The position numbers were made by a program, and so were the translations under genes. Shown here piece by piece: positions 1 to 64,000 of a DNA stretch of 64,000 nt. This DNA is from a virus, in IMG/VR virus record IMGVR_UViG_3300032770_000002, positions 124,001 through 188,000 of that record. One strand, 5' to 3'. A model generated the notes under the pieces. It did no database searches, was not told where the DNA came from, and was given only the letters and a program-made list of their open reading frames with translations. Numbering within the stretch: the first letter of the stretch is position 1; each line of letters starts with the position of its first letter.

Positions 1-187
1 TCAACCTGTCATAGAGTTTTTTCGCGTCATCAAACAGATACTCGAGCTCGGCTCTCGAGCGGTCCCAGAAGTGGCCATGGTTGTGCGGGACACGCACGCC
101 AAGCTGCGCCAAGAGGGCCTTCGTTTGGACGTGGCGACGTGGCTTGTGGTTCGGTCGTTGATACTCGACAACGGCATGTTTCGTCAC
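1..187 (-). CDS. Partial hypothetical protein, N-terminal 62 residues
   Basis: An open frame runs from a GTG at 187 leftwards off the window edge. An in-frame TAG two codons upstream leaves this GTG as the only good start. The visible part is basic and histidine-rich at first and then becomes charged and helical. I do not recognise a family. A TATAGT hexamer lies only five bases before the GTG on the same strand, so the message could be leaderless, but I see no convincing -35 box. The product and its full length are unknown. Confidence 0.5.
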   Translation of the reverse strand, partial: MTKHAVVEYQRPNHKPRRHVQTKALLAQLGVRVPHNHGHFWDRSRAELEYLFDDAKKLYDRL

Positions 188-247
188 AGTCTACTATACG
201 GGTTCAACCGACGATGAGTTGAGGACGACCTTCGAGTTCTTGTTTAC

Positions 248-466
248 ATGAAAAAACTTTCGATAACTCGTCAAAATATCCACAAAGGAATAGAAGCTTC
301 GTGTCAGGCCTTAGCTAAAGCTGAAGGAACTGACGTTGTCGAAGAGAGGGCCAGAGTTGCCAGGTTCGTTTATACTTCGATTAAAACGACGCAGCGTAGT
401 CAATTTCACGAAATAAGTGGACTTCAACCGGCTTGCGGTCGACCCGGGCATCGTCATTGCGGGTGA
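248..466 (+). CDS. Small hypothetical protein, 72 aa
   Basis: The frame starts at an ATG placed in TTTACATG. The first 55 or so residues look helical and charged, like a real protein, while the last 16 are Cys, His and Gly-rich and look less natural. The first half is more AT-rich than the following genes. No Shine-Dalgarno sequence is visible. It may be a short real gene, a remnant, or a gene whose 3' end has shifted frame. No function can be assigned. Confidence 0.35.
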   Translation: MKKLSITRQNIHKGIEASCQALAKAEGTDVVEERARVARFVYTSIKTTQRSQFHEISGLQPACGRPGHRHCG

Positions 467-485
467 TTTGACGTAGTTATGCCAC

Positions 486-767
486 ATGAGCACTGGCATC
501 AGTCGGATTCTCGAGTCGAAGGACAACACCAAGCGTGTCGGGCGTGACCTCGTCGACGCGCTAAACAAGCTGAAGGAGTGCGTCCGAGTTCAGCTCGTTG
601 ACAACCAAGAAGAAGAGGTGGAGGGCCGCGAGCTTGCCATTGGCCGGCGCATCCTCGAAATCTGTGGTGGCACAATGTCCCACAAGGAAGTGGCTGAAAT
701 TCGAGAACTGGCCCAAGAGCTCGTCAACATTCACTCGCCCACCGGTCCTGAACCGGTTCTTCAATGA
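486..767 (+). CDS. Hypothetical helical protein, 93 aa
   Basis: The protein is strongly charged and predicted helical, with two blocks rich in Glu, Lys and Leu joined by a Gly-Gly turn near residue 60. No known motif is visible. Its stop codon is followed at once by the GTG of an HNH endonuclease gene, which suggests that the endonuclease was inserted between this gene and the gene at 1134. Codon use matches the bulk of the window. Confidence 0.65.
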   Translation: MSTGISRILESKDNTKRVGRDLVDALNKLKECVRVQLVDNQEEEVEGRELAIGRRILEICGGTMSHKEVAEIRELAQELVNIHSPTGPEPVLQ

Positions 768-768
768 C

Positions 769-1134
769 GTGAGACATTCTCGTGGTTTAAACTCTGATCG
801 ATATCGTCAATATAGCAAACAATGGAATTTAAGAAACAAGGAATATGGCAGCAACTGGCGACGTGAACGGCGAGCGGCCAATAGAAAATTTCTCTTTGAA
901 TATCTTAAAACTCATCCGTGCGTAGATTGCGGTGAGGACGACTTTGTTGTCTTAGATTTTGACCATGTATACGGAAAGAAGACCGTTGGCTGGAATCAGC
1001 TTATGCCAGGAAGTCGCTTCAGGCTTTTGCAAGAGATTCAAAAATGTGAAGTTCGATGTGCAAATTGTCATCGACGTAGACACTATCGAGAAAAATCAAG
1101 AGGAGCTAGATTTCGAGGATTGGTGCCTATTTAA
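769..1134 (+). CDS. HNH endonuclease, free-standing homing type
   Basis: This 121-residue protein has the layout of a small phage HNH nuclease. A basic N-terminal third is followed by a CVDCG zinc pair, the DFDH motif that supplies the metal-binding histidine, and a distal CANCHRRRH zinc and nuclease segment. Such enzymes nick or cut DNA and spread their own gene. The GTG at 769 is chosen because it follows the previous stop and everything upstream in this frame is a shadow of that gene. Its TAA overlaps the ATG of the next gene (TAATG). The gene is more AT-rich than its flanks, in keeping with separate acquisition. Confidence 0.8.
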   Translation: MRHSRGLNSDRYRQYSKQWNLRNKEYGSNWRRERRAANRKFLFEYLKTHPCVDCGEDDFVVLDFDHVYGKKTVGWNQLMPGSRFRLLQEIQKCEVRCANCHRRRHYREKSRGARFRGLVPI

Positions 1135-1772
1135 TGACCCGCAACCCGCATAACGCCATCAAGCGACTCGTCGAAGGGCCGGCTGAACTGACGAAGTATT
1201 CTTCGGTCAGGACGGAGCTTGACTTCGCCCTCGGTGAAATCCGTGACAAGATCACCACGCTGCTCAAGCTGCCTGTCAGCCAAGACCTGAAGGACGCCGC
1301 AAAGCTCTTCATCCAGCACCTTGAGCGCTATACCGTCAAGCGGTCGCTCGACCAAGACTCCGAATTGAGGACGGCGACAAAATTCTCATCGTCAAAGGCC
1401 GCCGGACGGGTTTACTCCTCGGCGGTGATCTTGCAGGCCATCAAGAAAGCCACTGGCAAGCGAAATTGGAGACAAGTTGAGGATGACGAGGAGTATGAGG
1501 CGGAGATGGTCGGTGAGACGATTGCCCACCTCTATGACGACTATGGCATCGAGGTCACGACGCAGGAACTCGTTCACATGGCCTTCGAGCGTGAGACTGA
1601 CAATCGCAGCGCTTTGGCCTACGTCTCAGTCTGGCTATTTCCTGGCGGCATCTACATTCAAGACCTTGCCACAGACCGCGTCAGCGGCTACGACAGCATT
1701 GTGAAGACGCCGCGCGAACTTGAGAAGGAGATTCGTCACTTTAGTGCCTATGATGGAGATGATTGGGAATGA
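1134..1772 (+). CDS. Hypothetical protein beginning MTRNPH
   Basis: This 212-residue protein has no recognised domain. Residues 1-75 are helical. A charged linker follows, and the C-terminal 80 residues look alpha/beta with an aromatic patch. The start overlaps the HNH stop (TAATG). The first six residues, MTRNPH, are identical to those of the next gene, and the DNA around both starts shares about 19 bases. The helical N-terminal halves of the two proteins also follow a similar pattern, which suggests a local duplication. Confidence 0.7.
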   Translation: MTRNPHNAIKRLVEGPAELTKYSSVRTELDFALGEIRDKITTLLKLPVSQDLKDAAKLFIQHLERYTVKRSLDQDSELRTATKFSSSKAAGRVYSSAVILQAIKKATGKRNWRQVEDDEEYEAEMVGETIAHLYDDYGIEVTTQELVHMAFERETDNRSALAYVSVWLFPGGIYIQDLATDRVSGYDSIVKTPRELEKEIRHFSAYDGDDWE

Positions 1773-2008
1773 CCCGCAACCCGCATCACCACTATCACAA
1801 GGCCTTACATAACTTGGACACCCTTATTGACACGACTAAGGGTCAACTCGCGATATTTGTGGAGTTGGCCGAGGGCCCGTGGAACCGAGTCATTGATGAT
1901 GACTGGAAAGCAGACTTAGAGTCCATGACCTTGCTTCAGCGAAAGGTCAAGCGCATCCTGTTGAAACGTGAGTTGAACCGGGAGTTTAGCCGTGCGACTC
2001 GTCGATGA
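1769..2008 (+). CDS. Hypothetical protein, likely partial paralogue of preceding gene
   Basis: This 79-residue helical protein starts at an ATG overlapping the previous stop (ATGA). An in-frame ATG two codons earlier exists but is less favoured. It begins MTRNPH like its upstream neighbour and ends in a basic tail rich in Lys and Arg. It may correspond to the N-terminal helical domain of the 1134-1772 protein. No function can be assigned. Confidence 0.6.
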   Translation: MTRNPHHHYHKALHNLDTLIDTTKGQLAIFVELAEGPWNRVIDDDWKADLESMTLLQRKVKRILLKRELNREFSRATRR

Positions 2009-2336
2009 TGCCACGCTTCAGGCCGTAGCTGGCCAGGTTAATTTTCACTTGGACATTGACTACGTCGACGCCATTTGGGGCGACCAGACAATCAGCAACC
2101 TTGGCTGGGAGGGGTCGAACATCGAGTGGGGCCTTGGAGTTCCTGACATCGACCGCGTCCTCGACTTGATGGACAAGTATCCAACCGGGAACTATCGGCT
2201 TGACATCGGCGTTGACGGCAAAGACAGTTCGTGGACTGAGGTGAGCAAGGACGACATGGTAGCTTTTCGGGTGTTCTTTATTGCCCAATGGGGCAACGTG
2301 GCGAAGGTCCAGATATGGCAAAACGAACCAAACTGA
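1992..2336 (+). CDS. Hypothetical protein, paralogue of the 3097-3453 product
   Basis: This 114-residue protein starts at a GTG that overlaps the end of the previous gene. It shares its layout with the product of 3097-3453. Both have a beta-rich first half with an aromatic Gly segment, a helix ending in a YP-turn before a second strand, then DD(M/I)VAxR, a Phe-rich helix ending in (Q/Y)WG, and a C-terminal NEP. The two are clearly paralogues separated by two unrelated genes. The family is unknown to me. Confidence 0.65.
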   Translation: MRLVDDATLQAVAGQVNFHLDIDYVDAIWGDQTISNLGWEGSNIEWGLGVPDIDRVLDLMDKYPTGNYRLDIGVDGKDSSWTEVSKDDMVAFRVFFIAQWGNVAKVQIWQNEPN

Positions 2337-2515
2337 CGTGCGAGAGCATTGTCAAGACCGTTGTCATTAGGGCCGTTGGACGAAAGGTCATTCGTTGCGG
2401 CAAGCCAGCAGCATGCTTCGTCAAGTCTGACGATGGCAAGTCACGCAAGGTGCTGTGCAAGAAGCATGGACGTGAGTTCAAGCGAAGCGGGTTTACGATC
2501 CACCAGCTTGAGTGA
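2315..2515 (+). CDS. Small cysteine-containing protein, possible zinc binder
   Basis: This is a 66-residue basic protein. Three of its four cysteines, including CGKPAAC, together with a final CKKHG, could form a small zinc site. The ATG at 2315 has a GAAGG sequence about nine bases upstream and lies inside the end of the previous gene. The gene ends by overlapping the next start (GTGA). A nucleic-acid-binding role is possible but not shown. Confidence 0.55.
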   Translation: MAKRTKLTCESIVKTVVIRAVGRKVIRCGKPAACFVKSDDGKSRKVLCKKHGREFKRSGFTIHQLE

Positions 2516-3090
2516 TTCTCTTCCACGTGAAGTCACGCTCGTTAATTGACAGGATAGCCATGCTTGAAGCCGCCAGTGTTGAGGTTTCAAGAGCGGCCAA
2601 GGACACGATCGACATTCTCAACCAAGCTGGGATCCCGGTTCTCATCACAGGCGGCTTGGCTGTCGTCGCGTATGGATATGATGCATTCACGCGTGACGTT
2701 GACCTGATAGTGCCTGACGTTGCGGCTGCACGCCAAGTCTTGAGGGACCATGGCTACCAACTTTCACCTCTTCCGTTTAGAGTTCACGCCCCTGTTTCTG
2801 GCGTTCACGTTGACATCATGCCTGGCGGGAAAAGTCTGACGCCAAGTTGTCCAGTTAATTTTCCAATGCCTACTGAGATGGGTCAAAACTATTCAAGCCT
2901 TGTCGACCTTATCTCAACCAAACTTGGAAGCTATGTGTCAGATAGGCGTAGCCGGTTAAAGGACCTTGTTGCCGTGACAGAACTCATCAAGGCCGGAGCA
3001 CCGCGAGACCTTGCGGTTGACCCGGTCGTTCGTGAGCTCTATCTTGAAACGTGGGATGGTGTTGCCAACGGTTTGGGTGAACTAGGGTAG
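2512..3090 (+). CDS. Nucleotidyltransferase-like protein
   Basis: Residues 40-70 carry a GGLAVVAYG turn followed by RDVDLIV. This matches the GG...G.R.T.DvDlvv core of the minimal nucleotidyltransferase fold seen in MNT, AbiEii and tRNA-NT-like proteins, which transfers a nucleotide to protein, RNA or a small molecule. The DxD pair would bind metal. The start is a GTG overlapping the previous stop. The N terminus, residues 7-19, is KSRSLIDRIAMLE, one example of the recurrent (S)xARxLID helix found through the window. No antitoxin partner is evident next door, so a toxin-antitoxin role is not supported. Confidence 0.55.
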   Translation: MILFHVKSRSLIDRIAMLEAASVEVSRAAKDTIDILNQAGIPVLITGGLAVVAYGYDAFTRDVDLIVPDVAAARQVLRDHGYQLSPLPFRVHAPVSGVHVDIMPGGKSLTPSCPVNFPMPTEMGQNYSSLVDLISTKLGSYVSDRRSRLKDLVAVTELIKAGAPRDLAVDPVVRELYLETWDGVANGLGELG

Positions 3091-3096
3091 CTGGTT

Positions 3097-3453
3097 ATGA
3101 CGATGACACCCGCGGACATTGCAAAAGCTGGCGCCATGCCAGACTTTAAGCTGGAGTGCGTCCCCTACGTCGGCTACAGCAACATCGACAGTCAAGTCTA
3201 CACGGGCTGTGGGTTAAAGGACTTGAACCACATGATTGACGCCGCGACGTTTTTCATGCAGCAATACCCGCGTGGCGTGCTCCTCTTTTACCGCCCGTGG
3301 CACGGCGATGAGACCGGCGCGAGCGACACGGCGTCTGACGTTTTTCGCATCCAACCAGTGGACATCGACGACATCGTCGCCGTGCGTGACGCCTTCGTGG
3401 CCTATTGGGGAGCTGTCGACAGGCCAACGGATTGGCTCAATGAGCCGTCGTAG
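3097..3453 (+). CDS. Hypothetical protein, paralogue of the 1992-2336 product
   Basis: This 118-residue protein aligns by eye with the product of 1992-2336 from about residue 15 to the end. Shared points are an FKLE/FHLD strand, a central helix followed by QYPRG or KYPTG, DDIVAVR or DDMVAFR, YWG or QWG, and a terminal NEP. The N-terminal 14 residues are unique. It lies six bases after the nucleotidyltransferase-like gene. The function is unknown. Confidence 0.65.
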   Translation: MTMTPADIAKAGAMPDFKLECVPYVGYSNIDSQVYTGCGLKDLNHMIDAATFFMQQYPRGVLLFYRPWHGDETGASDTASDVFRIQPVDIDDIVAVRDAFVAYWGAVDRPTDWLNEPS

Positions 3454-3467
3454 TTCTGTTGCTTGTC

Positions 3468-3674
3468 ATGGGAGTTGCATGCCATGCCGATTGTTGGGTT
3501 TGTGGCCGCTGGTCTCGTGTGCAGTCAAGTGACGCCTGCATCTGCGACAGCTGTCAACGAAAGGGGTTTGTCAAAAATCTGAGTGGCCCGAGTGGATTCT
3601 TCAACGCCCTACTTAAGTGGAGGCCGTATGTTCGTGACTTCCGTCGTGCGGTGTCTGAAATTTTAGCCAAATGA
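3468..3674 (+). CDS. Small zinc-ribbon-like protein
   Basis: The 68-residue product contains CWVCG and, about 13 residues on, CDSCQRKG, two CxxC knuckles typical of a zinc ribbon. A basic helical C-terminal half follows. The ATG at 3468 is preferred over the upstream TTG at 3459. The last codon overlaps the next start (ATGA), so the two genes are probably translated together. A nucleic-acid-binding or adaptor role is plausible. Confidence 0.55.
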   Translation: MGVACHADCWVCGRWSRVQSSDACICDSCQRKGFVKNLSGPSGFFNALLKWRPYVRDFRRAVSEILAK

Positions 3675-3925
3675 GCAAGGACAAATTCAACGATGACTGC
3701 CAAGGCTGTAAGCCAGCCGTAATTGACGTGCAGACTGGCAAGCCGCTGACGCCCGAGCACCCGATCATGGCCGCGGTGAACCGGGTGTGGGGCAAGACGA
3801 CCTTGGCCGAGCGCGAGGCCTTCCACAAATTCACGTGCCTCAACAGTCGCGACCCAGAGGTGATGAAGGTCGTCCAATCACTAAGCGAACGAATTAAGTC
3901 TGCCGCTCAGGCCGACTTGAACTAA
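3671..3925 (+). CDS. Hypothetical protein, 84 aa
   Basis: The protein is mostly helical, with a CQGC pair at residues 10-13 and a proline-rich turn near residue 27. The start overlaps the stop of the zinc-ribbon gene (ATGA). No known family or motif beyond the cysteine pair is visible. Codon use is like that of the surrounding genes. Confidence 0.6.
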   Translation: MSKDKFNDDCQGCKPAVIDVQTGKPLTPEHPIMAAVNRVWGKTTLAEREAFHKFTCLNSRDPEVMKVVQSLSERIKSAAQADLN

Positions 3926-3932
3926 CAAACAT

Positions 3933-4034
3933 ATGACTGACCAAACTGCCGCCTTCTTCATCCTCGGTGCCGTGTTCCTGCTCTTCTGCATTGCGGGCGT
4001 GTTTACCAGCATGGACAAGTATGACGATCGATGA
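3933..4034 (+). CDS. Tiny single-pass membrane protein, 33 aa
   Basis: The frame gives a short polar N terminus, one hydrophobic helix of about 18 residues (residues 7-25, rich in Phe, Leu, Ala, Ile and Val) and a charged C-terminal tail ending DKYDDR. It lies between the 3671 gene and the primase gene, and its last 14 bases overlap the primase start. A protein of this size and shape would insert in the inner membrane. It cannot be assigned further and could be a regulatory or lysis-related micropeptide. Confidence 0.5.
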   Translation: MTDQTAAFFILGAVFLLFCIAGVFTSMDKYDDR

Positions 4035-5112
4035 TGACGCGCTCAGCATCATCCATCACGGCCGCAACAGGGCCAAGTTGCTGGAACTGGTTTATCGCGG
4101 GCACGAGTGTGACCACGGGGACGGGCTGTTGCCACACGAGAAATTCACCCTGGCTGACAAGGCCGCCGCAGCAATCGCCCGCCTCACTCCTGACGATGAC
4201 ACAAAGCTCGACCGGCAGTCCGTTGCCAAATACATCGACCTAGAGAAGGTTGACTCGCCTGACTTCATCTACGGATACGAAGACGTCATTGACGCGGTCC
4301 TCAGCCACACCTCCAACAACCTCGAGCCTGAACTGAGGGACTGGCTCATCGACCGTGGCGTGACCGAGGAGCAGGTCCGCAGCTTTCGGTCGTTTAGCCA
4401 AGTGAGGAGCCGGCGACACCGGATTTACCTTGGCATCGAGGTTCACCCGGCGCTTCAGAAGTGGGTGGGCTGTTCAAGACCCAAGGGCATCATGATGAGC
4501 GCCTTTGGGTGCGATGGGGCGCTCTCTGGTGTGCACCTGCGGATGCTGTCCACCGTGCCGAAGATCAAGTTTGGCGCCTCTGTGCCACTGCTGCATGTCT
4601 CATCAAACGTCTGGTGTTGCCCGCGGCTTTACACTCACGCGCCGGATTTTGAGCCAGGCATGGACGTGTGGCTCGTTGAGGGGATCTTCGATGGGCTGGC
4701 CTTGGACCGGGTTGGAAAACACTACTTTTCGCCGTCAAGTGGCACGTGGTCATGTGAGCAGCTTTTCATCCTCGTCTCCCAGCTTCGGCGCTGCAAGCCA
4801 GGGCGGGTCATCTGCGCCCACGACAACGACCGTGTTGGGTTGAAGGAGAACCTCTTCCTCTGGTCGGTGTTGAGGCCTGAGTTTCAGACTGAGATCTTCG
4901 CTTACCCAAAGGGCGTCAAGGACATGTCGGAGCTCGTCTGCAAGCACCGCTCTGACCCGACGTCAGGTTCATTGGTCAACGCCGAAAAGGTCGCGGAACA
5001 GTATCTCGCCATGCCTTACAAGCCAGTCGTTCAATTTGACCACTATCTTGACTTTCGCAATTCGGCCTACAACAATGACCGCTATGCGTGGGCATATTTA
5101 AAGCATGGGTGA
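4021..5112 (+). CDS. DNA primase-like protein with TOPRIM domain
   Basis: This 363-residue protein has the core of a DnaG-type primase. Residues about 100-125 read LIDRGVTEEQVRSF, like the N-terminal part of the primase core. A beta-rich middle contains a SGVHLRM segment. The TOPRIM domain follows, with VEGIFDGLALD carrying the catalytic Glu and AHDNDRVGLKEN carrying the metal-binding DxD. Such enzymes make RNA primers at replication forks. An N-terminal CHC2 zinc finger is absent or degenerate. The ATG at 4021 is chosen because upstream sequence in this frame is a shadow of the membrane micropeptide. The stop overlaps the next start. A TOPRIM nuclease is the alternative. Confidence 0.7.
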   Translation: MTIDDDALSIIHHGRNRAKLLELVYRGHECDHGDGLLPHEKFTLADKAAAAIARLTPDDDTKLDRQSVAKYIDLEKVDSPDFIYGYEDVIDAVLSHTSNNLEPELRDWLIDRGVTEEQVRSFRSFSQVRSRRHRIYLGIEVHPALQKWVGCSRPKGIMMSAFGCDGALSGVHLRMLSTVPKIKFGASVPLLHVSSNVWCCPRLYTHAPDFEPGMDVWLVEGIFDGLALDRVGKHYFSPSSGTWSCEQLFILVSQLRRCKPGRVICAHDNDRVGLKENLFLWSVLRPEFQTEIFAYPKGVKDMSELVCKHRSDPTSGSLVNAEKVAEQYLAMPYKPVVQFDHYLDFRNSAYNNDRYAWAYLKHG

Positions 5113-5782
5113 GTCACGCCAATTGATTGACGACCTTGAGCGGCGGCGTAAGCGCAATGTCACGGTGACCGAGATCAACCAGCTTATTGGTGGGTTCCAC
5201 TTCGACTTTCCGCGGTCGTCATCGCACGTCGACTACAAGCCGCAGCGTGAAGCGTGGCTGAATGTGGCCAGGCACCTCGACTGCACGCTCCTCGACCTGG
5301 CTGACGCCATCGCCAGTCCTAGCAAGACCCCTGAATGTGACCACTACTTGGTCGGCATTGAGGGCCTGTGGGAACTGACGCGCCACCCTGAGCTGTTCAA
5401 GCTGACTGACTATGACACGTCACGATTGACCGACCAGCTTGTCGTCTCTTACTTTTACGGCAACGACGACCGGCGTGAGGCTTTCCGCAAGTATGCGTCA
5501 CACAAGCCTGAGGACATGGCCTCGTCCATTGCGGAGTTTCTCAGCGGTGCTGGCGCTAAGGCCAAAGGGAATGTCGTCACATACGACCCGACTCGGTTTG
5601 TTGAGTTAGACTGGCGGATTGACAGCATCGATGAATTAACCGAGCCGCTCTTGAGCAGCGGTTGGAATGTCGAGATAAGGCCAAGCAAGACGACAAAGGC
5701 TTCGACGATGACTCCACTCATGGAACTTGTCGTGCACGGCCTTGACTTCCGCGGGGCGATGCACCGCATTCTAGGCCGCTAG
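5105..5782 (+). CDS. Hypothetical protein with N-terminal SRQLID helix
   Basis: The 225-residue product begins GESRQLIDDLERR, a clear copy of the recurrent (E)SxARxLIDxL motif. No catalytic motif is visible in the mixed alpha/beta body. The C terminus, RGAMHRILGR, resembles the RVxxILG ending of the modular proteins in the 14-31 kb region. The gene overlaps the primase gene by eight bases and is probably co-translated with it. It ends just before a promoter. Confidence 0.65.
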   Translation: MGESRQLIDDLERRRKRNVTVTEINQLIGGFHFDFPRSSSHVDYKPQREAWLNVARHLDCTLLDLADAIASPSKTPECDHYLVGIEGLWELTRHPELFKLTDYDTSRLTDQLVVSYFYGNDDRREAFRKYASHKPEDMASSIAEFLSGAGAKAKGNVVTYDPTRFVELDWRIDSIDELTEPLLSSGWNVEIRPSKTTKASTMTPLMELVVHGLDFRGAMHRILGR

Positions 5783-5783
5783 T

Positions 5784-5817
5784 TTTTGTTTACAAACCTA
5801 CACTGTTGTGGCACATT
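5784..5817 (+). promoter_or_regulatory. Phage promoter 1 of the TTTGTTTACAAA family
   Basis: The -35 hexamer TTTACA (5789-5794) sits in the palindrome-like TTTGTTTACAAA. A 17-base spacer ends in TGTGG, and the -10 hexamer is CACATT (5812-5817), a weak match to TATAAT. The ATG of the next gene starts six bases later, where transcription should begin. The same arrangement recurs at six other sites. Confidence 0.6.
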
Positions 5818-5823
5818 GCCACA

Positions 5824-5961
5824 ATGACTGCAATCATTCGACTGTGGGTGAGGTTGACGGACTGGTGGAGTGGGCGATGTGGCAACGACCCATGCCACAG
5901 TTACTTCCCGGCTCGCTTTGGGTGGCGATGTCGCAAGTGCCACAAGTTCACGTGGCTCTAA
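5824..5961 (+). CDS. Small zinc-finger-like protein, leaderless, 45 aa
   Basis: The frame encodes a Trp- and Arg-rich protein with CGNDPC and, further on, CRKC followed by H, enough ligands for one zinc site. It starts directly at the predicted transcription start of promoter 1, so the mRNA would have no leader. Its stop overlaps the stop region of the minus-strand gene at 5958. The exact promoter position supports it as a real gene. Such tiny early proteins often bind host factors, but that is inference. Confidence 0.6.
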   Translation: MTAIIRLWVRLTDWWSGRCGNDPCHSYFPARFGWRCRKCHKFTWL

Positions 5962-6404
5962 CGGCCAATGAACGCTCGTGATTCGTTCGACGCTATCTGT
6001 GAAATGACTTGGCGATAGAACTGATCGATGTCAGCTTTTCCATTCTTGATGGATTCAGTCGAAGCTCGCAGCGCGATGTCAAGCCCGTCAAAGTAACCAC
6101 GCTGCCACTCAGTGAGCGGGCCGTTAGGATGGGCCAAGCTGGCGAAGCCCATGTTTGTGATCGGCTTTCCTTGCTGGTCCTCGATGCTCTTAATGTGGTG
6201 GTCTTTGGCGTCAATGCGAATGACAATTTCATTGACTGGCTGCGGCTTTTTCAAGGTTGACTCGCGCGTGTAGTTGTAACCCACGATGACGATAAGGCTG
6301 ATCGTCAGGAGCAGCCAGAGGATGACGGACTGGTGTGGGTGATTCGAGTCACTGGGGCTTGGCAATTCCGGTCTCCACTCTTTCTCCTCGGGATTCATAC
6401 TCAC
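5958..6404 (-). CDS. Single-pass membrane protein, 148 aa
   Basis: An acidic, proline-rich N-terminal stretch of about 27 residues leads into a hydrophobic helix (residues about 28-43, rich in Leu, Ile and Val). A polar domain of some 100 residues follows. The layout suggests a type II membrane protein with the C-terminal domain outside the cytoplasm. The ATG overlaps the stop of the QueC-like gene (ATGA), so the two are co-transcribed. The C-terminal domain has no recognised motif. Confidence 0.65.
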   Translation of the reverse strand: MSMNPEEKEWRPELPSPSDSNHPHQSVILWLLLTISLIVIVGYNYTRESTLKKPQPVNEIVIRIDAKDHHIKSIEDQQGKPITNMGFASLAHPNGPLTEWQRGYFDGLDIALRASTESIKNGKADIDQFYRQVISQIASNESRAFIGR

Positions 6405-7144
6405 CGTTCCGGAGTGACGAGGTAACGTTGTCGAAGTGGGTTGATTGAACCATCTCCGTCGTTAACGCACTCCTTGGCAACAATGGACTGACACACCGGG
6501 CATTTTTCAGCCAATTTTTCAGCCACTCCGTCATGCATCTTCGCCTTTGCAATGAGCGGGCTGCGTTGGCATGGGTGGCATTGTCCGCACGGCTCGAACT
6601 GGGTGTCGCTGATTTGATTCGGCATCTCACACCACACCACGTGCTGCTTAAGTTCGCCAGGCAGTTGACTGACGATCTCGTCCTTTTTGACCTTTACCAG
6701 TGGGAATTCAAGGATTGCTCGGTCATGGCGCATGAACTGCATGGACTTCCAAACTCGTTGAATGTCATCGAGAAACGAAATGGCATCATCGTTCATGACG
6801 TATCCCATTGCCACAGTGTCCGTCTTGGTTAGGAACAACGCGCCAAGCAGCCAGCTTGGAAGCTGCTTGAACGTGACTTCGCCCGTTCCATATGAAATGT
6901 TGACTGACGTGCCATAATGCCACTCGAACCGGTTTGGGAACATCACGTTGAACACTTCGGCAAGCTTTTTGCAGGCATTGAGCTCCATCCTGGTTTTGGT
7001 TGTGTTGTTCATGAGCTCGATGTAGTGGGCGACGACGCTGACGTGCTGGAACGTGCTCAGGTAGTAGTAAATGAGGTAGGTTGAGTCGAGCCCACCGCTC
7101 CAGAGAACGCCTGCTTTGTTCGTTTTTATCTTTGACTTGGGCAT
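6401..7144 (-). CDS. QueC-like 7-cyano-7-deazaguanine synthase family protein
   Basis: QueC converts 7-carboxy-7-deazaguanine to preQ0 using ATP and ammonia. Some phages use this route to put 7-deazaguanines into their DNA. Here SGGLDST (residues 16-22) is the PP-loop ATP motif. Near residues 185-205 a Cys, then CGQCHPCQR about 15 residues later, gives the four zinc cysteines of QueC. The ATG at 7144 is chosen; a GTG at 7201 would add 19 residues unlike the family N terminus. No FolE, QueD, QueE or DpdA partner was found in the window. Another PP-loop ATPase is possible, but the zinc motif favours QueC/ExsB. Confidence 0.72.
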   Translation of the reverse strand: MPKSKIKTNKAGVLWSGGLDSTYLIYYYLSTFQHVSVVAHYIELMNNTTKTRMELNACKKLAEVFNVMFPNRFEWHYGTSVNISYGTGEVTFKQLPSWLLGALFLTKTDTVAMGYVMNDDAISFLDDIQRVWKSMQFMRHDRAILEFPLVKVKKDEIVSQLPGELKQHVVWCEMPNQISDTQFEPCGQCHPCQRSPLIAKAKMHDGVAEKLAEKCPVCQSIVAKECVNDGDGSINPLRQRYLVTPER

Positions 7145-7276
7145 GGTGAAAATGGCGGCCACGCAGGTCACTGAGACCGCCAGGGTGCAACTGCGATCCA
7201 CATGAGACGCCGGCCCGCGTGGCCACTGTGAAGAACTACGTGACGTATTTAATTCGTTGATAATTGAAACAAACCC

Positions 7277-7534
7277 ATGAAGTCACGAGATTTAATCGAT
7301 TCACAGTATGGCGGGAGGCCCGTTCCGCCGCATCAAAATCTCGACACTGACACCGAGCTTGACCTGGCGTCTAAGCAGGGTTTCACGGCGTGGGAATACG
7401 CCCAACGGATGAACCGCCACCACCCTCGCCTGCTTCAGGCTGTGACTGGCACCCCATACGAGCCGCTTTATCGCCGCCATTTCAACCTTCCTCAGCAAGA
7501 CAAGTGGTATGAAGGCCAAGTTAAGCCGACGTAA
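7277..7534 (+). CDS. Hypothetical protein with N-terminal SRDLID motif
   Basis: The 85-residue product starts MKSRDLIDSQYGG, another copy of the recurrent ARxLID helix. The rest is polar and rich in His, Pro and Arg, with no known motif. The gene overlaps the start of the Tat-signal gene by 26 bases. Confidence 0.6.
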   Translation: MKSRDLIDSQYGGRPVPPHQNLDTDTELDLASKQGFTAWEYAQRMNRHHPRLLQAVTGTPYEPLYRRHFNLPQQDKWYEGQVKPT

Positions 7535-8468
7535 CTTTATCAAGACCGGCGCGCTGTGGCTGCCTGGTGCGGCCGTAGTCAGCGCTCAGGACGTGGTCCC
7601 ATATCGGCATAAGTCTGGTGGAGGAATTTCCATCAGTGCCAAGACGCTTGACTGGGCAACTCGTGTTCAAACTAATGGTGACCCATATCCGTCGATGCCG
7701 ATGCTGATTGCGGTCGATGCCTGGTATAACGGGATTGTCTCAGACGGCCTAGACTCTGACATCTACGACTGCACCTTCATGGCCCCAGGGCCAACGAGAA
7801 TAACGCCACTCACGCCTTTTTACCGAACTTATGGCACTGATCCATGGACTTACGTGGGTGGAACAGTCACAACTCCAGTTGACCAAAGAGGCATAGCAAC
7901 GACTGGGTCTGTGACTTGCATCAATTCCGGAGTGACGCCATCGCAAGTGGTAACTGGAACCAGCTTTGGTCTTTCGATGTATTCGGGCATCGCAAACCCG
8001 AGTGGCGGAAGTCCGCCAGACTTCCAAGCTGGTGGCGGTGGCGGCGGTCACCACGCATACATTTACTCGACCACCATATCGGCTTACACCGACTTTCAGT
8101 TGAACTGGGACAACACCAAGTGGGGCAATAACCCGTTTGGCGTAGCTCTCTACGGATTTTTGTCAGTAAACCGAACTGGCGCAAACCAGCTCGACGCGTA
8201 TGGCGCAAACAGCGTGCTAAGTTGGACAAGTTTGGCCTCTTCAGCAAGCGCTGCGGCTGGCACCCTTCCGTCCGGTGGCAAGATGCAATTCGGTGGACTC
8301 AACTCAGTTTCTGGGTGGCTTTACGCCTATAGCTCATCGTCATACTGGACCATCTTGTGCATGCACAAAGGGTGGTCTTCGGCCAACGCCCAGAAGTTTT
8401 TCAACCGCTGTTTGACGCTGAGGATGTCCACCCCGTTCGGCGGCGGATACTACCAAGAAGTAATCTGA
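7509..8468 (+). CDS. Exported protein with twin-arginine signal peptide, 319 aa
   Basis: The N terminus contains SRRNFIK, a near-perfect Tat signature (SRRxFLK), followed by a hydrophobic segment and an AVVSA-type cleavage site near residue 28. The mature part is beta-rich, with many Gly, Ser and Thr and a Gly-rich run near residues 176-183, and resembles a secreted or virion-surface protein. Tat export would carry the folded protein across the host inner membrane, which is unusual for a phage product. The next start overlaps the stop (TGATG). The mature fold is not recognised. Confidence 0.6.
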   Translation: MKAKLSRRNFIKTGALWLPGAAVVSAQDVVPYRHKSGGGISISAKTLDWATRVQTNGDPYPSMPMLIAVDAWYNGIVSDGLDSDIYDCTFMAPGPTRITPLTPFYRTYGTDPWTYVGGTVTTPVDQRGIATTGSVTCINSGVTPSQVVTGTSFGLSMYSGIANPSGGSPPDFQAGGGGGGHHAYIYSTTISAYTDFQLNWDNTKWGNNPFGVALYGFLSVNRTGANQLDAYGANSVLSWTSLASSASAAAGTLPSGGKMQFGGLNSVSGWLYAYSSSSYWTILCMHKGWSSANAQKFFNRCLTLRMSTPFGGGYYQEVI

Positions 8469-8968
8469 TGTTTTACCTTGCGCCAGGTGGCAAGCTAGTC
8501 ACTTACTGGGACCTTCCAACGTGCCAAGTCCCAAACAACTCGAGGGTTGGCTCAGTGTCAATTCACTTCGCCATCACGCAAAAATTTCACGGCCAATGCC
8601 CGTGCATTTCAGGCGCGCCAACCAAGCCAGTTCTGGCTTTGATTCGCGACCCGGTTGAGCGTTATCGGTCGGCCATGGTCAAGGCGGTGGAGGATCGGTC
8701 GCTGGGCAACCACTTTAGCCTGCAGTGCGAACTGCTCATCGGCCAAGACGTGAGACTATACAGGTTTCCTGAACACCTAGAGCAGTTTGTCAAAGACACC
8801 GGGTTAGGCTCCATCACGTGGTCAAACAAGAGCCCAGTGCAAAAGCCAGAGCTTACACCGCAGCAGGTTCAGGATGTCTTGGAACGTTACAAGAAGGACG
8901 TCGAAATCTACGCCAGCATTAGAGAATCTGGGCAGGCGTATGTCAGCTCTCTTCAATCGTCCAGTTGA
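8468..8968 (+). CDS. Sulfotransferase-like protein
   Basis: This is a 166-residue protein. Residues about 57-70 read ALIRDPVERYRSAM, the RDPxxRxxS motif by which PAPS-dependent sulfotransferases bind the 3'-phosphate of the cofactor. The usual N-terminal PAPS 5'-phosphate loop is not clear, and the protein is shorter than typical members (about 200-300 residues). It may be a minimal or decayed enzyme. It would move a sulfate to a sugar or protein. It is translationally coupled to the Tat-signal gene. Its 3' end overlaps the convergent DUF4419-like gene by 26 bases. Confidence 0.5.
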   Translation: MFYLAPGGKLVTYWDLPTCQVPNNSRVGSVSIHFAITQKFHGQCPCISGAPTKPVLALIRDPVERYRSAMVKAVEDRSLGNHFSLQCELLIGQDVRLYRFPEHLEQFVKDTGLGSITWSNKSPVQKPELTPQQVQDVLERYKKDVEIYASIRESGQAYVSSLQSSS

Positions 8969-10127
8969 CGCTCAGCTTATTCGTGCCATGCTTTATCTCC
9001 GTTGACTCAATGACAAGTCGCTGGTGCGTGAGCGGGACCTCGCCAACCATCTTCCAGTCCTTACTCTGGTCACCCAGTGGGTGGTCGTCGGTGTCACGCA
9101 CGGCCTCGTAGATGTAGAAGTTTCGGACAACCGTTGAGCCCCTTGCATAGCGCCCGGGAGTCCACTCACCCTTTTCAACTTGGCGCGCCTTCCACTCGCA
9201 GTGGGCGAGGCCAAATTCAGGGACGACCCACCCGTCATTGAGGTTGCTGTGCCAGCAACCAGCAAAGAGCGTGAACTGGCGGTTGGTGTCGAGGTTCGTG
9301 TAATTGAGCCGCGCGATGTGGTGTGGCAGCTCGTCAGTTTGAATGTTCCGCGAGCCTTCGAAGGTGTAGTCGAGGATCCAGCCATTCATCTCATACTGGC
9401 TCCCACTGCCGCAGCGCTGCAGCCTGACCATCTTCTTGAAGAGGTTGGCTCGGCCTTCCTTGCCGCCGTCAACCATGGCCCTGGCTATCGGAACCGTGCG
9501 GTTCATGCACCTTATCAGAAACTTGCCGATCTTAGTCTCGACGCCAAAGGACATCGCCAGCTTTTCAAAGCTTGTGACGCAGCGAAGCCAGTCCTCGTAG
9601 AAGCCGTCGACCCTGACGCGTGGGATGCCGCACAGAAACGTGCCATAGCTGTAGTATGGCGAGCAGACGTCGGCAAAGGCAACCTCCCTGGCGATCATGG
9701 CCATCTTTGTCGTGGTGCTAAACTCAGGCATGAACAGGCTGGTGATGGGCACCTTTTTGCGAAGCTCGTCAACGATCAGGTTTGGATCGATGTGCTCAAT
9801 GTCGTTTGTCGGGACGACCAGCAACTGCTTCTGTCCTGGCGTTGACGTGAAGATGTGCTCAGTTTCCTTTGGGTTCTCGCGGATGAGCTTGGCAAGCTCG
9901 CACATGGCCATGTGCCACAAGTCGTCTGGCCTTAAGACAATTGAAAAGTGGCGGCGCCACGCTTGGTCCAAATAACCGAGATAGCCACCATGCCAGACGG
10001 CACTGGCGTCATAAAATAAAAACTTGGCGTCGGTGTTGTTGAAGGCGTTCAGCACGTGGGCGCGCTGGCGCTTCCGGTCCTGGTCTGATGGCATGCTCAG
10101 TTCGGCGTCACAGAGTTCAATGATCAT
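8943..10127 (-). CDS. DUF4419-like protein
   Basis: This 394-residue protein fits the DUF4419 pattern, a family of unknown function found in bacteria, fungi and amoebae. It has HFSIVLRPDDLW near residue 60, FSTTTKMAM near 140, CGIPRVRVDGFYEDW near 165-180 and GWILDYTF near 250. The ATG at 10127 is used; an in-frame TTG at 10154 is possible but less likely. The gene is divergent from a leaderless gene at 10196, and the stretch between them holds promoter 2. Finding this family in a phage is unusual. Confidence 0.65.
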   Translation of the reverse strand: MIIELCDAELSMPSDQDRKRQRAHVLNAFNNTDAKFLFYDASAVWHGGYLGYLDQAWRRHFSIVLRPDDLWHMAMCELAKLIRENPKETEHIFTSTPGQKQLLVVPTNDIEHIDPNLIVDELRKKVPITSLFMPEFSTTTKMAMIAREVAFADVCSPYYSYGTFLCGIPRVRVDGFYEDWLRCVTSFEKLAMSFGVETKIGKFLIRCMNRTVPIARAMVDGGKEGRANLFKKMVRLQRCGSGSQYEMNGWILDYTFEGSRNIQTDELPHHIARLNYTNLDTNRQFTLFAGCWHSNLNDGWVVPEFGLAHCEWKARQVEKGEWTPGRYARGSTVVRNFYIYEAVRDTDDHPLGDQSKDWKMVGEVPLTHQRLVIESTEIKHGTNKLSVNWTIEES

Positions 10128-10156
10128 GGGCTGTAGAACTTTGACAGTCAACAAAT

Positions 10157-10189
10157 TTTTGTTTACAAACCTTAAGGATGGTGTATGCT
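10157..10189 (+). promoter_or_regulatory. Phage promoter 2 of the TTTGTTTACAAA family
   Basis: TTTACA (10162-10167) lies within TTTTTGTTTACAAA. A 16-base spacer ends in GTG and is followed by TATGCT (10184-10189). The ATG of the next gene begins after six bases. An 11-base perfect inverted repeat, TTGACAGTCAA, lies just upstream at 10141-10151 and may be an operator for this promoter or its divergent neighbour. Confidence 0.75.
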
Positions 10190-10195
10190 TTTTGC

Positions 10196-10534
10196 ATGCG
10201 AAGCATTCAACGCAATCGAGATTACGTGAAAGTCGGCAACGTCTTTCGAGGAACGTCTAAACCGTGGGCCAAGTCGCCAACCCTGCGTGAAATCACGGCC
10301 GTCGACTGGGAAAACGGGCACCTCAGCTGGAAACAGGTCGGCGACGCCCTGCACGCTCCTCGCATTAACCATGCGCAGCGTCCTGATGGCACGATGAAGA
10401 TCGTGTCGTTTATGATGTGGGCCGACTGCTACGTGTCGAAGGCCGAATTGGCCGCGACGGACCTGACGGACCTCGTGAAGGTTGAGGTCAACGCGGTCCA
10501 CGAACCAGCCATCGTCGAGACATGCGTGACCTAA
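10196..10534 (+). CDS. Hypothetical protein, leaderless, 112 aa
   Basis: The start is the ATG six bases after the -10 box of promoter 2; the longer frame beginning at 10178 would lie partly inside the promoter and is rejected. The protein is mixed alpha/beta with an N-terminal basic stretch and no recognised motif. A strong promoter of its own suggests early or high expression. The gene overlaps the next one by 13 bases. Confidence 0.65.
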   Translation: MRSIQRNRDYVKVGNVFRGTSKPWAKSPTLREITAVDWENGHLSWKQVGDALHAPRINHAQRPDGTMKIVSFMMWADCYVSKAELAATDLTDLVKVEVNAVHEPAIVETCVT

Positions 10535-11001
10535 AATGTTCTGGTTGGAATTGTGAGTCTGGCCTGCCTCCATTGCCTGGCACGACGCTGTGTGAGACGT
10601 GTTGGGCGTGTGGGCCACCCGGTCCAAAAGGGCCACCTGGACTAGTGAAGATTGACCCAGTGACCAACGTGAACGCCGTGGAGTTTTTGGCGAGTAATGA
10701 TAGTTGGGCAAAGAGCATCGGTTTGTTCAATTCGACGATTGCTCGAATAGCCCTGCTGATGTATTGCCAGCACCGGTGTGACATTAACTTGAAAGATGAT
10801 CTACTGACACAGGACGAGCCCTGGTGTGCCGGCGATTATGACGCGTTGCGGCATTTTGCAAACACGTTAGTCAAATCAATGATCACCAAGAAGTTCGTGG
10901 CCCCGTTGGTCAAAGAAAGACCTGATGAAGATCGACCCAACAATCGTGGCCGGTTCAAGGCTTCCAAGCTTGACGAACCCAAGCAACGTCGCCGGCCCTA
11001 A
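10522..11001 (+). CDS. Zinc-ribbon-like protein with a short collagen-like stretch
   Basis: This is a 159-residue protein. Residues 5-30 carry cysteines in the pattern CxxxxC...CxxCxxC, a possible zinc ribbon. They are followed by about three Gly-Pro-Pro/Lys triplets (GPPGPKGPPG) at residues 31-40. A helical middle and a very basic tail follow. Collagen-like triplets are frequent in phage fibres, but here they link a small zinc module to a helical domain. The 3' end overlaps the RNase III-like gene by 77 bases. Confidence 0.55.
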   Translation: MRDLKCSGWNCESGLPPLPGTTLCETCWACGPPGPKGPPGLVKIDPVTNVNAVEFLASNDSWAKSIGLFNSTIARIALLMYCQHRCDINLKDDLLTQDEPWCAGDYDALRHFANTLVKSMITKKFVAPLVKERPDEDRPNNRGRFKASKLDEPKQRRRP

Positions 11002-11296
11002 AAAGGAAGAGTGGATTGGCGACGCCGTCCTGTCTCTCGGTCTGCGTCACTTCGTCTGCACGGTTCCGCCGGAGAGTCCGTTTTCAACGAATCAGATCGG
11101 TGTGCTGGCACGCAGCATTTCGTTCGTGGCCAGCAACGACTTCCTCAACACCTATTCCCAGTGGCTCAAAATCGAAGGCGGGGCCAATGAGGTGGAGCGG
11201 CGCATGGCCAGGCTTTTTCTCCTTCACGGCTTTGAGGAAGTCAAGTTGGAGTGTCAACGGATGTTTAACGCGTGGGCTGATTGGCGTGGATGCTAG
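10925..11296 (+). CDS. RNase III-like protein, possibly mini-RNase III
   Basis: Residues 28-40 read EEWIGDAVLSLGL, which fits the RNase III signature (ERLEFLGDAVL), including the acidic Glu and Asp. A second block, ISFVASNDFLNTY, matches the helix around LVSN..LA of the family. A third segment with Glu-Arg-Arg-Met-Ala could be the distal metal-binding helix. RNase III cuts double-stranded RNA. At 123 residues without a dsRNA-binding domain it resembles mini-RNase III. The long overlap with the upstream gene suggests coupled translation. Confidence 0.5.
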   Translation: MKIDPTIVAGSRLPSLTNPSNVAGPKKEEWIGDAVLSLGLRHFVCTVPPESPFSTNQIGVLARSISFVASNDFLNTYSQWLKIEGGANEVERRMARLFLLHGFEEVKLECQRMFNAWADWRGC

Positions 11297-11300
11297 TCAA

Positions 11301-11513
11301 ATGAAAGAGACAATCCCATTGGAAGACATTAGAGATTTTCGCATTAAGCAATTGCGGCATGACATAGAAGAGGTCATGAACACGCTCAAAGAGTTTGAAA
11401 TTCCCGCTGTCTTAAACAAGCCAAGCCTCTTGAACTTTACCCAGTTGTCAGCTGCCGCTCAAAGCGGCATACTTTTGGCAAAGGCCATAGAAGAGCTCGA
11501 AAAACTAAAATGA
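11301..11513 (+). CDS. Small helical protein, 70 aa
   Basis: The ATG at 11301 follows the RNase III-like gene after four bases. The protein is almost entirely helical and charged, with a coiled-coil-like heptad pattern in the first half and AIEELEKLK at the end. The gene is more AT-rich than its neighbours. It ends eight bases from a convergent minus-strand gene. Confidence 0.55.
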   Translation: MKETIPLEDIRDFRIKQLRHDIEEVMNTLKEFEIPAVLNKPSLLNFTQLSAAAQSGILLAKAIEELEKLK

Positions 11514-11521
11514 GGCCTTGG

Positions 11522-12235
11522 CTAGACGACGTAGATGACCAACGGCCAGTCCTTTGACAAAGCCTGGATGTAGATGTTGGCGCACTCCGACATCTCGATG
11601 ACATTTTGGTCCTCTTCTTCATCGGCGTGGAGCGCCAGTCTTCGCAAGTGTCCGGCTTCAATGACGCGCAGTCCCTCCAGCTTCTGGCAATCTTTGACGC
11701 TTCGTCGTTCAAACTGACTGACCCAACAGCACTCGATTGGCGTGATGATTCGCTGAACGGGAACCTTGCGGTCGCCGATGAAGATGTGGTTGTCCTGCAT
11801 GGACCACTTGACCCACTTGGACAGCGGAAACATGGTCGGACAAAACAGCACACCACGTGCAACGGCATCCTGGAGCGATGTTGCGCTGACGTGGATGGTA
11901 ATGGACGCACTCATGTTTTCTTTGGTGCGCATCGTTGCGAACGTGCGCTTGACCAGGTTTAATGGATTGGACTGTGTTAGCGGCATAGGTCCACTGATGA
12001 GCAGTGGGATGTATGGGCAGAACAACCCAAAGTTCCTATCCCGATTGGCACTGACCTGCTCATTCGTGTATGAGACGAAGAACACCTCCCCGTGCTGGTC
12101 GACATACTGCGACGAGACGAGTGGCCGGCTGGTGCTGCACGGCTCACCGTCAGGGAACATGTGGCGGCCAATCCAGACATCTCCTGGCCCGTTTGGCCGA
12201 AGTGCGTGGGCCTTAAACTCCTTAGAGGACGACAT
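11522..12235 (-). CDS. Hypothetical protein, 237 aa
   Basis: The ATG at 12235 is preferred because the upstream part of the frame lies in the end of the 12222-12710 gene and reads like a shadow. The product has a beta-rich N-terminal half and a C-terminal acidic patch (ADEEEDQN). It contains several Cys residues but no clear zinc motif. I recognise no family. It is the last gene of a minus-strand run starting at 14241. Confidence 0.6.
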   Translation of the reverse strand: MSSSKEFKAHALRPNGPGDVWIGRHMFPDGEPCSTSRPLVSSQYVDQHGEVFFVSYTNEQVSANRDRNFGLFCPYIPLLISGPMPLTQSNPLNLVKRTFATMRTKENMSASITIHVSATSLQDAVARGVLFCPTMFPLSKWVKWSMQDNHIFIGDRKVPVQRIITPIECCWVSQFERRSVKDCQKLEGLRVIEAGHLRRLALHADEEEDQNVIEMSECANIYIQALSKDWPLVIYVV

Positions 12236-12710
12236 CCGCGGCCTTGTTGCGCAGTGACTTCTTCCAGTCAGCGAAAATCTGGCGTGACTCTTCAGGAGTC
12301 TTGTCGCCGATGGCGATATACTCGATCTCGCAGGTTGGCTGGACATTTACCCGAGCGTCAACGTCAGGCCAACTAGCATCGGCTGCGCCATCTTCAGGCC
12401 AATTGACCGTTGTGACGTCGATGCGGTGGCCTTCACCGATGATGTATGTTCTCGACGCCGGTGGATTGACCACCCACTTGTTCTCGTCCTTGAGCACCAC
12501 CTGAAGCTGTGACTCACCGATTGGCATGACTTGGCCATTTTGGGTCAAGCTGAAAAAGATGGTGTAATTGTGGCAGGTAGACTCGGCGGCCTTAATGGCG
12601 GGTAGGACCGGCAAGGCCGACGGTTTAGCCAGCTTCCGAAGGAACGAAATCGGGGCTGCGGCCACGGCTAAACTGCTCAGCACTCGGCTGATGAATAAGC
12701 GTCTCTTCAT
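12222..12710 (-). CDS. Exported protein with Tat-like signal, 162 aa
   Basis: The N terminus, KRRLFISRVL, is followed by a hydrophobic Ala- and Leu-rich segment and an Ala-Ala-Pro. This resembles a twin-arginine or Sec signal with paired Arg. The mature part is beta-rich with an acidic middle and one or two cysteines. It follows another RR-signal gene, so the two may form a pair of exported proteins. The fold is not recognised. Confidence 0.55.
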   Translation of the reverse strand: MKRRLFISRVLSSLAVAAAPISFLRKLAKPSALPVLPAIKAAESTCHNYTIFFSLTQNGQVMPIGESQLQVVLKDENKWVVNPPASRTYIIGEGHRIDVTTVNWPEDGAADASWPDVDARVNVQPTCEIEYIAIGDKTPEESRQIFADWKKSLRNKAADVVL

Positions 12711-12981
12711 ACGCCCTTAAGAACGGGCCTCGGCCACACTTGATGTCCATGAACATGATTGGACTGGTTGGCAAACTCATTGGTTGAACTGAGATAAGTT
12801 GGTCGATGACATCGCACTCCGACATGTTTTGAATGACCGGGAAGATCCACCTTGGGAAGTCGCCCACTTTACGGCGGGCCACGCGCCAGACTGGCTTGAT
12901 GAGTTTTGGAACGAAAATCCTAGGTCCAGACAGGACGACTAAGCCAGACGCAAGAACCTTGAAGAAACTGCGGCGGTGCAC
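12625..12981 (-). CDS. Tat-signal protein with a capsid-like VQPMxxPT motif
   Basis: This 118-residue protein starts HRRSFFKVLASG followed by hydrophobic residues, a good twin-arginine signal. After a basic linker comes a Pro-containing helix and then ISVQPMSLPTSPIMF. That order resembles the VQPM..PTG..F motif near the N terminus of T4 gp23-type capsid proteins. The similarity covers only about 30 residues and may be chance. The 3' end overlaps the next exported-protein gene by 86 bases. Confidence 0.5.
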   Translation of the reverse strand: MHRRSFFKVLASGLVVLSGPRIFVPKLIKPVWRVARRKVGDFPRWIFPVIQNMSECDVIDQLISVQPMSLPTSPIMFMDIKCGRGPFLRAYEETLIHQPSAEQFSRGRSPDFVPSEAG

Positions 12982-12993
12982 GGTGAAAAGAAC

Positions 12994-14043
12994 TTAAATT
13001 GGCGGATTTGTTTCAAGGACCAGCCACGTTCCAGACTGAAAGTAGTAGATCCTGGCTTCTGATTTCAACGCGATGTGCGGGTCGGTCGCCGCTAAAGTCC
13101 AGTAAGTGCCGTCTGTGGACGTAAAGACATTGCCTTGTTCAGAGCACATGGCAAATTTTGAGTTGCCAAATGTGACGCCTGTAAAGTTATCAGTCGTGTT
13201 CGGGGGTTGCGGGTCGCCGTGAATGTCAAACAGGGTGAAGATCGTATAGATGTCCCACGTGACGCCGTCAGAAGTGGTCGCAACTAAGCCATTGGCGCCA
13301 ACAGCGACGAAAAGGTTTAGGTCACTGCTGTAGCAAATCGCCGCAAAGTCATCAAAGGCCCCGGTTGATTGAATCGTCCAACTACTGCCATTGGGTGATG
13401 TTGAGGCGCCGCCACCTTTGCCAACGCCGATAAAAATGCCATTGCCAAACGCAACTCCTCTGAAGTCCGTGGAGCCTGAGGTGTGCACGTTCCACGCTGA
13501 ACCGTCAGTTGAGTTGATGATCGTCCCGCTGTCTCCAACGGCCACAAATTGACTGTCGGCAAAGATTATGCTCCACAGGTTCTGGCTCGTTGCGACCGAC
13601 TGTGGCGTCCAGACATTCCCATCAGGGCTGCTTTCAACGTCACCGCCGAATCCAACGCCGACAAGAAGCCCTGCGCCAAAAGCGTGGGAGAAAATGTTTC
13701 CTGACGATGAGCCCAAATTGGTCCAATTTAAACCGTCGGTTGACGACGTGGCCAGGCCGCTTCCGCGAACTGAAAGCAGCGTTGTTCCATTGGCTGAGAT
13801 GTCGATGAGCAGCGATGAGCTCCCGCTTGCTCGGTCACTCGGCAAGAAGACAAAAGTGTCAGTCGGCGCCGGCGGTGATGGCGTAATTGAGATTGGGATT
13901 GAAGCTACTGGCCCAGTTCCATGGCTCTCGCCAGAGAAGAACGTTGCCGCTTCAACCGGGTTGCTTGGGTTTAGGGTTGGATTGACCCTAACGTAGCATC
14001 CAGGAAATGTCTCACGCGTGATGTCCATCACGCCTAACAACAT
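12994..14043 (-). CDS. YCF48/BNR-like beta-propeller protein, 349 aa
   Basis: The protein holds about six copies of a 40-residue repeat with the pattern (F)VAVGxxGxIxxSxDGxxWT. This is typical of BNR/YCF48-like beta-propellers, which bind sugars or act as assembly platforms. Copies centre near residues 85, 125, 165, 205, 250 and 305. The first 60 residues are a non-repeat arm with Pro-rich spacing. No signal peptide is visible, so it may be a virion surface or fibre-associated protein. It lies between the exported proteins and a small SH3-like gene on the same strand. Confidence 0.65.
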   Translation of the reverse strand: MLLGVMDITRETFPGCYVRVNPTLNPSNPVEAATFFSGESHGTGPVASIPISITPSPPAPTDTFVFLPSDRASGSSSLLIDISANGTTLLSVRGSGLATSSTDGLNWTNLGSSSGNIFSHAFGAGLLVGVGFGGDVESSPDGNVWTPQSVATSQNLWSIIFADSQFVAVGDSGTIINSTDGSAWNVHTSGSTDFRGVAFGNGIFIGVGKGGGASTSPNGSSWTIQSTGAFDDFAAICYSSDLNLFVAVGANGLVATTSDGVTWDIYTIFTLFDIHGDPQPPNTTDNFTGVTFGNSKFAMCSEQGNVFTSTDGTYWTLAATDPHIALKSEARIYYFQSGTWLVLETNPPI

Positions 14044-14241
14044 TCAAATCGAGAAGTCTTCGACGCCTTCAGGCTGAAGGTCAAACCAGTCTTCACCAGG
14101 AGCGGCCCAACCGATGGACCCGTCTTCAAACTTGACGGCATAGACGTCGTCGGTGAGGTTTTCGTCAATGGTGACGACGTGGCGGGTGTGGTCAATTAAA
14201 ACCGTTGCAGATTGACCAACCGAAAGGGTTGGAAAACTCAT
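14044..14241 (-). CDS. Small beta-rich, SH3-like hypothetical protein
   Basis: The 65-residue product shows a run of short strands with VGQSATVLIDH and AVKFEDGSIGWAAP, which reads like a small SH3-type barrel. The ATG at 14241 is used. A 17-base tandem duplication places a second, identical start region just upstream. That copy's ATG would give only six codons, ending in the TGA that overlaps the real ATG. The acidic C-terminal end is typical of small phage structural or accessory proteins. Confidence 0.55.
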   Translation of the reverse strand: MSFPTLSVGQSATVLIDHTRHVVTIDENLTDDVYAVKFEDGSIGWAAPGEDWFDLQPEGVEDFSI

Positions 14242-14268
14242 GGTAGAAGAGAACTCATGGTAGAAGAG
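14235..14268. repeat. 17-bp tandem duplication of a start-codon region
   Basis: The unit AACTCATGGTAGAAGAG occurs twice in perfect tandem. On the minus strand each unit supplies an ATG preceded by TCTCTTCTACC. The upstream copy forms a six-codon leader ORF whose TGA overlaps the real start (ATGA). It looks like a recent duplication. Confidence 0.85.
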
Positions 14269-14322
14269 AACTTTCAAGTGAATAACTTGCCGCCAATGTC
14301 GTCAACGACTTGGCCGGCAACG

Positions 14323-14793
14323 TTAGGATGGTGTTCGTAAGTTGTCAATGAGTTTCCTCGCCTTGGACTCAGTCAGCGCGGCTTCAACCTGAATCCAAGC
14401 TAGGAACTTGGCGTCGAGCAGGATTTCATACCCAGGGACCTCTTCGTCCATGATTGCGTCGATGCCACCTTGAGCTTGGATTCCCTTGATGCTGTTGATG
14501 TCATTCGGTCGATATCGCTCTTTGTAAGGGAGGTGGCGCCAAATCTCATAGGCGATGTCCTCCATCCCATACGGGTGGTCCTTCAGGCTTGGGTTTAATA
14601 ATTGTCGAAGCGGCACCTCGATCTCCGGGCCATAGCGTGCAACGGCCTTCTCAACGATGGCTTGAATCTGAGGCTCGGCCACGCCAGGGTGGATTGCGCC
14701 GCCCTTGTAGACCACTCGACGAACTTCCAAAAAGACTCGGCCAGCTTGTTTGCAAGCTGTCCAAAGTTTTTCATCGTATTCGTCGATTCTCAT
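14323..14793 (-). CDS. Module C family protein ending in SKARKLID motif
   Basis: This 156-residue protein is one copy of what I call module C. It has a helix with (R)YGxE, a variable middle, and a helix ending in FLAWIQVEAALTESKARKLIDNL. The last ten residues are the recurrent (E)SxARxLID motif. The same F..W.kV..aL.ES order is repeated in the next three minus-strand genes. The ATG overlaps the stop of the 16.6 kb gene (ATGA), so four genes form one operon read from 18.37 kb. The function is unknown. Confidence 0.7.
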   Translation of the reverse strand: MRIDEYDEKLWTACKQAGRVFLEVRRVVYKGGAIHPGVAEPQIQAIVEKAVARYGPEIEVPLRQLLNPSLKDHPYGMEDIAYEIWRHLPYKERYRPNDINSIKGIQAQGGIDAIMDEEVPGYEILLDAKFLAWIQVEAALTESKARKLIDNLRTPS

Positions 14794-16598
14794 GGTGATT
14801 CAAGCCTACGGCTTATCTTGATTCGTTGAAGTTCGATCTTGAACCGCTTAAGGGCCTCTTCCTCATCCTTCCCGACGAGGAGGAAGATGTGGTCGATCTT
14901 GTCTGGGTTTGCGGTAGTGGTGCGGACGCCATGCATGTCGAGGTCGACGATTCGGTCACCGGTCTTAAATTGGTCGTTGGTGAGTCGCATCACCATCTCA
15001 AATGTGTCTTGGTAGTGGGCGCTGCTGTAGTCAATGGCGTGTCGAAATGGCTCGATCGCGCTGATGACCTCATCCGTGGTCGCGTCAAATGGAATGACAA
15101 TAACTTCCACGGGCGTCTCAAGCTCAGTCGAATCTGGCCTTCCAGGGCGGTTGTAGTAGAGGCGTTGGAACCTTGGCCCGTAGTCGTCCCTAGGGTGCTG
15201 TCGGTGGTGAAACTGGGCCATCTCATCAACGACAGAACGCGCTGAGGACTCGCCTAGCTTGTGGCGCAATATCCGGCCTTCGGTCTTTACCAATGCGTCA
15301 TGGAAGGCCTCTTGAAACGCGGTGGTGGCCAACTGCGAGATGACATGCCAACTGACGTATCGCGACACATAGTTCACTATTCCAGCCTCGTGGTTGCACG
15401 TTATCCAGATGTCCTCGAGCACGCGAAGCAAGTCATCGTCGACTTCCTCCTTGAGAAAACGCTTAAACCAAGCCCACTCGCGCCGATCGTAATTTACAAC
15501 GGGCGCCATCATGCGGCCAACGACGTCAGCGTTGGATTCGCCAAGCAAGCTGCTGACTCGGCCTCGTTCAAGCATCTTGAGGGCTCGCTCAAGCTGGTCT
15601 TTGAACTCACCCGTGTCCATCTCGGTGTAGTCCTCCTCGCTGACATACTCTTGGATGTAGTCGAGCACGCCGCGCATGTTGCCGCAGTAGTTGAAGACGT
15701 CGGCCACGATGTCAATGTGCTCTTGTGTGGCGCCGGACTGTTCAAGGTTGTAAAGGAGCATCTTGAGCTTTGGCCGGCCAAAGCTGATGATCGGGAAGAG
15801 GACTTCGGCCAGGCCAACGATGTGGGCCAGTCGGCGCAACTTGGCTCGCTTTCTGGCCTGTTCCATCTCCTCGTCACCTTCGTTGAGGTGCGTCCTGACG
15901 ATGTCGCCTAACAATCGACGGTGCTCGTCCGGGTTGAGCAGGACCCAAAAACTTTGATTCCACCCGCCGCGCTGGTGGATGTTGTAAAGTGTGTCGCCTG
16001 GACGCATCTGCGTGGCGACAAACTGGCCGATTCGTTCGTTGTTGTTTGAGTCGCCGCAGTGCCGGTATGGGTCAAGCAGCCTGTAAAGGATGTTGTGGTC
16101 GCCCGTGTGGACGTCAATTGTCGGCGCTTCAGGCAGGATGACGTCGCCTTTGCGTATTGGGTCTTTGTTGGCGACATTGTAGCTTGGGTCAAGTTCGGAG
16201 TCATCGCCAGCTCTGGAGAGGTCACGCTGCATCCGATAGTATGGCATCTCCATTAGGCTGTTGACGACAGAACGCGCCTTGGATTCAAGTGCGTCTCTCA
16301 TCTTGGCTTTTTGAATCAACAGCCTCAAGTAGCTTAAAAACTCGTCCGACGAGAACGTGGCGTAAAGTGCTTTGTCATTGGCATCGCCATGTTTCATCAT
16401 GTCAAGCTGGTCCACGAGGATGGTCCAGCCTCCGGGCAAGAGAGAAGCCAGTTCATCGCTTATTTTATCGCCAAAGCGAGCTTTGACTTTGTCGATCATT
16501 TGACGAGTAACGGCATCTTCAGGATTTGACGTGAATGCCATTCTAAAATTAACAATCTCGTCAGCTACATCCACCAAGAGGATAGGCGTGGGTATCAC
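14790..16598 (-). CDS. Multi-module (C-B-C-C-B) hypothetical protein, 602 aa
   Basis: By eye the protein divides into five repeats. Module C (to about residue 110) ends ESKARSVVNSLMEM. Module B (to about 215) contains SFWVLLNPDEHRRLLGD. Two C-like modules follow, ending LLGESNADVVGRMM and LGESSARSVVDEM. A last B module ends FLLVGKDEEEALKRF. Each joint carries the recurrent (E)SxAR helix. Other genes in the window carry one or two of these modules, so this looks like a fused array. No catalytic motif is evident. The start overlaps the stop of the upstream gene. Confidence 0.7.
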   Translation of the reverse strand: MIPTPILLVDVADEIVNFRMAFTSNPEDAVTRQMIDKVKARFGDKISDELASLLPGGWTILVDQLDMMKHGDANDKALYATFSSDEFLSYLRLLIQKAKMRDALESKARSVVNSLMEMPYYRMQRDLSRAGDDSELDPSYNVANKDPIRKGDVILPEAPTIDVHTGDHNILYRLLDPYRHCGDSNNNERIGQFVATQMRPGDTLYNIHQRGGWNQSFWVLLNPDEHRRLLGDIVRTHLNEGDEEMEQARKRAKLRRLAHIVGLAEVLFPIISFGRPKLKMLLYNLEQSGATQEHIDIVADVFNYCGNMRGVLDYIQEYVSEEDYTEMDTGEFKDQLERALKMLERGRVSSLLGESNADVVGRMMAPVVNYDRREWAWFKRFLKEEVDDDLLRVLEDIWITCNHEAGIVNYVSRYVSWHVISQLATTAFQEAFHDALVKTEGRILRHKLGESSARSVVDEMAQFHHRQHPRDDYGPRFQRLYYNRPGRPDSTELETPVEVIVIPFDATTDEVISAIEPFRHAIDYSSAHYQDTFEMVMRLTNDQFKTGDRIVDLDMHGVRTTTANPDKIDHIFLLVGKDEEEALKRFKIELQRIKISRRLESP

Positions 16599-17230
16599 TT
16601 GAGCAGCCTCCTGAAGTCCTTGCCAACGGCCTCGATGGACATGCGCTTGAGCTCGTCATACTCTTCGGGGTTGGCCAGCACAAGCCAGCTATTCAATGAC
16701 TGTTTTGACGCCCTAACCATGACGACTTTGTCTTCTGGATTTTTCGACAGGACGAATGACACGATCTTACTGGCCTCTAATTGGCCAGGAATGAACCGCA
16801 GTGGCCCAAGGATTGGCTGAAGATAAACGTCCCACCCAACTCCAAGTCGCAGGTCTTCGATGTCCGGCAGCGTGCCAGTCATGTCGGCTTCGTAAAGCGA
16901 AACGGTGACAGCGACCCAGTTCTCGAACTCCTTTGACATGATCACCTGGTAGGCGTCATTGCTCAGGTTGCGGGCGATCTCGTCAGAAATTCGTTGAGTC
17001 GCAAAGGTCCGTTCAAGCATGTTCGTGTGGGACCAGTTGTCTTGAATCGCTAACAGTTCGTCGAGCGCGTTAGAGACCTCCTTGCCGTAGCGCCGCTCGA
17101 CTTGTTTAAGAAAAGCTGGATAATCTTTAGAGTCGTCTGGAAACTTGCGTGAGATCCATCGAACCGTGCGTGTGCCGCGGTTGACGTCACCCATGTCGAT
17201 GTTGTCAATCAGTTGGCGTGCGACACTCAC
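16595..17230 (-). CDS. Module C-B protein with N-terminal ARQLID motif
   Basis: This 211-residue protein starts SVARQLIDNIDMG, the recurrent motif. It continues with module C (VERRYGKEVSNAL then FENWVAVTVSLYEAD) and ends with module B (SWLVLANPEEYDELKR and a basic helical end). The GTG start overlaps the stop of the gene at 17227. The layout is the same as part of the 602-residue neighbour, so the genes are paralogues arranged head to tail. The function is unknown. Confidence 0.7.
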   Translation of the reverse strand: MSVARQLIDNIDMGDVNRGTRTVRWISRKFPDDSKDYPAFLKQVERRYGKEVSNALDELLAIQDNWSHTNMLERTFATQRISDEIARNLSNDAYQVIMSKEFENWVAVTVSLYEADMTGTLPDIEDLRLGVGWDVYLQPILGPLRFIPGQLEASKIVSFVLSKNPEDKVVMVRASKQSLNSWLVLANPEEYDELKRMSIEAVGKDFRRLLK

Positions 17231-18369
17231 TTTCCAAGCTCCTCATGCTGGGCCATTTCCAATTGAGAATCGATGAGTCGGCGTGCGCTAGACTCAGATA
17301 GCAGTGACATCGTCACCTTGGACCACGCAACAAACTCATTGCTTATGACCTTGTCGAGCACGTTTATGGTAAAGTTTCCATTGTCAAGATTTTGTTTAAT
17401 CCACTCGTCAACTGGAAGTCCTGGGTGTTTTAAGATGGCCTTGACAATAGTGGCCGCTTCGTCGCCATAACGCTGCTTGACGCGTTCAAGGTATGCACCT
17501 AAAATTCGCTCCCTTCTAGACTTGAGCCGGGCTTGAACCTCACCATACTGTGCGCCGGCCATTACGTGCGGGTCGTGCCTCGGCGTGTCCGTGGCCTGTT
17601 GATAGAGGGTGTTCAGGTCCCAGACCACGCTGTTGAGAACGTCAGTCCACTTAGACTTATTCTCTTGAAGGGTCGCCTCCATCTTCAACCACGACCGGAA
17701 TTTCGGGTCAAGGATCGCCTGGTAGACTTGTTTGATGACCGGGTCGTTTTGGCTATTGTAGACCTGCTTGCAGACCCACCTAGAGTCGGTTCCAGCCGAG
17801 TTGGTGACGAGCCACTCGGCCACCTCTTGCCCACATCGCTGTGACAAGCGTTCAAGGAAGCGGCTGTAGGTGTCGTAGTTGTCCACGTCACCGTGCTTAC
17901 CATATCGCGATAGCACGTCGTGCAGGTCATCGAGCACTGGCTTCCAGTCGTCCCACACCTTTCCCATGTCTATGTCGCCAAACAACCGGCGGTGCTCAGA
18001 CTCATGCAAAGCGGCCGTCACCTTGACCCAACTCTTGAATGCCGGGTTGAGGAGCTCCTCGACCATCTTTCGGGTCTCATACTGGTGATAGCCCTGGTGG
18101 TAAAAGATCTTGTCAATGACGTGTGAGATGACCGCGCCAGACGACTCAGCTCGCGTGCCTTCAACTCCCGGGGCCATGACTTCCTCGTGACCGACAAAGA
18201 CGTGCTGGTCCAGGTAGTCGACCGTCTCTTGGCTGAGGCCGCGTGAGAGAAGCAGGTCGAGGAAGTTGCCGTAAGACTCGTCGTCGTAGGACATCGAGTC
18301 GGCCAGCTTGATTAGCCCGCGTAATACGGGCCTCAATTCAGTCCACAGTTGGTCTAGTGTGTAGGCCAC
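17227..18369 (-). CDS. Triple module C protein ending in SARRLID motif
   Basis: This 380-residue protein contains three successive module C copies. Their closing segments are FKSWVKVTAALHESEHRRL (about residues 110-130), FRSWLKMEATLQENKS (about 228) and FVAWSKVTMSLLSESSARRL (about 350-370). Each is preceded by a helix with a conserved R(C/Y)G(Q/D)E core. The C terminus carries the full ESSARRLIDSQLEM motif. It starts with GTG and is the first gene of the minus-strand operon 18369-14323. No enzyme signature is visible. Confidence 0.7.
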   Translation of the reverse strand: MAYTLDQLWTELRPVLRGLIKLADSMSYDDESYGNFLDLLLSRGLSQETVDYLDQHVFVGHEEVMAPGVEGTRAESSGAVISHVIDKIFYHQGYHQYETRKMVEELLNPAFKSWVKVTAALHESEHRRLFGDIDMGKVWDDWKPVLDDLHDVLSRYGKHGDVDNYDTYSRFLERLSQRCGQEVAEWLVTNSAGTDSRWVCKQVYNSQNDPVIKQVYQAILDPKFRSWLKMEATLQENKSKWTDVLNSVVWDLNTLYQQATDTPRHDPHVMAGAQYGEVQARLKSRRERILGAYLERVKQRYGDEAATIVKAILKHPGLPVDEWIKQNLDNGNFTINVLDKVISNEFVAWSKVTMSLLSESSARRLIDSQLEMAQHEELGK

Positions 18370-18393
18370 GCTGGTCTAACTAGCCCACTGCGG

Positions 18394-18999
18394 TTAGGGC
18401 TGGTTTGTGACCGTGATGCTGAGCCGAGCACGAAAGAACAGGCCTGGTGCGTTCGTAATGGCCAGCTGGTATTGGGCGGCGGGTGTCCACGTCTTCAGGT
18501 CCGAGTTGGTCTCCACGGTTGTGTTGACGTAATAGACTGCACCCGTTGAAGGTGGCGTTGGAAGCGGGGCGACATAGCTGGCTTCAGTTGAAAAGGGTGA
18601 TTCAAGGCCAGCCGACGTGTAAGCGGTGGCTGCAAAGAAGTTTGTTGACCCGGCGTCGACGGCGACGATGAAGTTTGTGGTGTTGCCCGCGTTGTAGTTG
18701 GTCGAGTAGGTCCTCGACGCTGGTCCTTGGTAAATCTTGTAGCCAACGACATCGGGTGAGACCGACGGGTTCCACGCCAGCCCAACATTGACCGCGTTGG
18801 TTAGCGGGACTCCAATTCTATTGCCCAAGGACCGTGGTATCGGAGCTACGGTCTTGGCCTTCAGGCCCGGAGGTGATGGTGGGCCTGAAGGCTTCACCAC
18901 AGTTTGCGTCTTGCACCCCACGATGAAGCCGACGGCCAAAATGAGGGTCCAAGTTGAGAGTCGCGAGTTCATAGCACTTGAAAATACACCCAGGATCAT
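18394..18999 (-). CDS. Lipoprotein with fibronectin type III-like domain, 201 aa
   Basis: The N-terminal 30 residues form a signal peptide ending in a GFIVGC lipobox, so Cys would be lipidated. Residues 70-150 look like a fibronectin III domain, including AWNPSVSPDVVGYKIYQG and an Asn/Thr-rich strand pair. The ATG at 18999 overlaps the previous stop (ATGA), and a second ATG at 18972 is possible. The style is common in secreted proteins of Verrucomicrobiota. In a phage it might act at the host envelope, for example in superinfection exclusion; that is inference. Confidence 0.6.
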   Translation of the reverse strand: MILGVFSSAMNSRLSTWTLILAVGFIVGCKTQTVVKPSGPPSPPGLKAKTVAPIPRSLGNRIGVPLTNAVNVGLAWNPSVSPDVVGYKIYQGPASRTYSTNYNAGNTTNFIVAVDAGSTNFFAATAYTSAGLESPFSTEASYVAPLPTPPSTGAVYYVNTTVETNSDLKTWTPAAQYQLAITNAPGLFFRARLSITVTNQP

Positions 19000-19730
19000 G
19001 GTGAAGATGTTGGAAAGTCAACACGCGTGAGTCGCTTGTAATAGACACGGACCTGTGAGATGAACAGGTTGACGTTCGTCTCCGTGTCCCCGCCGTCCCC
19101 GCCCTGGCGTTGAATTTCCCAGACAATTCCTTTGGAGGCGGCTGGCGTGTTGCCAACGGTCAATGCCGCCGTGACGCCCTCCTGTCCTTGGACCCACGCG
19201 TTTGTGCCCACGTTGTTGGTCATCCTGACCAGTGCGCCGAACGTGACGTTGGTCAGGTTGTCACCTGGGCCGAGAGCCACGGCGCGGACGGCGTAGACCA
19301 TGTTTGTCGCCAGTGAGGAGTTGGTGCCAGAGCAGACTGAAAAAATTCCAACTTTCACCGTTCCAAGGTCCCAGTCCCACGGCAGTGAGAACCGCGTGCG
19401 AATGGCGTTGGTTATGGCTATGGTCCCGTTTGTGTGCGACAAGACCATGCCGTCACCCATGTTTGTGATGCTGGCCACGCTCGCTGGGGTGATGGTCGCG
19501 GCGACACTCTCCAGGCCGTTGGTAAACCACGCCCCCATTGGAACGTCCACGGAGCTGATGATGGTCAAGTTTGTGATGGCCGGTCCACTGTTGATGTAAA
19601 GCTTCCCGCCGGTGACGTTAAACTGGGATGGCTCGACGGTGTTGATTGGGTAAGCGGCCATTAAAATGTGCGTAGTGGCCAGCATGAAGGCCAACACAAG
19701 CCCCGTGGTTGAGCGGTGAAAGTATCGCAT
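18996..19730 (-). CDS. Secreted beta-rich protein with signal peptide, 244 aa
   Basis: A basic N terminus (RYFHRS), a hydrophobic stretch and an Ala-containing cleavage site near residue 26 form a Sec signal peptide. The rest is a beta-rich, Thr/Asn/Val-rich protein without cysteine patterns, typical of adhesins or fibre shafts. The ATG at 19730 is chosen so that the signal peptide is N-terminal. The stop overlaps the lipoprotein start, so the two are probably exported together. It diverges from the 19781 gene with 50 bases between starts. Confidence 0.6.
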   Translation of the reverse strand: MRYFHRSTTGLVLAFMLATTHILMAAYPINTVEPSQFNVTGGKLYINSGPAITNLTIISSVDVPMGAWFTNGLESVAATITPASVASITNMGDGMVLSHTNGTIAITNAIRTRFSLPWDWDLGTVKVGIFSVCSGTNSSLATNMVYAVRAVALGPGDNLTNVTFGALVRMTNNVGTNAWVQGQEGVTAALTVGNTPAASKGIVWEIQRQGGDGGDTETNVNLFISQVRVYYKRLTRVDFPTSSP

Positions 19731-19780
19731 AAATGTGATATGTTCTATCGAGCTAAATGTCAGACATCTTAAATAGTTGA

Positions 19781-20209
19781 ATGGGCTTTGACTCACAGTC
19801 GATCTCCGACGCCGCGATTACCATCGAGCCTGACCGATACTATCTCGGCCTGTGGTTCCTTGAAATCGAGGAGAAGGGCGTCAACTTCCTCCTGACGGCG
19901 TCACGAAAACTGGACGACGCTGAGCCAGCAGACTGGGTTGTCGAGTATCGTTGGCGCGACATAAGCGACCCTGGCCCTGTGACGTGCACGTCAGGAGTTT
20001 ATCCTGCCAAGACGGCAATTGAGGTCGAGGCCGAAATTGACAGTTTGCTAAAGCACCTGACGAGCCTTGAATTTAAGGACGGCCCAAAGGGGCACCCGGA
20101 CAACCTTCGCATCTTTGACTTTTATCCCGCCCACTGTGGCGGGCGTGAATTGTCCGATCGTCTCATCGTGGCTCCAGCGGCGTGGATGTGCGAGCGGGCG
20201 GTCGAATAA
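19781..20209 (+). CDS. Hypothetical protein, 142 aa
   Basis: The product has a beta-rich N-terminal half with several Trp, Tyr and Asp residues and a helical segment near residue 70-90. I recognise no motif. The gene ends just before promoter 3, so it forms its own short unit, divergent from the secreted-protein operon. Codon use is typical of the window. Confidence 0.6.
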   Translation: MGFDSQSISDAAITIEPDRYYLGLWFLEIEEKGVNFLLTASRKLDDAEPADWVVEYRWRDISDPGPVTCTSGVYPAKTAIEVEAEIDSLLKHLTSLEFKDGPKGHPDNLRIFDFYPAHCGGRELSDRLIVAPAAWMCERAVE

Positions 20210-20210
20210 T

Positions 20211-20244
20211 TTTTGTTTACAAAATGCGGCCAGTGTGGTATATT
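20211..20244 (+). promoter_or_regulatory. Phage promoter 3 of the TTTGTTTACAAA family
   Basis: TTTTTGTTTACAAA contains the -35 hexamer TTTACA (20216-20221). The spacer is 17 bases ending GTGTGG, and the -10 hexamer is TATATT (20239-20244). The ATG of the next gene lies seven bases after the -10, again leaving no leader. This is one of the two best matches in the set. Confidence 0.8.
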
Positions 20245-20251
20245 GTCACAT

Positions 20252-21376
20252 ATGATACCGCCTGATTGGGTTCCGACGGTCATTGAAGTGGATTCGCTCA
20301 ACTCCCTTGAGCGGCTCTTGACGCCGCGCCGCTATGGGACCGTGCCGGGTGGCAACTACGGAAACACCAACGTTTTTGCCCACGACCTCGCCTACTGCGT
20401 TTCATCATCGCTGGCCGCCTTTCAAAACAGCGGCAAGCTCATGTGGGGACAGACCAACACCATGCACATTGCGTTTGACTTGGCCCGCAATCGCATGCCA
20501 TATTACTTCATCGATGGCCAGCTTGCTCGGGCCATTGCCGCAACAGCCGTTCCAAAGGACATGTCATTCGGCGAGATTCAGTGGCCGCTCAACGCATTGA
20601 CGTTCGCCTATCCGCTCGATTTCATGCGTGAACTGACTGGCTACAACGTTGACATCGGATTTGTCTCAGGCGCGATCTGGCCGCACAGCGGCATCACTAA
20701 ACCGCCCATTGAAATCTGCCCTGAGTTGATCGCTTTCAGCGTTCCTGCATTCCAGGTCGACGAGCCGCGAATGGCCGTGACGTTCGTTGACCACCGTGAC
20801 TTCGTCGTCCAAAATTTCCTGGCCGCGTCTTATCATGCGTCACACGAACTTTCGTCCCCAATTTCGGACATCGACACGATTGAATACCTTCAGTGGAAAT
20901 TTAATAGCGGGCTTGAGACCACGATGAACTTGCCGGTTGCTGACGAGCAAGTCGTCAGCCGTAAAGTCGTGGCGCTCTTCATGAAGACGCTGCTTGTCAT
21001 CTCGGCCCTTGAGCCACGCTATGTCGAGCGTGAGGCGAAGCTGCGCGACCCAATCGTCAAACGCGGGGTTCACAAGCCAGCGCTGTGGCGCCCAAACTTT
21101 ATTGGGCGGGCGTTTACGCTTCCAAAGCACACGCCGGTTGGAACACACGCGACGCCCATCTACCACGTTCGTCGGCGGCACGTCGTTCGCCAGGCCATTG
21201 GCCCACGGGACAAGCTCGTCCACGTCTCGTCACTGCCGCGCAAAGCTGACGGAAGGACCGATTGGGACGCGGTCACCGACGAGCAGAAGGCCGCGTTTTG
21301 GAAGTGCCATGAGAACCGTTGGATCGAGGAACAATGGCTCGGCGTAAAGGAGGACGATGCCAATATTCCTTCTTGA
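20252..21376 (+). CDS. Hypothetical protein, leaderless, 374 aa
   Basis: The ATG at 20252 sits at the predicted transcription start of promoter 3; the longer TTG-started frame from 20213 would begin inside the promoter. The N-terminal part is alpha/beta. Near residue 305 a histidine-rich VRRRHVVRQAIG segment followed by LVHVSSLP recalls a C-terminal motif seen in uncharacterised phage and plasmid proteins. No enzyme assignment is possible. It opens the long plus-strand operon running to about 30 kb and overlaps the next gene by 20 bases. Confidence 0.65.
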   Translation: MIPPDWVPTVIEVDSLNSLERLLTPRRYGTVPGGNYGNTNVFAHDLAYCVSSSLAAFQNSGKLMWGQTNTMHIAFDLARNRMPYYFIDGQLARAIAATAVPKDMSFGEIQWPLNALTFAYPLDFMRELTGYNVDIGFVSGAIWPHSGITKPPIEICPELIAFSVPAFQVDEPRMAVTFVDHRDFVVQNFLAASYHASHELSSPISDIDTIEYLQWKFNSGLETTMNLPVADEQVVSRKVVALFMKTLLVISALEPRYVEREAKLRDPIVKRGVHKPALWRPNFIGRAFTLPKHTPVGTHATPIYHVRRRHVVRQAIGPRDKLVHVSSLPRKADGRTDWDAVTDEQKAAFWKCHENRWIEEQWLGVKEDDANIPS

Positions 21377-22001
21377 TAATGACGGCTCGCGCTCTGGCTG
21401 CCTATACGAGCCACGTGTCTCGACAAACAAGTGGGTTGAGACCCTGGCGCCGAGGCGTGGCTTTAAGACGTGGCGTTACAACTTTGTCGTCACTTGTGAG
21501 GTCTTGCTCGTGGACGGCCGGTCACGTCGGTTTCGTCTTTCACGCCCGTGCGATTCGGCCACGATTCGCCATGTAGACCCAACACTTCTGACAATCATGA
21601 CCGCCAACCGGTTAAAGGACCGCGTTCCACAGTCATTGGTCACTGAGGTTGAAAAACGGGCCAAGAAGTGGATTGATGCTCAGGCGATTAGGGCGGAATA
21701 CCTTCCACCAATTGAAAGACTCTACTCCGGCGTCAAGGCCTCCATGCTGTTTCCTCGAACGGCCGATCTTCGATTTATCGTCATCAACACCGACCTTGAC
21801 AACGACGTCTCGGCCGAGTTGATGGCTTCGTTTTTAAGCCAGCCTAGGGGCGCTAACGACAAGCTCATTCGAGTCATGTCTAATGAGCAGGCCGTCACGT
21901 CGATCTACTACATCGTCACGCCAGACGAACTTGTTGAGCTCAAGCGGACGATTACAGATTGCAACCGCCAACGGGTTTCAAGTCTTCTCGACCGTTCTTA
22001 G
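21357..22001 (+). CDS. Module B family protein, 214 aa
   Basis: The N-terminal 90 residues look like a small beta domain with many Arg. The C-terminal 110 residues are module B: strand, helix, a DKLIRVMS strand and the hallmark YYIVTPDELVELKR, with a basic helix ending RVSSLLDRS. That ending matches the RVxxLLG endings of its neighbours. The start is the ATG at 21357 inside the end of the previous gene. The function is unknown. Confidence 0.7.
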   Translation: MPIFLLDNDGSRSGCLYEPRVSTNKWVETLAPRRGFKTWRYNFVVTCEVLLVDGRSRRFRLSRPCDSATIRHVDPTLLTIMTANRLKDRVPQSLVTEVEKRAKKWIDAQAIRAEYLPPIERLYSGVKASMLFPRTADLRFIVINTDLDNDVSAELMASFLSQPRGANDKLIRVMSNEQAVTSIYYIVTPDELVELKRTITDCNRQRVSSLLDRS

Positions 22002-22005
22002 CTTC

Positions 22006-22206
22006 ATGGGACCTCATGACGCGATTTTGCGCCGATTTGCTGAGGCCAAGCCGACTGCCATTGAGAAACTAGAGCAGATCGTGAGCTTGGCTAAAGAGGC
22101 GATGCCTGGCCTTGAGCTGCAGGACCAGCTTGACCTTTGGGCCGCGATGGCCAGCATTGATGAGATTGCTGCCCGCGCGCAGCAGAAAAGTGAGAAGGTC
22201 GAGTGA
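22006..22206 (+). CDS. Small helical protein, 66 aa
   Basis: The protein is wholly helical and amphipathic, with Ala-, Glu- and Lys-rich heptads and no cysteine. The ATG at 22006 lies four bases after the previous stop, and its stop overlaps the next GTG start. A coiled-coil or scaffold-like role is possible. No family is recognised. Confidence 0.6.
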   Translation: MGPHDAILRRFAEAKPTAIEKLEQIVSLAKEAMPGLELQDQLDLWAAMASIDEIAARAQQKSEKVE

Positions 22207-22982
22207 AGGACAACTTCAGGTGCCCAGACGACCTTTACGTCGACGTTGAGGGCGTGCTTGGTGTGCGCCCACAAAAATCGGCGCAAAACTTCGACCCACT
22301 CTCACAGGAGACACAAACTGGGTATAAAAATGTCCTCCACCGGGCGCACATTTCTTGCAAAAACCAATTGTGGTCAAGTGTGCGTAATGGTGGGCAGCCA
22401 ATTAGGTATCGCCTTGCGTGGAATTACTTGGACAACAATGAACCCGTGGCCTTTATTGATATGGTTGAGATTCGACGCATGAACTTTGTCCACAAAGACG
22501 GCACGCCTTATGACATCCGCCCACTTGAGGCCAAGTTCTTGCGGACGCAGATTGACAAGTTGCCAGAGAGTCGAGCTCAGCAGGTCATTGAGATGGCGTA
22601 TTATTCGCTCCACGATCACCCACCGAGTGAGCAGTGGGTCAAGGACAACAACGTGGACGTCGTCCTGACGAAACACGTCCCGATATGGGACATTGCGGCG
22701 ACGAACGTGCACCACCTGTTTCATGGCATGAAGTGGACTGACTCGTCACGCTACGATGCCACTGACAACCTGCTGGCGTTTCTCAACACGAAGGAGGGTG
22801 ACGAGACGTTCGTCCGAGTTCGAATCATTCACCCTGACACCCTCGCCCTTGTGAATCGAGCTGGATTATCGAGCGGGCTGACTGGCATCTACTACGTCTT
22901 GGCAAAGCCTGAACAGCTTGAAAAACTCAGGCGCGAGATGATCAAGACCCAAGGGATGAAGGTCAAGAAGGCCCTCAAGTGA
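22203..22982 (+). CDS. Module A-B fusion protein with an internal motif, 259 aa
   Basis: Residues about 1-115 are module A, ending in FVHKDGTPYDIRPLEAKF and a short basic helix. Residues 118-135 hold the recurrent linker (ESRAQQVIEMAYYS). The rest is module B, ending YYVLAKPEQLEKLRR and a Lys-rich helix. The protein thus shows in one chain what the neighbouring genes carry separately, which supports the view that the array evolves by fusing and splitting modules. The start is a GTG overlapping the previous stop. Confidence 0.7.
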   Translation: MKDNFRCPDDLYVDVEGVLGVRPQKSAQNFDPLSQETQTGYKNVLHRAHISCKNQLWSSVRNGGQPIRYRLAWNYLDNNEPVAFIDMVEIRRMNFVHKDGTPYDIRPLEAKFLRTQIDKLPESRAQQVIEMAYYSLHDHPPSEQWVKDNNVDVVLTKHVPIWDIAATNVHHLFHGMKWTDSSRYDATDNLLAFLNTKEGDETFVRVRIIHPDTLALVNRAGLSSGLTGIYYVLAKPEQLEKLRREMIKTQGMKVKKALK

Positions 22983-23653
22983 ACGCGCGCCAGACAATTG
23001 ACGAGATGGCCCACATGATCTTGGGGCGGCGCAAGAAGCCAACTGTCACCGACATCAAGGTGGGTGTTGATGTTTATTCAACGCTTCCCGCGTTGAAGGC
23101 TTTCGCCGTGGCCGTGCTGTCAAATGGCCAGTTTAAACACTTTGAAGTTACAGAACCAACCGATGCCGATGATACAGCCATGGTCCACGCAGCTAGGGCC
23201 GTCAGCGGGGGTGATTCTTTCTATGCTACTTTTCCAATGACCCAGCTTGAGGTAAGGCTTCGCGAAAAGAACTGGGCAAAACTCCAGTCAATGCGTGAGG
23301 AAGTTGTGCGCCAGGCCAAGGCCTGGGTTTACGACAATGAGCGTGAAATCAAGTATGGAAAGCTCAAGCGCCCGCAGTCGATAAAGCTCGACTACGACGC
23401 TGCCCCGCTCGTCAAGGGATTTCGGTTCATTCGCTTCGCCAAGGGCTCACGCAAGGGGATGGACAGTGTCTTGGCTTTGACCCAAAGCGCCGCGCCAGGG
23501 GAGTCCGTGCTCAAGGTCGAAGGGAGTGACATGACCCACACGGGTCTGCGATACGTGTATTACGTCCTGCTCACCCCTGAGGAACGCCAAGAGCTTGAGC
23601 GTCGGCGCATCCAGGTTGAACGGGAGCGCATTGGAGGCATCCTCGGCCAATGA
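22979..23653 (+). CDS. Module B protein with N-terminal ARQTID motif, 224 aa
   Basis: It starts NARQTIDEMAHMILG, the recurrent motif, on a GTG overlapping the previous stop. The middle is charged. The C-terminal 110 residues are module B, with GFRFIRFAKGSRKG, a GESVLKVEG strand, YYVLLTPEERQELERR and the basic helix ending GGILGQ. It is closely parallel to the product of 30606-31244. No known family or catalytic motif was seen. Confidence 0.7.
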   Translation: MNARQTIDEMAHMILGRRKKPTVTDIKVGVDVYSTLPALKAFAVAVLSNGQFKHFEVTEPTDADDTAMVHAARAVSGGDSFYATFPMTQLEVRLREKNWAKLQSMREEVVRQAKAWVYDNEREIKYGKLKRPQSIKLDYDAAPLVKGFRFIRFAKGSRKGMDSVLALTQSAAPGESVLKVEGSDMTHTGLRYVYYVLLTPEERQELERRRIQVERERIGGILGQ

Positions 23654-24426
23654 ACGCGAAGGACGTCATCGAGGCCAGGTTTAAACACCGGCCACACCCA
23701 GGCCTTTGCATCAAGGTGACGCTGAGCATTGGCAAGGCACCACCCAAGTTTAGTCAGCCATTTCACCTGATCGTTCCAGTTCCAGCCCGAGTTCCATTTG
23801 ACAGCGTTGAAGAGTGGTGGGATGGCACTGAATCGCCAGCGGGCATAGAGCTGTGGGACATGATGCAACAGCAGCTTCCAAAATTCTCAAAAAACTTGGA
23901 AAGATACGGCCTAGTAAGAAATTGGCGCTACGCCATCATGAGGAACGGGAAGAGGATCAAGTTGAAGGGCCGCTCACCGAACCTTCAACTAGAGGAGCCC
24001 TATGTCGTTGCTTATGTCCACAGGAACGGCAAGCCCTACGACATTCGCCCATTTATGCGTGACCGCGTCTCAGGCCTGCTCGGTGAGTCACGTCCACACC
24101 CTGGACTTTGTGTTCAAATCGACATTGACGTCTATCGCTATGATGCAACATCGACCGTCCATGAGCCAAAGGTAATGACGATAGTGGTGCCAGTTCCAGA
24201 CGGGGTTCCTTTCGACGACATTCAATACTGGCTTAGGCAGAAGGAAAGGCCTGGTTCATTTGTGACGTGGTGGCCATATATCGAAGCGCAACACCACATC
24301 GACAAAAACACGGTCAGCGCCATTGTTTACCCAGGTGGAATTGCCGGCTACGTTCACGCTGACGGAACACCTTACGACGTCCGCCCATTTTTCGGTGATC
24401 GCGTGAAAGGCATACTTGACAAATGA
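23650..24426 (+). CDS. Tandem module A protein with N-terminal AKDVIE motif, 258 aa
   Basis: Two copies of module A follow an N-terminal NAKDVIEAR motif. Each begins HPGLC(I/V) with a strand, then VPVP, an aspartate-containing turn, a Trp-rich helix, and Y(V)H..G.PYD(I/V)RPF, ending in DRV(S/K)G(L/I)L. The copies meet at LLGESRPHPGLC. The ends of copy 1 and copy 2 correspond to module ends that are stop codons in neighbouring genes. The start overlaps the previous stop (ATGA). Confidence 0.75.
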   Translation: MNAKDVIEARFKHRPHPGLCIKVTLSIGKAPPKFSQPFHLIVPVPARVPFDSVEEWWDGTESPAGIELWDMMQQQLPKFSKNLERYGLVRNWRYAIMRNGKRIKLKGRSPNLQLEEPYVVAYVHRNGKPYDIRPFMRDRVSGLLGESRPHPGLCVQIDIDVYRYDATSTVHEPKVMTIVVPVPDGVPFDDIQYWLRQKERPGSFVTWWPYIEAQHHIDKNTVSAIVYPGGIAGYVHADGTPYDVRPFFGDRVKGILDK

Positions 24427-24854
24427 AGGCCAGACAACTCATTGACGCTAAGCTCAACGAGCCACACTACAACAGCCCTGAGGAAGTTCGGCTGGCCCGC
24501 GTGACGTTCAACGTCTCCATCGAGAATGTTGAGGGTGAAGTGACCCGCAAGATGGGGCCGTTTATGGTTGACGTTCACCTCGATCCTGGGGAACTTGAGG
24601 CCAAAGGGTTGACACTGGCCAGCAAGCGTTTCTGGCAAGGTAATGGGGAGTGGAGACTGTGGAAAGAGTTCAGGGGGCAGCATCAAAAGGATTATACTGT
24701 GATCGGTGCGTTGATCGCCGATCATTATCTCGTCGACGCGGACGTCGTTGACGTCAAGATCGTTGACTACTTCGGCAACCCGGTCGACCTGCAGAACGTC
24801 GCTCGTGGTTTCATCAAGGGGCAGCTTGACAAGCCAAGTGAAAACGAGGAGTAG
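24423..24854 (+). CDS. Divergent module A protein with N-terminal ARQLID motif
   Basis: The 143-residue product starts KARQLIDAKLNE, the recurrent motif. It continues as a diverged module A in which the usual GTPYDIRP is GNPVDLQN and the ending is FIKGQLDK. It is overlapped by the next gene. The function is unknown, but the position in the array and the ATGA start mark it as a family member. Confidence 0.65.
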   Translation: MKARQLIDAKLNEPHYNSPEEVRLARVTFNVSIENVEGEVTRKMGPFMVDVHLDPGELEAKGLTLASKRFWQGNGEWRLWKEFRGQHQKDYTVIGALIADHYLVDADVVDVKIVDYFGNPVDLQNVARGFIKGQLDKPSENEE

Positions 24855-26277
24855 CCATCACATCGCTGAGGAGGACGTCCCACACCCTGGGCTGTGCGTC
24901 AAGCTCACCCTGGGCGTCGTCGTGAAGCGTCGCCTTGACTATGAGCTTGGTTATCGTGAGTGGGAAGTCTACGGGGAACAGGCCGCATCGCCAGTCATCG
25001 TGCCGATTCCAGATAATTGGCCGTGGCGAGCCGCCGATGAGTGGGTCTATGCCCTTATGGATCATGAGGTCGACCTGGTCGACATCGTCCAGAAACAGAG
25101 CCCGGAGACGTGGAAAAAGGTCGAGGAGTGGCGGTATGAACTGACTCCACGCTATGACGTCAAGGAGGAGTTTGAGGTTGTCGAGATTCTTGGGTGGTGC
25201 CACGCTGATGGCACGCCTTACGACATCCGCCCGCTTGAAGCTGGCCGAGTTCGAGACATTCTTGGCGAAGCTGAAGATGAGTGGGACCGCTGCCTTCAAG
25301 ACGCGCGCAAGCTCTACGTGGAAATAAAGAAGCTGTGGCATGAAAGTGGCTATTACCACAACAAACTTGGCGAAAAGGTTCTCAGTGACGTCGAGTTTCA
25401 CTACGGCCAGGACGTCGCCAACTGGTTGAGGTATTTTATGGGCGTCCACCCACGGCAGGTTGGGTGGACACTTCAGCGTTGGAGCCCTGAGATCATTGCC
25501 GACCACATGGACCCGGTCAATGGGCAGGAACACCCCGAAGCCTTGGCCACGCTTCGAACGCCTGAGTTCAGGCACTTTTTGAGTCGGGCCATCGCAAGGG
25601 CAAACGTCAGGTCAATGCTTGGTGGTGGCACGCTTGAGTCACTTGACGATTTTCGCCCACACCCTGACCTCCATGTCGTGGTTAAGTTACGCATCTATGG
25701 CCCGCCTTGGGCTCATGACGAGGCCACTGCTCCTGATAATCGTGGCTATAACTTGGAAGAGTGGGATGACGCCATCGTGACCGTTCCAGTTCCTGAGCAC
25801 TGTTCATTTGATGAGATTGAAAATTGGGTCTTTCAGCGCGATACGAGTGAAGGGTCGATTATGTGGTGGCACGAGTTTAAAGCCCAATCGCCTGAGGAGG
25901 CCCAGCGCATTGAAACCGAAAAAGGTTTACACTTAGGCGTGGCTGTGGTAGGGGTAATAGGGTATCAACATGGCGATGGGCGGCCATACGACATTCGCCC
26001 ATTCCTTAGGGATCGCGTCGGCAGATTGTTAAACACAGACGAAGATGTTATGTCAAATGCAAGAAAAGTCATCGATGAGTTCACGAGTGCGTCTGGCGTT
26101 CCTGGCCGTGACATGGGGCCGGCGCCGCTTGTCGCTCCACCGCCAGTGCGCCCACGCCCGACGACGCCAACGCGTCCGGCTCAGCCGACTAAACCTGGCG
26201 TGAGGCCATGGCACCCGACGCCTCGCCCTGGAGTAAACCCACGCCCCAAAGCCAGGTTTCGCAGGACCGGTGTCTAG
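24838..26277 (+). CDS. Module A-C-A protein with proline-rich tail, 479 aa
   Basis: The order is module A (HPGLCVKLTL to DGTPYDIRPLEAGRV), module C (HYGQDVANWL then FRHFLSRAIARANVRSML), module A again (HPDLHVVVKLRI to GRPYDIRPFLRDRV) and the motif NARKVIDEF. A Pro-rich tail of about 60 residues with PTTPTRP-like repeats ends the chain. The GTG at 24838 is chosen for minimal overlap; a TTG at 24826 with a nearby AAGGGG is an alternative. The protein links modules A and C in one chain and may be a structural spacer. An HNH gene lies convergently at its end. Confidence 0.65.
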   Translation: MKTRSSHHIAEEDVPHPGLCVKLTLGVVVKRRLDYELGYREWEVYGEQAASPVIVPIPDNWPWRAADEWVYALMDHEVDLVDIVQKQSPETWKKVEEWRYELTPRYDVKEEFEVVEILGWCHADGTPYDIRPLEAGRVRDILGEAEDEWDRCLQDARKLYVEIKKLWHESGYYHNKLGEKVLSDVEFHYGQDVANWLRYFMGVHPRQVGWTLQRWSPEIIADHMDPVNGQEHPEALATLRTPEFRHFLSRAIARANVRSMLGGGTLESLDDFRPHPDLHVVVKLRIYGPPWAHDEATAPDNRGYNLEEWDDAIVTVPVPEHCSFDEIENWVFQRDTSEGSIMWWHEFKAQSPEEAQRIETEKGLHLGVAVVGVIGYQHGDGRPYDIRPFLRDRVGRLLNTDEDVMSNARKVIDEFTSASGVPGRDMGPAPLVAPPPVRPRPTTPTRPAQPTKPGVRPWHPTPRPGVNPRPKARFRRTGV

Positions 26278-26717
26278 TGTCTAGAATAATCAGCCACGAG
26301 ACGGCACCACCTGATAAATTCTTCAGGTGGTAAATTCCATTTTATCACATTGATGACTTTGTGAACCCACTGGACATTTCCAATAATGTAACCTTTTGAA
26401 GAATCAATACGGTCAAGAGATGCAGTATGGCCGTTGTCACTACATTGCATCCATTGTCTACTAGATTTGGCCTGTCTCCAGTGTCTAGAAAATGTCAGTT
26501 CAACTCCGGTTAAAGCACAACATTTATGCTGTTTAAGAAAAAGTTCCCAGCCATATTTAATTGTGATAGAAAACTTACGATTGGTTTTTCTGGCGGTCCG
26601 TCTTAATCCATTCCAATAAGCTAATGAAATATCGCCGTATCCTTGCCATGTTTGCCATTTCTTTGGACAACACGCTCGTCTTTGGAGTGGAGTATGACGA
26701 TATGGCGTTCGTAGCAT
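26274..26717 (-). CDS. HNH homing endonuclease, minus strand
   Basis: The 147-residue protein carries CCALTGVEL, then ASLDRIDSSKGY and GNVQWVHKVIN, then EFIRWC, in the order of phage HNH homing endonucleases. The His before the TASLDRID strand and the Asn of the IN motif would make the metal site. It is inserted between modular genes on the opposite strand, is clearly more AT-rich than they are, and reaches into the end of the 24838 gene. The ATG at 26717 excludes the shadow N terminus. Confidence 0.85.
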   Translation of the reverse strand: MLRTPYRHTPLQRRACCPKKWQTWQGYGDISLAYWNGLRRTARKTNRKFSITIKYGWELFLKQHKCCALTGVELTFSRHWRQAKSSRQWMQCSDNGHTASLDRIDSSKGYIIGNVQWVHKVINVIKWNLPPEEFIRWCRLVADYSRH

Positions 26718-26732
26718 TAGGAAGAGAACTTC

Positions 26733-27212
26733 ATGGCTGAGGAACTTCCATTTGCTGTTAAGGTCGACGTGCCGGGCGAGATTGAGGGCCAGTATTTTGT
26801 CGCCCACTGCGTCGCGACGATCATGCCACGTGCGGCCTCGCCGGCACATGTGAATTCACCGACATGGGTGAATGCACCGACGTGGCCTGAGCTTAGGAAG
26901 TGGGTCGAAAATTTTTCATCCATGACCGGGTTTCCTGGCCGAATAGGCCAGATTGATTCTGTCGTGTTTGACAGCGTTCGTGACCAGTTTGCGGAAGCGG
27001 CTTCTCAACTTGGAAAGAGGTCAGGACCCCTGCCGAAAAACTACACCATCGATTGGAAAAACGCCACGTTCACGTGGCTCGATCGAAACCAAGAACCGTT
27101 TGACACGAGGCGACTTGACGGCGAGTATGTCCGCCAACAACTTGACAAGAGCCTACAACATGAAAGTTCGTCCAAGTCAGTGATTGACGATGTTTTTCGC
27201 CGTTACCGATGA
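26733..27212 (+). CDS. Module A family protein ending in SSKSVIDD motif
   Basis: The N-terminal half is beta-rich and contains the tandem NSPTWVNAPTW (an 18-bp imperfect duplication). The second half is a diverged module A in which WLDRNQEPFDTRRL replaces the YxHxDGTPYDIRPL segment. The C terminus is ESSSKSVIDDVF, the recurrent motif. The gene starts 15 bases from the HNH start on the other strand, with AGAGAA upstream of its ATG. The next start overlaps its end. Confidence 0.65.
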   Translation: MAEELPFAVKVDVPGEIEGQYFVAHCVATIMPRAASPAHVNSPTWVNAPTWPELRKWVENFSSMTGFPGRIGQIDSVVFDSVRDQFAEAASQLGKRSGPLPKNYTIDWKNATFTWLDRNQEPFDTRRLDGEYVRQQLDKSLQHESSSKSVIDDVFRRYR

Positions 27213-28444
27213 AGTGGCCATTTTTGGCAATGACTGCGCGTGAAATTATTGACGAAGTGGCTGGGTTGCACCTCAAGGCTACGGTCAGAGTTCCCGCGTC
27301 GGTGACTGGGAGCGTGACGGTCATTGGCACTGGGGAGATTCCAACCGGGGTCGTGCCGTGGAACTTACTACGCGAGTGGTCGCATGGCGAGATGAGCTAC
27401 AGCGCTGATTTTGCGGACTTTATTCGTCCACGCATCGCAAACAAGCTTGTCGACGCCGTGGTCAACAACTTGATCGACAAGCACCCGTTCATCATGCGAT
27501 TAGGTTCGCGGCCAAGGCGGGCTAAAATCATCGAGTGGATTCAACGCCGGATCACGTGGCCGCTTGCTCACCCGGAGAATCACCCGCCGCCAGAATCGGT
27601 CAAGTTTGAGTGGATCAACCCTGACGGCACACCCTATGACTTGCGGCCATTGGAGGCCGATTTTACACGCGGGTTGCTCGGCGAAGGTGGAGGTGGCTAC
27701 GCGGACCTATATGGCGACCTGTGTGGTGAGACTGATGTGACTTTTAGGCTGTGTCAACAGGACCAACGAGACAAGTTTCGGACGATCAATGTCAAGTTGC
27801 CAGTTAACAGACACGTCGATTGGCTTTGGGCCGAGAAGTGGGCCACTGACGCCATTTGGTATGCCTTTGTTTATGGCGAGCCGTATAATAACCTTGGCAA
27901 CATGATTCTGTCTGACGAAGACCGAGCTCTTCTTTCACCCAAGCCTGGAGTCAATGTTAAATTTCACAGCATGGGCAAAATCCGGTGGGTTCATGCCGAT
28001 GGCACGCCTTACGACACCCAGCCGCTTTATCGCCGGTTCATTGGGCATAAGCTCAGCGAGGAGACGACGAAAATTGACCACGTAAAACTGTGGGTTGACG
28101 TCTATCTGGGCGACACACGGCCAACTTCGCCCAATGAAAGGTCAGTTGAGACCATTGAAGCCACGATCCCTGTGGGCGTTGGTGTGCGCAAGCTAAGCAA
28201 ATACGCTGAATCACATCGCTACCTGACGCCGAACGTCATCATGGACAGGAGATGGGATTCTGGCTGGTGGTTGCCAGAGTTCGTTAATGAGCTCGAGTCG
28301 ATGAACCGAGATGAACTGTTCCATCATGGGGTCTGGTTTGGGCTGCGTAAGATTGAGTATTATGACGAGCACAACGAGTTGGTCGACCCACACATCGTTG
28401 ACCGGCTAGGCGTCAGTTACATGCTCGACAAGAACGCTACTTAA
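27209..28444 (+). CDS. Triple module A protein with N-terminal AREIID motif, 411 aa
   Basis: After TAREIIDEVAG (start ATG at 27209 by the ATGA overlap, or 27230), three module A copies follow. Their hallmarks are DGTPYDLRPLEADF (about residue 140), DGTPYDTQPLYRRF (about 270) and a diverged EHNELVDPHIVDRL near the end. Copy boundaries carry LLGEGGG and KLSEETT, in keeping with the GES-type joints elsewhere. The C terminus ends YMLDK. No function is known. Confidence 0.7.
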   Translation: MKWPFLAMTAREIIDEVAGLHLKATVRVPASVTGSVTVIGTGEIPTGVVPWNLLREWSHGEMSYSADFADFIRPRIANKLVDAVVNNLIDKHPFIMRLGSRPRRAKIIEWIQRRITWPLAHPENHPPPESVKFEWINPDGTPYDLRPLEADFTRGLLGEGGGGYADLYGDLCGETDVTFRLCQQDQRDKFRTINVKLPVNRHVDWLWAEKWATDAIWYAFVYGEPYNNLGNMILSDEDRALLSPKPGVNVKFHSMGKIRWVHADGTPYDTQPLYRRFIGHKLSEETTKIDHVKLWVDVYLGDTRPTSPNERSVETIEATIPVGVGVRKLSKYAESHRYLTPNVIMDRRWDSGWWLPEFVNELESMNRDELFHHGVWFGLRKIEYYDEHNELVDPHIVDRLGVSYMLDKNAT

Positions 28445-28448
28445 GTCA

Positions 28449-29720
28449 ATGAGCGAGAATGCGCGCAGGCTAGTTGATTCTGTCTTTGAGATGGCGCTAG
28501 ACCCAGGCCAATATCCGAACTTTGTTCACCCGGAGCGTCGGCGACAGTTCACGCGGGGTGAACACCCGATGGCCAAAAATCCGGCCTACCCACCCTTTAC
28601 GCCACAGCCAGGGCAGAAGGAAGTCAACTGGGAAGAGGTCGTGGGCGGCGGCCAATACAGGGACACCCTTGCGCGGATCCAGACGTTCTTCAATCGGCTT
28701 CATGGCAACGAACCTGGCGATCAGACTTACACATTTCAGACCATCGCCCAGTCCATGTTTCAGGCCGTTGAAGACGCGATGGGGATGGAGAAGCCCTATC
28801 GCCGCGCGCTTGAAAAGCTGGCCATCGACTTGCTGCTTGAGCAACCTGAGTTTAAGGCGCTGAAGGAGCCATATGAAAAGGGTGAGTTCAAGATCGACGC
28901 TAAGCTTGGCGCGCAGGGTGACCTTCGCCTCGTCGCCTTGTCGTCGGATGAAGTAACGCCGACGCAGCAGGAGGAATTTGCGGCCTTCCAAGAGATGGCC
29001 GGCTTTGACGACGAGGTGGCCAAGCGGCGCGTCCTTAACGCCTTGATTGCTGGCGGAGCGGTCTCGAAGAACTACGCCTACCAACTGATCAACTCGAAGA
29101 TTGAGAAGATCTCACCCGGCTTGCCGACGCTCTACGGGATGGCGATGGCCGGGACTGAGTTGGGCTATTTTGCGTTGCCAGACGAGGCCGTTGGTCAGGC
29201 CGCTCGCACACCCGGGGCGGCGGGTGGTTCAATGGAACTTGACATGTCCGACGTGCCAACCATCAAGGTCAGGGCAATGATCTTCCCGATGCTCGTCCAA
29301 GAGCTGGCCAAGGGCTTTCTTGAATTGGCCGCCTATGAAGGCTTGCCAAAGGACCCTGCCGTTGCCAAGGGCGTCATTGCCAAAGCTGACCTAGCTGACG
29401 AGGAGTCGTGGGCGATGATCATGGGCCGCGGGCTGTGGATGCGGTTTGTCAACGCCATCGGTGCGGATGATGACGAGGTGACACTGCACCTCTACAACCG
29501 GATTGCCGCGTTGCCGGCGGCTGAGTTCAACCAGACCATGCGGACCATTCAGGCCGGTGGGCCAGAAGCCGAGCGCCTGCTGCGTGAGATGGCCAAGTCC
29601 ATTCGTGATGACATTGAGGCTGAAAAGCACGGGACGCTTGAGGAACCCGAAGGTGGCGAAGGTGGCGAGGAGGGTGGCGACGAGTTTGGCATTGACCCAG
29701 ACGCGTGGAAAAATGGATGA
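28449..29720 (+). CDS. Putative virion structural protein, 423 aa
   Basis: The N terminus carries the recurrent motif NARRLVDSVFEMA. The body is helical, with a long predicted helical middle and a VRAMIFPMLVQELAKGF segment that recalls a conserved motif in uncharacterised structural proteins of large myoviruses. The tail is a run of Glu, Gly and Asp. Size, acidity and position after the modular array suggest a virion or assembly protein, but this is tentative. It is followed by a small gene with a strong Shine-Dalgarno sequence. Confidence 0.5.
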   Translation: MSENARRLVDSVFEMALDPGQYPNFVHPERRRQFTRGEHPMAKNPAYPPFTPQPGQKEVNWEEVVGGGQYRDTLARIQTFFNRLHGNEPGDQTYTFQTIAQSMFQAVEDAMGMEKPYRRALEKLAIDLLLEQPEFKALKEPYEKGEFKIDAKLGAQGDLRLVALSSDEVTPTQQEEFAAFQEMAGFDDEVAKRRVLNALIAGGAVSKNYAYQLINSKIEKISPGLPTLYGMAMAGTELGYFALPDEAVGQAARTPGAAGGSMELDMSDVPTIKVRAMIFPMLVQELAKGFLELAAYEGLPKDPAVAKGVIAKADLADEESWAMIMGRGLWMRFVNAIGADDDEVTLHLYNRIAALPAAEFNQTMRTIQAGGPEAERLLREMAKSIRDDIEAEKHGTLEEPEGGEGGEEGGDEFGIDPDAWKNG

Positions 29721-29758
29721 ACCGTGGTGGTCATCTTCGCAGGTTTAGGAGGCGGCTG

Positions 29759-30049
29759 ATGGCCGAATATCTTGCGTCTAATGAAGCGGCAGGTTGGGGG
29801 CGTGGTAATTATCCTCTTAAATTTTGCAATTCTCTTGGACCGATGGGTCGACATTGCCGGCTGTGGCTTGAAAATGAATTGTTTAAGCTTCGCGATGCTG
29901 GTAAAATTTTACACAACGTGGAGGTCAAAGACGGGTTCAGACGCAGTGTTTTTTATCCTGATACTTTAGCAGTTCGACGTTCCATCCAGCGTCATGTTGG
30001 AGGTCTGCTGAGCGACTCACAGATCGTCATCGACTCACTTTACAAATAA
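29759..30049 (+). CDS. Small basic protein ending in an IVIDSL motif, 96 aa
   Basis: A clear AGGAGG about eight bases upstream marks ATG 29759 as the start; upstream frame starts at 29705 or 29717 are rejected. The protein has many Arg, Lys and Trp residues and may bind nucleic acid. The C terminus, LLSDSQIVIDSLYK, is another copy of the recurrent motif and mirrors the module endings. The gene is more AT-rich than its neighbours. It ends just before promoter 4. Confidence 0.6.
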   Translation: MAEYLASNEAAGWGRGNYPLKFCNSLGPMGRHCRLWLENELFKLRDAGKILHNVEVKDGFRRSVFYPDTLAVRRSIQRHVGGLLSDSQIVIDSLYK

Positions 30050-30050
30050 T

Positions 30051-30081
30051 TGTTTACAAATCTAAGGTGAGGGTGTAAAGT
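30051..30081 (+). promoter_or_regulatory. Phage promoter 4 of the TTTGTTTACAAA family
   Basis: TTGTTTACAAA gives -35 TTTACA (30053-30058). A 17-base spacer ends GGGTG, and the -10 hexamer is TAAAGT (30076-30081). The ATG at 30088 follows after six bases. The start of the -35 tract, AATTG, departs from the TTTTTG of the others. Confidence 0.7.
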
Positions 30082-30087
30082 GCGCCC

Positions 30088-30606
30088 ATGTTCGACGTCA
30101 CAACGCTGAAAATTGGGCCGCTTCCAGAGGCGCTTGTCTCGGCTTCCATTGACTTCGCCACTCAATTTAGCGTGAAGATGCACGAGACCATGATGCCGGC
30201 GTCTGTCTTCTTCACCAAGCAGGGACGATTTGGGACGGTCAAAATTCCGGTAATCCAAGACCCCAGTGACAAAAATGTGGTCTCGCAAGTCATTCGTGAT
30301 TTCAGGCGTGATTGCGATGCCGTCACTTTTGTCGCTGAATCGTGGATAGTCGAGCGGCCAGTAAACAGGAAAGACCCAAACAAGGAAGACGTCAAGAAGA
30401 TGGCGGACAAGATGTTTCCGACTGGCATCATCCACGACGAGCCGGATCGTAAGGAGGTCGTCATGCTATGCATCTACGTCAAGTCAAGGACACTCATTCT
30501 TACCGCGCCCATCGAACGCACCCCAGACAAGGTCAGTCTTGGCGATTGGGAGGTGACTCAGGACTCCGCAGTCGATTCTCGACTCGCAGGGAGGTTTATA
30601 GATTGA
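30088..30606 (+). CDS. Hypothetical protein, leaderless, 172 aa
   Basis: The start is the ATG six bases after the -10 of promoter 4, so the mRNA would have no leader. The protein is alpha/beta. A long N-terminal region with a VKMHETMMPA helix is followed by charged strands, with a KSRTLIL strand near residue 130. I recognise no family. The stop overlaps the next start by one base (TGATG). Confidence 0.65.
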   Translation: MFDVTTLKIGPLPEALVSASIDFATQFSVKMHETMMPASVFFTKQGRFGTVKIPVIQDPSDKNVVSQVIRDFRRDCDAVTFVAESWIVERPVNRKDPNKEDVKKMADKMFPTGIIHDEPDRKEVVMLCIYVKSRTLILTAPIERTPDKVSLGDWEVTQDSAVDSRLAGRFID

Positions 30607-31244
30607 TGACATTCGGTGCCAAAGCGTTGATTGACTCGCTTCTTTACGAGATGCCACGCCACCTGACTAGGAAGCCTGAGCATGACCGGCCGCGGATAAC
30701 GTATACGACTGAGTTGGACGGGTGGAACGGCAACTTCTTGTGCAAGGCGACTGCAATCCTTTCGAGCGGTGAGACGAAGGTCTTTAAGACGACCGTTCCA
30801 ATGACGCCTGAACAACGTGAAACGTGCAAGACACTCAATTTCGACCAGGCCAAGAGGCAGTATCCAAAGGAGACTAAGCAAGTTTATGACGAGGCCGTCT
30901 CGGCCGCGCGCGAGTGGATTGAAAAGAATGACGAGCCATACGTCATGATGGACCAGTCACTCAACTACGACCTCATCGGTGACGACCTGCTGTGGGTTCT
31001 CAAGGGTTTCCGATACGTTGTTGGAAATAAAGGGGTGTTGGGTGGCGGTCCGGCAGCGTCCTTAGCGGCCTTGGCCAACATGATGAAGCCAGGAGACAAG
31101 GTGGTCCAGGTGACCACCCGCGACCACCCACAGGATTTTCGCTTAACCTATTTCGTCGTTGTCAACCCTGCCGAGGGTGAGGAACTCCACCGTCGGGCCA
31201 TTGAGGCCAAGCGCAAAGAGGTCAGTTCATACCTTGAAACATGA
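30606..31244 (+). CDS. Module B protein with N-terminal AKALID motif, 212 aa
   Basis: The N terminus (FGAKALIDSLLYEM) is the recurrent motif. The C-terminal half is module B, with GFRYVVGNKG, a GDKVVQV strand, YFVVVNPAEGEELHRR and the basic helix ending VSSYLET. It is a close paralogue of the product of 22979-23653. ATG 30606 overlaps the preceding stop. The function is unknown. Confidence 0.7.
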   Translation: MTFGAKALIDSLLYEMPRHLTRKPEHDRPRITYTTELDGWNGNFLCKATAILSSGETKVFKTTVPMTPEQRETCKTLNFDQAKRQYPKETKQVYDEAVSAAREWIEKNDEPYVMMDQSLNYDLIGDDLLWVLKGFRYVVGNKGVLGGGPAASLAALANMMKPGDKVVQVTTRDHPQDFRLTYFVVVNPAEGEELHRRAIEAKRKEVSSYLET

Positions 31245-31621
31245 GCGCGCTGATGATCATCGATGCCGTCTACGAGGAAGACGGGATGAAGGCCAACTAC
31301 CGACTTCAGCAAGTCGGCCATACGTTAGCTGAAATGGGCGCCTGGTTTGGAAGCTTGTGGTCTTGGTCTCGTTCAACAGGATTACGCGAGGTTTCAACAG
31401 AATTACGCGAGCAAATTGTCAAGGAGATTGATGACAGGTTTGGGGTTCCTGTCGGCGGCGTCTTTCGCGAGTGCCTTAATCGCTACTTCATCAGTGACAT
31501 CGTCAGCTACCTTGCCAACGCTGAACACTTGCCGGCCATCCAGACATTCATCAGTGACGAGTGCCAAGCTTGGCTAAAGGCCAGGATCTTCAAGGCCAAA
31601 TTTGAAATGAGGCACGGGTGA
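31241..31621 (+). CDS. Module C-like protein with an IIDAV start, 126 aa
   Basis: It starts SALMIIDAVYEED, a degenerate copy of the recurrent motif. The body is module C, with DRFGVPVGGVFR, a variable middle and ECQAWLKARIFKAKFE at the end. A 20-bp imperfect tandem repeat (about 31371-31411) duplicates the segment ST(G/E)LRE. It is coupled to neighbours on both sides by ATGA and GTGA overlaps. Confidence 0.65.
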   Translation: MSALMIIDAVYEEDGMKANYRLQQVGHTLAEMGAWFGSLWSWSRSTGLREVSTELREQIVKEIDDRFGVPVGGVFRECLNRYFISDIVSYLANAEHLPAIQTFISDECQAWLKARIFKAKFEMRHG

Positions 31622-32103
31622 TTCGAGTCAATGTCAACGGCAGGCTGTGGGAGCTCGGCCAAGAGGTCGATCCTGAGTGGCCATTTCAGGTTGAAAAAGA
31701 TGTTGGGTTTGATGGCCTGGTTTTGCTTAATGACAACGAGAAGTCAGACTATTTGACTCACGTTGGATTTGTTCGCGGTAGTGCAACGGTCTTTTTCTAT
31801 GGCATCGAGGACGGCGACCTCTATTATTTGGGCGAGGACCCAAGCGTCGAGTCAGACCAAATGGTCATTGAATCACCGTATCGTGACGCCGAGTATTTGC
31901 TCGTCAATGGTGGGACGGCCTACTGGTCCAAGCCTGTCAACTTTGACATTGGGCCGTTCAAGAAGAAAGTGGTCGACAAGTATGACAAGGCCGTGCCATG
32001 GGCTGAGGTTGACGCGTATGGCGACAAGGTAGACCGCGACATTGGCGAGTCAGCAGCTCGTCTGGCTATCGATAACCTGTTCTTACAACGTGACCGGACT
32101 TAG
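31618..32103 (+). CDS. Hypothetical protein ending in SAARLAID motif, 161 aa
   Basis: The start is a GTG overlapping the previous stop. The body is beta-rich and acidic, with several Asp-Gly turns. The C terminus, IGESAARLAIDNLFLQ, is one of the cleanest copies of the (E)SxARxxIDxL motif, here without a recognisable module after it. No other family feature was seen. Confidence 0.65.
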   Translation: MIRVNVNGRLWELGQEVDPEWPFQVEKDVGFDGLVLLNDNEKSDYLTHVGFVRGSATVFFYGIEDGDLYYLGEDPSVESDQMVIESPYRDAEYLLVNGGTAYWSKPVNFDIGPFKKKVVDKYDKAVPWAEVDAYGDKVDRDIGESAARLAIDNLFLQRDRT

Positions 32104-32302
32104 ACGATTTACAGCCCGAGATTTGATTGAGGTCGGCGACCCGGAGATGATTGCCGACCTCCTTCTTGAGGCCGACGATGCCGAATATGCCCAGGTCTTT
32201 CCAGAGCCGGAAGACGCTGACTTGGATCAAGAGACAATCATTCGTCGTATGAACCTAGTGAGACGAATTCACCAAGAGCTTGACGGTGAGGTGGTGCGAT
32301 GA
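32090..32302 (+). CDS. Small acidic protein with ARDLIE motif, 70 aa
   Basis: GTG 32090 gives a protein that starts TGLRRFTARDLIE, carrying the recurrent motif, then a very acidic middle rich in Glu and Asp and a helical end. It overlaps the genes on both sides, and its stop overlaps the next ATG (ATGA). It is probably co-translated with the PcfJ-like gene that follows. Confidence 0.6.
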   Translation: MTGLRRFTARDLIEVGDPEMIADLLLEADDAEYAQVFPEPEDADLDQETIIRRMNLVRRIHQELDGEVVR

Positions 32303-33555
32303 CTTCTCGCCAAGGCCTCATGCTCCAAATGATTGAGCACACTCAGTATTGGTCTGAGTGCAATCAAAAGCAGCGCAAGAAGATCGAGAACCTCTTCAAG
32401 TGGGCCCGCAACGTCGTGCAGTCCAATGACGGCGTCTTCTGGATGGCCCGAGTCTTTCGCCGTGCGTTCATCTACCTCAGCCTTGACATTGACCCGGCGA
32501 ACCCTAAAAAGCCAGTCAAGGGCAAGTGGTTTTACCGCGCGAAGAAGCTTGACTCGCAGGGCTACTCACTCGAAAAGGCCGTCAAGGAAGTCTGCTTCTT
32601 CATCCAGCTTCAGCCTGGCATTGGGACGTCGCAGTTTGAGACGGTCTTCACGAACTTGCGGCAGAAGGCCGCACGCCTTGGAAAGTTTGACATCGACAAG
32701 ATCAACCCGACAGTGTTGAAGCTGGTCGTGCGCGGAGCCGGCGGCGAAGGCATGGGCCACAAGGAAGACTGTCCAGCCACAAAGGGTGGACACTGCAACT
32801 GTGGGTGGCGTGACATTGAGCGCAAGGCCGCCGAGCTCGCGCCAATGCGCGGGCCAATTGCCGTGGCCCTGGGCATCGCCAACCTGAGATACACGAACCC
32901 CGACGGCACTGACCGCCCAACGGACGCAGTCTACCAAGAGTTGAACCAGATTGGCAGCTCACTTGAGGCGATTGAAAAGCTGCCTGAAGGCAAGACCATC
33001 ATTCAGCTTCCAGACGGGGCAAAGTGGGTGTCACTCGACTGCCACGGCAACGAGTATGAAGGCAAGCTCATGGGCCACTGCGGCAACCAAGGTGGCAAGG
33101 CCGGCGACAAGCTGCTGTCACTGCGCGTGCCGTCAACGAAGTTCATGGGCTTCTTCGAGCCGAAGCTGACGTTCATCTTCGATCCTCGAACGGGCGCCCT
33201 CGGTGAGATGAAGGGCTTCGGCAACAAAAAGCCGGACAAAGCCTACCACAAGGACATTCTTGAGCTGTTGAAGAACAAGATGGTCAAGAAGCTGAACGGG
33301 ATGGGATACTTGCCATCGAACAACTTCAGCATCAATGACCTTAGTGACGAAGACCTGCACGAGCTCGCCGTCGTTCGGCCAGACTTGATCAAGGCCCAGT
33401 TGACCAGCGGTGACCAATTTCAGAAGATCTCTCAGTCTCGCTATCAGAAATTGACTGGTGAAAAGAGGGAAAAGAAGCCAGCTCCCACGTCACGGGTTCG
33501 TCAACCAACTGAGCCTGAGGACGACGAACGCGAGGATCTTCCTCTTCCTGAGTGA
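32299..33555 (+). CDS. PcfJ-like protein, 418 aa
   Basis: The middle of the protein carries LDCHGNEYEGKLMGHCGNQ, then LLSLRVP, LTFIFDPRTGALGEMKGFGN and a lysine-rich helix. This is the order of the PcfJ-like family of conjugation and phage proteins: MGHC, a SLR strand, a TxE/D strand and a G.GN motif. An inserted cysteine and histidine cluster (DCPATKGGHCNCGW) may bind zinc. The tail is acidic and proline-rich. The biochemical role of the family is not established. It closes the plus-strand operon and lies 39 bases before the adhesin gene. Confidence 0.6.
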   Translation: MTSRQGLMLQMIEHTQYWSECNQKQRKKIENLFKWARNVVQSNDGVFWMARVFRRAFIYLSLDIDPANPKKPVKGKWFYRAKKLDSQGYSLEKAVKEVCFFIQLQPGIGTSQFETVFTNLRQKAARLGKFDIDKINPTVLKLVVRGAGGEGMGHKEDCPATKGGHCNCGWRDIERKAAELAPMRGPIAVALGIANLRYTNPDGTDRPTDAVYQELNQIGSSLEAIEKLPEGKTIIQLPDGAKWVSLDCHGNEYEGKLMGHCGNQGGKAGDKLLSLRVPSTKFMGFFEPKLTFIFDPRTGALGEMKGFGNKKPDKAYHKDILELLKNKMVKKLNGMGYLPSNNFSINDLSDEDLHELAVVRPDLIKAQLTSGDQFQKISQSRYQKLTGEKREKKPAPTSRVRQPTEPEDDEREDLPLPE

Positions 33556-33594
33556 GGTTAAACTCAGGAAATTTCTGGTTTTCCTAGTTAGGTC

Positions 33595-36500
33595 ATGGCA
33601 ATTGAAGTCAGGTTCGCCGGAGAACGTGACGCCGCAAACCCCAACATCATTCACTATGTTGGAAATGCGGGCACAATCGCTGGCACATACTACAGCGACC
33701 TGACGCTCGACTTCAACCTGGTCACGGGTGATTGGACGGCGAATGTTCCGCCAGGTTTTCCGGCTGGAGTCCAGGTCTCGGCATCGTGGATTGACCTCGA
33801 CCCGCACGTCGTTCGGCCAGAGCCAACGACCCGCCTTCAAAGCGCCATTGGACGTCCTGAGAGCGACATCATCAGCCCTGATTCACCGCGTCCTTGGCAC
33901 ACTGAACAACCTGGACTGGACGCCTATTGGAAGCTGGAAGAGTCGATAGGGCACGTTCGCGTCGACTCTGAGGATGGGCACGACCTCACCCCAGACACCG
34001 GCTATTTTGGGAACCAAGTGTCGAGTGACATTGGCATTGTTGGCACCTGCGCCTATGGGTCATCAACGTCGTATGGCCTCCTGATCAATGACGCCTTCAA
34101 CATCTCCAACAAGTCGTTTTCACTGACATTCTGGGCCAAGCAGTTTCCAGCGGCTCAACCTTTTTATCAGTGGGTCCTGTCGCAGTGCCAAACGGCCGAC
34201 CCAGTCCATGGCTTGGGCAATGACATTGAGTTTGGGATCTACAACTACTACCCATTTGGCAACTTTGAGTGGCACGTCTTCCAGAATGATGGAACGGACA
34301 TCTTGCTAGATTCTGGGGCTGGTGCGTTTGTCACCAACGTCTGGTTTTTCTTCGCGTGCGGTTACGATGACGTCAACAAGGTCAGTTGGATTTCCGTCAA
34401 TGGAGCCCCGAGGATCACGACCCCATGCAACAGCGCTCGCTCGCACACGCACACAGACTTTAGGCTGTTTTGGGTAAGTGGTTCGTCGAACTACCTTAAC
34501 ATCCCAAACTGCTTTTACGGGTGGATTGATGAGGCGGCCTTCTGGAGCCGCAACATGACCGATGACGAGATTTCGGCTTACTACAACGGCACCCGTAAGT
34601 TCGATGAGTTCGAGACAATCACCGTCTATGGAACGGTGCCAGGGACGGTTGACTTCGAGTTGTTTGATGACGCGCCATGGCACCGGTCGCTGACGGGCGA
34701 TCGTGAGCGTCGGCTCATGACGGACATGGACCTCACTGGACCGTCCTGTCACGCCATCGCCACGCTGACCATTCCAACGGTCCTCGATCAAAGCAACGTC
34801 CCATACACCTTGTCCACAGTTAAGGGACTGACTAGCGCGCTTCCACTTCAAACTTCAGCCGCAGTTAGCGACGAGTTTGGCGACCCATGCTTCGCCATCG
34901 CGGTTCCTGGGACTGTCGCCGGGACGGTCATTTCAAACGACCCGATCTTAACGCCAACGGGCCTCGTCTATGGCGTGCTCGTCAGTGACCCACAGTCATT
35001 TTTTACCCCCACGTTTCGTGATGGGCTGTGGGAATGGTGGCCATTTAACGAGCACCCTGAGTCCAACCTGACCGTCTTTGAGCGGGTGTGGGGTGGTTCG
35101 ACTGACCTTGACGGTTTCCTTGACACGGATCGCACGCTCATTGAGGACTGGGGGTGGGCGCTTCACGTTCCGCGTGAGCGGTCAATTACGCTTCCATTCC
35201 ACGAAGCCACAGCTTTTGGCTCGATGACATTGACCGAGCGATTTCAGCTCGTCAACGACCTAGGCGACGGCACGTCCACACTCTTTGCGATTGACAGTCT
35301 GCGAGTCACCGTTGAGAGCAGCTCAGGGAGCTACACGCTTCGAGTTGAGGTTTGGAGCGGCGGCACGTGGACCACTGAGGCCTCGACGAGCGTCAGCCTT
35401 GGCGTTGACTACTACCTGGCCATCGTCTTTGACGGGTCGGTAGTTTCACGCTTCTTGCTCTACGCCGAAACTGACGTTGACCCGGCGCCGACGTTCAGTG
35501 GCGGTCCATTCGCCGACACGGCCGACCTGACTGGGTCGATTGAGGCGTCCATTTCCTGCGACCTCCTGACTTTCTACGTCTACGACCTTCGAATTTGGAC
35601 AAGTGAGAAGACGGACACCGAGTTGAAGGCGATGCGGCGCCGAGTCATCCACGAGGCTCCGCAAGCTCGGTGGCCTTCGGTCGTCCCAACGGAGCAGGGG
35701 TCTGGGTATGCCTTGCTGACGTGGGCGCGAAGTGGCTTTGTCTACCCTGGCGGGCCGAGTCCCACCATTGTTGGTGGCACGATGGCGACTTGGCTTCTTG
35801 AAAAGGAGAGCGTCAGCATCCTCCTCAAGGCGGCCCGCGTCTTTGACGACATTCGAGTTGAAGACCTAGGGTTCGGCGGTGGCCAAGCCATCGTTGAGCC
35901 GTGGACCTTGGGCTCGCAGTTTTCACTGGTCCTCGCTGACTCAAGGGCCGTGGTCGCGTCGTCGATGGGCGTCATTGGTGACAACCCAATTTGGGAGGGT
36001 GAGTTTGGGCCTTGGGAACCGGAGGCAAACCGCAACATCACGGCACACCGGGCATGGTTCAGTGGCTCTGGGAAGTCGTGGGACATCGAGGTTAAGTCGA
36101 CTATCGGTGGCCCAGCTCTCGTCGCGATTGAGGAAGACTTGGGCGGCATGGGGAGCGCACTCGTTGACGCGGGCCATGAGGCCCTTGAGGTCATGACAAC
36201 CGGGTCCATCGTCACGACTGGCACGGTGGACCACGGGGCCAACATGTTCCTCTACAGCCCAACGAGTGTTGTCGTGGACATTGCGGGCATCGACGAGTGG
36301 GTTGACCAGAACTCGTTTGGGCTAGGGCAGAACCCTCCCGTTGCGGCCATCGACTCACGTGGCAAGCTGACGTTTTACGTGGCGACGGCCCTTTCAGCAG
36401 GACCTTACCGGTTGACGCTCGACGCCGGGAACATTGGGCAGGTGGCTAGCGACTTTGTTGGGCTGCAAGTCGACGTCACCATCGCCCAAAGTTCAACTTA

Positions 36501-38964
36501 CTCACTGACAGTTCGTGGTGATGGCCAAGTCGACCCGCGTGGCTACGTCACACTTGACTTTGAGTTAGACTCTGCCATTGCGTCAGGGTGGTTGCTTGAG
36601 CTTGCGTGGGGTGGGAAGCTTGACTTCCCACAGCTCAACATCGGCTACGCCCTAGCCGTCTACGGGTTCACGATTGAGTCGAGGCTTCCGGTCCTCTATC
36701 GAGTTGACTCGCCAGCTGACTTGACCCAGGTCATTGCAACGACTCATGTCGTCAACCCAATCTACCCAGGTGGGACAATCCCTGGAGGGTGGGTTGGAGT
36801 TGTCGGCCCGTCTGGGTCAATCGTTGACTGGATTCACGAGTCCGAGGCTGACTTGCGTCCGCTCATGACTGGGTTTCTCGCGTCGGTCCCGAGCGAGACA
36901 ATCACTGGACTGAGCATGCGGCGGGCCGAGGACATCCTCCTCGCGTCCAGTCCTTGGTCGCTGCCTGATCCATCGGCGCCAAGCGCACCGACCGTCACCG
37001 TCTCTGGGCCACTCACTGGCCTCGAAGGCGACACGCTGACTTACACCGTCTCGGGCGTCGCCAACGCGGTCAGCCTTGTCTGGCAGTTTTGGGACGGTGA
37101 GGTTCGAACGACTGACGCGACGGTCACATCTCAAGACAAAGTTGCCAACGCTGGCGGCTCATGCACGGTGACGGTCACGGCAATCAATGAAGTCGGTGAC
37201 ACGGCTTTAGACTCAGCGACAACGCTCGTGGACTTTGCCCCGGTCATTGTGAACGTTGTCGTCAGCAAGAATGACTCTGTTGCGCCATACAGCTCAACGG
37301 TGACCGTCGTTGCTACCGACCCAGACTCAGCGCCAAGTGGGGCGTTCCCGGGGTCGAAGATTTACGGCACGCTTGCGGGCACCATTCAGTCAACTTCTTC
37401 AACCGTCTCTGGGACGCTGTATGGGACGCTCAATTTTGGGGTGACGGTGACAACTGACGCCGAGGAGGACTTGGTGTTGACCGATGACTACGGGTCGTCC
37501 AACACCTACCCGCTGATGTTCCGCACCAAGCCGAGCAGGCCAGTCCTTGTCGTCGCAAGCGCGTCGCCGCCGTCACTGAAGCTTGGGCCAAACGCGAGCG
37601 TGACGCTGACGGCCGTGGCGACTGACCTTGACGGCGAGGCCATCGTCTCGTTTGACTGGGCCTTGCTCGTCGCCAACGGCTGGTCCAGCGACCAGCACCT
37701 CAGTGGAACTTCTAGGGTCCTTGGCGGTGGCGCGACGCAAAACTCAGTCATTGTCGACTGCTCCGCTGAGTCGGCTGGCACTGTGACGGTGACGATCACC
37801 GTCACGACGGCCACCGGAAAGACTGGGACGAGCGACCTCTCAGTCGTGTTCGAGCCAGCGTCGGCCCCAGTCATCAACCATTTCGACATTCTCGGCATCG
37901 TCACCCCAGGGAACTTGACGACGGTGAGCGCCTACGTGACGGACCCTGGCAACAGCCCACTGAGTTACGCGTGGGTATTTGATGACCCATCGGGCGTCAC
38001 ACGCTACGGCAATCCAGTCCAGGTCATCGCGTCGGGCCCAGTCATCAAGGGGACGTTGACGGCGACGGACGCCGTGGGTGACTCGGTAACCGAGGCCATC
38101 CCACCGATCCTCCTGTCATCGCAGCTTAACGTGGTCGGGACGATCGGCGAGCAGTTCATCTACGTCCCTACTGTGATGGGCTCACTCCCGGTGACTCTCT
38201 CAGTTTCACAGCTTGCTCCAGGTCTTATTTTTGTGGGCGGGACGATTAGTGGCGTGCTTGCGGCCGTCGGCATCGGCACGCTGACCGTGAGCGCAACAAA
38301 CACGGACGGGTCTGACACGCGAAATGTCTACATCGAGGTTCGTGAAAGCGCTCTAGCTGCGCCGGCCAACTTGCGAGTCAACAGTGCCGCCATCGCGGCG
38401 ACATACGGCCCAGGCGACAGCGCGGTCGTCACCTGGTCGTCTGACCTTACATTGTCGACGATTCTGCGCTTCTACACAATCGCCGGACAATTGATGCTTG
38501 AGACGAAGCTTGACCCGGGCGTGGAGGTCTTCGTCCTCGACAACGCCCACATCATCTCAACGTTCGGGTCTGAGTCTGACTTCCGCGTGCGAGCTTACTC
38601 GTCCGATGGCACCAACGAAAGCGGTGACTATGCCGAAGTGACGGTCACGCGCTCATCGGCTCCGGTGTCATCGCCGATGGCCGTTTATTGGGGCGTGCAA
38701 GCCGACCCGACAATTACTGACCCAGAGATTGCGGCGCTGAGCAGCGCCGTTCAGACGAGCCGAGCACTCTCGGTGACGTTAAACCCGTCGGCGCAGTATC
38801 TCTACTTCGCCTTCCCAGTCGCCTTTGGAAGCCCGGCGTTTTACATCAGCGGGTTGCTCACAACGGCTTGGGTGTTGACGACCAGGAGCTACGGCGGGGT
38901 GAGCTACAACATCTACCGCTCAACGAACATCTTGACTGGGAGCTACCCTGTTGTCGTCGTCTAA
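33595..38964 (+). CDS. Giant tail or adhesin protein with LamG-like and PKD-like domains
   Basis: This is a 1789-residue beta-rich protein. Residues about 105-340 look like a LamG/concanavalin-type domain (DAYWKLEESIG, FSLTFWAKQ, WFFFACGYDD, GWIDEAAFW). A similar second domain, about residues 470-690, contains LWEWWPFNEHP, LAIVFDGSVV and VYDLRIWTSEK. The C-terminal third, from about residue 1130, holds Ig/PKD-like repeats with GDTLTYTVSG and LTVSATNTDGSD types. No signal peptide, Cys pairs or catalytic motif is visible. Such architecture fits a receptor-binding tail fibre or a baseplate wedge. AGG lies a few bases before its ATG. Confidence 0.7.
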   Translation: MAIEVRFAGERDAANPNIIHYVGNAGTIAGTYYSDLTLDFNLVTGDWTANVPPGFPAGVQVSASWIDLDPHVVRPEPTTRLQSAIGRPESDIISPDSPRPWHTEQPGLDAYWKLEESIGHVRVDSEDGHDLTPDTGYFGNQVSSDIGIVGTCAYGSSTSYGLLINDAFNISNKSFSLTFWAKQFPAAQPFYQWVLSQCQTADPVHGLGNDIEFGIYNYYPFGNFEWHVFQNDGTDILLDSGAGAFVTNVWFFFACGYDDVNKVSWISVNGAPRITTPCNSARSHTHTDFRLFWVSGSSNYLNIPNCFYGWIDEAAFWSRNMTDDEISAYYNGTRKFDEFETITVYGTVPGTVDFELFDDAPWHRSLTGDRERRLMTDMDLTGPSCHAIATLTIPTVLDQSNVPYTLSTVKGLTSALPLQTSAAVSDEFGDPCFAIAVPGTVAGTVISNDPILTPTGLVYGVLVSDPQSFFTPTFRDGLWEWWPFNEHPESNLTVFERVWGGSTDLDGFLDTDRTLIEDWGWALHVPRERSITLPFHEATAFGSMTLTERFQLVNDLGDGTSTLFAIDSLRVTVESSSGSYTLRVEVWSGGTWTTEASTSVSLGVDYYLAIVFDGSVVSRFLLYAETDVDPAPTFSGGPFADTADLTGSIEASISCDLLTFYVYDLRIWTSEKTDTELKAMRRRVIHEAPQARWPSVVPTEQGSGYALLTWARSGFVYPGGPSPTIVGGTMATWLLEKESVSILLKAARVFDDIRVEDLGFGGGQAIVEPWTLGSQFSLVLADSRAVVASSMGVIGDNPIWEGEFGPWEPEANRNITAHRAWFSGSGKSWDIEVKSTIGGPALVAIEEDLGGMGSALVDAGHEALEVMTTGSIVTTGTVDHGANMFLYSPTSVVVDIAGIDEWVDQNSFGLGQNPPVAAIDSRGKLTFYVATALSAGPYRLTLDAGNIGQVASDFVGLQVDVTIAQSSTYSLTVRGDGQVDPRGYVTLDFELDSAIASGWLLELAWGGKLDFPQLNIGYALAVYGFTIESRLPVLYRVDSPADLTQVIATTHVVNPIYPGGTIPGGWVGVVGPSGSIVDWIHESEADLRPLMTGFLASVPSETITGLSMRRAEDILLASSPWSLPDPSAPSAPTVTVSGPLTGLEGDTLTYTVSGVANAVSLVWQFWDGEVRTTDATVTSQDKVANAGGSCTVTVTAINEVGDTALDSATTLVDFAPVIVNVVVSKNDSVAPYSSTVTVVATDPDSAPSGAFPGSKIYGTLAGTIQSTSSTVSGTLYGTLNFGVTVTTDAEEDLVLTDDYGSSNTYPLMFRTKPSRPVLVVASASPPSLKLGPNASVTLTAVATDLDGEAIVSFDWALLVANGWSSDQHLSGTSRVLGGGATQNSVIVDCSAESAGTVTVTITVTTATGKTGTSDLSVVFEPASAPVINHFDILGIVTPGNLTTVSAYVTDPGNSPLSYAWVFDDPSGVTRYGNPVQVIASGPVIKGTLTATDAVGDSVTEAIPPILLSSQLNVVGTIGEQFIYVPTVMGSLPVTLSVSQLAPGLIFVGGTISGVLAAVGIGTLTVSATNTDGSDTRNVYIEVRESALAAPANLRVNSAAIAATYGPGDSAVVTWSSDLTLSTILRFYTIAGQLMLETKLDPGVEVFVLDNAHIISTFGSESDFRVRAYSSDGTNESGDYAEVTVTRSSAPVSSPMAVYWGVQADPTITDPEIAALSSAVQTSRALSVTLNPSAQYLYFAFPVAFGSPAFYISGLLTTAWVLTTRSYGGVSYNIYRSTNILTGSYPVVVV

Positions 38965-39452
38965 TGCAAGTCTTAGGCACAGTCATTGCAGCCGAAATCA
39001 CCAGCGGCGACACGGACAACACCTTTAGCCTAGGCAACCTCAATTATTTCGCGGGCGGTCACAAGACCGCGGCCACGACGGCCGACCGTGACGCCATCAC
39101 GACTGAGCGCCGAATGGAGGGCATGACGTGCTGGGTCGTCGACATCCAGCAGCTCTACAGGCTTGTCGGTGGGATCACCAATAGCAACTGGGTGCTCGAG
39201 GTTACACCGGCCGTTTCACCAGTCAGTGGGTCTTGGCCACTCGGAAATGGCGATGACTCTGGCAGCGTCACCGGACTTGGCCTTGGATTCACCCCATCAC
39301 GCGTCATACTTTCCATTTCCAGGCCATCAGGCGGGTTGATGATCTTTGCCAATGACAATTCAGGGACGTTGACCACGGACGGTTTTGACTTTGAGTTGAG
39401 CGGCATGACTGACTCAACAGACTACGTGTTGAACTACGTCATCTTTCCATGA
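38964..39452 (+). CDS. Tail-fibre associated protein, 162 aa
   Basis: The start overlaps the previous stop (TAATG). Residues about 35-75 contain TTADRDAITTERRMEGMTC followed by YRLVGGITNSNW, a pattern common near the ends of phage fibre proteins. The rest is beta-rich and Gly/Ser-rich. It may be the distal knob or a fibre chaperone for the large adhesin. Its stop overlaps the next start (ATGA), so it is co-translated with the GH27-like protein. Confidence 0.6.
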   Translation: MQVLGTVIAAEITSGDTDNTFSLGNLNYFAGGHKTAATTADRDAITTERRMEGMTCWVVDIQQLYRLVGGITNSNWVLEVTPAVSPVSGSWPLGNGDDSGSVTGLGLGFTPSRVILSISRPSGGLMIFANDNSGTLTTDGFDFELSGMTDSTDYVLNYVIFP

Positions 39453-42400
39453 AAACAAACCGTCTCATCGCGCTCTCAGCGATTGTCGCCTTGGCCTTGT
39501 TGACCATTGCCGCTGCCTCGAGAACCCCAATTCTTCGTGGGTTTCTTCAGAGTGACTTTGATGGAAACAATCTGTCAATCACCAACCTGGCGAGTGCTTC
39601 AGCCCAAAATCTCCTCTCGGCAAATGCCTTAATCGGGGAGCAAATTGGCAACGTCAGCGGAACCAACTCCATGGTCACGCTCAGGAGCACGCTGCCAGTT
39701 CCGCGTCACGTTCCACAAGGGATGTTTCAACTGTGGTATCTCCATGGTCCAGACGTTGGCTGGACTAACAGCCTGGCTAATGACACCACTTACACGATTA
39801 CAAACGTCGTTGCCTGGATGATAGGGGACGGCTTGCGTGACGCCGGGTTCAACTGGATCATGATCAGTGTCGGGTGCAACTCACCTTACCGCGACAGCTC
39901 TGGGGCCATCCTTTGGAACACGAACCTGTTTCCGGAAGGAATGCAGATTGCCGTGGACTACTGCCACAGCAACGGGTTTTACGTGTGCATCTACACTGAA
40001 CCGACCGCGTATCTCTACAACTCTGACTTTACGACTTACAATGGAACGTTCGTTGGGACGCCATTTGAGAAGATCCACACGGACGTGACGAACTTTGCGG
40101 CGATCGGGTTTGACGCCATCGAGGTCGATTTTCAGGGGTCATTCACCACGCCTAGGCAAAACCCTGGAATGCTGGTTGACTGCACCACCAACGGCGTGTC
40201 CGCTTACTTTCAACTGCTTCACCAGGAGGTCGCAAAGTGTGGCCGCCCAATGGAGATCAAGAGTGCCGGCATTCCACAATATCCTGATCCGTGGATGCCC
40301 GCAAGCATCAACGAGTGGGACCAGTTGGGATACTTCACCAACCAGGTCTTGATGTGGTCGAATGGACCCGCTACAGGGACGATAAACGTGGGCGACGACA
40401 CTCCATGGTCGGAGTATATTCGGTTCGACTTGGACATGCTGCGTTCAGACCTCATTGGACCAGGCCATCACATCTTCCGCAACAACATGCGGCTCAACAC
40501 GACGGTCATCCATGACCGAACCATCATGGCCTTTTCGGCCATCGAGTGCTCGGACCAGGTGCTCAACGAGATAGACTACCCGTGGATCTCCAGGCCGCAG
40601 CAGAATGCTGACTTGAGGAACAAAGCCTGGAGGTTAATCTGCAAAGACCCGGGTGTCATTCAAGGCCAGGTGTTGTGGCGCACAAACTGGGTTGACGTGG
40701 ACCAACGGCCGCTTGTTGACACGACCTACGGTCTAGCGGAAAAAGCCATCCTTCTTTACAATCGCAAAACTAACGCCGCGCAGGACATTACGTGTTACCT
40801 GCCAGTGCTTGGTTACGATACCAATCCAGTCGTCGTCCTTGACGTCTTCAACAACACCAACGTGACCATAACTGGTGGAACTTTAAAGGCTACGGCTGTT
40901 CCAACAAATAGCGCGATCCTCTTCCTCGCCTACATTCCACGGCCACTTGACCAGGTTGAAAGTGTTGACGCTGTTGGGAACATCGCCGTGTCAACAAGCA
41001 TTAGCGTGACGAACACGACGACGAAAAATGGTATCACGCTCTCATCCACTTCACTGCGTGGGACGAACGCCACAGCGGCACGATACTCTTTTGGCCTCGG
41101 CTTTGACACTAGCATTGGCTACGGCACGTTGCAGTTGGCCGGCTATGGCGGTTCAACTTGGCAGGCTTCGACGCTTTTTGGCACCACAAATCGCACGGTT
41201 GTTAGCGTGCAACGTCTCGATGGCCGAGTTGACCAAGGAAGCATTGGCCAGCTTTTCACCGTGGGCAAAGACGCGCCTCCTTATGACGGCACGGCGACTT
41301 TTGGAACATTTGAAATTGGAGGAAGACTGGAGCCTGACCCAACAAACAGCTTCCAGGTGGACAACGCCCAGATGAATCGAGCTTTTTTGGTCAACACAAA
41401 CGGGAATACGTTTGCTGGAGGCAACTTGACTGTGACCTCGAACCTTACGTCTAGGGTGTTGACGGTAACCAATCCATTGACTGGCCTTTACACCTACGTC
41501 GCCGGGGATGGCATCTTCGCGTCCAACGCGCAGACCAAGGCTTCGATGAATTACACCAATGGCATCCTTTCGACCACGAACCCGCTTGTCACGAACGGGA
41601 TTTTCGCGGCATATGCCGCCACGGCTTTTAACGGGATGGGGATCTCGCTCGGTGCCGGTCAATACGGGACTCCCCCGAGCGGCTTTGCATGGAACTTTGC
41701 TTCGCGTGGCCACCTAGTGCAGATGGTTTCTGGGTGGCAGGACGGAACCGTGGAACTTGGCAACATAGGCCAGGGGTTCATCTGGGCATCCGGCGCTCCT
41801 CCATACGACGGCAGCGCTGGATACGGAACAGTGGCAGTTGGCGGGTGGACACCTGACCCGACAAACTCATTTCAGGTGGACAACCACCAGCGGTATGGAT
41901 CATTCCAAGTCGGAACCAATGGCGTGACTTACGCCAACGGCGGCATCCGACCGGGTGTGTTCACCGTCGCCACTCTGCCGACAGCATCGGCCTACCAGGG
42001 AGTTGAAGTTTACTGCTCTGACGTGTTGACGCCTGCTGGGACAGGTGAGCGCGTCGTCTCCGATGGCACCAACTGGCGCACGATGCGAGACAATATCATT
42101 GCCACCACGACGCTTTCGGCTTATGTCTTCAATTGTGCTGAAGCGAGAGTCAACCGTATCACGAGCAAATCAACTATATACTGGAATGAAATCATCCTTC
42201 CGAGCACCGGTGGGTCAATGCCGCGCAATGTTCAAGCCTCTGGAACTGGCGCTGGCCAGGGTGAAGGCTCGTCCCGCAGCGACCTTGGCCGGTTTGGCTA
42301 CATCAGCACTGGCACGACGACGACAGGAGCGTATAAGGTGTGGACGGGAGGTGAACCAGGACTGAGCACAGATGAAGCGTATGGATTTGGTGGCAATTAC

Positions 42401-42844
42401 ATCGTGTCAACGGGCGGCACGCCCACCGACCAATTTTACGTCTACATAGGTTTCGGAAACAACGTTGCGGCTGTGCCAACCACGGCCGCGTGCGGCTTCC
42501 TTTACGACCCTGGCAACGTCACCGGTTACACAGGGACGTCCTCATCAACCAACAACTGGTGGTTTCTTCACGGCACTGGCGGCGCCCTCGTGGCAACTGA
42601 CACCGGCGTGGCTGTGACGTTTACCTCAGCGACGGCTCACAGACTTGGGGCCGAATTTGACGCGTCTGGGATTACGGCAAAGGTTGACAGTTCAACTATC
42701 TTCTCTGATTCGACCGACATCACCGAAAGCGCGCTGTATAACTGGATTACCATCGTCAAGACAGCTGGCACTACATCTCGCCTTCTATATGAAGCTCGGC
42801 CTTGGCTGCACATCCGGCAATCGACGCTCAAGTTAAATCCGTAA
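39449..42844 (+). CDS. GH27/melibiase-like fibre protein with signal peptide
   Basis: This 1131-residue protein starts with a basic, hydrophobic signal sequence (residues 1-23). Residues about 85-480 resemble the barrel of glycoside hydrolase families 27/36: YCHSNGFYVCIYTEP (about 171-185), GFDAIEVDFQGS (about 221-232, a likely catalytic Asp in a VDF motif) and MEIKSAG. The family cleaves alpha-galactosides. The C-terminal half is beta-rich and fibre-like, with two TNSFQVDN repeats and a knob segment (ATLPTASAYQGVEVYC). This suggests a depolymerase fibre, though a signal peptide is odd for a virion protein. Confidence 0.6.
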   Translation: MKTNRLIALSAIVALALLTIAAASRTPILRGFLQSDFDGNNLSITNLASASAQNLLSANALIGEQIGNVSGTNSMVTLRSTLPVPRHVPQGMFQLWYLHGPDVGWTNSLANDTTYTITNVVAWMIGDGLRDAGFNWIMISVGCNSPYRDSSGAILWNTNLFPEGMQIAVDYCHSNGFYVCIYTEPTAYLYNSDFTTYNGTFVGTPFEKIHTDVTNFAAIGFDAIEVDFQGSFTTPRQNPGMLVDCTTNGVSAYFQLLHQEVAKCGRPMEIKSAGIPQYPDPWMPASINEWDQLGYFTNQVLMWSNGPATGTINVGDDTPWSEYIRFDLDMLRSDLIGPGHHIFRNNMRLNTTVIHDRTIMAFSAIECSDQVLNEIDYPWISRPQQNADLRNKAWRLICKDPGVIQGQVLWRTNWVDVDQRPLVDTTYGLAEKAILLYNRKTNAAQDITCYLPVLGYDTNPVVVLDVFNNTNVTITGGTLKATAVPTNSAILFLAYIPRPLDQVESVDAVGNIAVSTSISVTNTTTKNGITLSSTSLRGTNATAARYSFGLGFDTSIGYGTLQLAGYGGSTWQASTLFGTTNRTVVSVQRLDGRVDQGSIGQLFTVGKDAPPYDGTATFGTFEIGGRLEPDPTNSFQVDNAQMNRAFLVNTNGNTFAGGNLTVTSNLTSRVLTVTNPLTGLYTYVAGDGIFASNAQTKASMNYTNGILSTTNPLVTNGIFAAYAATAFNGMGISLGAGQYGTPPSGFAWNFASRGHLVQMVSGWQDGTVELGNIGQGFIWASGAPPYDGSAGYGTVAVGGWTPDPTNSFQVDNHQRYGSFQVGTNGVTYANGGIRPGVFTVATLPTASAYQGVEVYCSDVLTPAGTGERVVSDGTNWRTMRDNIIATTTLSAYVFNCAEARVNRITSKSTIYWNEIILPSTGGSMPRNVQASGTGAGQGEGSSRSDLGRFGYISTGTTTTGAYKVWTGGEPGLSTDEAYGFGGNYIVSTGGTPTDQFYVYIGFGNNVAAVPTTAACGFLYDPGNVTGYTGTSSSTNNWWFLHGTGGALVATDTGVAVTFTSATAHRLGAEFDASGITAKVDSSTIFSDSTDITESALYNWITIVKTAGTTSRLLYEARPWLHIRQSTLKLNP

Positions 42845-42856
42845 GTTCTAAAACCA

Positions 42857-43135
42857 GTGAACTACATCGTTTACGAAGAAGACGGTTTCGGAGTGGTGGA
42901 GTCACCTTGCGTTGAAGGGCGAAGTCTTGGCGTGTTTTCAGGGACGGAAGCTGAGGTCGCGGCCTACTGTGAAGCTGAGACGCGTAAACTCCACCCGAAG
43001 CGAACGAACTGGGATTCACCGCAGATTCGTTTTAAGCCAGCGATTCAACTTAACCCAAATCACGTAGAATGGCAATCTTCATTAGTTTCGAAGGGGACGA
43101 GTGTGTCGGAAAGACCACACAAGCAAGCATCTTGA
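42857..43135 (+). CDS. Hypothetical protein overlapping the tmk start, 92 aa
   Basis: GTG 42857 opens a frame with an alpha/beta N-terminal half, including YIVYEEDGFGVVESP. The last 22 residues overlap the thymidylate kinase start and look less natural. The first 65 residues follow the codon pattern of the window, which supports a real gene with a 67-base overlap. No motif is recognised. Confidence 0.5.
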   Translation: MNYIVYEEDGFGVVESPCVEGRSLGVFSGTEAEVAAYCEAETRKLHPKRTNWDSPQIRFKPAIQLNPNHVEWQSSLVSKGTSVSERPHKQAS

Positions 43136-43731
43136 CGGCTCGGCTTAAGGCCTCGCGCATCCCGGCCATCTTGGTCCGAGAACCTGGTGGGACGCCGTTT
43201 GGCGAAACATGCCGATCGATCCTAAAGGACCCAAACAACGACCTGTGCCCGGAAGCTGAGCTGCTCTTGATGAACGCTAGCCGCTCGCAACTTGTCAGCA
43301 CAGTCATCTTGCCAGCTTTGAATGAAGGCGTTACCGTAATTGCCGATCGCTTTCATGACTCGACCATCGCCTATCAGGGTTACGGGCGTGAATTGGGACA
43401 GAAGGCCGAAGACGTTGTCAACGTCGCCATCGGTGACGTCATCCCAGACATTACCTTTTACCTGTGGGCGGCCAAGGGCACGAAGGAACGCCGACAAATT
43501 CAGCGTGGAGCTCCGCCAACTGACAAGTTTGAGTCGCTAGACCAGGCCTTTTTTGCTAGGGTGCGTGAAGGCTACGAGCACATCATGACTCATAATGCGC
43601 GCGTTGCGTGCATCGAATCTAGCGGCGCCATTGACCAGGTTTCAGACGCAATTTGGAGCAAGCTACTCAGCTGGAAGGAGTGGTGCGTAAATCGGCCCAA
43701 AAAGCCCTGGGAGCCAAGTCTCAGCTTGTGA
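43069..43731 (+). CDS. tmk: Thymidylate kinase
   Basis: This 220-residue protein phosphorylates dTMP to dTDP. The P-loop is FEGDECVGKTT at residues 7-17, a slight change from the usual GxDGxGKTT. REPGGTPFGE (about residues 38-47) and ADRFHDSTIAYQGYGR (about 98-113) are the Asp-Arg and substrate motifs. The lid-like region follows near residue 140. It fits with the ribonucleotide reductase and PurZ-like genes in a dNTP-supply set. ATG 43069 is the family-consistent start. Confidence 0.9.
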   Translation: MAIFISFEGDECVGKTTQASILTARLKASRIPAILVREPGGTPFGETCRSILKDPNNDLCPEAELLLMNASRSQLVSTVILPALNEGVTVIADRFHDSTIAYQGYGRELGQKAEDVVNVAIGDVIPDITFYLWAAKGTKERRQIQRGAPPTDKFESLDQAFFARVREGYEHIMTHNARVACIESSGAIDQVSDAIWSKLLSWKEWCVNRPKKPWEPSLSL

Positions 43732-43753
43732 GTATATTTAGGTTACGAACGAT

Positions 43754-43975
43754 ATGAAAAACGAACAGTTAGCTAACCAGATCTGTGACCAACTTTTGGC
43801 CCGTGAAGAAGTTAAAGAATGCGGCCCTGGAATGCGCGGCAGCCGCTCCGCCGAAGGGTCCGGAAGCCGAGCTGGGTTTGCTTCTCGGGCTTCGCGTGGA
43901 TCCGCATCAGCTTCCCGTGAAGCGTCCGCGTCGCGTGAAGCATCGGCCTCGCGTGAAGCGGCTGGGTCGCGCTAG
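43754..43975 (+). CDS. Small Ser/Arg repeat protein, 73 aa
   Basis: The first 25 residues (NEQLANQICDQLLAREEVK) are a normal helical start. The rest is Gly/Ser/Arg-rich and ends in three SASREA-type repeats encoded by 18-bp units. The overlapping +1 frame from 43785 also reads well, giving a Lys/Arg-rich tail, so a frameshift product or an assembly error should be considered. The stop TAG lies in CTAG and is shared with the convergent gene on the other strand. Confidence 0.45.
   Translation: MKNEQLANQICDQLLAREEVKECGPGMRGSRSAEGSGSRAGFASRASRGSASASREASASREASASREAAGSR
43916..43969 (+). repeat. Three 18-bp tandem coding repeats
   Basis: Units begin CGTGAAGC and end TCG (43916, 43934 and 43952). 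They encode repeated Arg-Glu-Ala-Ser in one frame and repeated Val-Lys-Arg/His-Arg in another. The middle bases vary, so this is not a recent perfect copy. Confidence 0.8.
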
Positions 43976-44247
43976 AAGGCCTTGATTTCGATGACCGGAA
44001 GTTGTGAACCGTCCGCCATTACCGGACGGTTTCGTTTTGTCTCCTGAAGGTCATCTTCGGTTATTGCCGAGTTCCAGCACTCGGAACACAAGAATCCATC
44101 GTAGCCGTAGATGGAGTGGAAGTCGGATGATTTAATGAGGAGGGTTTGGCAGTTGACGCACACCCCACACGTCACCATGTCACGGTGCCACCCGATTATT
44201 GAGTAGCCCGCGTTGTCAACCCCAAAGTCGTCTGATTTTGCGGACAT
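43972..44247 (-). CDS. Small zinc-ribbon protein, 91 aa
   Basis: Four cysteines in two CxxC pairs (CGVCVNC at residues 27-33 and CSEC near 54) predict a zinc-binding module. The 91-residue protein otherwise has polar strands and an acidic helix. The ATG at 44247 is used. A strong plus-strand terminator hairpin lies inside the 3' end of the gene. The HNH gene starts 43 bases from its start on the other strand. Confidence 0.6.
   Translation of the reverse strand: MSAKSDDFGVDNAGYSIIGWHRDMVTCGVCVNCQTLLIKSSDFHSIYGYDGFLCSECWNSAITEDDLQETKRNRPVMADGSQLPVIEIKAF
44007..44037 (+). terminator. Rho-independent terminator after tmk and SR genes
   Basis: The stem AACCGTCCG (44007-44015) pairs perfectly with CGGACGGTT (44023-44031) across a 7-base loop and is followed by TCGTTTTG. 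It would stop plus-strand transcription after the short gene at 43754, inside the convergent coding region. Confidence 0.7.
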
Positions 44248-44290
44248 TGGTTTCTTCTCGCGATTTAAGAACAGCAGTGTTCTCAGGTTC

Positions 44291-44896
44291 GTGCGTTATT
44301 TACCTGGACATCAATTTGAAAGTGGTTTGATTTTAGTAAGGAGATCTCGAACCGTTCATCGAGGAATTTTCAAGTGTGTTTGCGGTGATGAATTTGAAAC
44401 ATTTATAGCCAATGTCGCTAGGGGTATTACTCGATCATGTGGATGTCTTAAGTCAATACTTCGTCGACAAACACTGGGTCCAATCGATTACGAGTCTGCT
44501 CGTGATAAAATTCTCTTTTCTACGATCAAATTTCATGCCAAAGATCGAGGTCTTGAGTTTGAGTTAACTCTCGATGATGTCCGAAGATTAACGCGTCAAA
44601 ACTGCCATTTCTGTGGGAGTCCTCCGGCCAGTCGTCATTTTATTGGAGGTCGAAATAGACTTGCGTCATTTTACATCATTCATAATGGGATTGACCGATT
44701 GGATAATCTAAAAGGTTACACTGTCAAAAACTCGGTGCCCTGCTGTAAACAGTGCAACTATTCAAAACGCGACAACAGTGTCGACGAATTTAACGCCTGG
44801 ATTGATCGCGTTGTGGCCCATCGTAACGCGGTTAAAGATCAAAGTGAGATGGCTTCAACAGTGATTCTCAGACGAAATTGTCAGTTGACGTGTTAA
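44291..44896 (+). CDS. HNH endonuclease with zinc-finger N terminus
   Basis: The N-terminal domain carries FKCVCGDEFE and RSCGCLKS, a zinc-finger or NUMOD-like module frequent in phage homing endonucleases. The C-terminal domain has CHFCG, NGIDRLDNLKGY and CCKQCNYSKRD, a His-less variant of the Cys-rich HNH fold with the usual distal FNAWIDRV helix. GTG 44291 is chosen because the upstream frame lies in the divergent gene. The gene is AT-rich. Its end overlaps the radical SAM gene by 29 bases. Confidence 0.75.
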   Translation: MRYLPGHQFESGLILVRRSRTVHRGIFKCVCGDEFETFIANVARGITRSCGCLKSILRRQTLGPIDYESARDKILFSTIKFHAKDRGLEFELTLDDVRRLTRQNCHFCGSPPASRHFIGGRNRLASFYIIHNGIDRLDNLKGYTVKNSVPCCKQCNYSKRDNSVDEFNAWIDRVVAHRNAVKDQSEMASTVILRRNCQLTC

Positions 44897-45932
44897 GAAT
44901 TTCGTGAATGAGAAGATTTTTTTCATTGTTCGCACATTGGTGGCAGCAGTCTCTGACCGGGTCTAAGCCGTCAAACCTTGCCTTGGCCTCGTCGCTGAAC
45001 CACAGCTCGCTAAACTTTCGGTCCTTGATTGACCCGATTGCGCCAGTCTCATCATAGGCCTTGTTGTGGCAAGCATAGACGTTTAAGTCCGCGCCAACGA
45101 CCGGGACAATCTGCATGAAATAGCACCGGTGATAGGTTCGAAAGCTGTTGTGGGCCGATGACATCAAGTCATAGGTCGTGTTGACCGAGAACGTCTTGTC
45201 AACGATCTTGTCGCGAATCTGGTCGAGTTGAACCTGCACCCGTGCAGCGATCTTGCGGTGATACTCGTGGAAGCCGGGTGAAAGCCACATCGGGCTGAAG
45301 CGCACGTTCTGAACGCCGCAGTCCTTAAGCTGCTGTGAGAATTGGAATAGCTTGGAGCAGTTGTCGGCGTGGACGATGAAGTTGACGTAGAGGTCGCAGG
45401 TCTTTGACTTTCTTTTTGCAAAGGCCGCAATGTTGACCATGATCTCGTCGAACATCGACTCATGGACGTGGCGGAACTTTGCCAGCTCCTCCTTGCACGA
45501 GTAGTCCATTGACACGCGAACCCACTTGGCGTTGGCGAGAGTCTCTGCCCGCTCGTCACTCAGAAAGGACCCGTTGGTGATGATGGAGAGGTCGATGTTC
45601 CGCTCAAGCGTGTATCGCATCATCGGCACGATGTCTGGGTGGATGAGCGGCTCACCGCCACCAGAGAACGTCAAGGCCTTGACCCCAATGTCGGAAAAGT
45701 CGTCGAGAAGCTCAATCATCTTCTCGAGCTTGATGCGGTCACGCACGGCCATCTCCTTGTGCATCTGGGACATCTCTGGCGCGTGATAGACACACCACCA
45801 ACAGTGATGGTTGCAGAGATTGATTGGCTTGACCCGGACGTAAATAGGCGCACTGATGGTGCCTTTTCTGAACGACTTGAGCTTGTCCGGGAAGTGAACT
45901 ATCTTCAGGTCTGAATACTTGTTGCTCGGCAC
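44868..45932 (-). CDS. Radical SAM protein with SPASM-like C terminus
   Basis: The [4Fe-4S] cluster motif is CNHHCWWC (residues 40-47, CX3CX2C). It is followed by TFSGGGEPLIHPD, the GGEP motif that binds SAM. The C terminus carries YACHNK and a CCHQCANNEKN cluster, like SPASM domains that hold a second cluster. The protein is 354 residues. Such enzymes do radical chemistry on peptides or sugars. It is the last gene of a three-gene minus-strand operon with split transketolase. It is not QueE: the GGEP region and length are different. Confidence 0.75.
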   Translation of the reverse strand: MPSNKYSDLKIVHFPDKLKSFRKGTISAPIYVRVKPINLCNHHCWWCVYHAPEMSQMHKEMAVRDRIKLEKMIELLDDFSDIGVKALTFSGGGEPLIHPDIVPMMRYTLERNIDLSIITNGSFLSDERAETLANAKWVRVSMDYSCKEELAKFRHVHESMFDEIMVNIAAFAKRKSKTCDLYVNFIVHADNCSKLFQFSQQLKDCGVQNVRFSPMWLSPGFHEYHRKIAARVQVQLDQIRDKIVDKTFSVNTTYDLMSSAHNSFRTYHRCYFMQIVPVVGADLNVYACHNKAYDETGAIGSIKDRKFSELWFSDEAKARFDGLDPVRDCCHQCANNEKNLLIHEILNTSTDNFV

Positions 45933-45939
45933 GGTTAAA

Positions 45940-46413
45940 CTACGCTGGCACTTTCTTCAGGCTGATGAACCACGGTCGTTCATAGTCAATTGACTTCATG
46001 GCTCGAATGAGGCCGTCGACTGACGCCGGAAATTTGGCCTGGATGTTTCGGAACATTCCAGTCATTGACAGTGCGTCAAGTTCGTTGTGGCTTGGGCCGT
46101 AGGTTGGGTAGTCCGCGTAGCCAACTAAGCCGACCGGCAGTTTTTGGAAGTCAATGTCAAGCTTGACTTGCTCAAAGGCCCGCTCAAGCAGGAATGGCGT
46201 GATCGTGTAGACGATCGGACGCAGACCGGCGATGGCCATCCCGGCGGCAAATCCAACCATGCTCTGCTCGGCAATTCCAAACTCAATGTGCCTCCGCGGG
46301 CAGAGCGCGCGAAACGTGTCGAACATCGCTCCGCCGACGTCGCCAGTGATGAGGTGGACACGCCCGTCTTGCAGGCCTAACGCGGCAATGGATTCGGCAA
46401 ACTGTTTTCTCAT
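45940..46413 (-). CDS. Transketolase-like pyrimidine-binding subunit
   Basis: This 157-residue protein is the second (Pyr) domain of a transketolase. EFGIAEQSMVGFAAG carries the catalytic Glu that activates thiamine diphosphate, followed by FLLERAFEQVKLD and VGYADYPTYGPSH. The third, C-terminal domain of transketolase, about 130 residues, is missing. The ATG overlaps the stop of the PP-domain gene (ATGA), so the two make one enzyme. The likely role is transfer of two-carbon ketol units in a sugar pathway. Confidence 0.8.
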   Translation of the reverse strand: MRKQFAESIAALGLQDGRVHLITGDVGGAMFDTFRALCPRRHIEFGIAEQSMVGFAAGMAIAGLRPIVYTITPFLLERAFEQVKLDIDFQKLPVGLVGYADYPTYGPSHNELDALSMTGMFRNIQAKFPASVDGLIRAMKSIDYERPWFISLKKVPA

Positions 46414-47045
46414 AGTTCGGACATGATCGATTGAAATTCAGGGTCGGTTAGGAAGTGAACGTGCCAGTCAGGGTGGGCTTCGAAAAGCTTGACACCGAAG
46501 CCCTTCTGGCGTCCGTATGTCTTGATTGGGAACACTTGGTTCATGAGCTTAGTGATTGACGGATCGAGACACCGGCACGAGCCCTGCCACCCGTTGTCGT
46601 CGACGTGAACGGTGAGATTATCGAGGTTGTATCGGCGGGCGACGTTCAAACTTTCCCACGTCGTTCCCTCAAGGCACTCGCCATCGCCAAGCAGGACGTG
46701 GACGTGGCCAGGGGCGTGGATAAACTTCTTGGCGTAGGCGATCCCGACGGCCGTTGGAAGGCCGTGTCCAAGGCTGCCTGTTGTTGACGGAATGCCATTG
46801 GCCGGGTCAATGTCAGGGTGGACCTTCATGACGTTAGGGTGAAAGCCGTGGCTCTCCAAGACCGCAAACCACGCGACACACGCGTGACCCTTGCTAAGGA
46901 TGAAGACGTCATTCTTGTGGTCGAATTGCTTGTAGATGTCCACGATGACCGGAAGTGCGCTCAGGCTGCTGGCGATGTGGCCGTGTGAGTTGATGTCACG
47001 GTGGGACCTGGCTATTTCAATGACGCGGCGAATGAGTTCTTTCAT
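46410..47045 (-). CDS. Transketolase-like TPP-binding subunit
   Basis: This 211-residue protein is the first (PP) domain of a transketolase. HGHIASSLSALP, SKGHACVAWFA and STGSLGHGLPTAVG are family blocks, and GDGECLEG to DDNGWQG is the GDG...N motif that binds Mg and the diphosphate of thiamine diphosphate. The gene is followed by the Pyr-domain gene. Its ATG lies two bases from the ATG of the plus-strand methyltransferase gene, leaving no room for separate promoters. Confidence 0.85.
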   Translation of the reverse strand: MKELIRRVIEIARSHRDINSHGHIASSLSALPVIVDIYKQFDHKNDVFILSKGHACVAWFAVLESHGFHPNVMKVHPDIDPANGIPSTTGSLGHGLPTAVGIAYAKKFIHAPGHVHVLLGDGECLEGTTWESLNVARRYNLDNLTVHVDDNGWQGSCRCLDPSITKLMNQVFPIKTYGRQKGFGVKLFEAHPDWHVHFLTDPEFQSIMSEL

Positions 47046-47047
47046 AC

Positions 47048-47719
47048 ATGTTTAGCAAAGAAGAAGTCATCTCGAGCTTGACCACTCCACGTCAAGCTCT
47101 GCTTAACCCGGCTCGGTGGAACCAATTCCTCTCGATGGGCCTGCCGATTAAGGACAAGACGATTTTTGAGCCAGGCGCTGGCATCGGCGACCAGACTGAT
47201 TGGCTGTTGAAGCAGGGCGTGAAACACGTCACGGTCCACGACGGCCGGCCGGAGTCGTTGAAGGTGATTCAAGACCGTTTCGGCTCTGACCCTCGGCTCA
47301 GTTACGTGTGCGGTAACTTGGAGAACGGCCTGACTGAAGCGCAGTTCAACTTCACCGTTGACTTCATCTACTGCTATGGCGTCTACTATCATCTCAACGA
47401 GTCAATGCAGAATTGGAACATCATGAAAGGCCTCGCCAAGATGGGACCAACCATGGCCTTTGACTACCTTGAAAGTCACCGTGGTGACGACTACACGTAT
47501 TCATACGGGTATGAAGTTCCAAGCACGTCAATGAGCCGGTTTGCGCTGCGTCCGACTCGCGCGACTTTAATCAAGGCTGTCAGGGACATCTGGGGCTTTG
47601 CCTACTTGCCAAAGAACCAGCTTCAGTGGAATGACCCTTACGACGGGACGGAGCGGCGCTTTGTCATGGTCGCTTCTCATGTTCCATTGGACGGCGCTAA
47701 CCTTGAGCTTCAGACCTGA
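47048..47719 (+). CDS. SAM-dependent methyltransferase
   Basis: FEPGAGIGDQTDWL near residues 39-52 is motif I of class I methyltransferases. VTVHDGRPESL follows with the acidic residue binding the ribose, and CGNLE with a FIYCYGVYYHL strand fills motifs II to IV. The protein has 223 residues. The substrate is unknown; the neighbours suggest a sugar or its precursor. It starts back to back with the transketolase operon and overlaps a convergent gene at its end. Confidence 0.8.
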   Translation: MFSKEEVISSLTTPRQALLNPARWNQFLSMGLPIKDKTIFEPGAGIGDQTDWLLKQGVKHVTVHDGRPESLKVIQDRFGSDPRLSYVCGNLENGLTEAQFNFTVDFIYCYGVYYHLNESMQNWNIMKGLAKMGPTMAFDYLESHRGDDYTYSYGYEVPSTSMSRFALRPTRATLIKAVRDIWGFAYLPKNQLQWNDPYDGTERRFVMVASHVPLDGANLELQT

Positions 47720-48092
47720 CAGAGTCTGTTAGGGCTTTAGACACCTTCTGGCGTAGAATCAACGTGAGCAGGTGTTGGGCCGCGTCGCCTAGTTCTGGGT
47801 CATTTTTAATGTTGTGGAGCCATGTTGTGCAAAGGGTCTTGGCCGTTTCAGGGCCAAACGAGTCAATAAATTCATTGTCTTTCAAAAAGAAGACAATGAT
47901 ACCCTGTGGCAGCTTTCCTTTCAAAACTCGATGAATAGCTTGGTATATGTGCATCCGCCTTTGGGCGCCTTTAACGCGAATGACGAGAAGAGACCCTGGC
48001 TTTAATTCGCGGACGTCACCCACAAGCTCACACGAGATCAGGGTAGACAACCACAAGCCAAAGACGCGTAGAAAGTAAAATTTTTTAATCAT
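47697..48092 (-). CDS. Hypothetical protein, 131 aa
   Basis: ATG 48092 overlaps the stop of the glycosyltransferase-like gene, so the two are co-translated. The protein opens with a hydrophobic stretch (residues 3-20) that could be a membrane anchor. A mixed region with LKPGSLLVIRVKG and a helical end follows. No family is recognised. It may act with the glycosyltransferase in the same cassette. Confidence 0.5.
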   Translation of the reverse strand: MIKKFYFLRVFGLWLSTLISCELVGDVRELKPGSLLVIRVKGAQRRMHIYQAIHRVLKGKLPQGIIVFFLKDNEFIDSFGPETAKTLCTTWLHNIKNDPELGDAAQHLLTLILRQKVSKALTDSVRSEAQG

Positions 48093-48849
48093 TGAGGTTG
48101 TTGAGTTCACGCTCGAGTTGATCGACGCCATTGACGAGAACCACGCGGTCGTCAAAGTTCACGAGGTCGTGGCTGTAGTTGACCCACCGCTTGACGTGTG
48201 GAAAAGCGAGCTCATTGAACGTGGCCAGGAATGGGGCGTTGGCCACGCCAACCACGAACTTGCACCGCGACGCCAGTTCACCGATTTGGTTGAGTTTCAA
48301 CCCGAGTTGAGTCGTCACGGGGATGCGGTCATCGCCGCAAGGGTGAGTGGCCACAAGTTTAAACTTTCCAGCAAAGCGGCGAACCAGCTCGTCAACTAGG
48401 CCCTGTGAAAACCCATGGCACTGCCCGCTCAATGGCGTGGAGTTGACGAAGAGCATGTCAAATGACTGGCCGCTGAGAGGGTGATTCGGGTCCATTGACT
48501 CGGCTGGAAACAACATCTCCTTGTGGCTCGGCGTGGCCCACGAAAGCCCTAACAACTTGGCGATGTAGCCGTGAAACTCAATGAGAAAGTCGAGGAACTT
48601 GCTCGGGTTGCGGCGCGTCTGATACCAGTTATCACGGCCTATCCACCCATCAAAAGACCCGTCGACGTGCTTGTCAGTAATGATTAGGTTTGGCAACTTT
48701 CTGGCCATTCCACGAACCTGGTCGACATACTCCGGACGCACTGAAAAGACGAACTCGTCCGTAGTTCGTTTGGCCGCAATGTTGAGGAACATTAACATGA
48801 ACAACTGGTCACCGCAATGAAATGACGAAAAGACGTTCTTTGTTGACAT
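48085..48849 (-). CDS. GT-B glycosyltransferase-like protein
   Basis: This 254-residue protein has a Rossmann-like N-terminal half and a second half with LVATHPCGDDRIPV, KLNQIGELASRC and VVGVANAPFLATFNEL. These resemble the sugar-nucleotide site of heptosyltransferase (GT9) and related GT-B enzymes. It would transfer a sugar to an acceptor. The divergent start sits directly against the 48850 start (CATATG). Confidence 0.5.
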   Translation of the reverse strand: MSTKNVFSSFHCGDQLFMLMFLNIAAKRTTDEFVFSVRPEYVDQVRGMARKLPNLIITDKHVDGSFDGWIGRDNWYQTRRNPSKFLDFLIEFHGYIAKLLGLSWATPSHKEMLFPAESMDPNHPLSGQSFDMLFVNSTPLSGQCHGFSQGLVDELVRRFAGKFKLVATHPCGDDRIPVTTQLGLKLNQIGELASRCKFVVGVANAPFLATFNELAFPHVKRWVNYSHDLVNFDDRVVLVNGVDQLERELNNLND

Positions 48850-49590
48850 ATGATCGTGATGACTACTCTGTTCCGATTAACCGGAGAACTAGCGAGTGAT
48901 CGATTGAAGGAATTTCGGTATTGCATCGAGAAAAATGCTGACAACCCGATTGTCGAAAAGCTTCACGTCCTGTGGGAGCGGAAAGATCCTATCAAGTCTC
49001 GCGATCCGAAGCTGAAGGTGCGGGAGCATTACTTCGGTGATCCATTCCCGTTCGATGACGACCATCTATTTTTGAATCATCCTAAGATCACCGTTCATAT
49101 CTGTGATGGTCGGCCGATGTATAGCGACTTTATTCGTGTGGCCAGGGACGAGCACCTTGAAGGAAAGGTCATTGCAATTTGCAACACAGACATTTGGACT
49201 GACGAGACCTTAGCCCTGGCCGAGAACATCCAGACTGACACGATTTACGCCATCACGCGCCACAACTGGGACCCTGGAAAAAAGGAGTCCACTGGGTTGC
49301 AAGGTGACGGGCTGCACGGGTCACAGGACACGTGGATCTTTCGCCACCCGCTCAGGCCATTCCAGAATGAGATCTACATGGGCGTTCTTGGGTGTGATTC
49401 ATATTTTGCCCAGAAAGCCATCGAGATGGGCATCACGGTCATCAACCCGTGCCGCCAGATCAAGACGTATCACCTGCACACGATCGGGTGGCGAAACAAC
49501 ACTCCAGGCGGAAAAAGCTACTGGGATTCACCCGATTACATGGCTGTCTGTATTCAACCGAGTGACATTAATGCGCCGCCGGCGCCCTAA
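48850..49590 (+). CDS. Glycosyltransferase-like protein, 246 aa
   Basis: The pattern GKVIAICNTDIWTDETL, YAITRHNWD, DTWIFRHPL, LGCDSYFA and a C-terminal NPC....YHLH..G is shared by a family of uncharacterised bacterial and phage proteins thought to be GT-A-like. NTDI could serve as the DxD metal site. The ATG at 48850 abuts the opposite start; a second ATG at 48859 is possible. It ends shortly before promoter 5. It is one of the six genes of the sugar-like cassette. Confidence 0.5.
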   Translation: MIVMTTLFRLTGELASDRLKEFRYCIEKNADNPIVEKLHVLWERKDPIKSRDPKLKVREHYFGDPFPFDDDHLFLNHPKITVHICDGRPMYSDFIRVARDEHLEGKVIAICNTDIWTDETLALAENIQTDTIYAITRHNWDPGKKESTGLQGDGLHGSQDTWIFRHPLRPFQNEIYMGVLGCDSYFAQKAIEMGITVINPCRQIKTYHLHTIGWRNNTPGGKSYWDSPDYMAVCIQPSDINAPPAP

Positions 49591-49602
49591 AAATTTTTCC
49601 AC

Positions 49603-49637
49603 TTTTTTGTTTACAAATGTCAGAAGAGCGGTATATT
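49603..49637 (+). promoter_or_regulatory. Phage promoter 5, with long leader
   Basis: TTTTTTGTTTACAAA gives -35 TTTACA (49610-49615). A 16-base spacer is followed by TATATT (49632-49637). Unlike the other six, a leader of about 40 bases with an inverted repeat, TAAGTT..AACTTA, separates the transcription start from ATG 49683. An ATG-TAA pair also lies at the start of the transcript. Confidence 0.75.
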
Positions 49638-49682
49638 AGGGATGTAAGTTAAAACTTAACACGACCAAAGAAAGATAATCAT

Positions 49683-50387
49683 ATGGCACTCAAAGACATT
49701 TCAGTCAAAACTCCCAAGGCCAAAGCCGGCAAGTCCGAAATGCCCGTCGTCGAGATCAACGCGATGACCACGGTGACCGACGCTGAAGGCGTTGCCAAAC
49801 AAGTTCCGCTGATCACCGAGTTCAACAAGGCCAAACTGGCCATGAAGGACGCCGAAGCCAAGGTCAAGGAGATGGAGCCGGAAGTCAAAAAGCTTGGCGT
49901 GCTGGAGTGGATCAAAGCCAACGTTGACAAAGGCCCGGGTGAACCGCTCTCGAGCGTCAAGCTTATCGACCCCAATGGCAGCGAGCTGCGCCTGACCGGT
50001 CAAGACCGCTATCCGCTGGCCGACGCCGAGCCCGTCGACGTTCTCTTCACCGAGACCCTCCACGAGGACATCAACCAGTATGTTCAGTTCACGCTCAAGG
50101 CCGCGTTCAACAGCAAGGTGTTCCTCGACGCCGACGGCGACTTCCAGGAGGAGATTTATGAGCAGTTCAACCAGGCGTGCGCCGCCGTGGCCAAGAAGCT
50201 TGGCGTCGCCAACCCGCTGTCCGCGACCAAGGTCCTCCAGCCGAAGCCTCAGTTCCACAAGGAACGCTGGGTCAACTTCAACGTCGTGCAGAACCGCCAG
50301 CTCTTTGACGTGCTGCCGAACGTCGTGACCATGACGCCGCTCGTGACCAACGACAAGCCCGCAGTTAAAGCTGAGTCAGCTGCGTAA
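49683..50387 (+). CDS. Unknown protein with its own promoter and terminator, 234 aa
   Basis: The gene has the cleanest transcription unit in the window: promoter 5, a leader, and a strong terminator 45 bases after the stop. The codons are notably GC-rich at the third position (many GCC, GTC and AAG), which suggests high expression. The protein has a Lys/Pro/Ala-rich N terminus, a helical coiled-coil-like stretch (about residues 40-75) and an alpha/beta body, ending in Ala-rich residues. It is not recognised; an abundant DNA-binding or host-takeover protein is possible. Confidence 0.7.
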   Translation: MALKDISVKTPKAKAGKSEMPVVEINAMTTVTDAEGVAKQVPLITEFNKAKLAMKDAEAKVKEMEPEVKKLGVLEWIKANVDKGPGEPLSSVKLIDPNGSELRLTGQDRYPLADAEPVDVLFTETLHEDINQYVQFTLKAAFNSKVFLDADGDFQEEIYEQFNQACAAVAKKLGVANPLSATKVLQPKPQFHKERWVNFNVVQNRQLFDVLPNVVTMTPLVTNDKPAVKAESAA

Positions 50388-50432
50388 CAATTTTGCTGGT
50401 GTGGTCGTGTCATCGTAAAGCATCAGCAACTA

Positions 50433-50469
50433 GGTGGCCGGGATTGTCTTCCCGGCCACCGCTCTTTTT
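50433..50469 (+). terminator. Strong rho-independent terminator
   Basis: GGTGGCCGGGA (50433-50443) pairs perfectly with TCCCGGCCACC (50450-50460) over a 6-base loop and is followed by GCTCTTTTT. It ends the transcript of the 49683 gene. The next gene may begin at the end of the T run. Confidence 0.9.
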
Positions 50470-50778
50470 ATGACTCGATTTGAAAAAGAAATCATGACTC
50501 GCTACAGCGATCACCCGTTGGCCATGGCTCGACAACTTTACGAGCGTGACAATGAAATTTACGAGCGTGACCATGAAATCAAAAGGTTAAAGGCCGATCT
50601 AATCCACCTGACTGTCTGCGTGAGGCGTGCTCACGAAGCTTTGGACCGGGTGATGAACGGACCGCCAACCGTCGAGAGGGGTAGAAAGATTGCCAAAATC
50701 ACCAACTACCTCGAAGACTGCAATTCCATGTTCGGCTTCAAGAAGCCAGTGAAAAAATCAGCGAAGTCGAAGACATGA
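50470..50778 (+). CDS. Coiled-coil-like hypothetical protein, about 102 aa
   Basis: The start is uncertain. ATG 50470 lies at the end of the terminator T run, and ATG 50494 is a second choice with an A-rich upstream sequence. The protein is helical with tandem YERD(N/H)EI repeats that form a coiled-coil-like segment, and it ends in a Lys-rich tail (KKPVKKSAKSK). How it is expressed behind a terminator is unclear; read-through or a hidden promoter is needed. It is coupled to the next gene by ATGA. Confidence 0.55.
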   Translation: MTRFEKEIMTRYSDHPLAMARQLYERDNEIYERDHEIKRLKADLIHLTVCVRRAHEALDRVMNGPPTVERGRKIAKITNYLEDCNSMFGFKKPVKKSAKSKT

Positions 50779-51278
50779 GCGAACAACTTCAACGATCGGA
50801 ACGCTTGACCCTCGACGAGATTGACGACCTTGAGAAGGGTCTCGAAGGGCTCAAGACGTGGATGGACACCCTTGGATTTGGCGTCATCGCTGAGACCCCG
50901 CGCACCATCACATTCAGTCCGCGCATGCGGTCGGCTTTGGCTCGCAGCGGAAACCTGATCATGGACATGTCCATCATGGAGACGAGGTTCATCCAGCAGT
51001 GCGGCGCCACGACGGTCAAGGCGAAGGACCACGTCCAGGAGGAATTTTGCCTGCTTGTCACGTTGAACAACGAGCGTGAGACGATGGTCCAACTGTATGG
51101 CGTGATGAACGGCCAGGAGGTCTTCAACAACTTCAAGGGCTTCGTCCACGACGTCGTCACGAACCGGCTGGCCATGCCACAGCCGATCAAAGAAGAGCTG
51201 TCCAGGACGTTTCTGGAAGGCCTGCAGGTGCTCAAGAAAGACCCTGTGAAGCTTCTTCAATTTGGCGTTACGCCATGA
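50775..51278 (+). CDS. Hypothetical protein, 167 aa
   Basis: The protein starts with a helical, acidic N-terminal 35 residues followed by a mixed alpha/beta region. No known motif was seen. The start overlaps the previous stop and the end overlaps the next start, so three genes are translationally coupled. The function is unknown. Confidence 0.6.
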   Translation: MSEQLQRSERLTLDEIDDLEKGLEGLKTWMDTLGFGVIAETPRTITFSPRMRSALARSGNLIMDMSIMETRFIQQCGATTVKAKDHVQEEFCLLVTLNNERETMVQLYGVMNGQEVFNNFKGFVHDVVTNRLAMPQPIKEELSRTFLEGLQVLKKDPVKLLQFGVTP

Positions 51279-51901
51279 AATGGACGCATTGCAAATATGA
51301 CGGTGCAAGGCTGAGGAAAGATGCGGACAATACTGTCCAACGAAAAACTGTCAGTGGCACCATGGTCTTCCGACGTCAGAAGATGATGGGCCTCCACGTC
51401 ATCGAAAATTCCATCGTGTTCCTATGGGTGATGTCAACCGCTCGACGAGTCATTGACCAAGTTGCTGAGTCTGACGACCTCAGTCAGGCCATTCGTCAGC
51501 GTGAACACTTGATCCTGTGCATGCGCGACCCAGCATTTGTCGCGCGGAGTGAAAATCCTCGGAAAGCCATTACTGGAGACATTCTCAAGATCACACGGAG
51601 AATGAAGCACCCGCCTGGTTCAACAGTCCACATCATGCAATTGACCAGGGACGCCGAGGACATTGATCGGCCGTGGGACCGCGGCACGCGAACGGTTCGT
51701 GCAACTCAGTTTCAAGGAATTCCACCGCAGGACAGTAAGACGTGGGGTCGTCCAACTTATGGTCATTCCGTTGATTATTGGAACTATGAACCACACGAGT
51801 GGGGCACCCAGGAAGTCGAACTGGTCGGGCACGGAAAACGTCATGAGCTGGGACGGCTATGGACGCCACGGCCTGGAAATCCTGGCTACGATTTGGGCTA
51901 G
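51275..51901 (+). CDS. Hypothetical protein with STARRVID motif, 208 aa
   Basis: The recurrent motif (MSTARRVIDQVAES) lies at residues 53-66, so a second start at ATG 51431 would put it at the N terminus as in most other members. The ATGA overlap favours 51275. A two-cysteine start and a helical middle precede a basic Pro- and His-rich C-terminal domain. The protein family is not recognised. Confidence 0.55.
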   Translation: MKWTHCKYDGARLRKDADNTVQRKTVSGTMVFRRQKMMGLHVIENSIVFLWVMSTARRVIDQVAESDDLSQAIRQREHLILCMRDPAFVARSENPRKAITGDILKITRRMKHPPGSTVHIMQLTRDAEDIDRPWDRGTRTVRATQFQGIPPQDSKTWGRPTYGHSVDYWNYEPHEWGTQEVELVGHGKRHELGRLWTPRPGNPGYDLG

Positions 51902-51908
51902 TTAGCAT

Positions 51909-52328
51909 ATGCCGAGTTTAGCTCGAGTCGTCATCAACATTTTCGAGGCATGTTACTGCCAAGCCTCTGGCGAGGAGGTCGTCAACTACCTGCTTGACAT
52001 TGGCACGTCACATGGCGGATTTTTGCCAAAAACCTTGCGTGACATCGCCGGCCGTGACTTTGAGTTGACGTCAGTTCCCATTGACGACCTGCTCAGGTCC
52101 GATGACAAGTTCGCTGAATTTTATCGCAAGACCAAGCGGCCAGACCCAAACAAACCTTACCAGCCGCGTGATTTAAGGCAGACCGACAAGGGTGAGCCGG
52201 TGGAGGCTGAGGACTTGATTGACTCGCCAGTCGTTGTCATTGATGGGAAGCTCCGTGACGGGTGGCACAGAACGGCCGGAAAATTGGACAGGGGTGACAA
52301 GAAGGTCTTGGCATACGTAGCAAAATGA
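51909..52328 (+). CDS. ParB/Srx-like phage protein, 139 aa
   Basis: The C-terminal stretch (SPVVVIDGKLRDGWHRTAGK) fits the VIDG...DGWHR motif of small phage proteins related to the ParB/Srx fold, whose members bind nucleotides or DNA. The N terminus (SLARVVINIFEA) is a degenerate copy of the recurrent motif. The stop overlaps the next ATG. No partner gene of a partition system is close by. Confidence 0.5.
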   Translation: MPSLARVVINIFEACYCQASGEEVVNYLLDIGTSHGGFLPKTLRDIAGRDFELTSVPIDDLLRSDDKFAEFYRKTKRPDPNKPYQPRDLRQTDKGEPVEAEDLIDSPVVVIDGKLRDGWHRTAGKLDRGDKKVLAYVAK

Positions 52329-52921
52329 AAGCACGCGACATCATCGATTCGGTCACACCAGAGCGGGCGTGTGTTCAGTGCGAAATTGAACACGGCATTT
52401 ACGACAAGTCAGACCCTAACAAGTCACATGGCTCGTGCCGGCGTCACCTTGAACAGTGGGCAAGGGAACAAGGATTGACTGACGCCCAAGTTGATGAGAT
52501 CATGCGTGAGACCAAGTCTTACCCACCGGACTTGGGGCCAGTTCGTGAAGCCTTAGAAAGGGCTTGTTCGCAGTGCGAAAAGGACCACGGGATTCGAAGC
52601 CACGGTAAAAGCCACGGGCTCTGCAAGCGGCATACCATTGAGTGGGCCAGGGAAGGCGGAGTCTCCGAACCTGAGATTGAGGCCATCGTTCGTGAAGTTG
52701 ACGCTGGTAGTGGCTTTCCAGAGGACCTTGGGCCAGTCAAGAAGGATGAGGACCTTGAAAAACAGTGCCTCTACTGTGGGCGGCTATTTGACCCGCAGTC
52801 AAACCAGTGGGTCGACGCAAAACCTAGGGACCCGAATAACGTCAGTCACGGCTACTGCCCTGATTGTTTGGAGAAGTCCAAGCAACAGGTTCGGTCTATG
52901 TTTGGAACGGAGCGCCGTTGA
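52325..52921 (+). CDS. Repeat zinc-finger-like protein with ARDIID motif, 198 aa
   Basis: Two copies of a 50-residue unit each have CxxCExxHG(I), then KSHGxCxRHxxxWARE and a helix. A third, more diverged CLYCG...SHGYCPDC unit follows. Each pair of Cys/His clusters could bind zinc. The N terminus KARDIIDSVTPE is the recurrent motif. The units recall small zinc modules of signalling and phage proteins. The start overlaps the previous stop. Confidence 0.6.
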   Translation: MKARDIIDSVTPERACVQCEIEHGIYDKSDPNKSHGSCRRHLEQWAREQGLTDAQVDEIMRETKSYPPDLGPVREALERACSQCEKDHGIRSHGKSHGLCKRHTIEWAREGGVSEPEIEAIVREVDAGSGFPEDLGPVKKDEDLEKQCLYCGRLFDPQSNQWVDAKPRDPNNVSHGYCPDCLEKSKQQVRSMFGTERR

Positions 52922-53424
52922 ACGCCCGCAATCTTATCGACCGGTTGGTTGAAACGTCTGACTTGACGTTTGTCCCGATGGACGCTGACGAGATCCGGCA
53001 GGTTCAGTCTATTGCCGCTGGACAGCTGGCCAACGTGGACAATCTTTACTTCATTAACCAGGACATTACTGATTATCACAGCCTTAACATCGACATCCCG
53101 CAGGAGTATTTGCGCAAGAAGGTTGGACACGGCCTTGAATCGGGTGACGTTCACGGCGAGTTTTACGGATTCGGTCGAATGGCCTTCACACCTTCATCTC
53201 TTTTACGGTCTGAAATTGGAAGAGTTCCAGTTGTCTCTGGCTTGCACGTCATGGTGTTAAAGAGCAGCCAAGGGTGGGTTATTGGAACCACTCGCGGAGG
53301 GTCATACGGTGGCATAACTTTTTACAAGGACCACCCGATGCATGACCTCAACGCGGCCATCCAGAAGTTCATTGCCACGCTGGAAGTCATTGCAAATGGA
53401 CAAAATTCCCGGTTTGACAGCTGA
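52918..53424 (+). CDS. Hypothetical protein with N-terminal ARNLID motif, 168 aa
   Basis: The start is a TTG that overlaps the previous stop (TTGA), supported by the motif NARNLIDRLVETS at the very N terminus. The body is alpha/beta with a Gly-rich segment. No family is known. The last 38 bases overlap the end of the convergent PurZ-like gene. Confidence 0.6.
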   Translation: MNARNLIDRLVETSDLTFVPMDADEIRQVQSIAAGQLANVDNLYFINQDITDYHSLNIDIPQEYLRKKVGHGLESGDVHGEFYGFGRMAFTPSSLLRSEIGRVPVVSGLHVMVLKSSQGWVIGTTRGGSYGGITFYKDHPMHDLNAAIQKFIATLEVIANGQNSRFDS

Positions 53425-54379
53425 CGAACATGTCTAGCCGCTTGGCGTAGGGCGTCAGTCTATGGAAGTCGACCCACTCCAGAAAGTTGTCCAGGTCATT
53501 CTGGTCCAAGTTGGTCAGCCCGAGATAGTCAAGGAACGTGAACATCAGCCCGTCTGGGCGCGCAAGCTGAAGGCTGCGCATAAATTCACCCGTTGAAAAT
53601 TCAAAGACGCGGCGCACGCGCTTCGTCACGGTTGTGATTTCGGGCTTTACGCCCAATGACGCCCACGTCAGCTCCTTTCCAGCACACGGCCCAGACGGCC
53701 CGCCAGTCCGTATCGGATATGTCCTAAAGACGCCATAGTAGCTCCAGTCAAGTCCACCAAGCCCATTGCGCTCAACTGCAACCCTCGGCAGCGTTGAGCG
53801 TGACGTGACGTGTGGAAAGAGCCCAAAATTCGTGTCGAGCAACAGGCCTTGTGAGCACTCAAAGATGGCCAAGTTGGAACTGATGTGCGAGATCAGGTTG
53901 AAGTAGGCCTCGTTGTCAACGACGACGATGTCCTGGTTGAGTGAGAAGAAGTCATGTTCAATGACTGACTCAACACGGCGGTGGATAAACTTCCCTGCCC
54001 GGGCCATCCCTGTCCCTGACCCAGTTGACGAAATTCGCCTTACCAGGTCGGATTCGTCGGCCTTCATCTCAGGCATTAAGACGGCCGCGTGCTCGTGGAT
54101 GTAAATCGGCTTTTTGACGGCGCGCCAGTCTCGTTGAAGAAGTTCGAGTTCGATGACTGAGTCTGGGCCCATCAAGATCGAGTCGGCCCAAAAGCTTGAA
54201 GCCGGGATGGAGCGCGTTGACCCTTGGGTGCTCGTGTGTCCGGAGTTCGGGCCGTTTTCACCAATGACGGTCAAGTGGAGTCCCGGGTATTCAGCCCTCA
54301 GTTTCTTGGCCAAAAATTCAGCCGCTGAGGCTTTTCCTTCACTGCCATATTGCCCGCCAAAGACAACGACGTGACGCAT
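53387..54379 (-). CDS. purZ: PurZ-like (adenylosuccinate synthetase family) enzyme
   Basis: This 330-residue protein belongs to the PurA/PurZ family. The N-terminal motif is VFGGQYGSEGK (residues 6-16): Ser13 sits where E. coli PurA has the catalytic Asp13. The NSGHT segment at residues 45-49 keeps the second catalytic His (His48). An IECSQG-like FECSQGLLLDTNFG and a VTSRSTLP segment match PurA. The loss of Asp and a length of about 330, against about 430 in bacterial PurA, fit PurZ of Z-genome phages. PurZ makes the dGMP-derived succinate adduct on the route to 2-aminoadenine. A short archaeal-like PurA variant is the alternative. Confidence 0.75.
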   Translation of the reverse strand: MRHVVVFGGQYGSEGKASAAEFLAKKLRAEYPGLHLTVIGENGPNSGHTSTQGSTRSIPASSFWADSILMGPDSVIELELLQRDWRAVKKPIYIHEHAAVLMPEMKADESDLVRRISSTGSGTGMARAGKFIHRRVESVIEHDFFSLNQDIVVVDNEAYFNLISHISSNLAIFECSQGLLLDTNFGLFPHVTSRSTLPRVAVERNGLGGLDWSYYGVFRTYPIRTGGPSGPCAGKELTWASLGVKPEITTVTKRVRRVFEFSTGEFMRSLQLARPDGLMFTFLDYLGLTNLDQNDLDNFLEWVDFHRLTPYAKRLDMFVSCQTGNFVHLQ

Positions 54380-54403
54380 GAGCTGAAGAACGTTCTATCG
54401 ACC

Positions 54404-54916
54404 ATGCATCGTTCCATCAAGATTATCTCCGGTGGTCAGACGGGGGCCGATCGTGCTGGTTTAATTTTTGCTCGCGACAACAACATCCCGTATGGAGGCT
54501 ATGTGCCTTTGCGTCGAAAGGCCGAAGACGGGGTGGTGCCGATGATCTTCACCGAGATGACTGAGTCGGCATCGTCAGATTATCGTGTCAGGACTGAGTT
54601 AAACGTGAGAGAGGCCGACTGCACGATCGTCTTTACACGCTGCCCGCTCAGTGAAGTGGCCAGCGGGTCATGGCTGACGATTGCCTTCGCAAAGAAGTAT
54701 GGGAAGGAGTGGCGGCACGTTGACGTCAACAAGCCGAACATGAACGAGGTTGACAAGTGGCTTGAGATGCTTTACGCCAGGTGGCATCACTACGGAAGCG
54801 GGCTTCAATTCACGATCAACGTCGCTGGTGGGCGCGAGTCAAAGAACCGCGGCATTCAAGACGCGGTCCTGGCGCTGTTAAAATCATCCACATTTTTGTT
54901 TACAAATCAAGGTTAG
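54404..54916 (+). CDS. Putative molybdenum-carrier-like Rossmann protein
   Basis: The N-terminal motif IISGGQTGADRAGL fits proteins annotated as putative molybdenum carriers of the YpsA/SLOG-type Rossmann superfamily, which bind nucleotides or cofactors and are common in phages. A second block, ADCTIVFTRCPLSEVASGS, matches the middle of the family. ATG 54404 is chosen to keep the motif N-terminal. The 3' end overlaps promoter 6. The molybdenum role itself is not proven for phage members. Confidence 0.6.
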   Translation: MHRSIKIISGGQTGADRAGLIFARDNNIPYGGYVPLRRKAEDGVVPMIFTEMTESASSDYRVRTELNVREADCTIVFTRCPLSEVASGSWLTIAFAKKYGKEWRHVDVNKPNMNEVDKWLEMLYARWHHYGSGLQFTINVAGGRESKNRGIQDAVLALLKSSTFLFTNQG

Positions 54917-54927
54917 TGTGGTATATT
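54892..54927 (+). promoter_or_regulatory. Phage promoter 6 of the TTTGTTTACAAA family
   Basis: TTTTTGTTTACAAA gives -35 TTTACA (54899-54904). A 17-base spacer ends GTGTGG, and the -10 hexamer is TATATT (54922-54927). ATG 54934 follows after six bases. With promoter 3 this is the closest match to the group consensus; it lies inside the end of the preceding gene. Confidence 0.8.
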
Positions 54928-54933
54928 AACGGC

Positions 54934-56022
54934 ATGATACGGATTGACAACGCGCCTGTTCCAAACGTGGTCTCGGACCGCAAACTGGGCCTTGAGATCG
55001 AGATTGATCTCGGCAACAATGGGGACCTCAGCGACCTTCCAGACATTCAAGGCTGGATCAAAAAGGGTGACGGCTCGCTCACGCACGGCTACGAATACAC
55101 GTTCAACGGACCGTGCACACCGTCAACATCGAAGGAACGGTGTGAACGATTCTGTCAGTCGATTAAAGATGTGAACGTTCACCGCTCTGGCGGCTTTCAC
55201 GTTCATGTCCAGGGCAACAACTATTCACACGAGGACGCATACAACCTTTGCTTGATTTACACGAAATTCCAGGACGTCATCAACAAGCTTGTGGCGCCTT
55301 CTCGAGTCAGCAACACCTACTGCGAAGCCTATTCGTGGACGTCACTCCGACATCACACTCCGGCGTCATTCGCCCAGGCCTACAATTTGACGCCGCTTGT
55401 CAGCAGTCGTGGCTCCGCGAAAAACGTGGCCAACCGCTATCGGGCAGTCAACACGAACATGCTAGCTTGCCGTGACGAGGCCGACCGCAGCATTGAATTT
55501 CGACAGGGCAGTGTCAGCAAGCGATTTGGCGTGGTCTACGGGTGGCCTTGCTTCCTTGCGGCATTGACTGAGTTGGCCCAGTGCAAAGACCTCTTCGACG
55601 AAGTCCTTAGTGCGCGGTCCATTCAACTTCGCGACCTCTTGGCCGTGCTTCACGCCTGGGAGTCCAAGTCCGGTTCAACGGGCGTCGCCGACTGGGTGGA
55701 GTGGCGATACAATTACCTGAATCAGAAGCCTGACGACGCTGAACTTCGCCTCGCCTTGGAAGCCATCGCTGAGAAGCCAATCGGTCTTTATGGCCTGTCT
55801 CGCAAGATCGACATCAACCTGGCCGTGACAAAGCGGATCATTGATGACCTCTTGGCCAAGGGCCTCATCTTCAAGCGGGCCAACTCGACAGCTTATGTCA
55901 CGTCCTATGAGTTTAAGGCTGAGGCCGACCTGAAGCAGATGATTGAGGCTTTGAAGAGCCGAGCGGCCAGTCTTACACCGCCTCCGCCAATGCCGGCCAC
56001 CCTGCCTCCGCCACAAACATGA
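54934..56022 (+). CDS. Amidoligase family protein, leaderless
   Basis: Amidoligases are COOH-NH2 ligases that form amide bonds with ATP. This 362-residue protein has the family pattern: GLEIEID near residues 17-23, DGSL followed by a YTFNGP segment, GGFHVHVQG near residues 86-94, NRYRAVNT and an IEFRQGS strand near 183. The C-terminal 100 residues contain a winged-helix-like segment and end in a Pro-rich tail. The ATG is at the predicted transcription start of promoter 6. A substrate on peptidoglycan, polyamine or protein is possible. Confidence 0.7.
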   Translation: MIRIDNAPVPNVVSDRKLGLEIEIDLGNNGDLSDLPDIQGWIKKGDGSLTHGYEYTFNGPCTPSTSKERCERFCQSIKDVNVHRSGGFHVHVQGNNYSHEDAYNLCLIYTKFQDVINKLVAPSRVSNTYCEAYSWTSLRHHTPASFAQAYNLTPLVSSRGSAKNVANRYRAVNTNMLACRDEADRSIEFRQGSVSKRFGVVYGWPCFLAALTELAQCKDLFDEVLSARSIQLRDLLAVLHAWESKSGSTGVADWVEWRYNYLNQKPDDAELRLALEAIAEKPIGLYGLSRKIDINLAVTKRIIDDLLAKGLIFKRANSTAYVTSYEFKAEADLKQMIEALKSRAASLTPPPPMPATLPPPQT

Positions 56023-56228
56023 CGACGCTTACCCACGAACAATTCGAAGAATACATCAAGGACCCGCTGGCCGCTGACGCTAAAGTGCGCAAGTGGTGTG
56101 ACCTGCCGGAGGATCGCTACTACACTGTCTCGGTCTGGCCAATGCCGGGGATCGTTCGGCCCACCAATGTCCACCGGCCGTTGCCGCCAAAAAGATCTCC
56201 AAGTCCAATCAGAGTTGAAAATTATTAA
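56019..56228 (+). CDS. Small hypothetical protein, 69 aa
   Basis: The start overlaps the amidoligase stop (ATGA). The protein is acidic and helical at first and Pro/Arg-rich at the end. No motif is visible. It is followed after three bases by another small gene. Confidence 0.55.
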   Translation: MTTLTHEQFEEYIKDPLAADAKVRKWCDLPEDRYYTVSVWPMPGIVRPTNVHRPLPPKRSPSPIRVENY

Positions 56229-56231
56229 GCC

Positions 56232-56492
56232 ATGCCTGATTTCATCAAGCCTAACATCGTCGGTCGGCACTGGGCCACGCACAGCTTTAAGCACGAGAGC
56301 ACGCAAATTTACCTCTGCGAGAGCTACGATCCAGCTACGGGCTACAACATGACGAACGTCAGCGACCCGACTGACAAACACTGCATTTCAGAGCGGGCCC
56401 CAAATCGAACTTGGTGGCCGGCTGAAGACCGCGGCGAACACTGGTGGATTGAACAGTGGTGCCGTAAAATCCCAAAGCGTAGAATCCTATGA
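56232..56492 (+). CDS. Small Trp/His-rich protein, 86 aa
   Basis: The 86-residue protein has many Trp, His and Cys residues and a KIPKRRIL ending. Two or three Cys and several His could bind zinc, but no standard finger is seen. It lies between the amidoligase operon and the exonuclease gene, and overlaps the exonuclease start (ATGA). Confidence 0.55.
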   Translation: MPDFIKPNIVGRHWATHSFKHESTQIYLCESYDPATGYNMTNVSDPTDKHCISERAPNRTWWPAEDRGEHWWIEQWCRKIPKRRIL

Positions 56493-57022
56493 TGATTATC
56501 GTTGACGTTGAGTCTGACGGGCCCTGTCCTGTTGACTATTCAATGGTGTGTTTCGGTGCCGTCGTGGTTGAAGACACCAGTCGCACATTTTTCGGTCGAA
56601 CGGCCCCGTTGCCTGGCGCAAAGTGGGACCCACAGGCCCTAGCAGTTAGTGGTCACACGCGCGAAGAGCACCTAACTTTTATGCATCCTGAAACCACGAT
56701 GCTCGGGTTTGAAATGTGGCTGACTAGCTTGGGCAAGACCAAGTATCAGTTTATCTCGGATAACCCGGCCTTTGATTGGCAGTGGATCAATTACTACTTC
56801 CACCACTTTGTCGGGCATAACCCATTCGGCTTTTCAGCAAGACGCATTGGCGATTTCTATGCCGGGCTTGTCAAGAATTGGCGGTGCGCCAATGACTGGA
56901 AGAGCCTGCGTGTAACTGAGCACACGCACCACCCGGTCGATGACGCAAAAGGAAACGCTGAAGCGTTAATGGCGATGGCCCACAAGTATTCAGCGAAGCT
57001 GCTTAAGGTGGAGTCCACGTGA
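56489..57022 (+). CDS. DnaQ-like 3'-5' exonuclease
   Basis: Exo I is the DVESDG motif (Asp6, Glu8). A middle segment with SDNPAFDW supplies the Exo II aspartate, and EHTHHPVDDAKGNA gives the Exo III His and Asp, making a DEDDh nuclease of 177 residues. Such enzymes proofread or trim DNA or RNA ends. The gene ends 20 bases into a convergent structural-type gene. No polymerase domain is fused. Confidence 0.75.
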   Translation: MMIIVDVESDGPCPVDYSMVCFGAVVVEDTSRTFFGRTAPLPGAKWDPQALAVSGHTREEHLTFMHPETTMLGFEMWLTSLGKTKYQFISDNPAFDWQWINYYFHHFVGHNPFGFSARRIGDFYAGLVKNWRCANDWKSLRVTEHTHHPVDDAKGNAEALMAMAHKYSAKLLKVEST

Positions 57023-57884
57023 TGGTTCCAGCAACGGGGATTCCAGCCCTGTTGTCAATGACCGGGTTCTCGTCGATGTCACGCAAGTCTACGGTCGACG
57101 TCATCAACTGCTCCAACGTGTCAGGCGCGACGACCGCGTTCAAGTTCGTGGTCACTTGCCACAAGGCCGGCAGGACGAGGTCTTGCATGTCGACCTGGTA
57201 GCCTTCAACCCGGACTGAGAACGTCGTCTGGTATCGAATCTGCTGGCTTCCACGGTCATCCTCAGTGGCGTCGGACACGTCGGACTCAAGGCACAGCCTG
57301 ATCAGCATCACATTTTCCTCAGTCGGATACTTCGCCCTGATCCACGTCTGGGGTTGCGCCCCGTTTCGCCAGAAGCATGCCCAGACGCGCTGCATGAATA
57401 GGGCCTGAGTGTCGGGACGCAGGCACCAATACGTGACGTCCAGGTGAAAGTTCAAGCCAATCGGCCTGTTTCTGACGCGGACGTTCCCGAGGTCCTGTTT
57501 TACGACGTCATTGGAAACGGTGGGCCAGCTGATGTGGCGGGCCCGGTGGGTTGAAAATGTCCCATAGTTTCGATACGATTGGCGCCGCCGCGTGATGGAG
57601 ATGAGCGGGTATCGCGCTGGCGATGGATACGGCTCGTAGAGCGGGGAGCCATTTTTGTTCTTGGCCTTGAGCAGGTAAAGGTAAGGATTGTCAGGATTGG
57701 ACCACTGCTGCTTAAAGTCCGCAAAGGCGTCCATCGGCTTTGCGAAGACGACCGGGACTGGATACCCGTCAGCAACAAAGAAGTGCGTGTGGCACCACCA
57801 CTGCAGAGCCAGCTCGTGGATCCGCATTGGGGTCAAGTTAAAGTCAGGCGTGACTCCAGGGCCGGTTATGATTGGCGCGTCCAT
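57003..57884 (-). CDS. Possible tail-terminator or neck-like virion protein
   Basis: This 293-residue beta-rich protein has an N-terminal ITGPGVTPDFN arm and a core with ISITRRRQSYRNYG, YWCLRPDTQALFMQRV and FSVRVEGYQVDMQDLV strands. The order of strands and a Phe/Val strand ending VEGYxxD reminds me of uncharacterised tail-terminator or baseplate proteins of large myoviruses. This is weak, and the gene could be any virion protein. It is one of few minus-strand genes in this part and is flanked by plus-strand genes in both directions. Confidence 0.4.
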   Translation of the reverse strand: MDAPIITGPGVTPDFNLTPMRIHELALQWWCHTHFFVADGYPVPVVFAKPMDAFADFKQQWSNPDNPYLYLLKAKNKNGSPLYEPYPSPARYPLISITRRRQSYRNYGTFSTHRARHISWPTVSNDVVKQDLGNVRVRNRPIGLNFHLDVTYWCLRPDTQALFMQRVWACFWRNGAQPQTWIRAKYPTEENVMLIRLCLESDVSDATEDDRGSQQIRYQTTFSVRVEGYQVDMQDLVLPALWQVTTNLNAVVAPDTLEQLMTSTVDLRDIDENPVIDNRAGIPVAGTITWTPP

Positions 57885-57904
57885 CGTTTGCTACTTAAAC
57901 TACC

Positions 57905-58255
57905 ATGACAGAATTGTTGACAGGCCGATCACGGCGAGGTTCAGAACCTTGGCTAGGTGTCGACCTTGACGCTACTTTGGCCACCCACAAAGAGGGCTCT
58001 GGCATTGATTCCATCGGTGAGCCAGTGCCTGGCATGCTTGAGAAGGTTAAGCGCGCATTGCGGGCCGGACGCAAGGTGAAGGTCTTCACCGCGCGAGCGG
58101 GTGACCCTAGGCAAATTCCGCTCATTCAGCAGTGGACAGTCAAACATGGGCTTGGAAAGCTCGAAGTGACCAACGAAAAAGACGAGAACTGTGAAGAGAT
58201 TTGGGACGACCGTGCCAAGAGCGTGGTTCCTAACAAAGGACGCTTTGCCAACTAG
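57905..58255 (+). CDS. HAD-superfamily hydrolase
   Basis: DLDATL at residues 20-25 is the DxDxT nucleophile motif of HAD phosphatases. KVKVFTAR near residue 56 is motif II (Thr), and WDDRAK near 100 carries the acidic motif. The 116-residue protein lacks a cap domain, like small phage phosphatases. It would remove phosphate from a nucleotide or sugar phosphate. It is divergent from the 57003 gene with 20 bases between starts. Confidence 0.7.
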   Translation: MTELLTGRSRRGSEPWLGVDLDATLATHKEGSGIDSIGEPVPGMLEKVKRALRAGRKVKVFTARAGDPRQIPLIQQWTVKHGLGKLEVTNEKDENCEEIWDDRAKSVVPNKGRFAN

Positions 58256-58259
58256 ATTT

Positions 58260-59396
58260 ATGAGTGAAGAGAACCAACAGGTGCCGGAATTTGACGTTCT
58301 AACTCCAGACATTCCACTGCCGCAAGTCGTGGCGAGGCAGGAAATTGCGGATGAACGGAAGGGAGCGTTTCGATTCAGCTTTATCGGGTCTGGCCAGGGT
58401 GGCGGGAGAATTGCGGCGACATTCCGCGCCCTGGGCTACAAGCGCGTTTGCGCGATCAACACGGCGCGTCAGGACCTGGCGTCGCTCCCAGCCGACGTTA
58501 AGAAACTCGTTATCGGCGATGGAGAAGGAGGTGCTGGCAAAGACCCAGCCGTGGCGAAGGCAGCGTTTGATAAAAACGCTGAAAATGTCCTAGACCTGAT
58601 GCGGGCGTCATTTGGCCAAGTGTATGACCGAACAATCATCTGTGTTGGGGCCGGCGGTGGAACTGGCGCTGGAACGGTGATCGGCCTTGTCGACAAAGCG
58701 CGTGAGCTTCAGGTTGCCAGCAAGTGTCCGACTGACAAGGTCGGCGTCATCGTTGCCCTGCCCAAGGTGACCGAAGGCCGGCGTCCAAGCATCAACGCTC
58801 ACACCGTCTTGTTATCATTGGTCGCCTACGTTGAACAGGGCTTTGTCTCACCGCTTATCGTTCTTGACAACGAGCGAATGAGCTCACTCTATCCTGGGCT
58901 CGCGATCGATCCATTCTGGGACACGGCCAATCAAAGCGTCTGTCGGCTGTTTGACCTCTTCAACATGATCTGCGTTCAAAATTCGACATACACCGCGTTC
59001 GACCCGGCTGATTACAAGTCGATCCTCGACTCAGGCCTGATCGTCTTTGGGGCCACGCCCGTCGCCAACTGGTCGGAGGCCGGCCAAATCAGCTCCGCAC
59101 TGCGAGACAACTTGAAGAAAAACATTCTTGCAGGAGGTGTCAACCTGTCAACTGGAACGGTCGCCGCGGCAATCGTTATTGCTGGAAAGAGCGTCTTAAG
59201 CCAAGTGCCGCACGAGCACCTCGACCAGGCCTTCGATCAATTGACAAGGTTGTTGAAAACAAACAGCATGGTGCACCGTGGCATCTACAGCGGAAACAAG
59301 GACTCCATGGCCATTTACACCGCAATTGGCGGCCTGGCCGCACCGACTGAGAAGCTGGACGAGCTGGCCAAAATCGGCGGGATAAGCGGTAAATAA
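58260..59396 (+). CDS. FtsZ/tubulin-like GTPase
   Basis: The protein is 378 residues, close to the FtsZ length. The N-terminal strand and loop FIGSGQGGGRIA (residues 41-52) and the tubulin signature GAGGGTGAG (130-138) bind GTP. A later TAFDPADYKSIL is like the T7 loop that completes the active site of the next subunit. The Ala-Ile-Asn-Thr loop after strand 2 is also conserved. It would polymerise into filaments. In nucleus-forming jumbo phages such a filament (PhuZ) positions the phage nucleus; a role in host division arrest or virion placement is also possible. A terminator follows. Confidence 0.8.
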   Translation: MSEENQQVPEFDVLTPDIPLPQVVARQEIADERKGAFRFSFIGSGQGGGRIAATFRALGYKRVCAINTARQDLASLPADVKKLVIGDGEGGAGKDPAVAKAAFDKNAENVLDLMRASFGQVYDRTIICVGAGGGTGAGTVIGLVDKARELQVASKCPTDKVGVIVALPKVTEGRRPSINAHTVLLSLVAYVEQGFVSPLIVLDNERMSSLYPGLAIDPFWDTANQSVCRLFDLFNMICVQNSTYTAFDPADYKSILDSGLIVFGATPVANWSEAGQISSALRDNLKKNILAGGVNLSTGTVAAAIVIAGKSVLSQVPHEHLDQAFDQLTRLLKTNSMVHRGIYSGNKDSMAIYTAIGGLAAPTEKLDELAKIGGISGK

Positions 59397-59459
59397 TTTG
59401 TTAACAACTTAAAGTTGCAAGTTCTATCTGATGTCGTCGTAAACGTCGTAGGACGTTTT

Positions 59460-59490
59460 GGCGGGCCGGTTTTGGCGGCCCGCCTTCTTC
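59460..59490 (+). terminator. Rho-independent terminator after the tubulin-like gene
   Basis: GGCGGGCCG (59460-59468) pairs perfectly with CGGCCCGCC (59476-59484) across a 7-base loop and is followed by TTCTTCATTT. It would end the plus-strand transcript of the tubulin-like gene. Confidence 0.75.
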
Positions 59491-59492
59491 AT

Positions 59493-59693
59493 TTAGAGGC
59501 CAAGTTCGTCAGGCGTTCCCTCGATTAGCCCATCAGACCTGGTCGAGGCTTTTGGCTCCAAATTTTCAACGTCTCCATGCGTTTTCGTGTGGTCTTCGTA
59601 GCATGCAGCACAGACGTTGTCGTCACAGTGCTCACACCGGCCAATCGTCATTCTCCCGCACTCACAGCAGGGTTGTTCAAGAGCGTCTGCCAT
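59493..59693 (-). CDS. Small B-box-like zinc-finger protein, 66 aa
   Basis: Cysteines CCECG and CEHC, CAAC, then H..TH suggest a cross-brace zinc module like a small B-box or FYVE-type finger. The protein ends with a polar Glu/Asp/Gly-rich tail. ATG 59693 is the start. It is the last gene of a short minus-strand unit with the UDG-like gene upstream. Confidence 0.6.
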   Translation of the reverse strand: MADALEQPCCECGRMTIGRCEHCDDNVCAACYEDHTKTHGDVENLEPKASTRSDGLIEGTPDELGL

Positions 59694-59708
59694 ATCAAAA
59701 ATAATCTA

Positions 59709-60551
59709 CTAGTCCCTAATTGCCCGGTCGAGGACTTCTGAATAGTGGTCAATTTGGTTGTGCTTAAACCGCCTGACCCAGGCCGGGTGGCTGACTCGCC
59801 GAATCGGTGTCAACCCTAATTTTCTCAAGCCTTCGTGGGCTACGTTGCCCATGGCGATGATCTTCAACGTTGGTTTCCAGACCATCAAAGCCTGAATCAG
59901 GTTGGCTTCAGTCGGGTGAATGATGTTTGTCCACATTAGGTCCGATTCAAGCACGTTGCTTTTTTCAAGGGCCAAGCTAATGTAACTGGCGGCGTCCCGG
60001 TCGTCGAAAAATGGCCAATGTTCGAAGTCCAAATATCGGTTGATTTCTTCACCTACTAAGACGGCCCGCGCTCGAATGTGCCCGCTCAGATTTTTGAGCC
60101 TAGGGTCAAGGGCTTCCGGAAACTGTGAATGGCGAAGCGCCGTCATTCGTTCGATGGCGACGCGCGGCGTGTGCGAACCTGTCCACACGATGACGTCCGG
60201 GCGTGGAGCTTGGAGTGTCTCACACTTGAGCAAGGCCTTTTGGAGCGTGCTAGACGTGATGATGTTGACAGCTCCAAATCGAAGCATGACTCTGTCGATG
60301 GCGCGAGCGGCTGCGAGAAAATTCTCTGATGAATCGGCAAGTTCTTTAACCCAGTTTGTGCAAACAATGACGAGATGATCACACGAAAGATCAATCGATT
60401 TTCTGACGATTTCGGTCAAGTAGATAAAGCGTCTTGACGATGACGACTTATCCACGCGAATCACACTTGACTTAACCGTCGGTCCGACCACTTTTTGAAT
60501 CAAGTCAACCATTTCGTGGCTAAAGTCATCTATGCAGATCAGTCCACGCAT
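59709..60551 (-). CDS. Uracil-DNA-glycosylase superfamily-like protein, 280 aa
   Basis: The C-terminal half has MGNVAHEGLRKLGL and VSHPAWVRRF, matching the LGxxAxxxLxxxG and HPS/HPA...RF signatures of phage UDG-like domains. A preceding VLVGEEINRY segment may be the start of that fold. The N-terminal half is alpha/beta with a CTNWVKEL segment and lacks a P-loop; it may be a separate nucleotide-binding domain. Such enzymes excise uracil or related bases, or act on phage-modified DNA. The gene starts 23 bases from the divergent reductase gene. Confidence 0.5.
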   Translation of the reverse strand: MRGLICIDDFSHEMVDLIQKVVGPTVKSSVIRVDKSSSSRRFIYLTEIVRKSIDLSCDHLVIVCTNWVKELADSSENFLAAARAIDRVMLRFGAVNIITSSTLQKALLKCETLQAPRPDVIVWTGSHTPRVAIERMTALRHSQFPEALDPRLKNLSGHIRARAVLVGEEINRYLDFEHWPFFDDRDAASYISLALEKSNVLESDLMWTNIIHPTEANLIQALMVWKPTLKIIAMGNVAHEGLRKLGLTPIRRVSHPAWVRRFKHNQIDHYSEVLDRAIRD

Positions 60552-60574
60552 GCTAGGGTAGAACGAATTTCACT

Positions 60575-63388
60575 ATGAATGAGCCAATGCCAACACTGAA
60601 TGAGCGCGTTGAGATCTTAGATGACCTACCAAAACCGATAATTGACGACGCTTCTGCTGCACCTGAACCAGCTCGCCTGACGCGAGTCTTTTCAAAGTCA
60701 GGAATTTGCCCATTTGACGACGTCACGTGGATCAAGCGAGACGTCGACATCACCGATGACAAGGGTAAGGTCGTCTTCACGCAGAAGGGCGTCGAGACTC
60801 CAGAATTTTGGTCCGACCTGGCTGTCAAGATCGTCGCTTCGAAGTATTTTTGGGGCGAAAAGAACACCGACCAGCGTGAACACTCCGTGCGCCAGTTGAT
60901 TCATCGCGTGTGTGACACCATTGCGACGTGGGCCGTTGAAGGACGATACGTTCACCCTGACGACGAGACGCTCTTCTACAACGAACTTTGCTGGCTTTGC
61001 CTGCATCAACACGCGTCTTTTAATTCGCCCGTTTGGTTTAACGTTGGGCTGTTCCACCAATATGAAGCCGGGCGCGGCAGTGAAGGCGGGTGGGCTTGGG
61101 ACCAAGACCTCGGCGAAGCTGTGAGGGTCAGGACGATGTATGAGAAGCCACAGTGCTCGGCTTGCTTCATCGTGTCCGTCGCTGACAACATGGAGGCACT
61201 CCTTGACTTGGCCAAGACTGAGGCGATGCTCTTCAAGTTTGGAAGCGGAACTGGGACGGACCTGACGCCCATTCGTTCATTTCGTGAGAAACTCTCCGGC
61301 GGTGGGTCGCCGTCAGGCCCGATGAGTTTTTTGCGCGTCTACGACCAGGTTGCTGGCATCGTCAAGTCAGGCGGCCGAACTCGTCGTGCGGCGAAGATGA
61401 ACACCATCCGTGACTGGCACCCTGACATCGAGGAGTTCATTAACGCGAAGCCAGTTGAGGAACGAAAAGCGCGGGCCCTAATCGAGTCAGGCTATGATGG
61501 CTCCATTAACGGTGACGCCTACTCGAGCGTGATGTATCAGAATGAGAACCTTTCTGTTCGAGTCAGCGACCAGTTCATGAAGGCAGCCACGAATGGCGAT
61601 GGAACGTGGTGGACAAAAGCGGTCACGAGTGGAGACCGGGTTGAGAAGAAAGACGCCAAGGACTTGCTGCACAAGATGGCCGAAGCAGCTTGGTTCTGTG
61701 GTGACCCAGGCGTGCAGTTTGACGGCGTCATCCAGCGTTACCACACGTGTGCTGGAACGGAGCCGATTCACAGCACAAACCCATGTGCTGAATATGTCTT
61801 CATCAACAACACGTCGTGCAACCTCGCCTCAATTAACCTCGTCAAGTTCATGGAAGGCGAGGTGTTCAACGTCGAGCGGTTCAAAGCCGCGGTGCGGCTC
61901 ATCTTTACGGCCCAAGAGATCTTGTTTGACAACTCGAGCTATCCAACCAAGACGATTGCCGAGAACTCGCACATCTTCAGGACTGTAGGGCTTGGCTTTG
62001 CGAACCTTGGCTCGCTGTTGATGGGCCTTGGCATTCCATATAACTCTGACCAAGGCCGTAGCATTGCCGCTTCGATTACGGCCATCATGACGGGTGAAGC
62101 TTACGCCACGTCGGCTGGAATGGCCAAGACGCTGGGACCGTTTCCGGGGTTCTATGACGCGCGCTGTTCGCACGTCAAGCACCCGGTCAAGGCGAACAAT
62201 GTTGAGTCGATGCGCGACGTCTTAAACCTCCACGCCGCACACGCGAGCAAGCTCAAGACTCCAGGGCACCGCTATCTCGATGCCGCCGCAAACGAGTGTT
62301 GGCTGCGGGCGATTGGACTGTTCAACTGCCACGGTGTGCGCAACGCCCAGGCAACGGTCATTGCGCCAACTGGAACGATCGCATTCATGATGGACTGCGA
62401 CACGACCGGGATAGAGCCAGAGCTTAGCTTGGTCAAGGTTAAGTCGCTCATCGGTGGCGGGTCCTTGACGATCGTCAATCGCTCCATCGGTCGGGTGCTT
62501 CGCCAGCTCGGCTACAGTGAGCCTGAAATTGATGCCGCGATCAAACACGTGGAGAAATATGGCCACCTTGAGGCCATCAGCGAGGACATCAAGTCGCCGC
62601 TCAGGATTGACGACCACCACGACGTCTTTGACACGTCACTGCCGGCCGGGCCGAGCAAGCGCTCCATCCCATACATGGCCCACGTCCAGATGATGGCTGC
62701 AGTTCAGCCGTTCATCTCTGGGGCGATTTCAAAGACGATCAACATGCCAGAAAGCTCCACGGTCGAAGACGTGAAGCAGGCTTACGTGGAAGCGTGGAAG
62801 TCTGGTCTGAAGTGTGTGGCCATCTACCGTGATGGCTCTAAACGAGCCCAGCCATTAAACGTCAAAAAGTTTGGTCAAGACAAAGCAGCGGACCCGGCGT
62901 TAAATGGCCACGGTGTTTATCTCCCAAATCGACACCGGCTCCCTGACACCCGGAAGGCCGTGACGCACAAGTTCAGCGTTGGTGGCCATGAGGGTTACCT
63001 GACTGTCGGCCTCTTTGAAAACGACATGCCAGGTGAGCTGTTCATCACGATGGCCAAGGAGGGTTCGACGGTAGGCGGCCTGATGGACACGATTGGCACG
63101 CTGACAAGTTTGGCGCTGCAGTATGGCGTGCCACTCGAAGCTTTAATCCGCAAGTTTCGGTCAACTCACTTCGAGCCATCTGGCATTACGACAAATCCAA
63201 AAATCCGGATGTCGGCCTCGATCATCGACTACATATTCCACTGGATGGCCCTTGAATTTGACCACGATGACGAAGTTTCCAGCGTCAGTGACGAGGTAAA
63301 GACGTGCCCACATTGCGGCCACGTGGCGCAGCGTAGTGGGACGTGTTACACTTGCACGAATTGCGGAAGCAGTCTCGGTTGCAGTTGA
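60575..63388 (+). CDS. nrdJ: Class II (B12-dependent) ribonucleotide reductase
   Basis: This 937-residue enzyme makes deoxyribonucleotides using adenosylcobalamin. The first cysteine block is QCSACFIVS near residue 190, and a TGTDLTPIRS loop is shared with class II enzymes. The active-site finger NPCAEY lies near residue 403 with a TSCNLASINL segment. The C terminus has CGHVAQRSGTCYTC and ends in CGSSLGCS, the redox cysteines that accept electrons from thioredoxin. It needs no oxygen. With thymidylate kinase and the PurZ-like enzyme it supplies dNTPs. Confidence 0.9.
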   Translation: MNEPMPTLNERVEILDDLPKPIIDDASAAPEPARLTRVFSKSGICPFDDVTWIKRDVDITDDKGKVVFTQKGVETPEFWSDLAVKIVASKYFWGEKNTDQREHSVRQLIHRVCDTIATWAVEGRYVHPDDETLFYNELCWLCLHQHASFNSPVWFNVGLFHQYEAGRGSEGGWAWDQDLGEAVRVRTMYEKPQCSACFIVSVADNMEALLDLAKTEAMLFKFGSGTGTDLTPIRSFREKLSGGGSPSGPMSFLRVYDQVAGIVKSGGRTRRAAKMNTIRDWHPDIEEFINAKPVEERKARALIESGYDGSINGDAYSSVMYQNENLSVRVSDQFMKAATNGDGTWWTKAVTSGDRVEKKDAKDLLHKMAEAAWFCGDPGVQFDGVIQRYHTCAGTEPIHSTNPCAEYVFINNTSCNLASINLVKFMEGEVFNVERFKAAVRLIFTAQEILFDNSSYPTKTIAENSHIFRTVGLGFANLGSLLMGLGIPYNSDQGRSIAASITAIMTGEAYATSAGMAKTLGPFPGFYDARCSHVKHPVKANNVESMRDVLNLHAAHASKLKTPGHRYLDAAANECWLRAIGLFNCHGVRNAQATVIAPTGTIAFMMDCDTTGIEPELSLVKVKSLIGGGSLTIVNRSIGRVLRQLGYSEPEIDAAIKHVEKYGHLEAISEDIKSPLRIDDHHDVFDTSLPAGPSKRSIPYMAHVQMMAAVQPFISGAISKTINMPESSTVEDVKQAYVEAWKSGLKCVAIYRDGSKRAQPLNVKKFGQDKAADPALNGHGVYLPNRHRLPDTRKAVTHKFSVGGHEGYLTVGLFENDMPGELFITMAKEGSTVGGLMDTIGTLTSLALQYGVPLEALIRKFRSTHFEPSGITTNPKIRMSASIIDYIFHWMALEFDHDDEVSSVSDEVKTCPHCGHVAQRSGTCYTCTNCGSSLGCS

Positions 63389-63400
63389 GAAAGTCACGTG

Positions 63401-63694
63401 ATGAAAAAAGGCAAGAAGTCGGACAAGAAAATTGGCAAAAAACTCGAGAAGGTTTTGTTTCATGGGCTGGACCCTAAGATGTGCGACCTTCTTCGCCCGT
63501 CAGTGGAAAAGCTGAACAACACCGAAAAAGGCCTGCTCACGTTGATGGTCTTGACACAGCGGGCCCACTCGAAGTTCATGCAGGAAGTCATGAATGAATT
63601 GATTCCAATGCAGTCGATGAATACGCCGGCGGCGAACGTCTTTTATCCAGACATCGTTCACCGGAACGGCAGTAAGAAGAAGTCCAAGAAGTAA
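63401..63694 (+). CDS. Lysine-rich hypothetical protein, 97 aa
   Basis: Lys-rich ends (KKGKKSDKKIGKKL and KKKSKK) flank a helical middle with a Met-rich segment. A GAAAG lies upstream of ATG 63401. The charge suggests nucleic-acid binding. It lies between the reductase gene and promoter 7. No family is known. Confidence 0.6.
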   Translation: MKKGKKSDKKIGKKLEKVLFHGLDPKMCDLLRPSVEKLNNTEKGLLTLMVLTQRAHSKFMQEVMNELIPMQSMNTPAANVFYPDIVHRNGSKKKSKK

Positions 63695-63698
63695 CGTA

Positions 63699-63733
63699 TT
63701 TTTGTTTACAAACGTCTCTCTCCCGTGTAGATT
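63699..63733 (+). promoter_or_regulatory. Phage promoter 7 of the TTTGTTTACAAA family
   Basis: TTTTTGTTTACAAA gives -35 TTTACA (63705-63710). A 17-base spacer ends CGTG, and the -10 hexamer is TAGATT (63728-63733). The GTG of the last gene follows after seven bases. Confidence 0.75.
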
Positions 63734-63740
63734 ATGGCTC

Positions 63741-64000
63741 GTGAAGACGCTCAATTTGCAAGTCGGTGCGATGTGCGGCATGCCAAGCCAGACGTGCCTC
63801 ATGTCCAAGAAAAATCGTGAAGCTCTTCAACTTGACGTCAACGGCCTGGTCGTTGTGCGGTCCAATGACCAAGACACCTCGGTGGTTCGACGCATCCTTA
63901 AGGCTCCAAACATCCCGCAAAAGGACGCCTTCGTGTTCTTGTCACCTGACGACCTAAACTTGCTCAATGTCAACATTGCAGACAACGTCGAGCTCAGCCA
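63741..64000 (+). CDS. Partial protein, possible double-psi barrel (CDC48-N-like)
   Basis: GTG 63741 is at the predicted transcription start of promoter 7, and the frame is open to the window edge (86 codons). The pattern of a small-residue strand, TCLMSKKN, a Leu-rich helix and LVVVRSN recalls the double-psi barrel of CDC48-type N domains. A FVFLSPDDLNLL strand and helix follows. The identification is weak because only the N-terminal part is seen. If correct, an AAA ATPase could follow outside the window. Confidence 0.5.
   Translation, partial: MKTLNLQVGAMCGMPSQTCLMSKKNREALQLDVNGLVVVRSNDQDTSVVRRILKAPNIPQKDAFVFLSPDDLNLLNVNIADNVELS

Follow-up and report, generated by a model that had tools for sequence, protein, structure and literature searches.

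Introduction

In bacteriophage T4, the ten N-terminal residues of IPIII are enough for entry into the prohead core, after which the gp21 protease cuts behind a glutamate (PMC9026906 and PMC5694885, in the sections drawn on here). According to the same sections, T4 capsid-targeting sequences (CTS) are about ten residues long, and Alt is cut at both ends, at ITE-6 and LTE-619 (PMC9026906, PMC5694885). As for giant phages, the part of PMC5694885 used here describes gp53 and gp54 as having identical N-terminal 15 residues.

Here we analyse a window of 64,000 nucleotides (G000:C1:124001-188000) from a 230,253-bp IMG/VR phage record. The source is a metagenome-derived T4-type jumbo phage of 230 kb, in which at least 35 mostly otherwise unrelated proteins bear a helical tag at their ends. 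A short peptide common to the ends of otherwise different proteins is one mark of a T4-type CTS, and with a probability of roughly 0.6 we take the helix to be the capsid-targeting peptide of this phage lineage, linked in part to prohead-protease sites, for which we infer binding, location in the virion, cleavage and ejection.

Materials and methods

Protein-level counts were drawn from stretches totalling about 137 of the 230 kb; regions of XacN1 and SP-15 do not enter into the evidence. A position weight matrix (PWM) was built from the sites listed in an earlier, sequence-only reading of the window and used to scan 173 called genes at a threshold score of at least 10. One seed of the PWM, LKARLIIDQL, lies outside the window and has no bearing on the regular-expression test. 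Gene starts were those of a simple coding-score caller with upstream extension, and because the caller is simple a few of them (2512, 27209, 30606, 32090, 51431) are uncertain.

Results

A helical peptide recurs at protein ends

The sequence-only reading had reported a recurrent (E)SxARxLIDxLL helix at the ends of about 25 otherwise different proteins between 2512 and 53424. Roughly 20 of the sites it listed are strong and about five are weak; the count and the limits proved too narrow, as 14 further genes outside the window begin with the motif. The PWM scan returned 43 sites, against 1.8 ± 0.7 in shuffled proteins, a control that the earlier reading had named as able to undo it. Since this count includes the training sites, the remainder of the phage outside the window is the fair test. 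In five stretches there, A[RK]x[LIV][IV][DE] (with A or S first) was terminal 11 times and interior twice, and the terminal enrichment that had been proposed as a check amounts to 27-fold per position (p = 2e-8). Within the window, the same expression was terminal 15 times and interior four times.

At the DNA level, the pattern of the motif had 46 matches in the whole record and its reversed control three. The codons at matched motif residues are mixed, their agreement (0.38) being about what codon usage predicts, and selection therefore acts on the peptide; the codon diversity rules out a DNA-level repeat or a recent gene duplication as the source of the motif. Mixed codons also speak against the helix being a linker with no function of its own, the relic of an ancestral module whose repeat domains were duplicated and shuffled. 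Several carriers are indeed paralogous modular proteins in tandem, as would be expected of such a relic, but most carriers resemble one another, as far as could be detected, in the tag only; conservation of the tag is far higher than that of the bodies, and in relatives another tag takes its place. We give this explanation very little credence.

The sites within the window are collected in Table 1. Every N-terminal site claimed earlier was in place, at 2512, 5105, 7277, 17230 (minus strand), 22979, 23650, 24423, 27209, 28449, 30606, 32090 (a GTG start), 52325 and 52918 (TTG). The C-terminal sites of 14323, 17227, 26733 and 31618 held up as well, while that of 29759 is weak (score 7.3). Among the internal sites, two copies in 14790 are strong and the third is weak; the copy in 24838 stands and the one in 22203 is weak. 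Lastly, the supposed variant at 51431 matches strongly and would lie at the N-terminus (MSTARRVIDQV) should translation begin at that ATG, and the one at 51909 is weak.

Table 1. Tag copies in the window (positions are those of the window; the motif position refers to the core of the tag)
Carrier	Tag	Context	Motif position	Strand	Evidence
2512-3090 (nucleotidyltransferase-like)	SRSLID	N-terminal	2533-2550	+	motif, PWM scan
5105-5782	SRQLID	N-terminal	5114-5131	+	motif, PWM scan
7277-7534	SRDLID	N-terminal	7283-7300	+	motif, PWM scan
14323-14793	LTE-SKARKLIDNLRTPS	C-terminal	14344-14361	-	motif, PWM scan
14790-16598	LGE-SSARSVVD	internal	15225-15242	-	motif, PWM scan
14790-16598	ALE-SKARSVVN	internal	16260-16277	-	PWM scan
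16595-17230	ARQLID	N-terminal	17204-17221	-	motif, PWM scan
17227-18369	LSE-SSARRLID	C-terminal	17269-17286	-	motif, PWM scan
22979-23653	ARQTID	N-terminal	22985-23002	+	PWM scan, model
23650-24426	AKDVIE	N-terminal	23656-23673	+	motif, PWM scan
24423-24854	ARQLID	N-terminal	24429-24446	+	motif, PWM scan
24838-26277	SNARKVIDEF	internal, before Pro-rich tail	26059-26076	+	motif, PWM scan
26733-27212	QHE-SSSKSVIDDV	C-terminal	27171-27188	+	motif, PWM scan
27209-28444 (or start 27230)	AREIID	N-terminal	27236-27253	+	motif, PWM scan
28449-29720 (homologues in four other phages)	ENARRLVDSVFE	N-terminal	28461-28478	+	PWM scan
30606-31244	AKALID	N-terminal	30618-30635	+	motif, PWM scan
31241-31621	ALMIID	N-terminal variant, weak	31247-31264	+	PWM scan
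31618-32103	IGE-SAARLAIDNL	C-terminal	32056-32073	+	PWM scan
32090-32302	ARDLIE	N-terminal	32114-32131	+	motif, PWM scan
start 51431	ARRVID	N-terminal if start is 51431	51440-51457	+	motif, PWM scan
52325-52921 (Cys/His-rich)	ARDIID	N-terminal	52331-52348	+	motif, PWM scan
52918-53424	ARNLID	N-terminal	52924-52941	+	motif, PWM scan

Form of the tag and adjoining glutamate sites

The motif occurs in three contexts: N-terminal, C-terminal and between domains. The N-terminal form reads M-[KNTRS]-A-R-x-[LIV]-I-D, with A at residue 3 in most of 28 sites. That most copies begin exactly at Met1 would suit an N-terminal coding effect on translation initiation, or a degradation tag, but the C-terminal and internal in-frame copies with mixed codons make such an effect hardly believable. 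In helical geometry, A, L, I and L (positions 0, 3, 4 and 7) share one face, and R+1 and D+5 are able to pair. A model of 22979-23653 places a helix at residues 3-15, with low confidence, and a loop between the helix and the folded body.

C-terminal and interdomain copies mostly read (L/I/A)-x-E-S-x-A-R-x-L-I-D. At the C-terminal and internal sites, E stands at A-3 in 7 of 12 cases (p = 1.5e-6) and S at A-2 in 8 of 12. After N-terminal copies, E was found at A+9 or A+10 in 11 of the 56 positions tested, a mild enrichment (p = 4e-4), and E closes the N-terminal tag in all five homologues of the 28449 protein. Given so few glutamates, most N-terminal tags here may stay unremoved; the T4 work permits targeting without processing. 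A role in cleavage, one of the functions offered earlier for the helix, is thus partly supported: the pattern of residues argues for it in the C-terminal and internal form, and weakly in the N-terminal form.

Could the motif be a protease recognition and cleavage signal and nothing else, splitting polyproteins by an E-S cut that leaves S-x-A-R-x-L-I-D at the new N-terminus? The register of M-x-AR does match that of S-x-AR behind such a cut, and both the copies between domains in 14790 and the repeats in 17227 would be in keeping with it. Most copies, however, lie at a natural N-terminus with nothing upstream to cut, and we consider cleavage as the only function quite improbable.

As a separate observation on gene starts, the window contains CTAGTTAG three times (18376-18383 on the minus strand, 33584-33591 and 51898-51905; 0.24 expected) and another stretch contains it once (L036:170). 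Each copy precedes a start codon by 3-6 nt, possibly as an initiation or promoter element.

Head genes of the phage

The capsid protein is of the gp23 type, with matches to phrog_138 and to 279 phage records. Adjoining its gene is that of a 611-aa protein (L033:11553-13388) in which a Peptidase_S77 domain (E = 5e-18; phrog_207, head maturation protease) is followed by a scaffold-like region. The genes of a T4-type prohead with an S77 protease, the setting in which T4-type capsid targeting takes place, are found in this phage. In T4, gp21 and gp22 are separate, whereas here a single protein combines the prohead protease with a long scaffold-like region, and relatives have the same fusion. In 10 of 10 phages, the protease-scaffold C-terminus reads [LIV]-x-E-[SA], followed by a helix-like tail of about 12 residues that bears R-L-[SA] or a close variant (LKESIAIARRLSGRP in this phage, relatives such as VNESVELVRRLS). 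Judged by its residues, this layout is that of the C-terminal tag. The capsid protein in relatives keeps [ML]LE-N[CA]R at residues about 70-75, plausibly a maturation site.

The window also holds an oddly placed partial copy of a capsid gene: a 118-aa ORF (12625-12981, minus strand) has a 48-residue stretch, 60% identical to residues 89-136 of the major capsid protein, behind a twin-arginine-like signal sequence.

Relatives carry tags of their own

When relatives chosen by their capsid protein were scanned with the matrix of this phage, almost no matches were obtained, and the exact motif was absent from them. Two relatives have tags of their own. In G004, the N-terminal form is M-x-A-[KR]-x-L-V-x-x-L-L-E and the C-terminal form NARQVIANLLE; in G012, the tag reads A-x-x-[IV]-V-x-x-L-L-E, with EESLAESVVSHLL at the C-terminus. 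Patterns of the AxxLVxxLL(E) type are enriched at protein ends 40-fold in G004 (p = 1e-7) and 12-fold in G012 (p = 1e-5), values that are descriptive, as the pattern was written after some of those genes had been seen. Neither tag pattern was found in G001, whose capsid protein is about 70% identical, which tells against the capsid-targeting reading.

The exchange can be followed on single proteins. The 28449 protein has one homologue each in G004 and G012 (33% and 29%), with the lineage's own N-terminal peptide ending in E: MSENARRLVDSVFE here, MPKPLARRILTE or MSTPLSKRILTE in these relatives. Proteins of two phages of 635-642 kb are also homologous to it along some 160 residues; they begin MKNFKDFMNE and MKNFSKFLEE, N-termini that resemble the T4 IPII/IPIII capsid-targeting sequence MKTYQEFIAE. 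MKxFxxFxxE-like N-termini, a pattern drawn up after inspection of genes of these two phages, are present in 12 of 57 and 13 of 52 of their genes, where shuffled sequences gave 2.9 and 1.8. The Pro-rich protein encoded just upstream (with Pro-rich neighbour proteins in L099 and L110) shows the same swap, with MRFLKKFEKFNEE in LR745206, MNARQFF and SNARQVIANLLE in G004, and SNARKVIDEF here. A supposed link between window 32299 and the protein next to 28449 in LR745206 was abandoned after testing. In a second family, the C-terminal helix is retained in three phages despite large divergence, and the sequence preceding it aligns poorly. Conservation in homologues, the other point on which the sequence-only reading had staked the motif, thus did not go against it: relatives bear their own tags there. 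As different versions of the tag sit on the same proteins, a capsid address label is the most likely reading.

The strongest rival is that the helix docks its carriers not to the capsid but to another phage-made hub inside the cell, such as a replication compartment, an FtsZ/tubulin-like filament or a membrane. A gene for an FtsZ/tubulin-like GTPase does lie at 58191-59396 (plus strand; weak match to the PHROG tubulin PhuZ, 58% identical homologue in G012), and N-terminal tags mostly have no cleavage site after them, as a permanent tag would. The E-S rule and the similar protease-scaffold tail, however, point to head maturation, and the homologue tags in the huge phages look like T4 CTS; docking elsewhere is in our view unlikely.

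The carriers

Carriers gave almost no family matches in Pfam and PHROGs, and a search of IMG/VR for homologues of 17227, 28449, 52325 and the L033 carrier found none; the homologues of 28449 described above came from the relatives' stretches. For the model of 22979 (pLDDT 74), neither PDB nor BFVD yielded a matching fold at E ≤ 0.001, and that of 28449 was of too poor quality. The 2512-3090 protein has a weak Pfam NTP_transf_5 match, below the cut-off, and 52918-53424 has a paralogue (G000:106940-107437) that is likewise tagged. Another tag carrier, L035:3474-4313, shows several zinc-ribbon matches and a weak Lar restriction-alleviation match. In G012, the protein L103:7142-7552 (minus strand) has the N-terminal tag MNAQNVVKQMLES and a weak match, below the cut-off, to PF08302 (2H-phosphodiesterase type), which makes it a candidate for an enclosed anti-defence enzyme.

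Discussion

Of the docking, targeting, packaging or cleavage roles first suggested for the helix, targeting or packaging into a T4-type prohead is best supported, by the S77 protease, the T4-type capsid and the swapped tags of relatives. In such a scheme, the amphipathic helix, with A, L/I, I and L on one face and the R-D pair opposite, would bind the scaffold core of the prohead, so that its bearer would be enclosed during head assembly wherever the tag lies, at either terminus or between domains. The prohead protease would then probably cut at the (L/I/V/A)-x-E adjoining the tag, mostly just upstream of it in the C-terminal and internal form and, for a minority of N-terminal copies, downstream, releasing the body, and the enclosed proteins would be ejected together with the DNA into the next host cell.

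More tentatively, T4-type jumbo phages may each have a 'zip code' peptide of their own, read by the prohead core and swapped whole as lineages diverge. If so, the injected proteins of a phage could be listed directly from its terminal peptides, and because the tag turns over by lineage, its recognition partner could be found by co-variation. Most giant-phage genes are of unknown function. The tag is carried by about a sixth or more of the sampled genes, and a terminal address marking dozens of giant-phage genes as head cargo would show which proteins enter the cell at the very start of infection, where anti-defence and take-over factors are likely to be found. A short tag of this kind would also serve to load proteins into jumbo phage heads.

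The tag would work like the T4 capsid-targeting peptides and is not a member of the T4 family by sequence. As with the N-terminal ten or so residues of T4 IPII and IPIII and the N- and C-terminal propeptides of Alt, a helix-prone end peptide sits on different proteins, both termini are used, and there are a T4-type capsid, an S77 protease and, in part, an adjoining (L/I)xE (PMC9026906 and PMC5694885, same sections). Unlike in T4, the peptide is MxARxLID and not MKTYQEFIAE, to which it has no recognisable sequence similarity; it has 35 or more carriers instead of a handful and interdomain copies, lacks the E site in most N-terminal copies, and has a packaging role that is predicted from sequence. 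The giant-phage propeptides of SPN3US and phiKZ are likewise terminal, on head proteins and served by a related protease, but most of them exceed 100 residues, their cleavage is at A/S-x-E, and the part of the source used here describes no short motif common to dozens of proteins (PMC5694885). In phage P1, the N-terminal 30 residues of DarB suffice to package a reporter, while the Dar proteins have no common consensus (PMC9024508). The encapsulation peptides of bacterial microcompartments, as treated in the sections consulted, are short terminal amphipathic helices that direct unrelated enzymes to the inside of a protein shell; they are a functional analogue only, belonging to a cellular organelle without a protease step (PMC7221423, PMC11157265). 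Terminal capsid-targeting peptides are thus already known, and what is new here is their reach, over 35 or more proteins, at both ends and between domains, together with their turnover between lineages.
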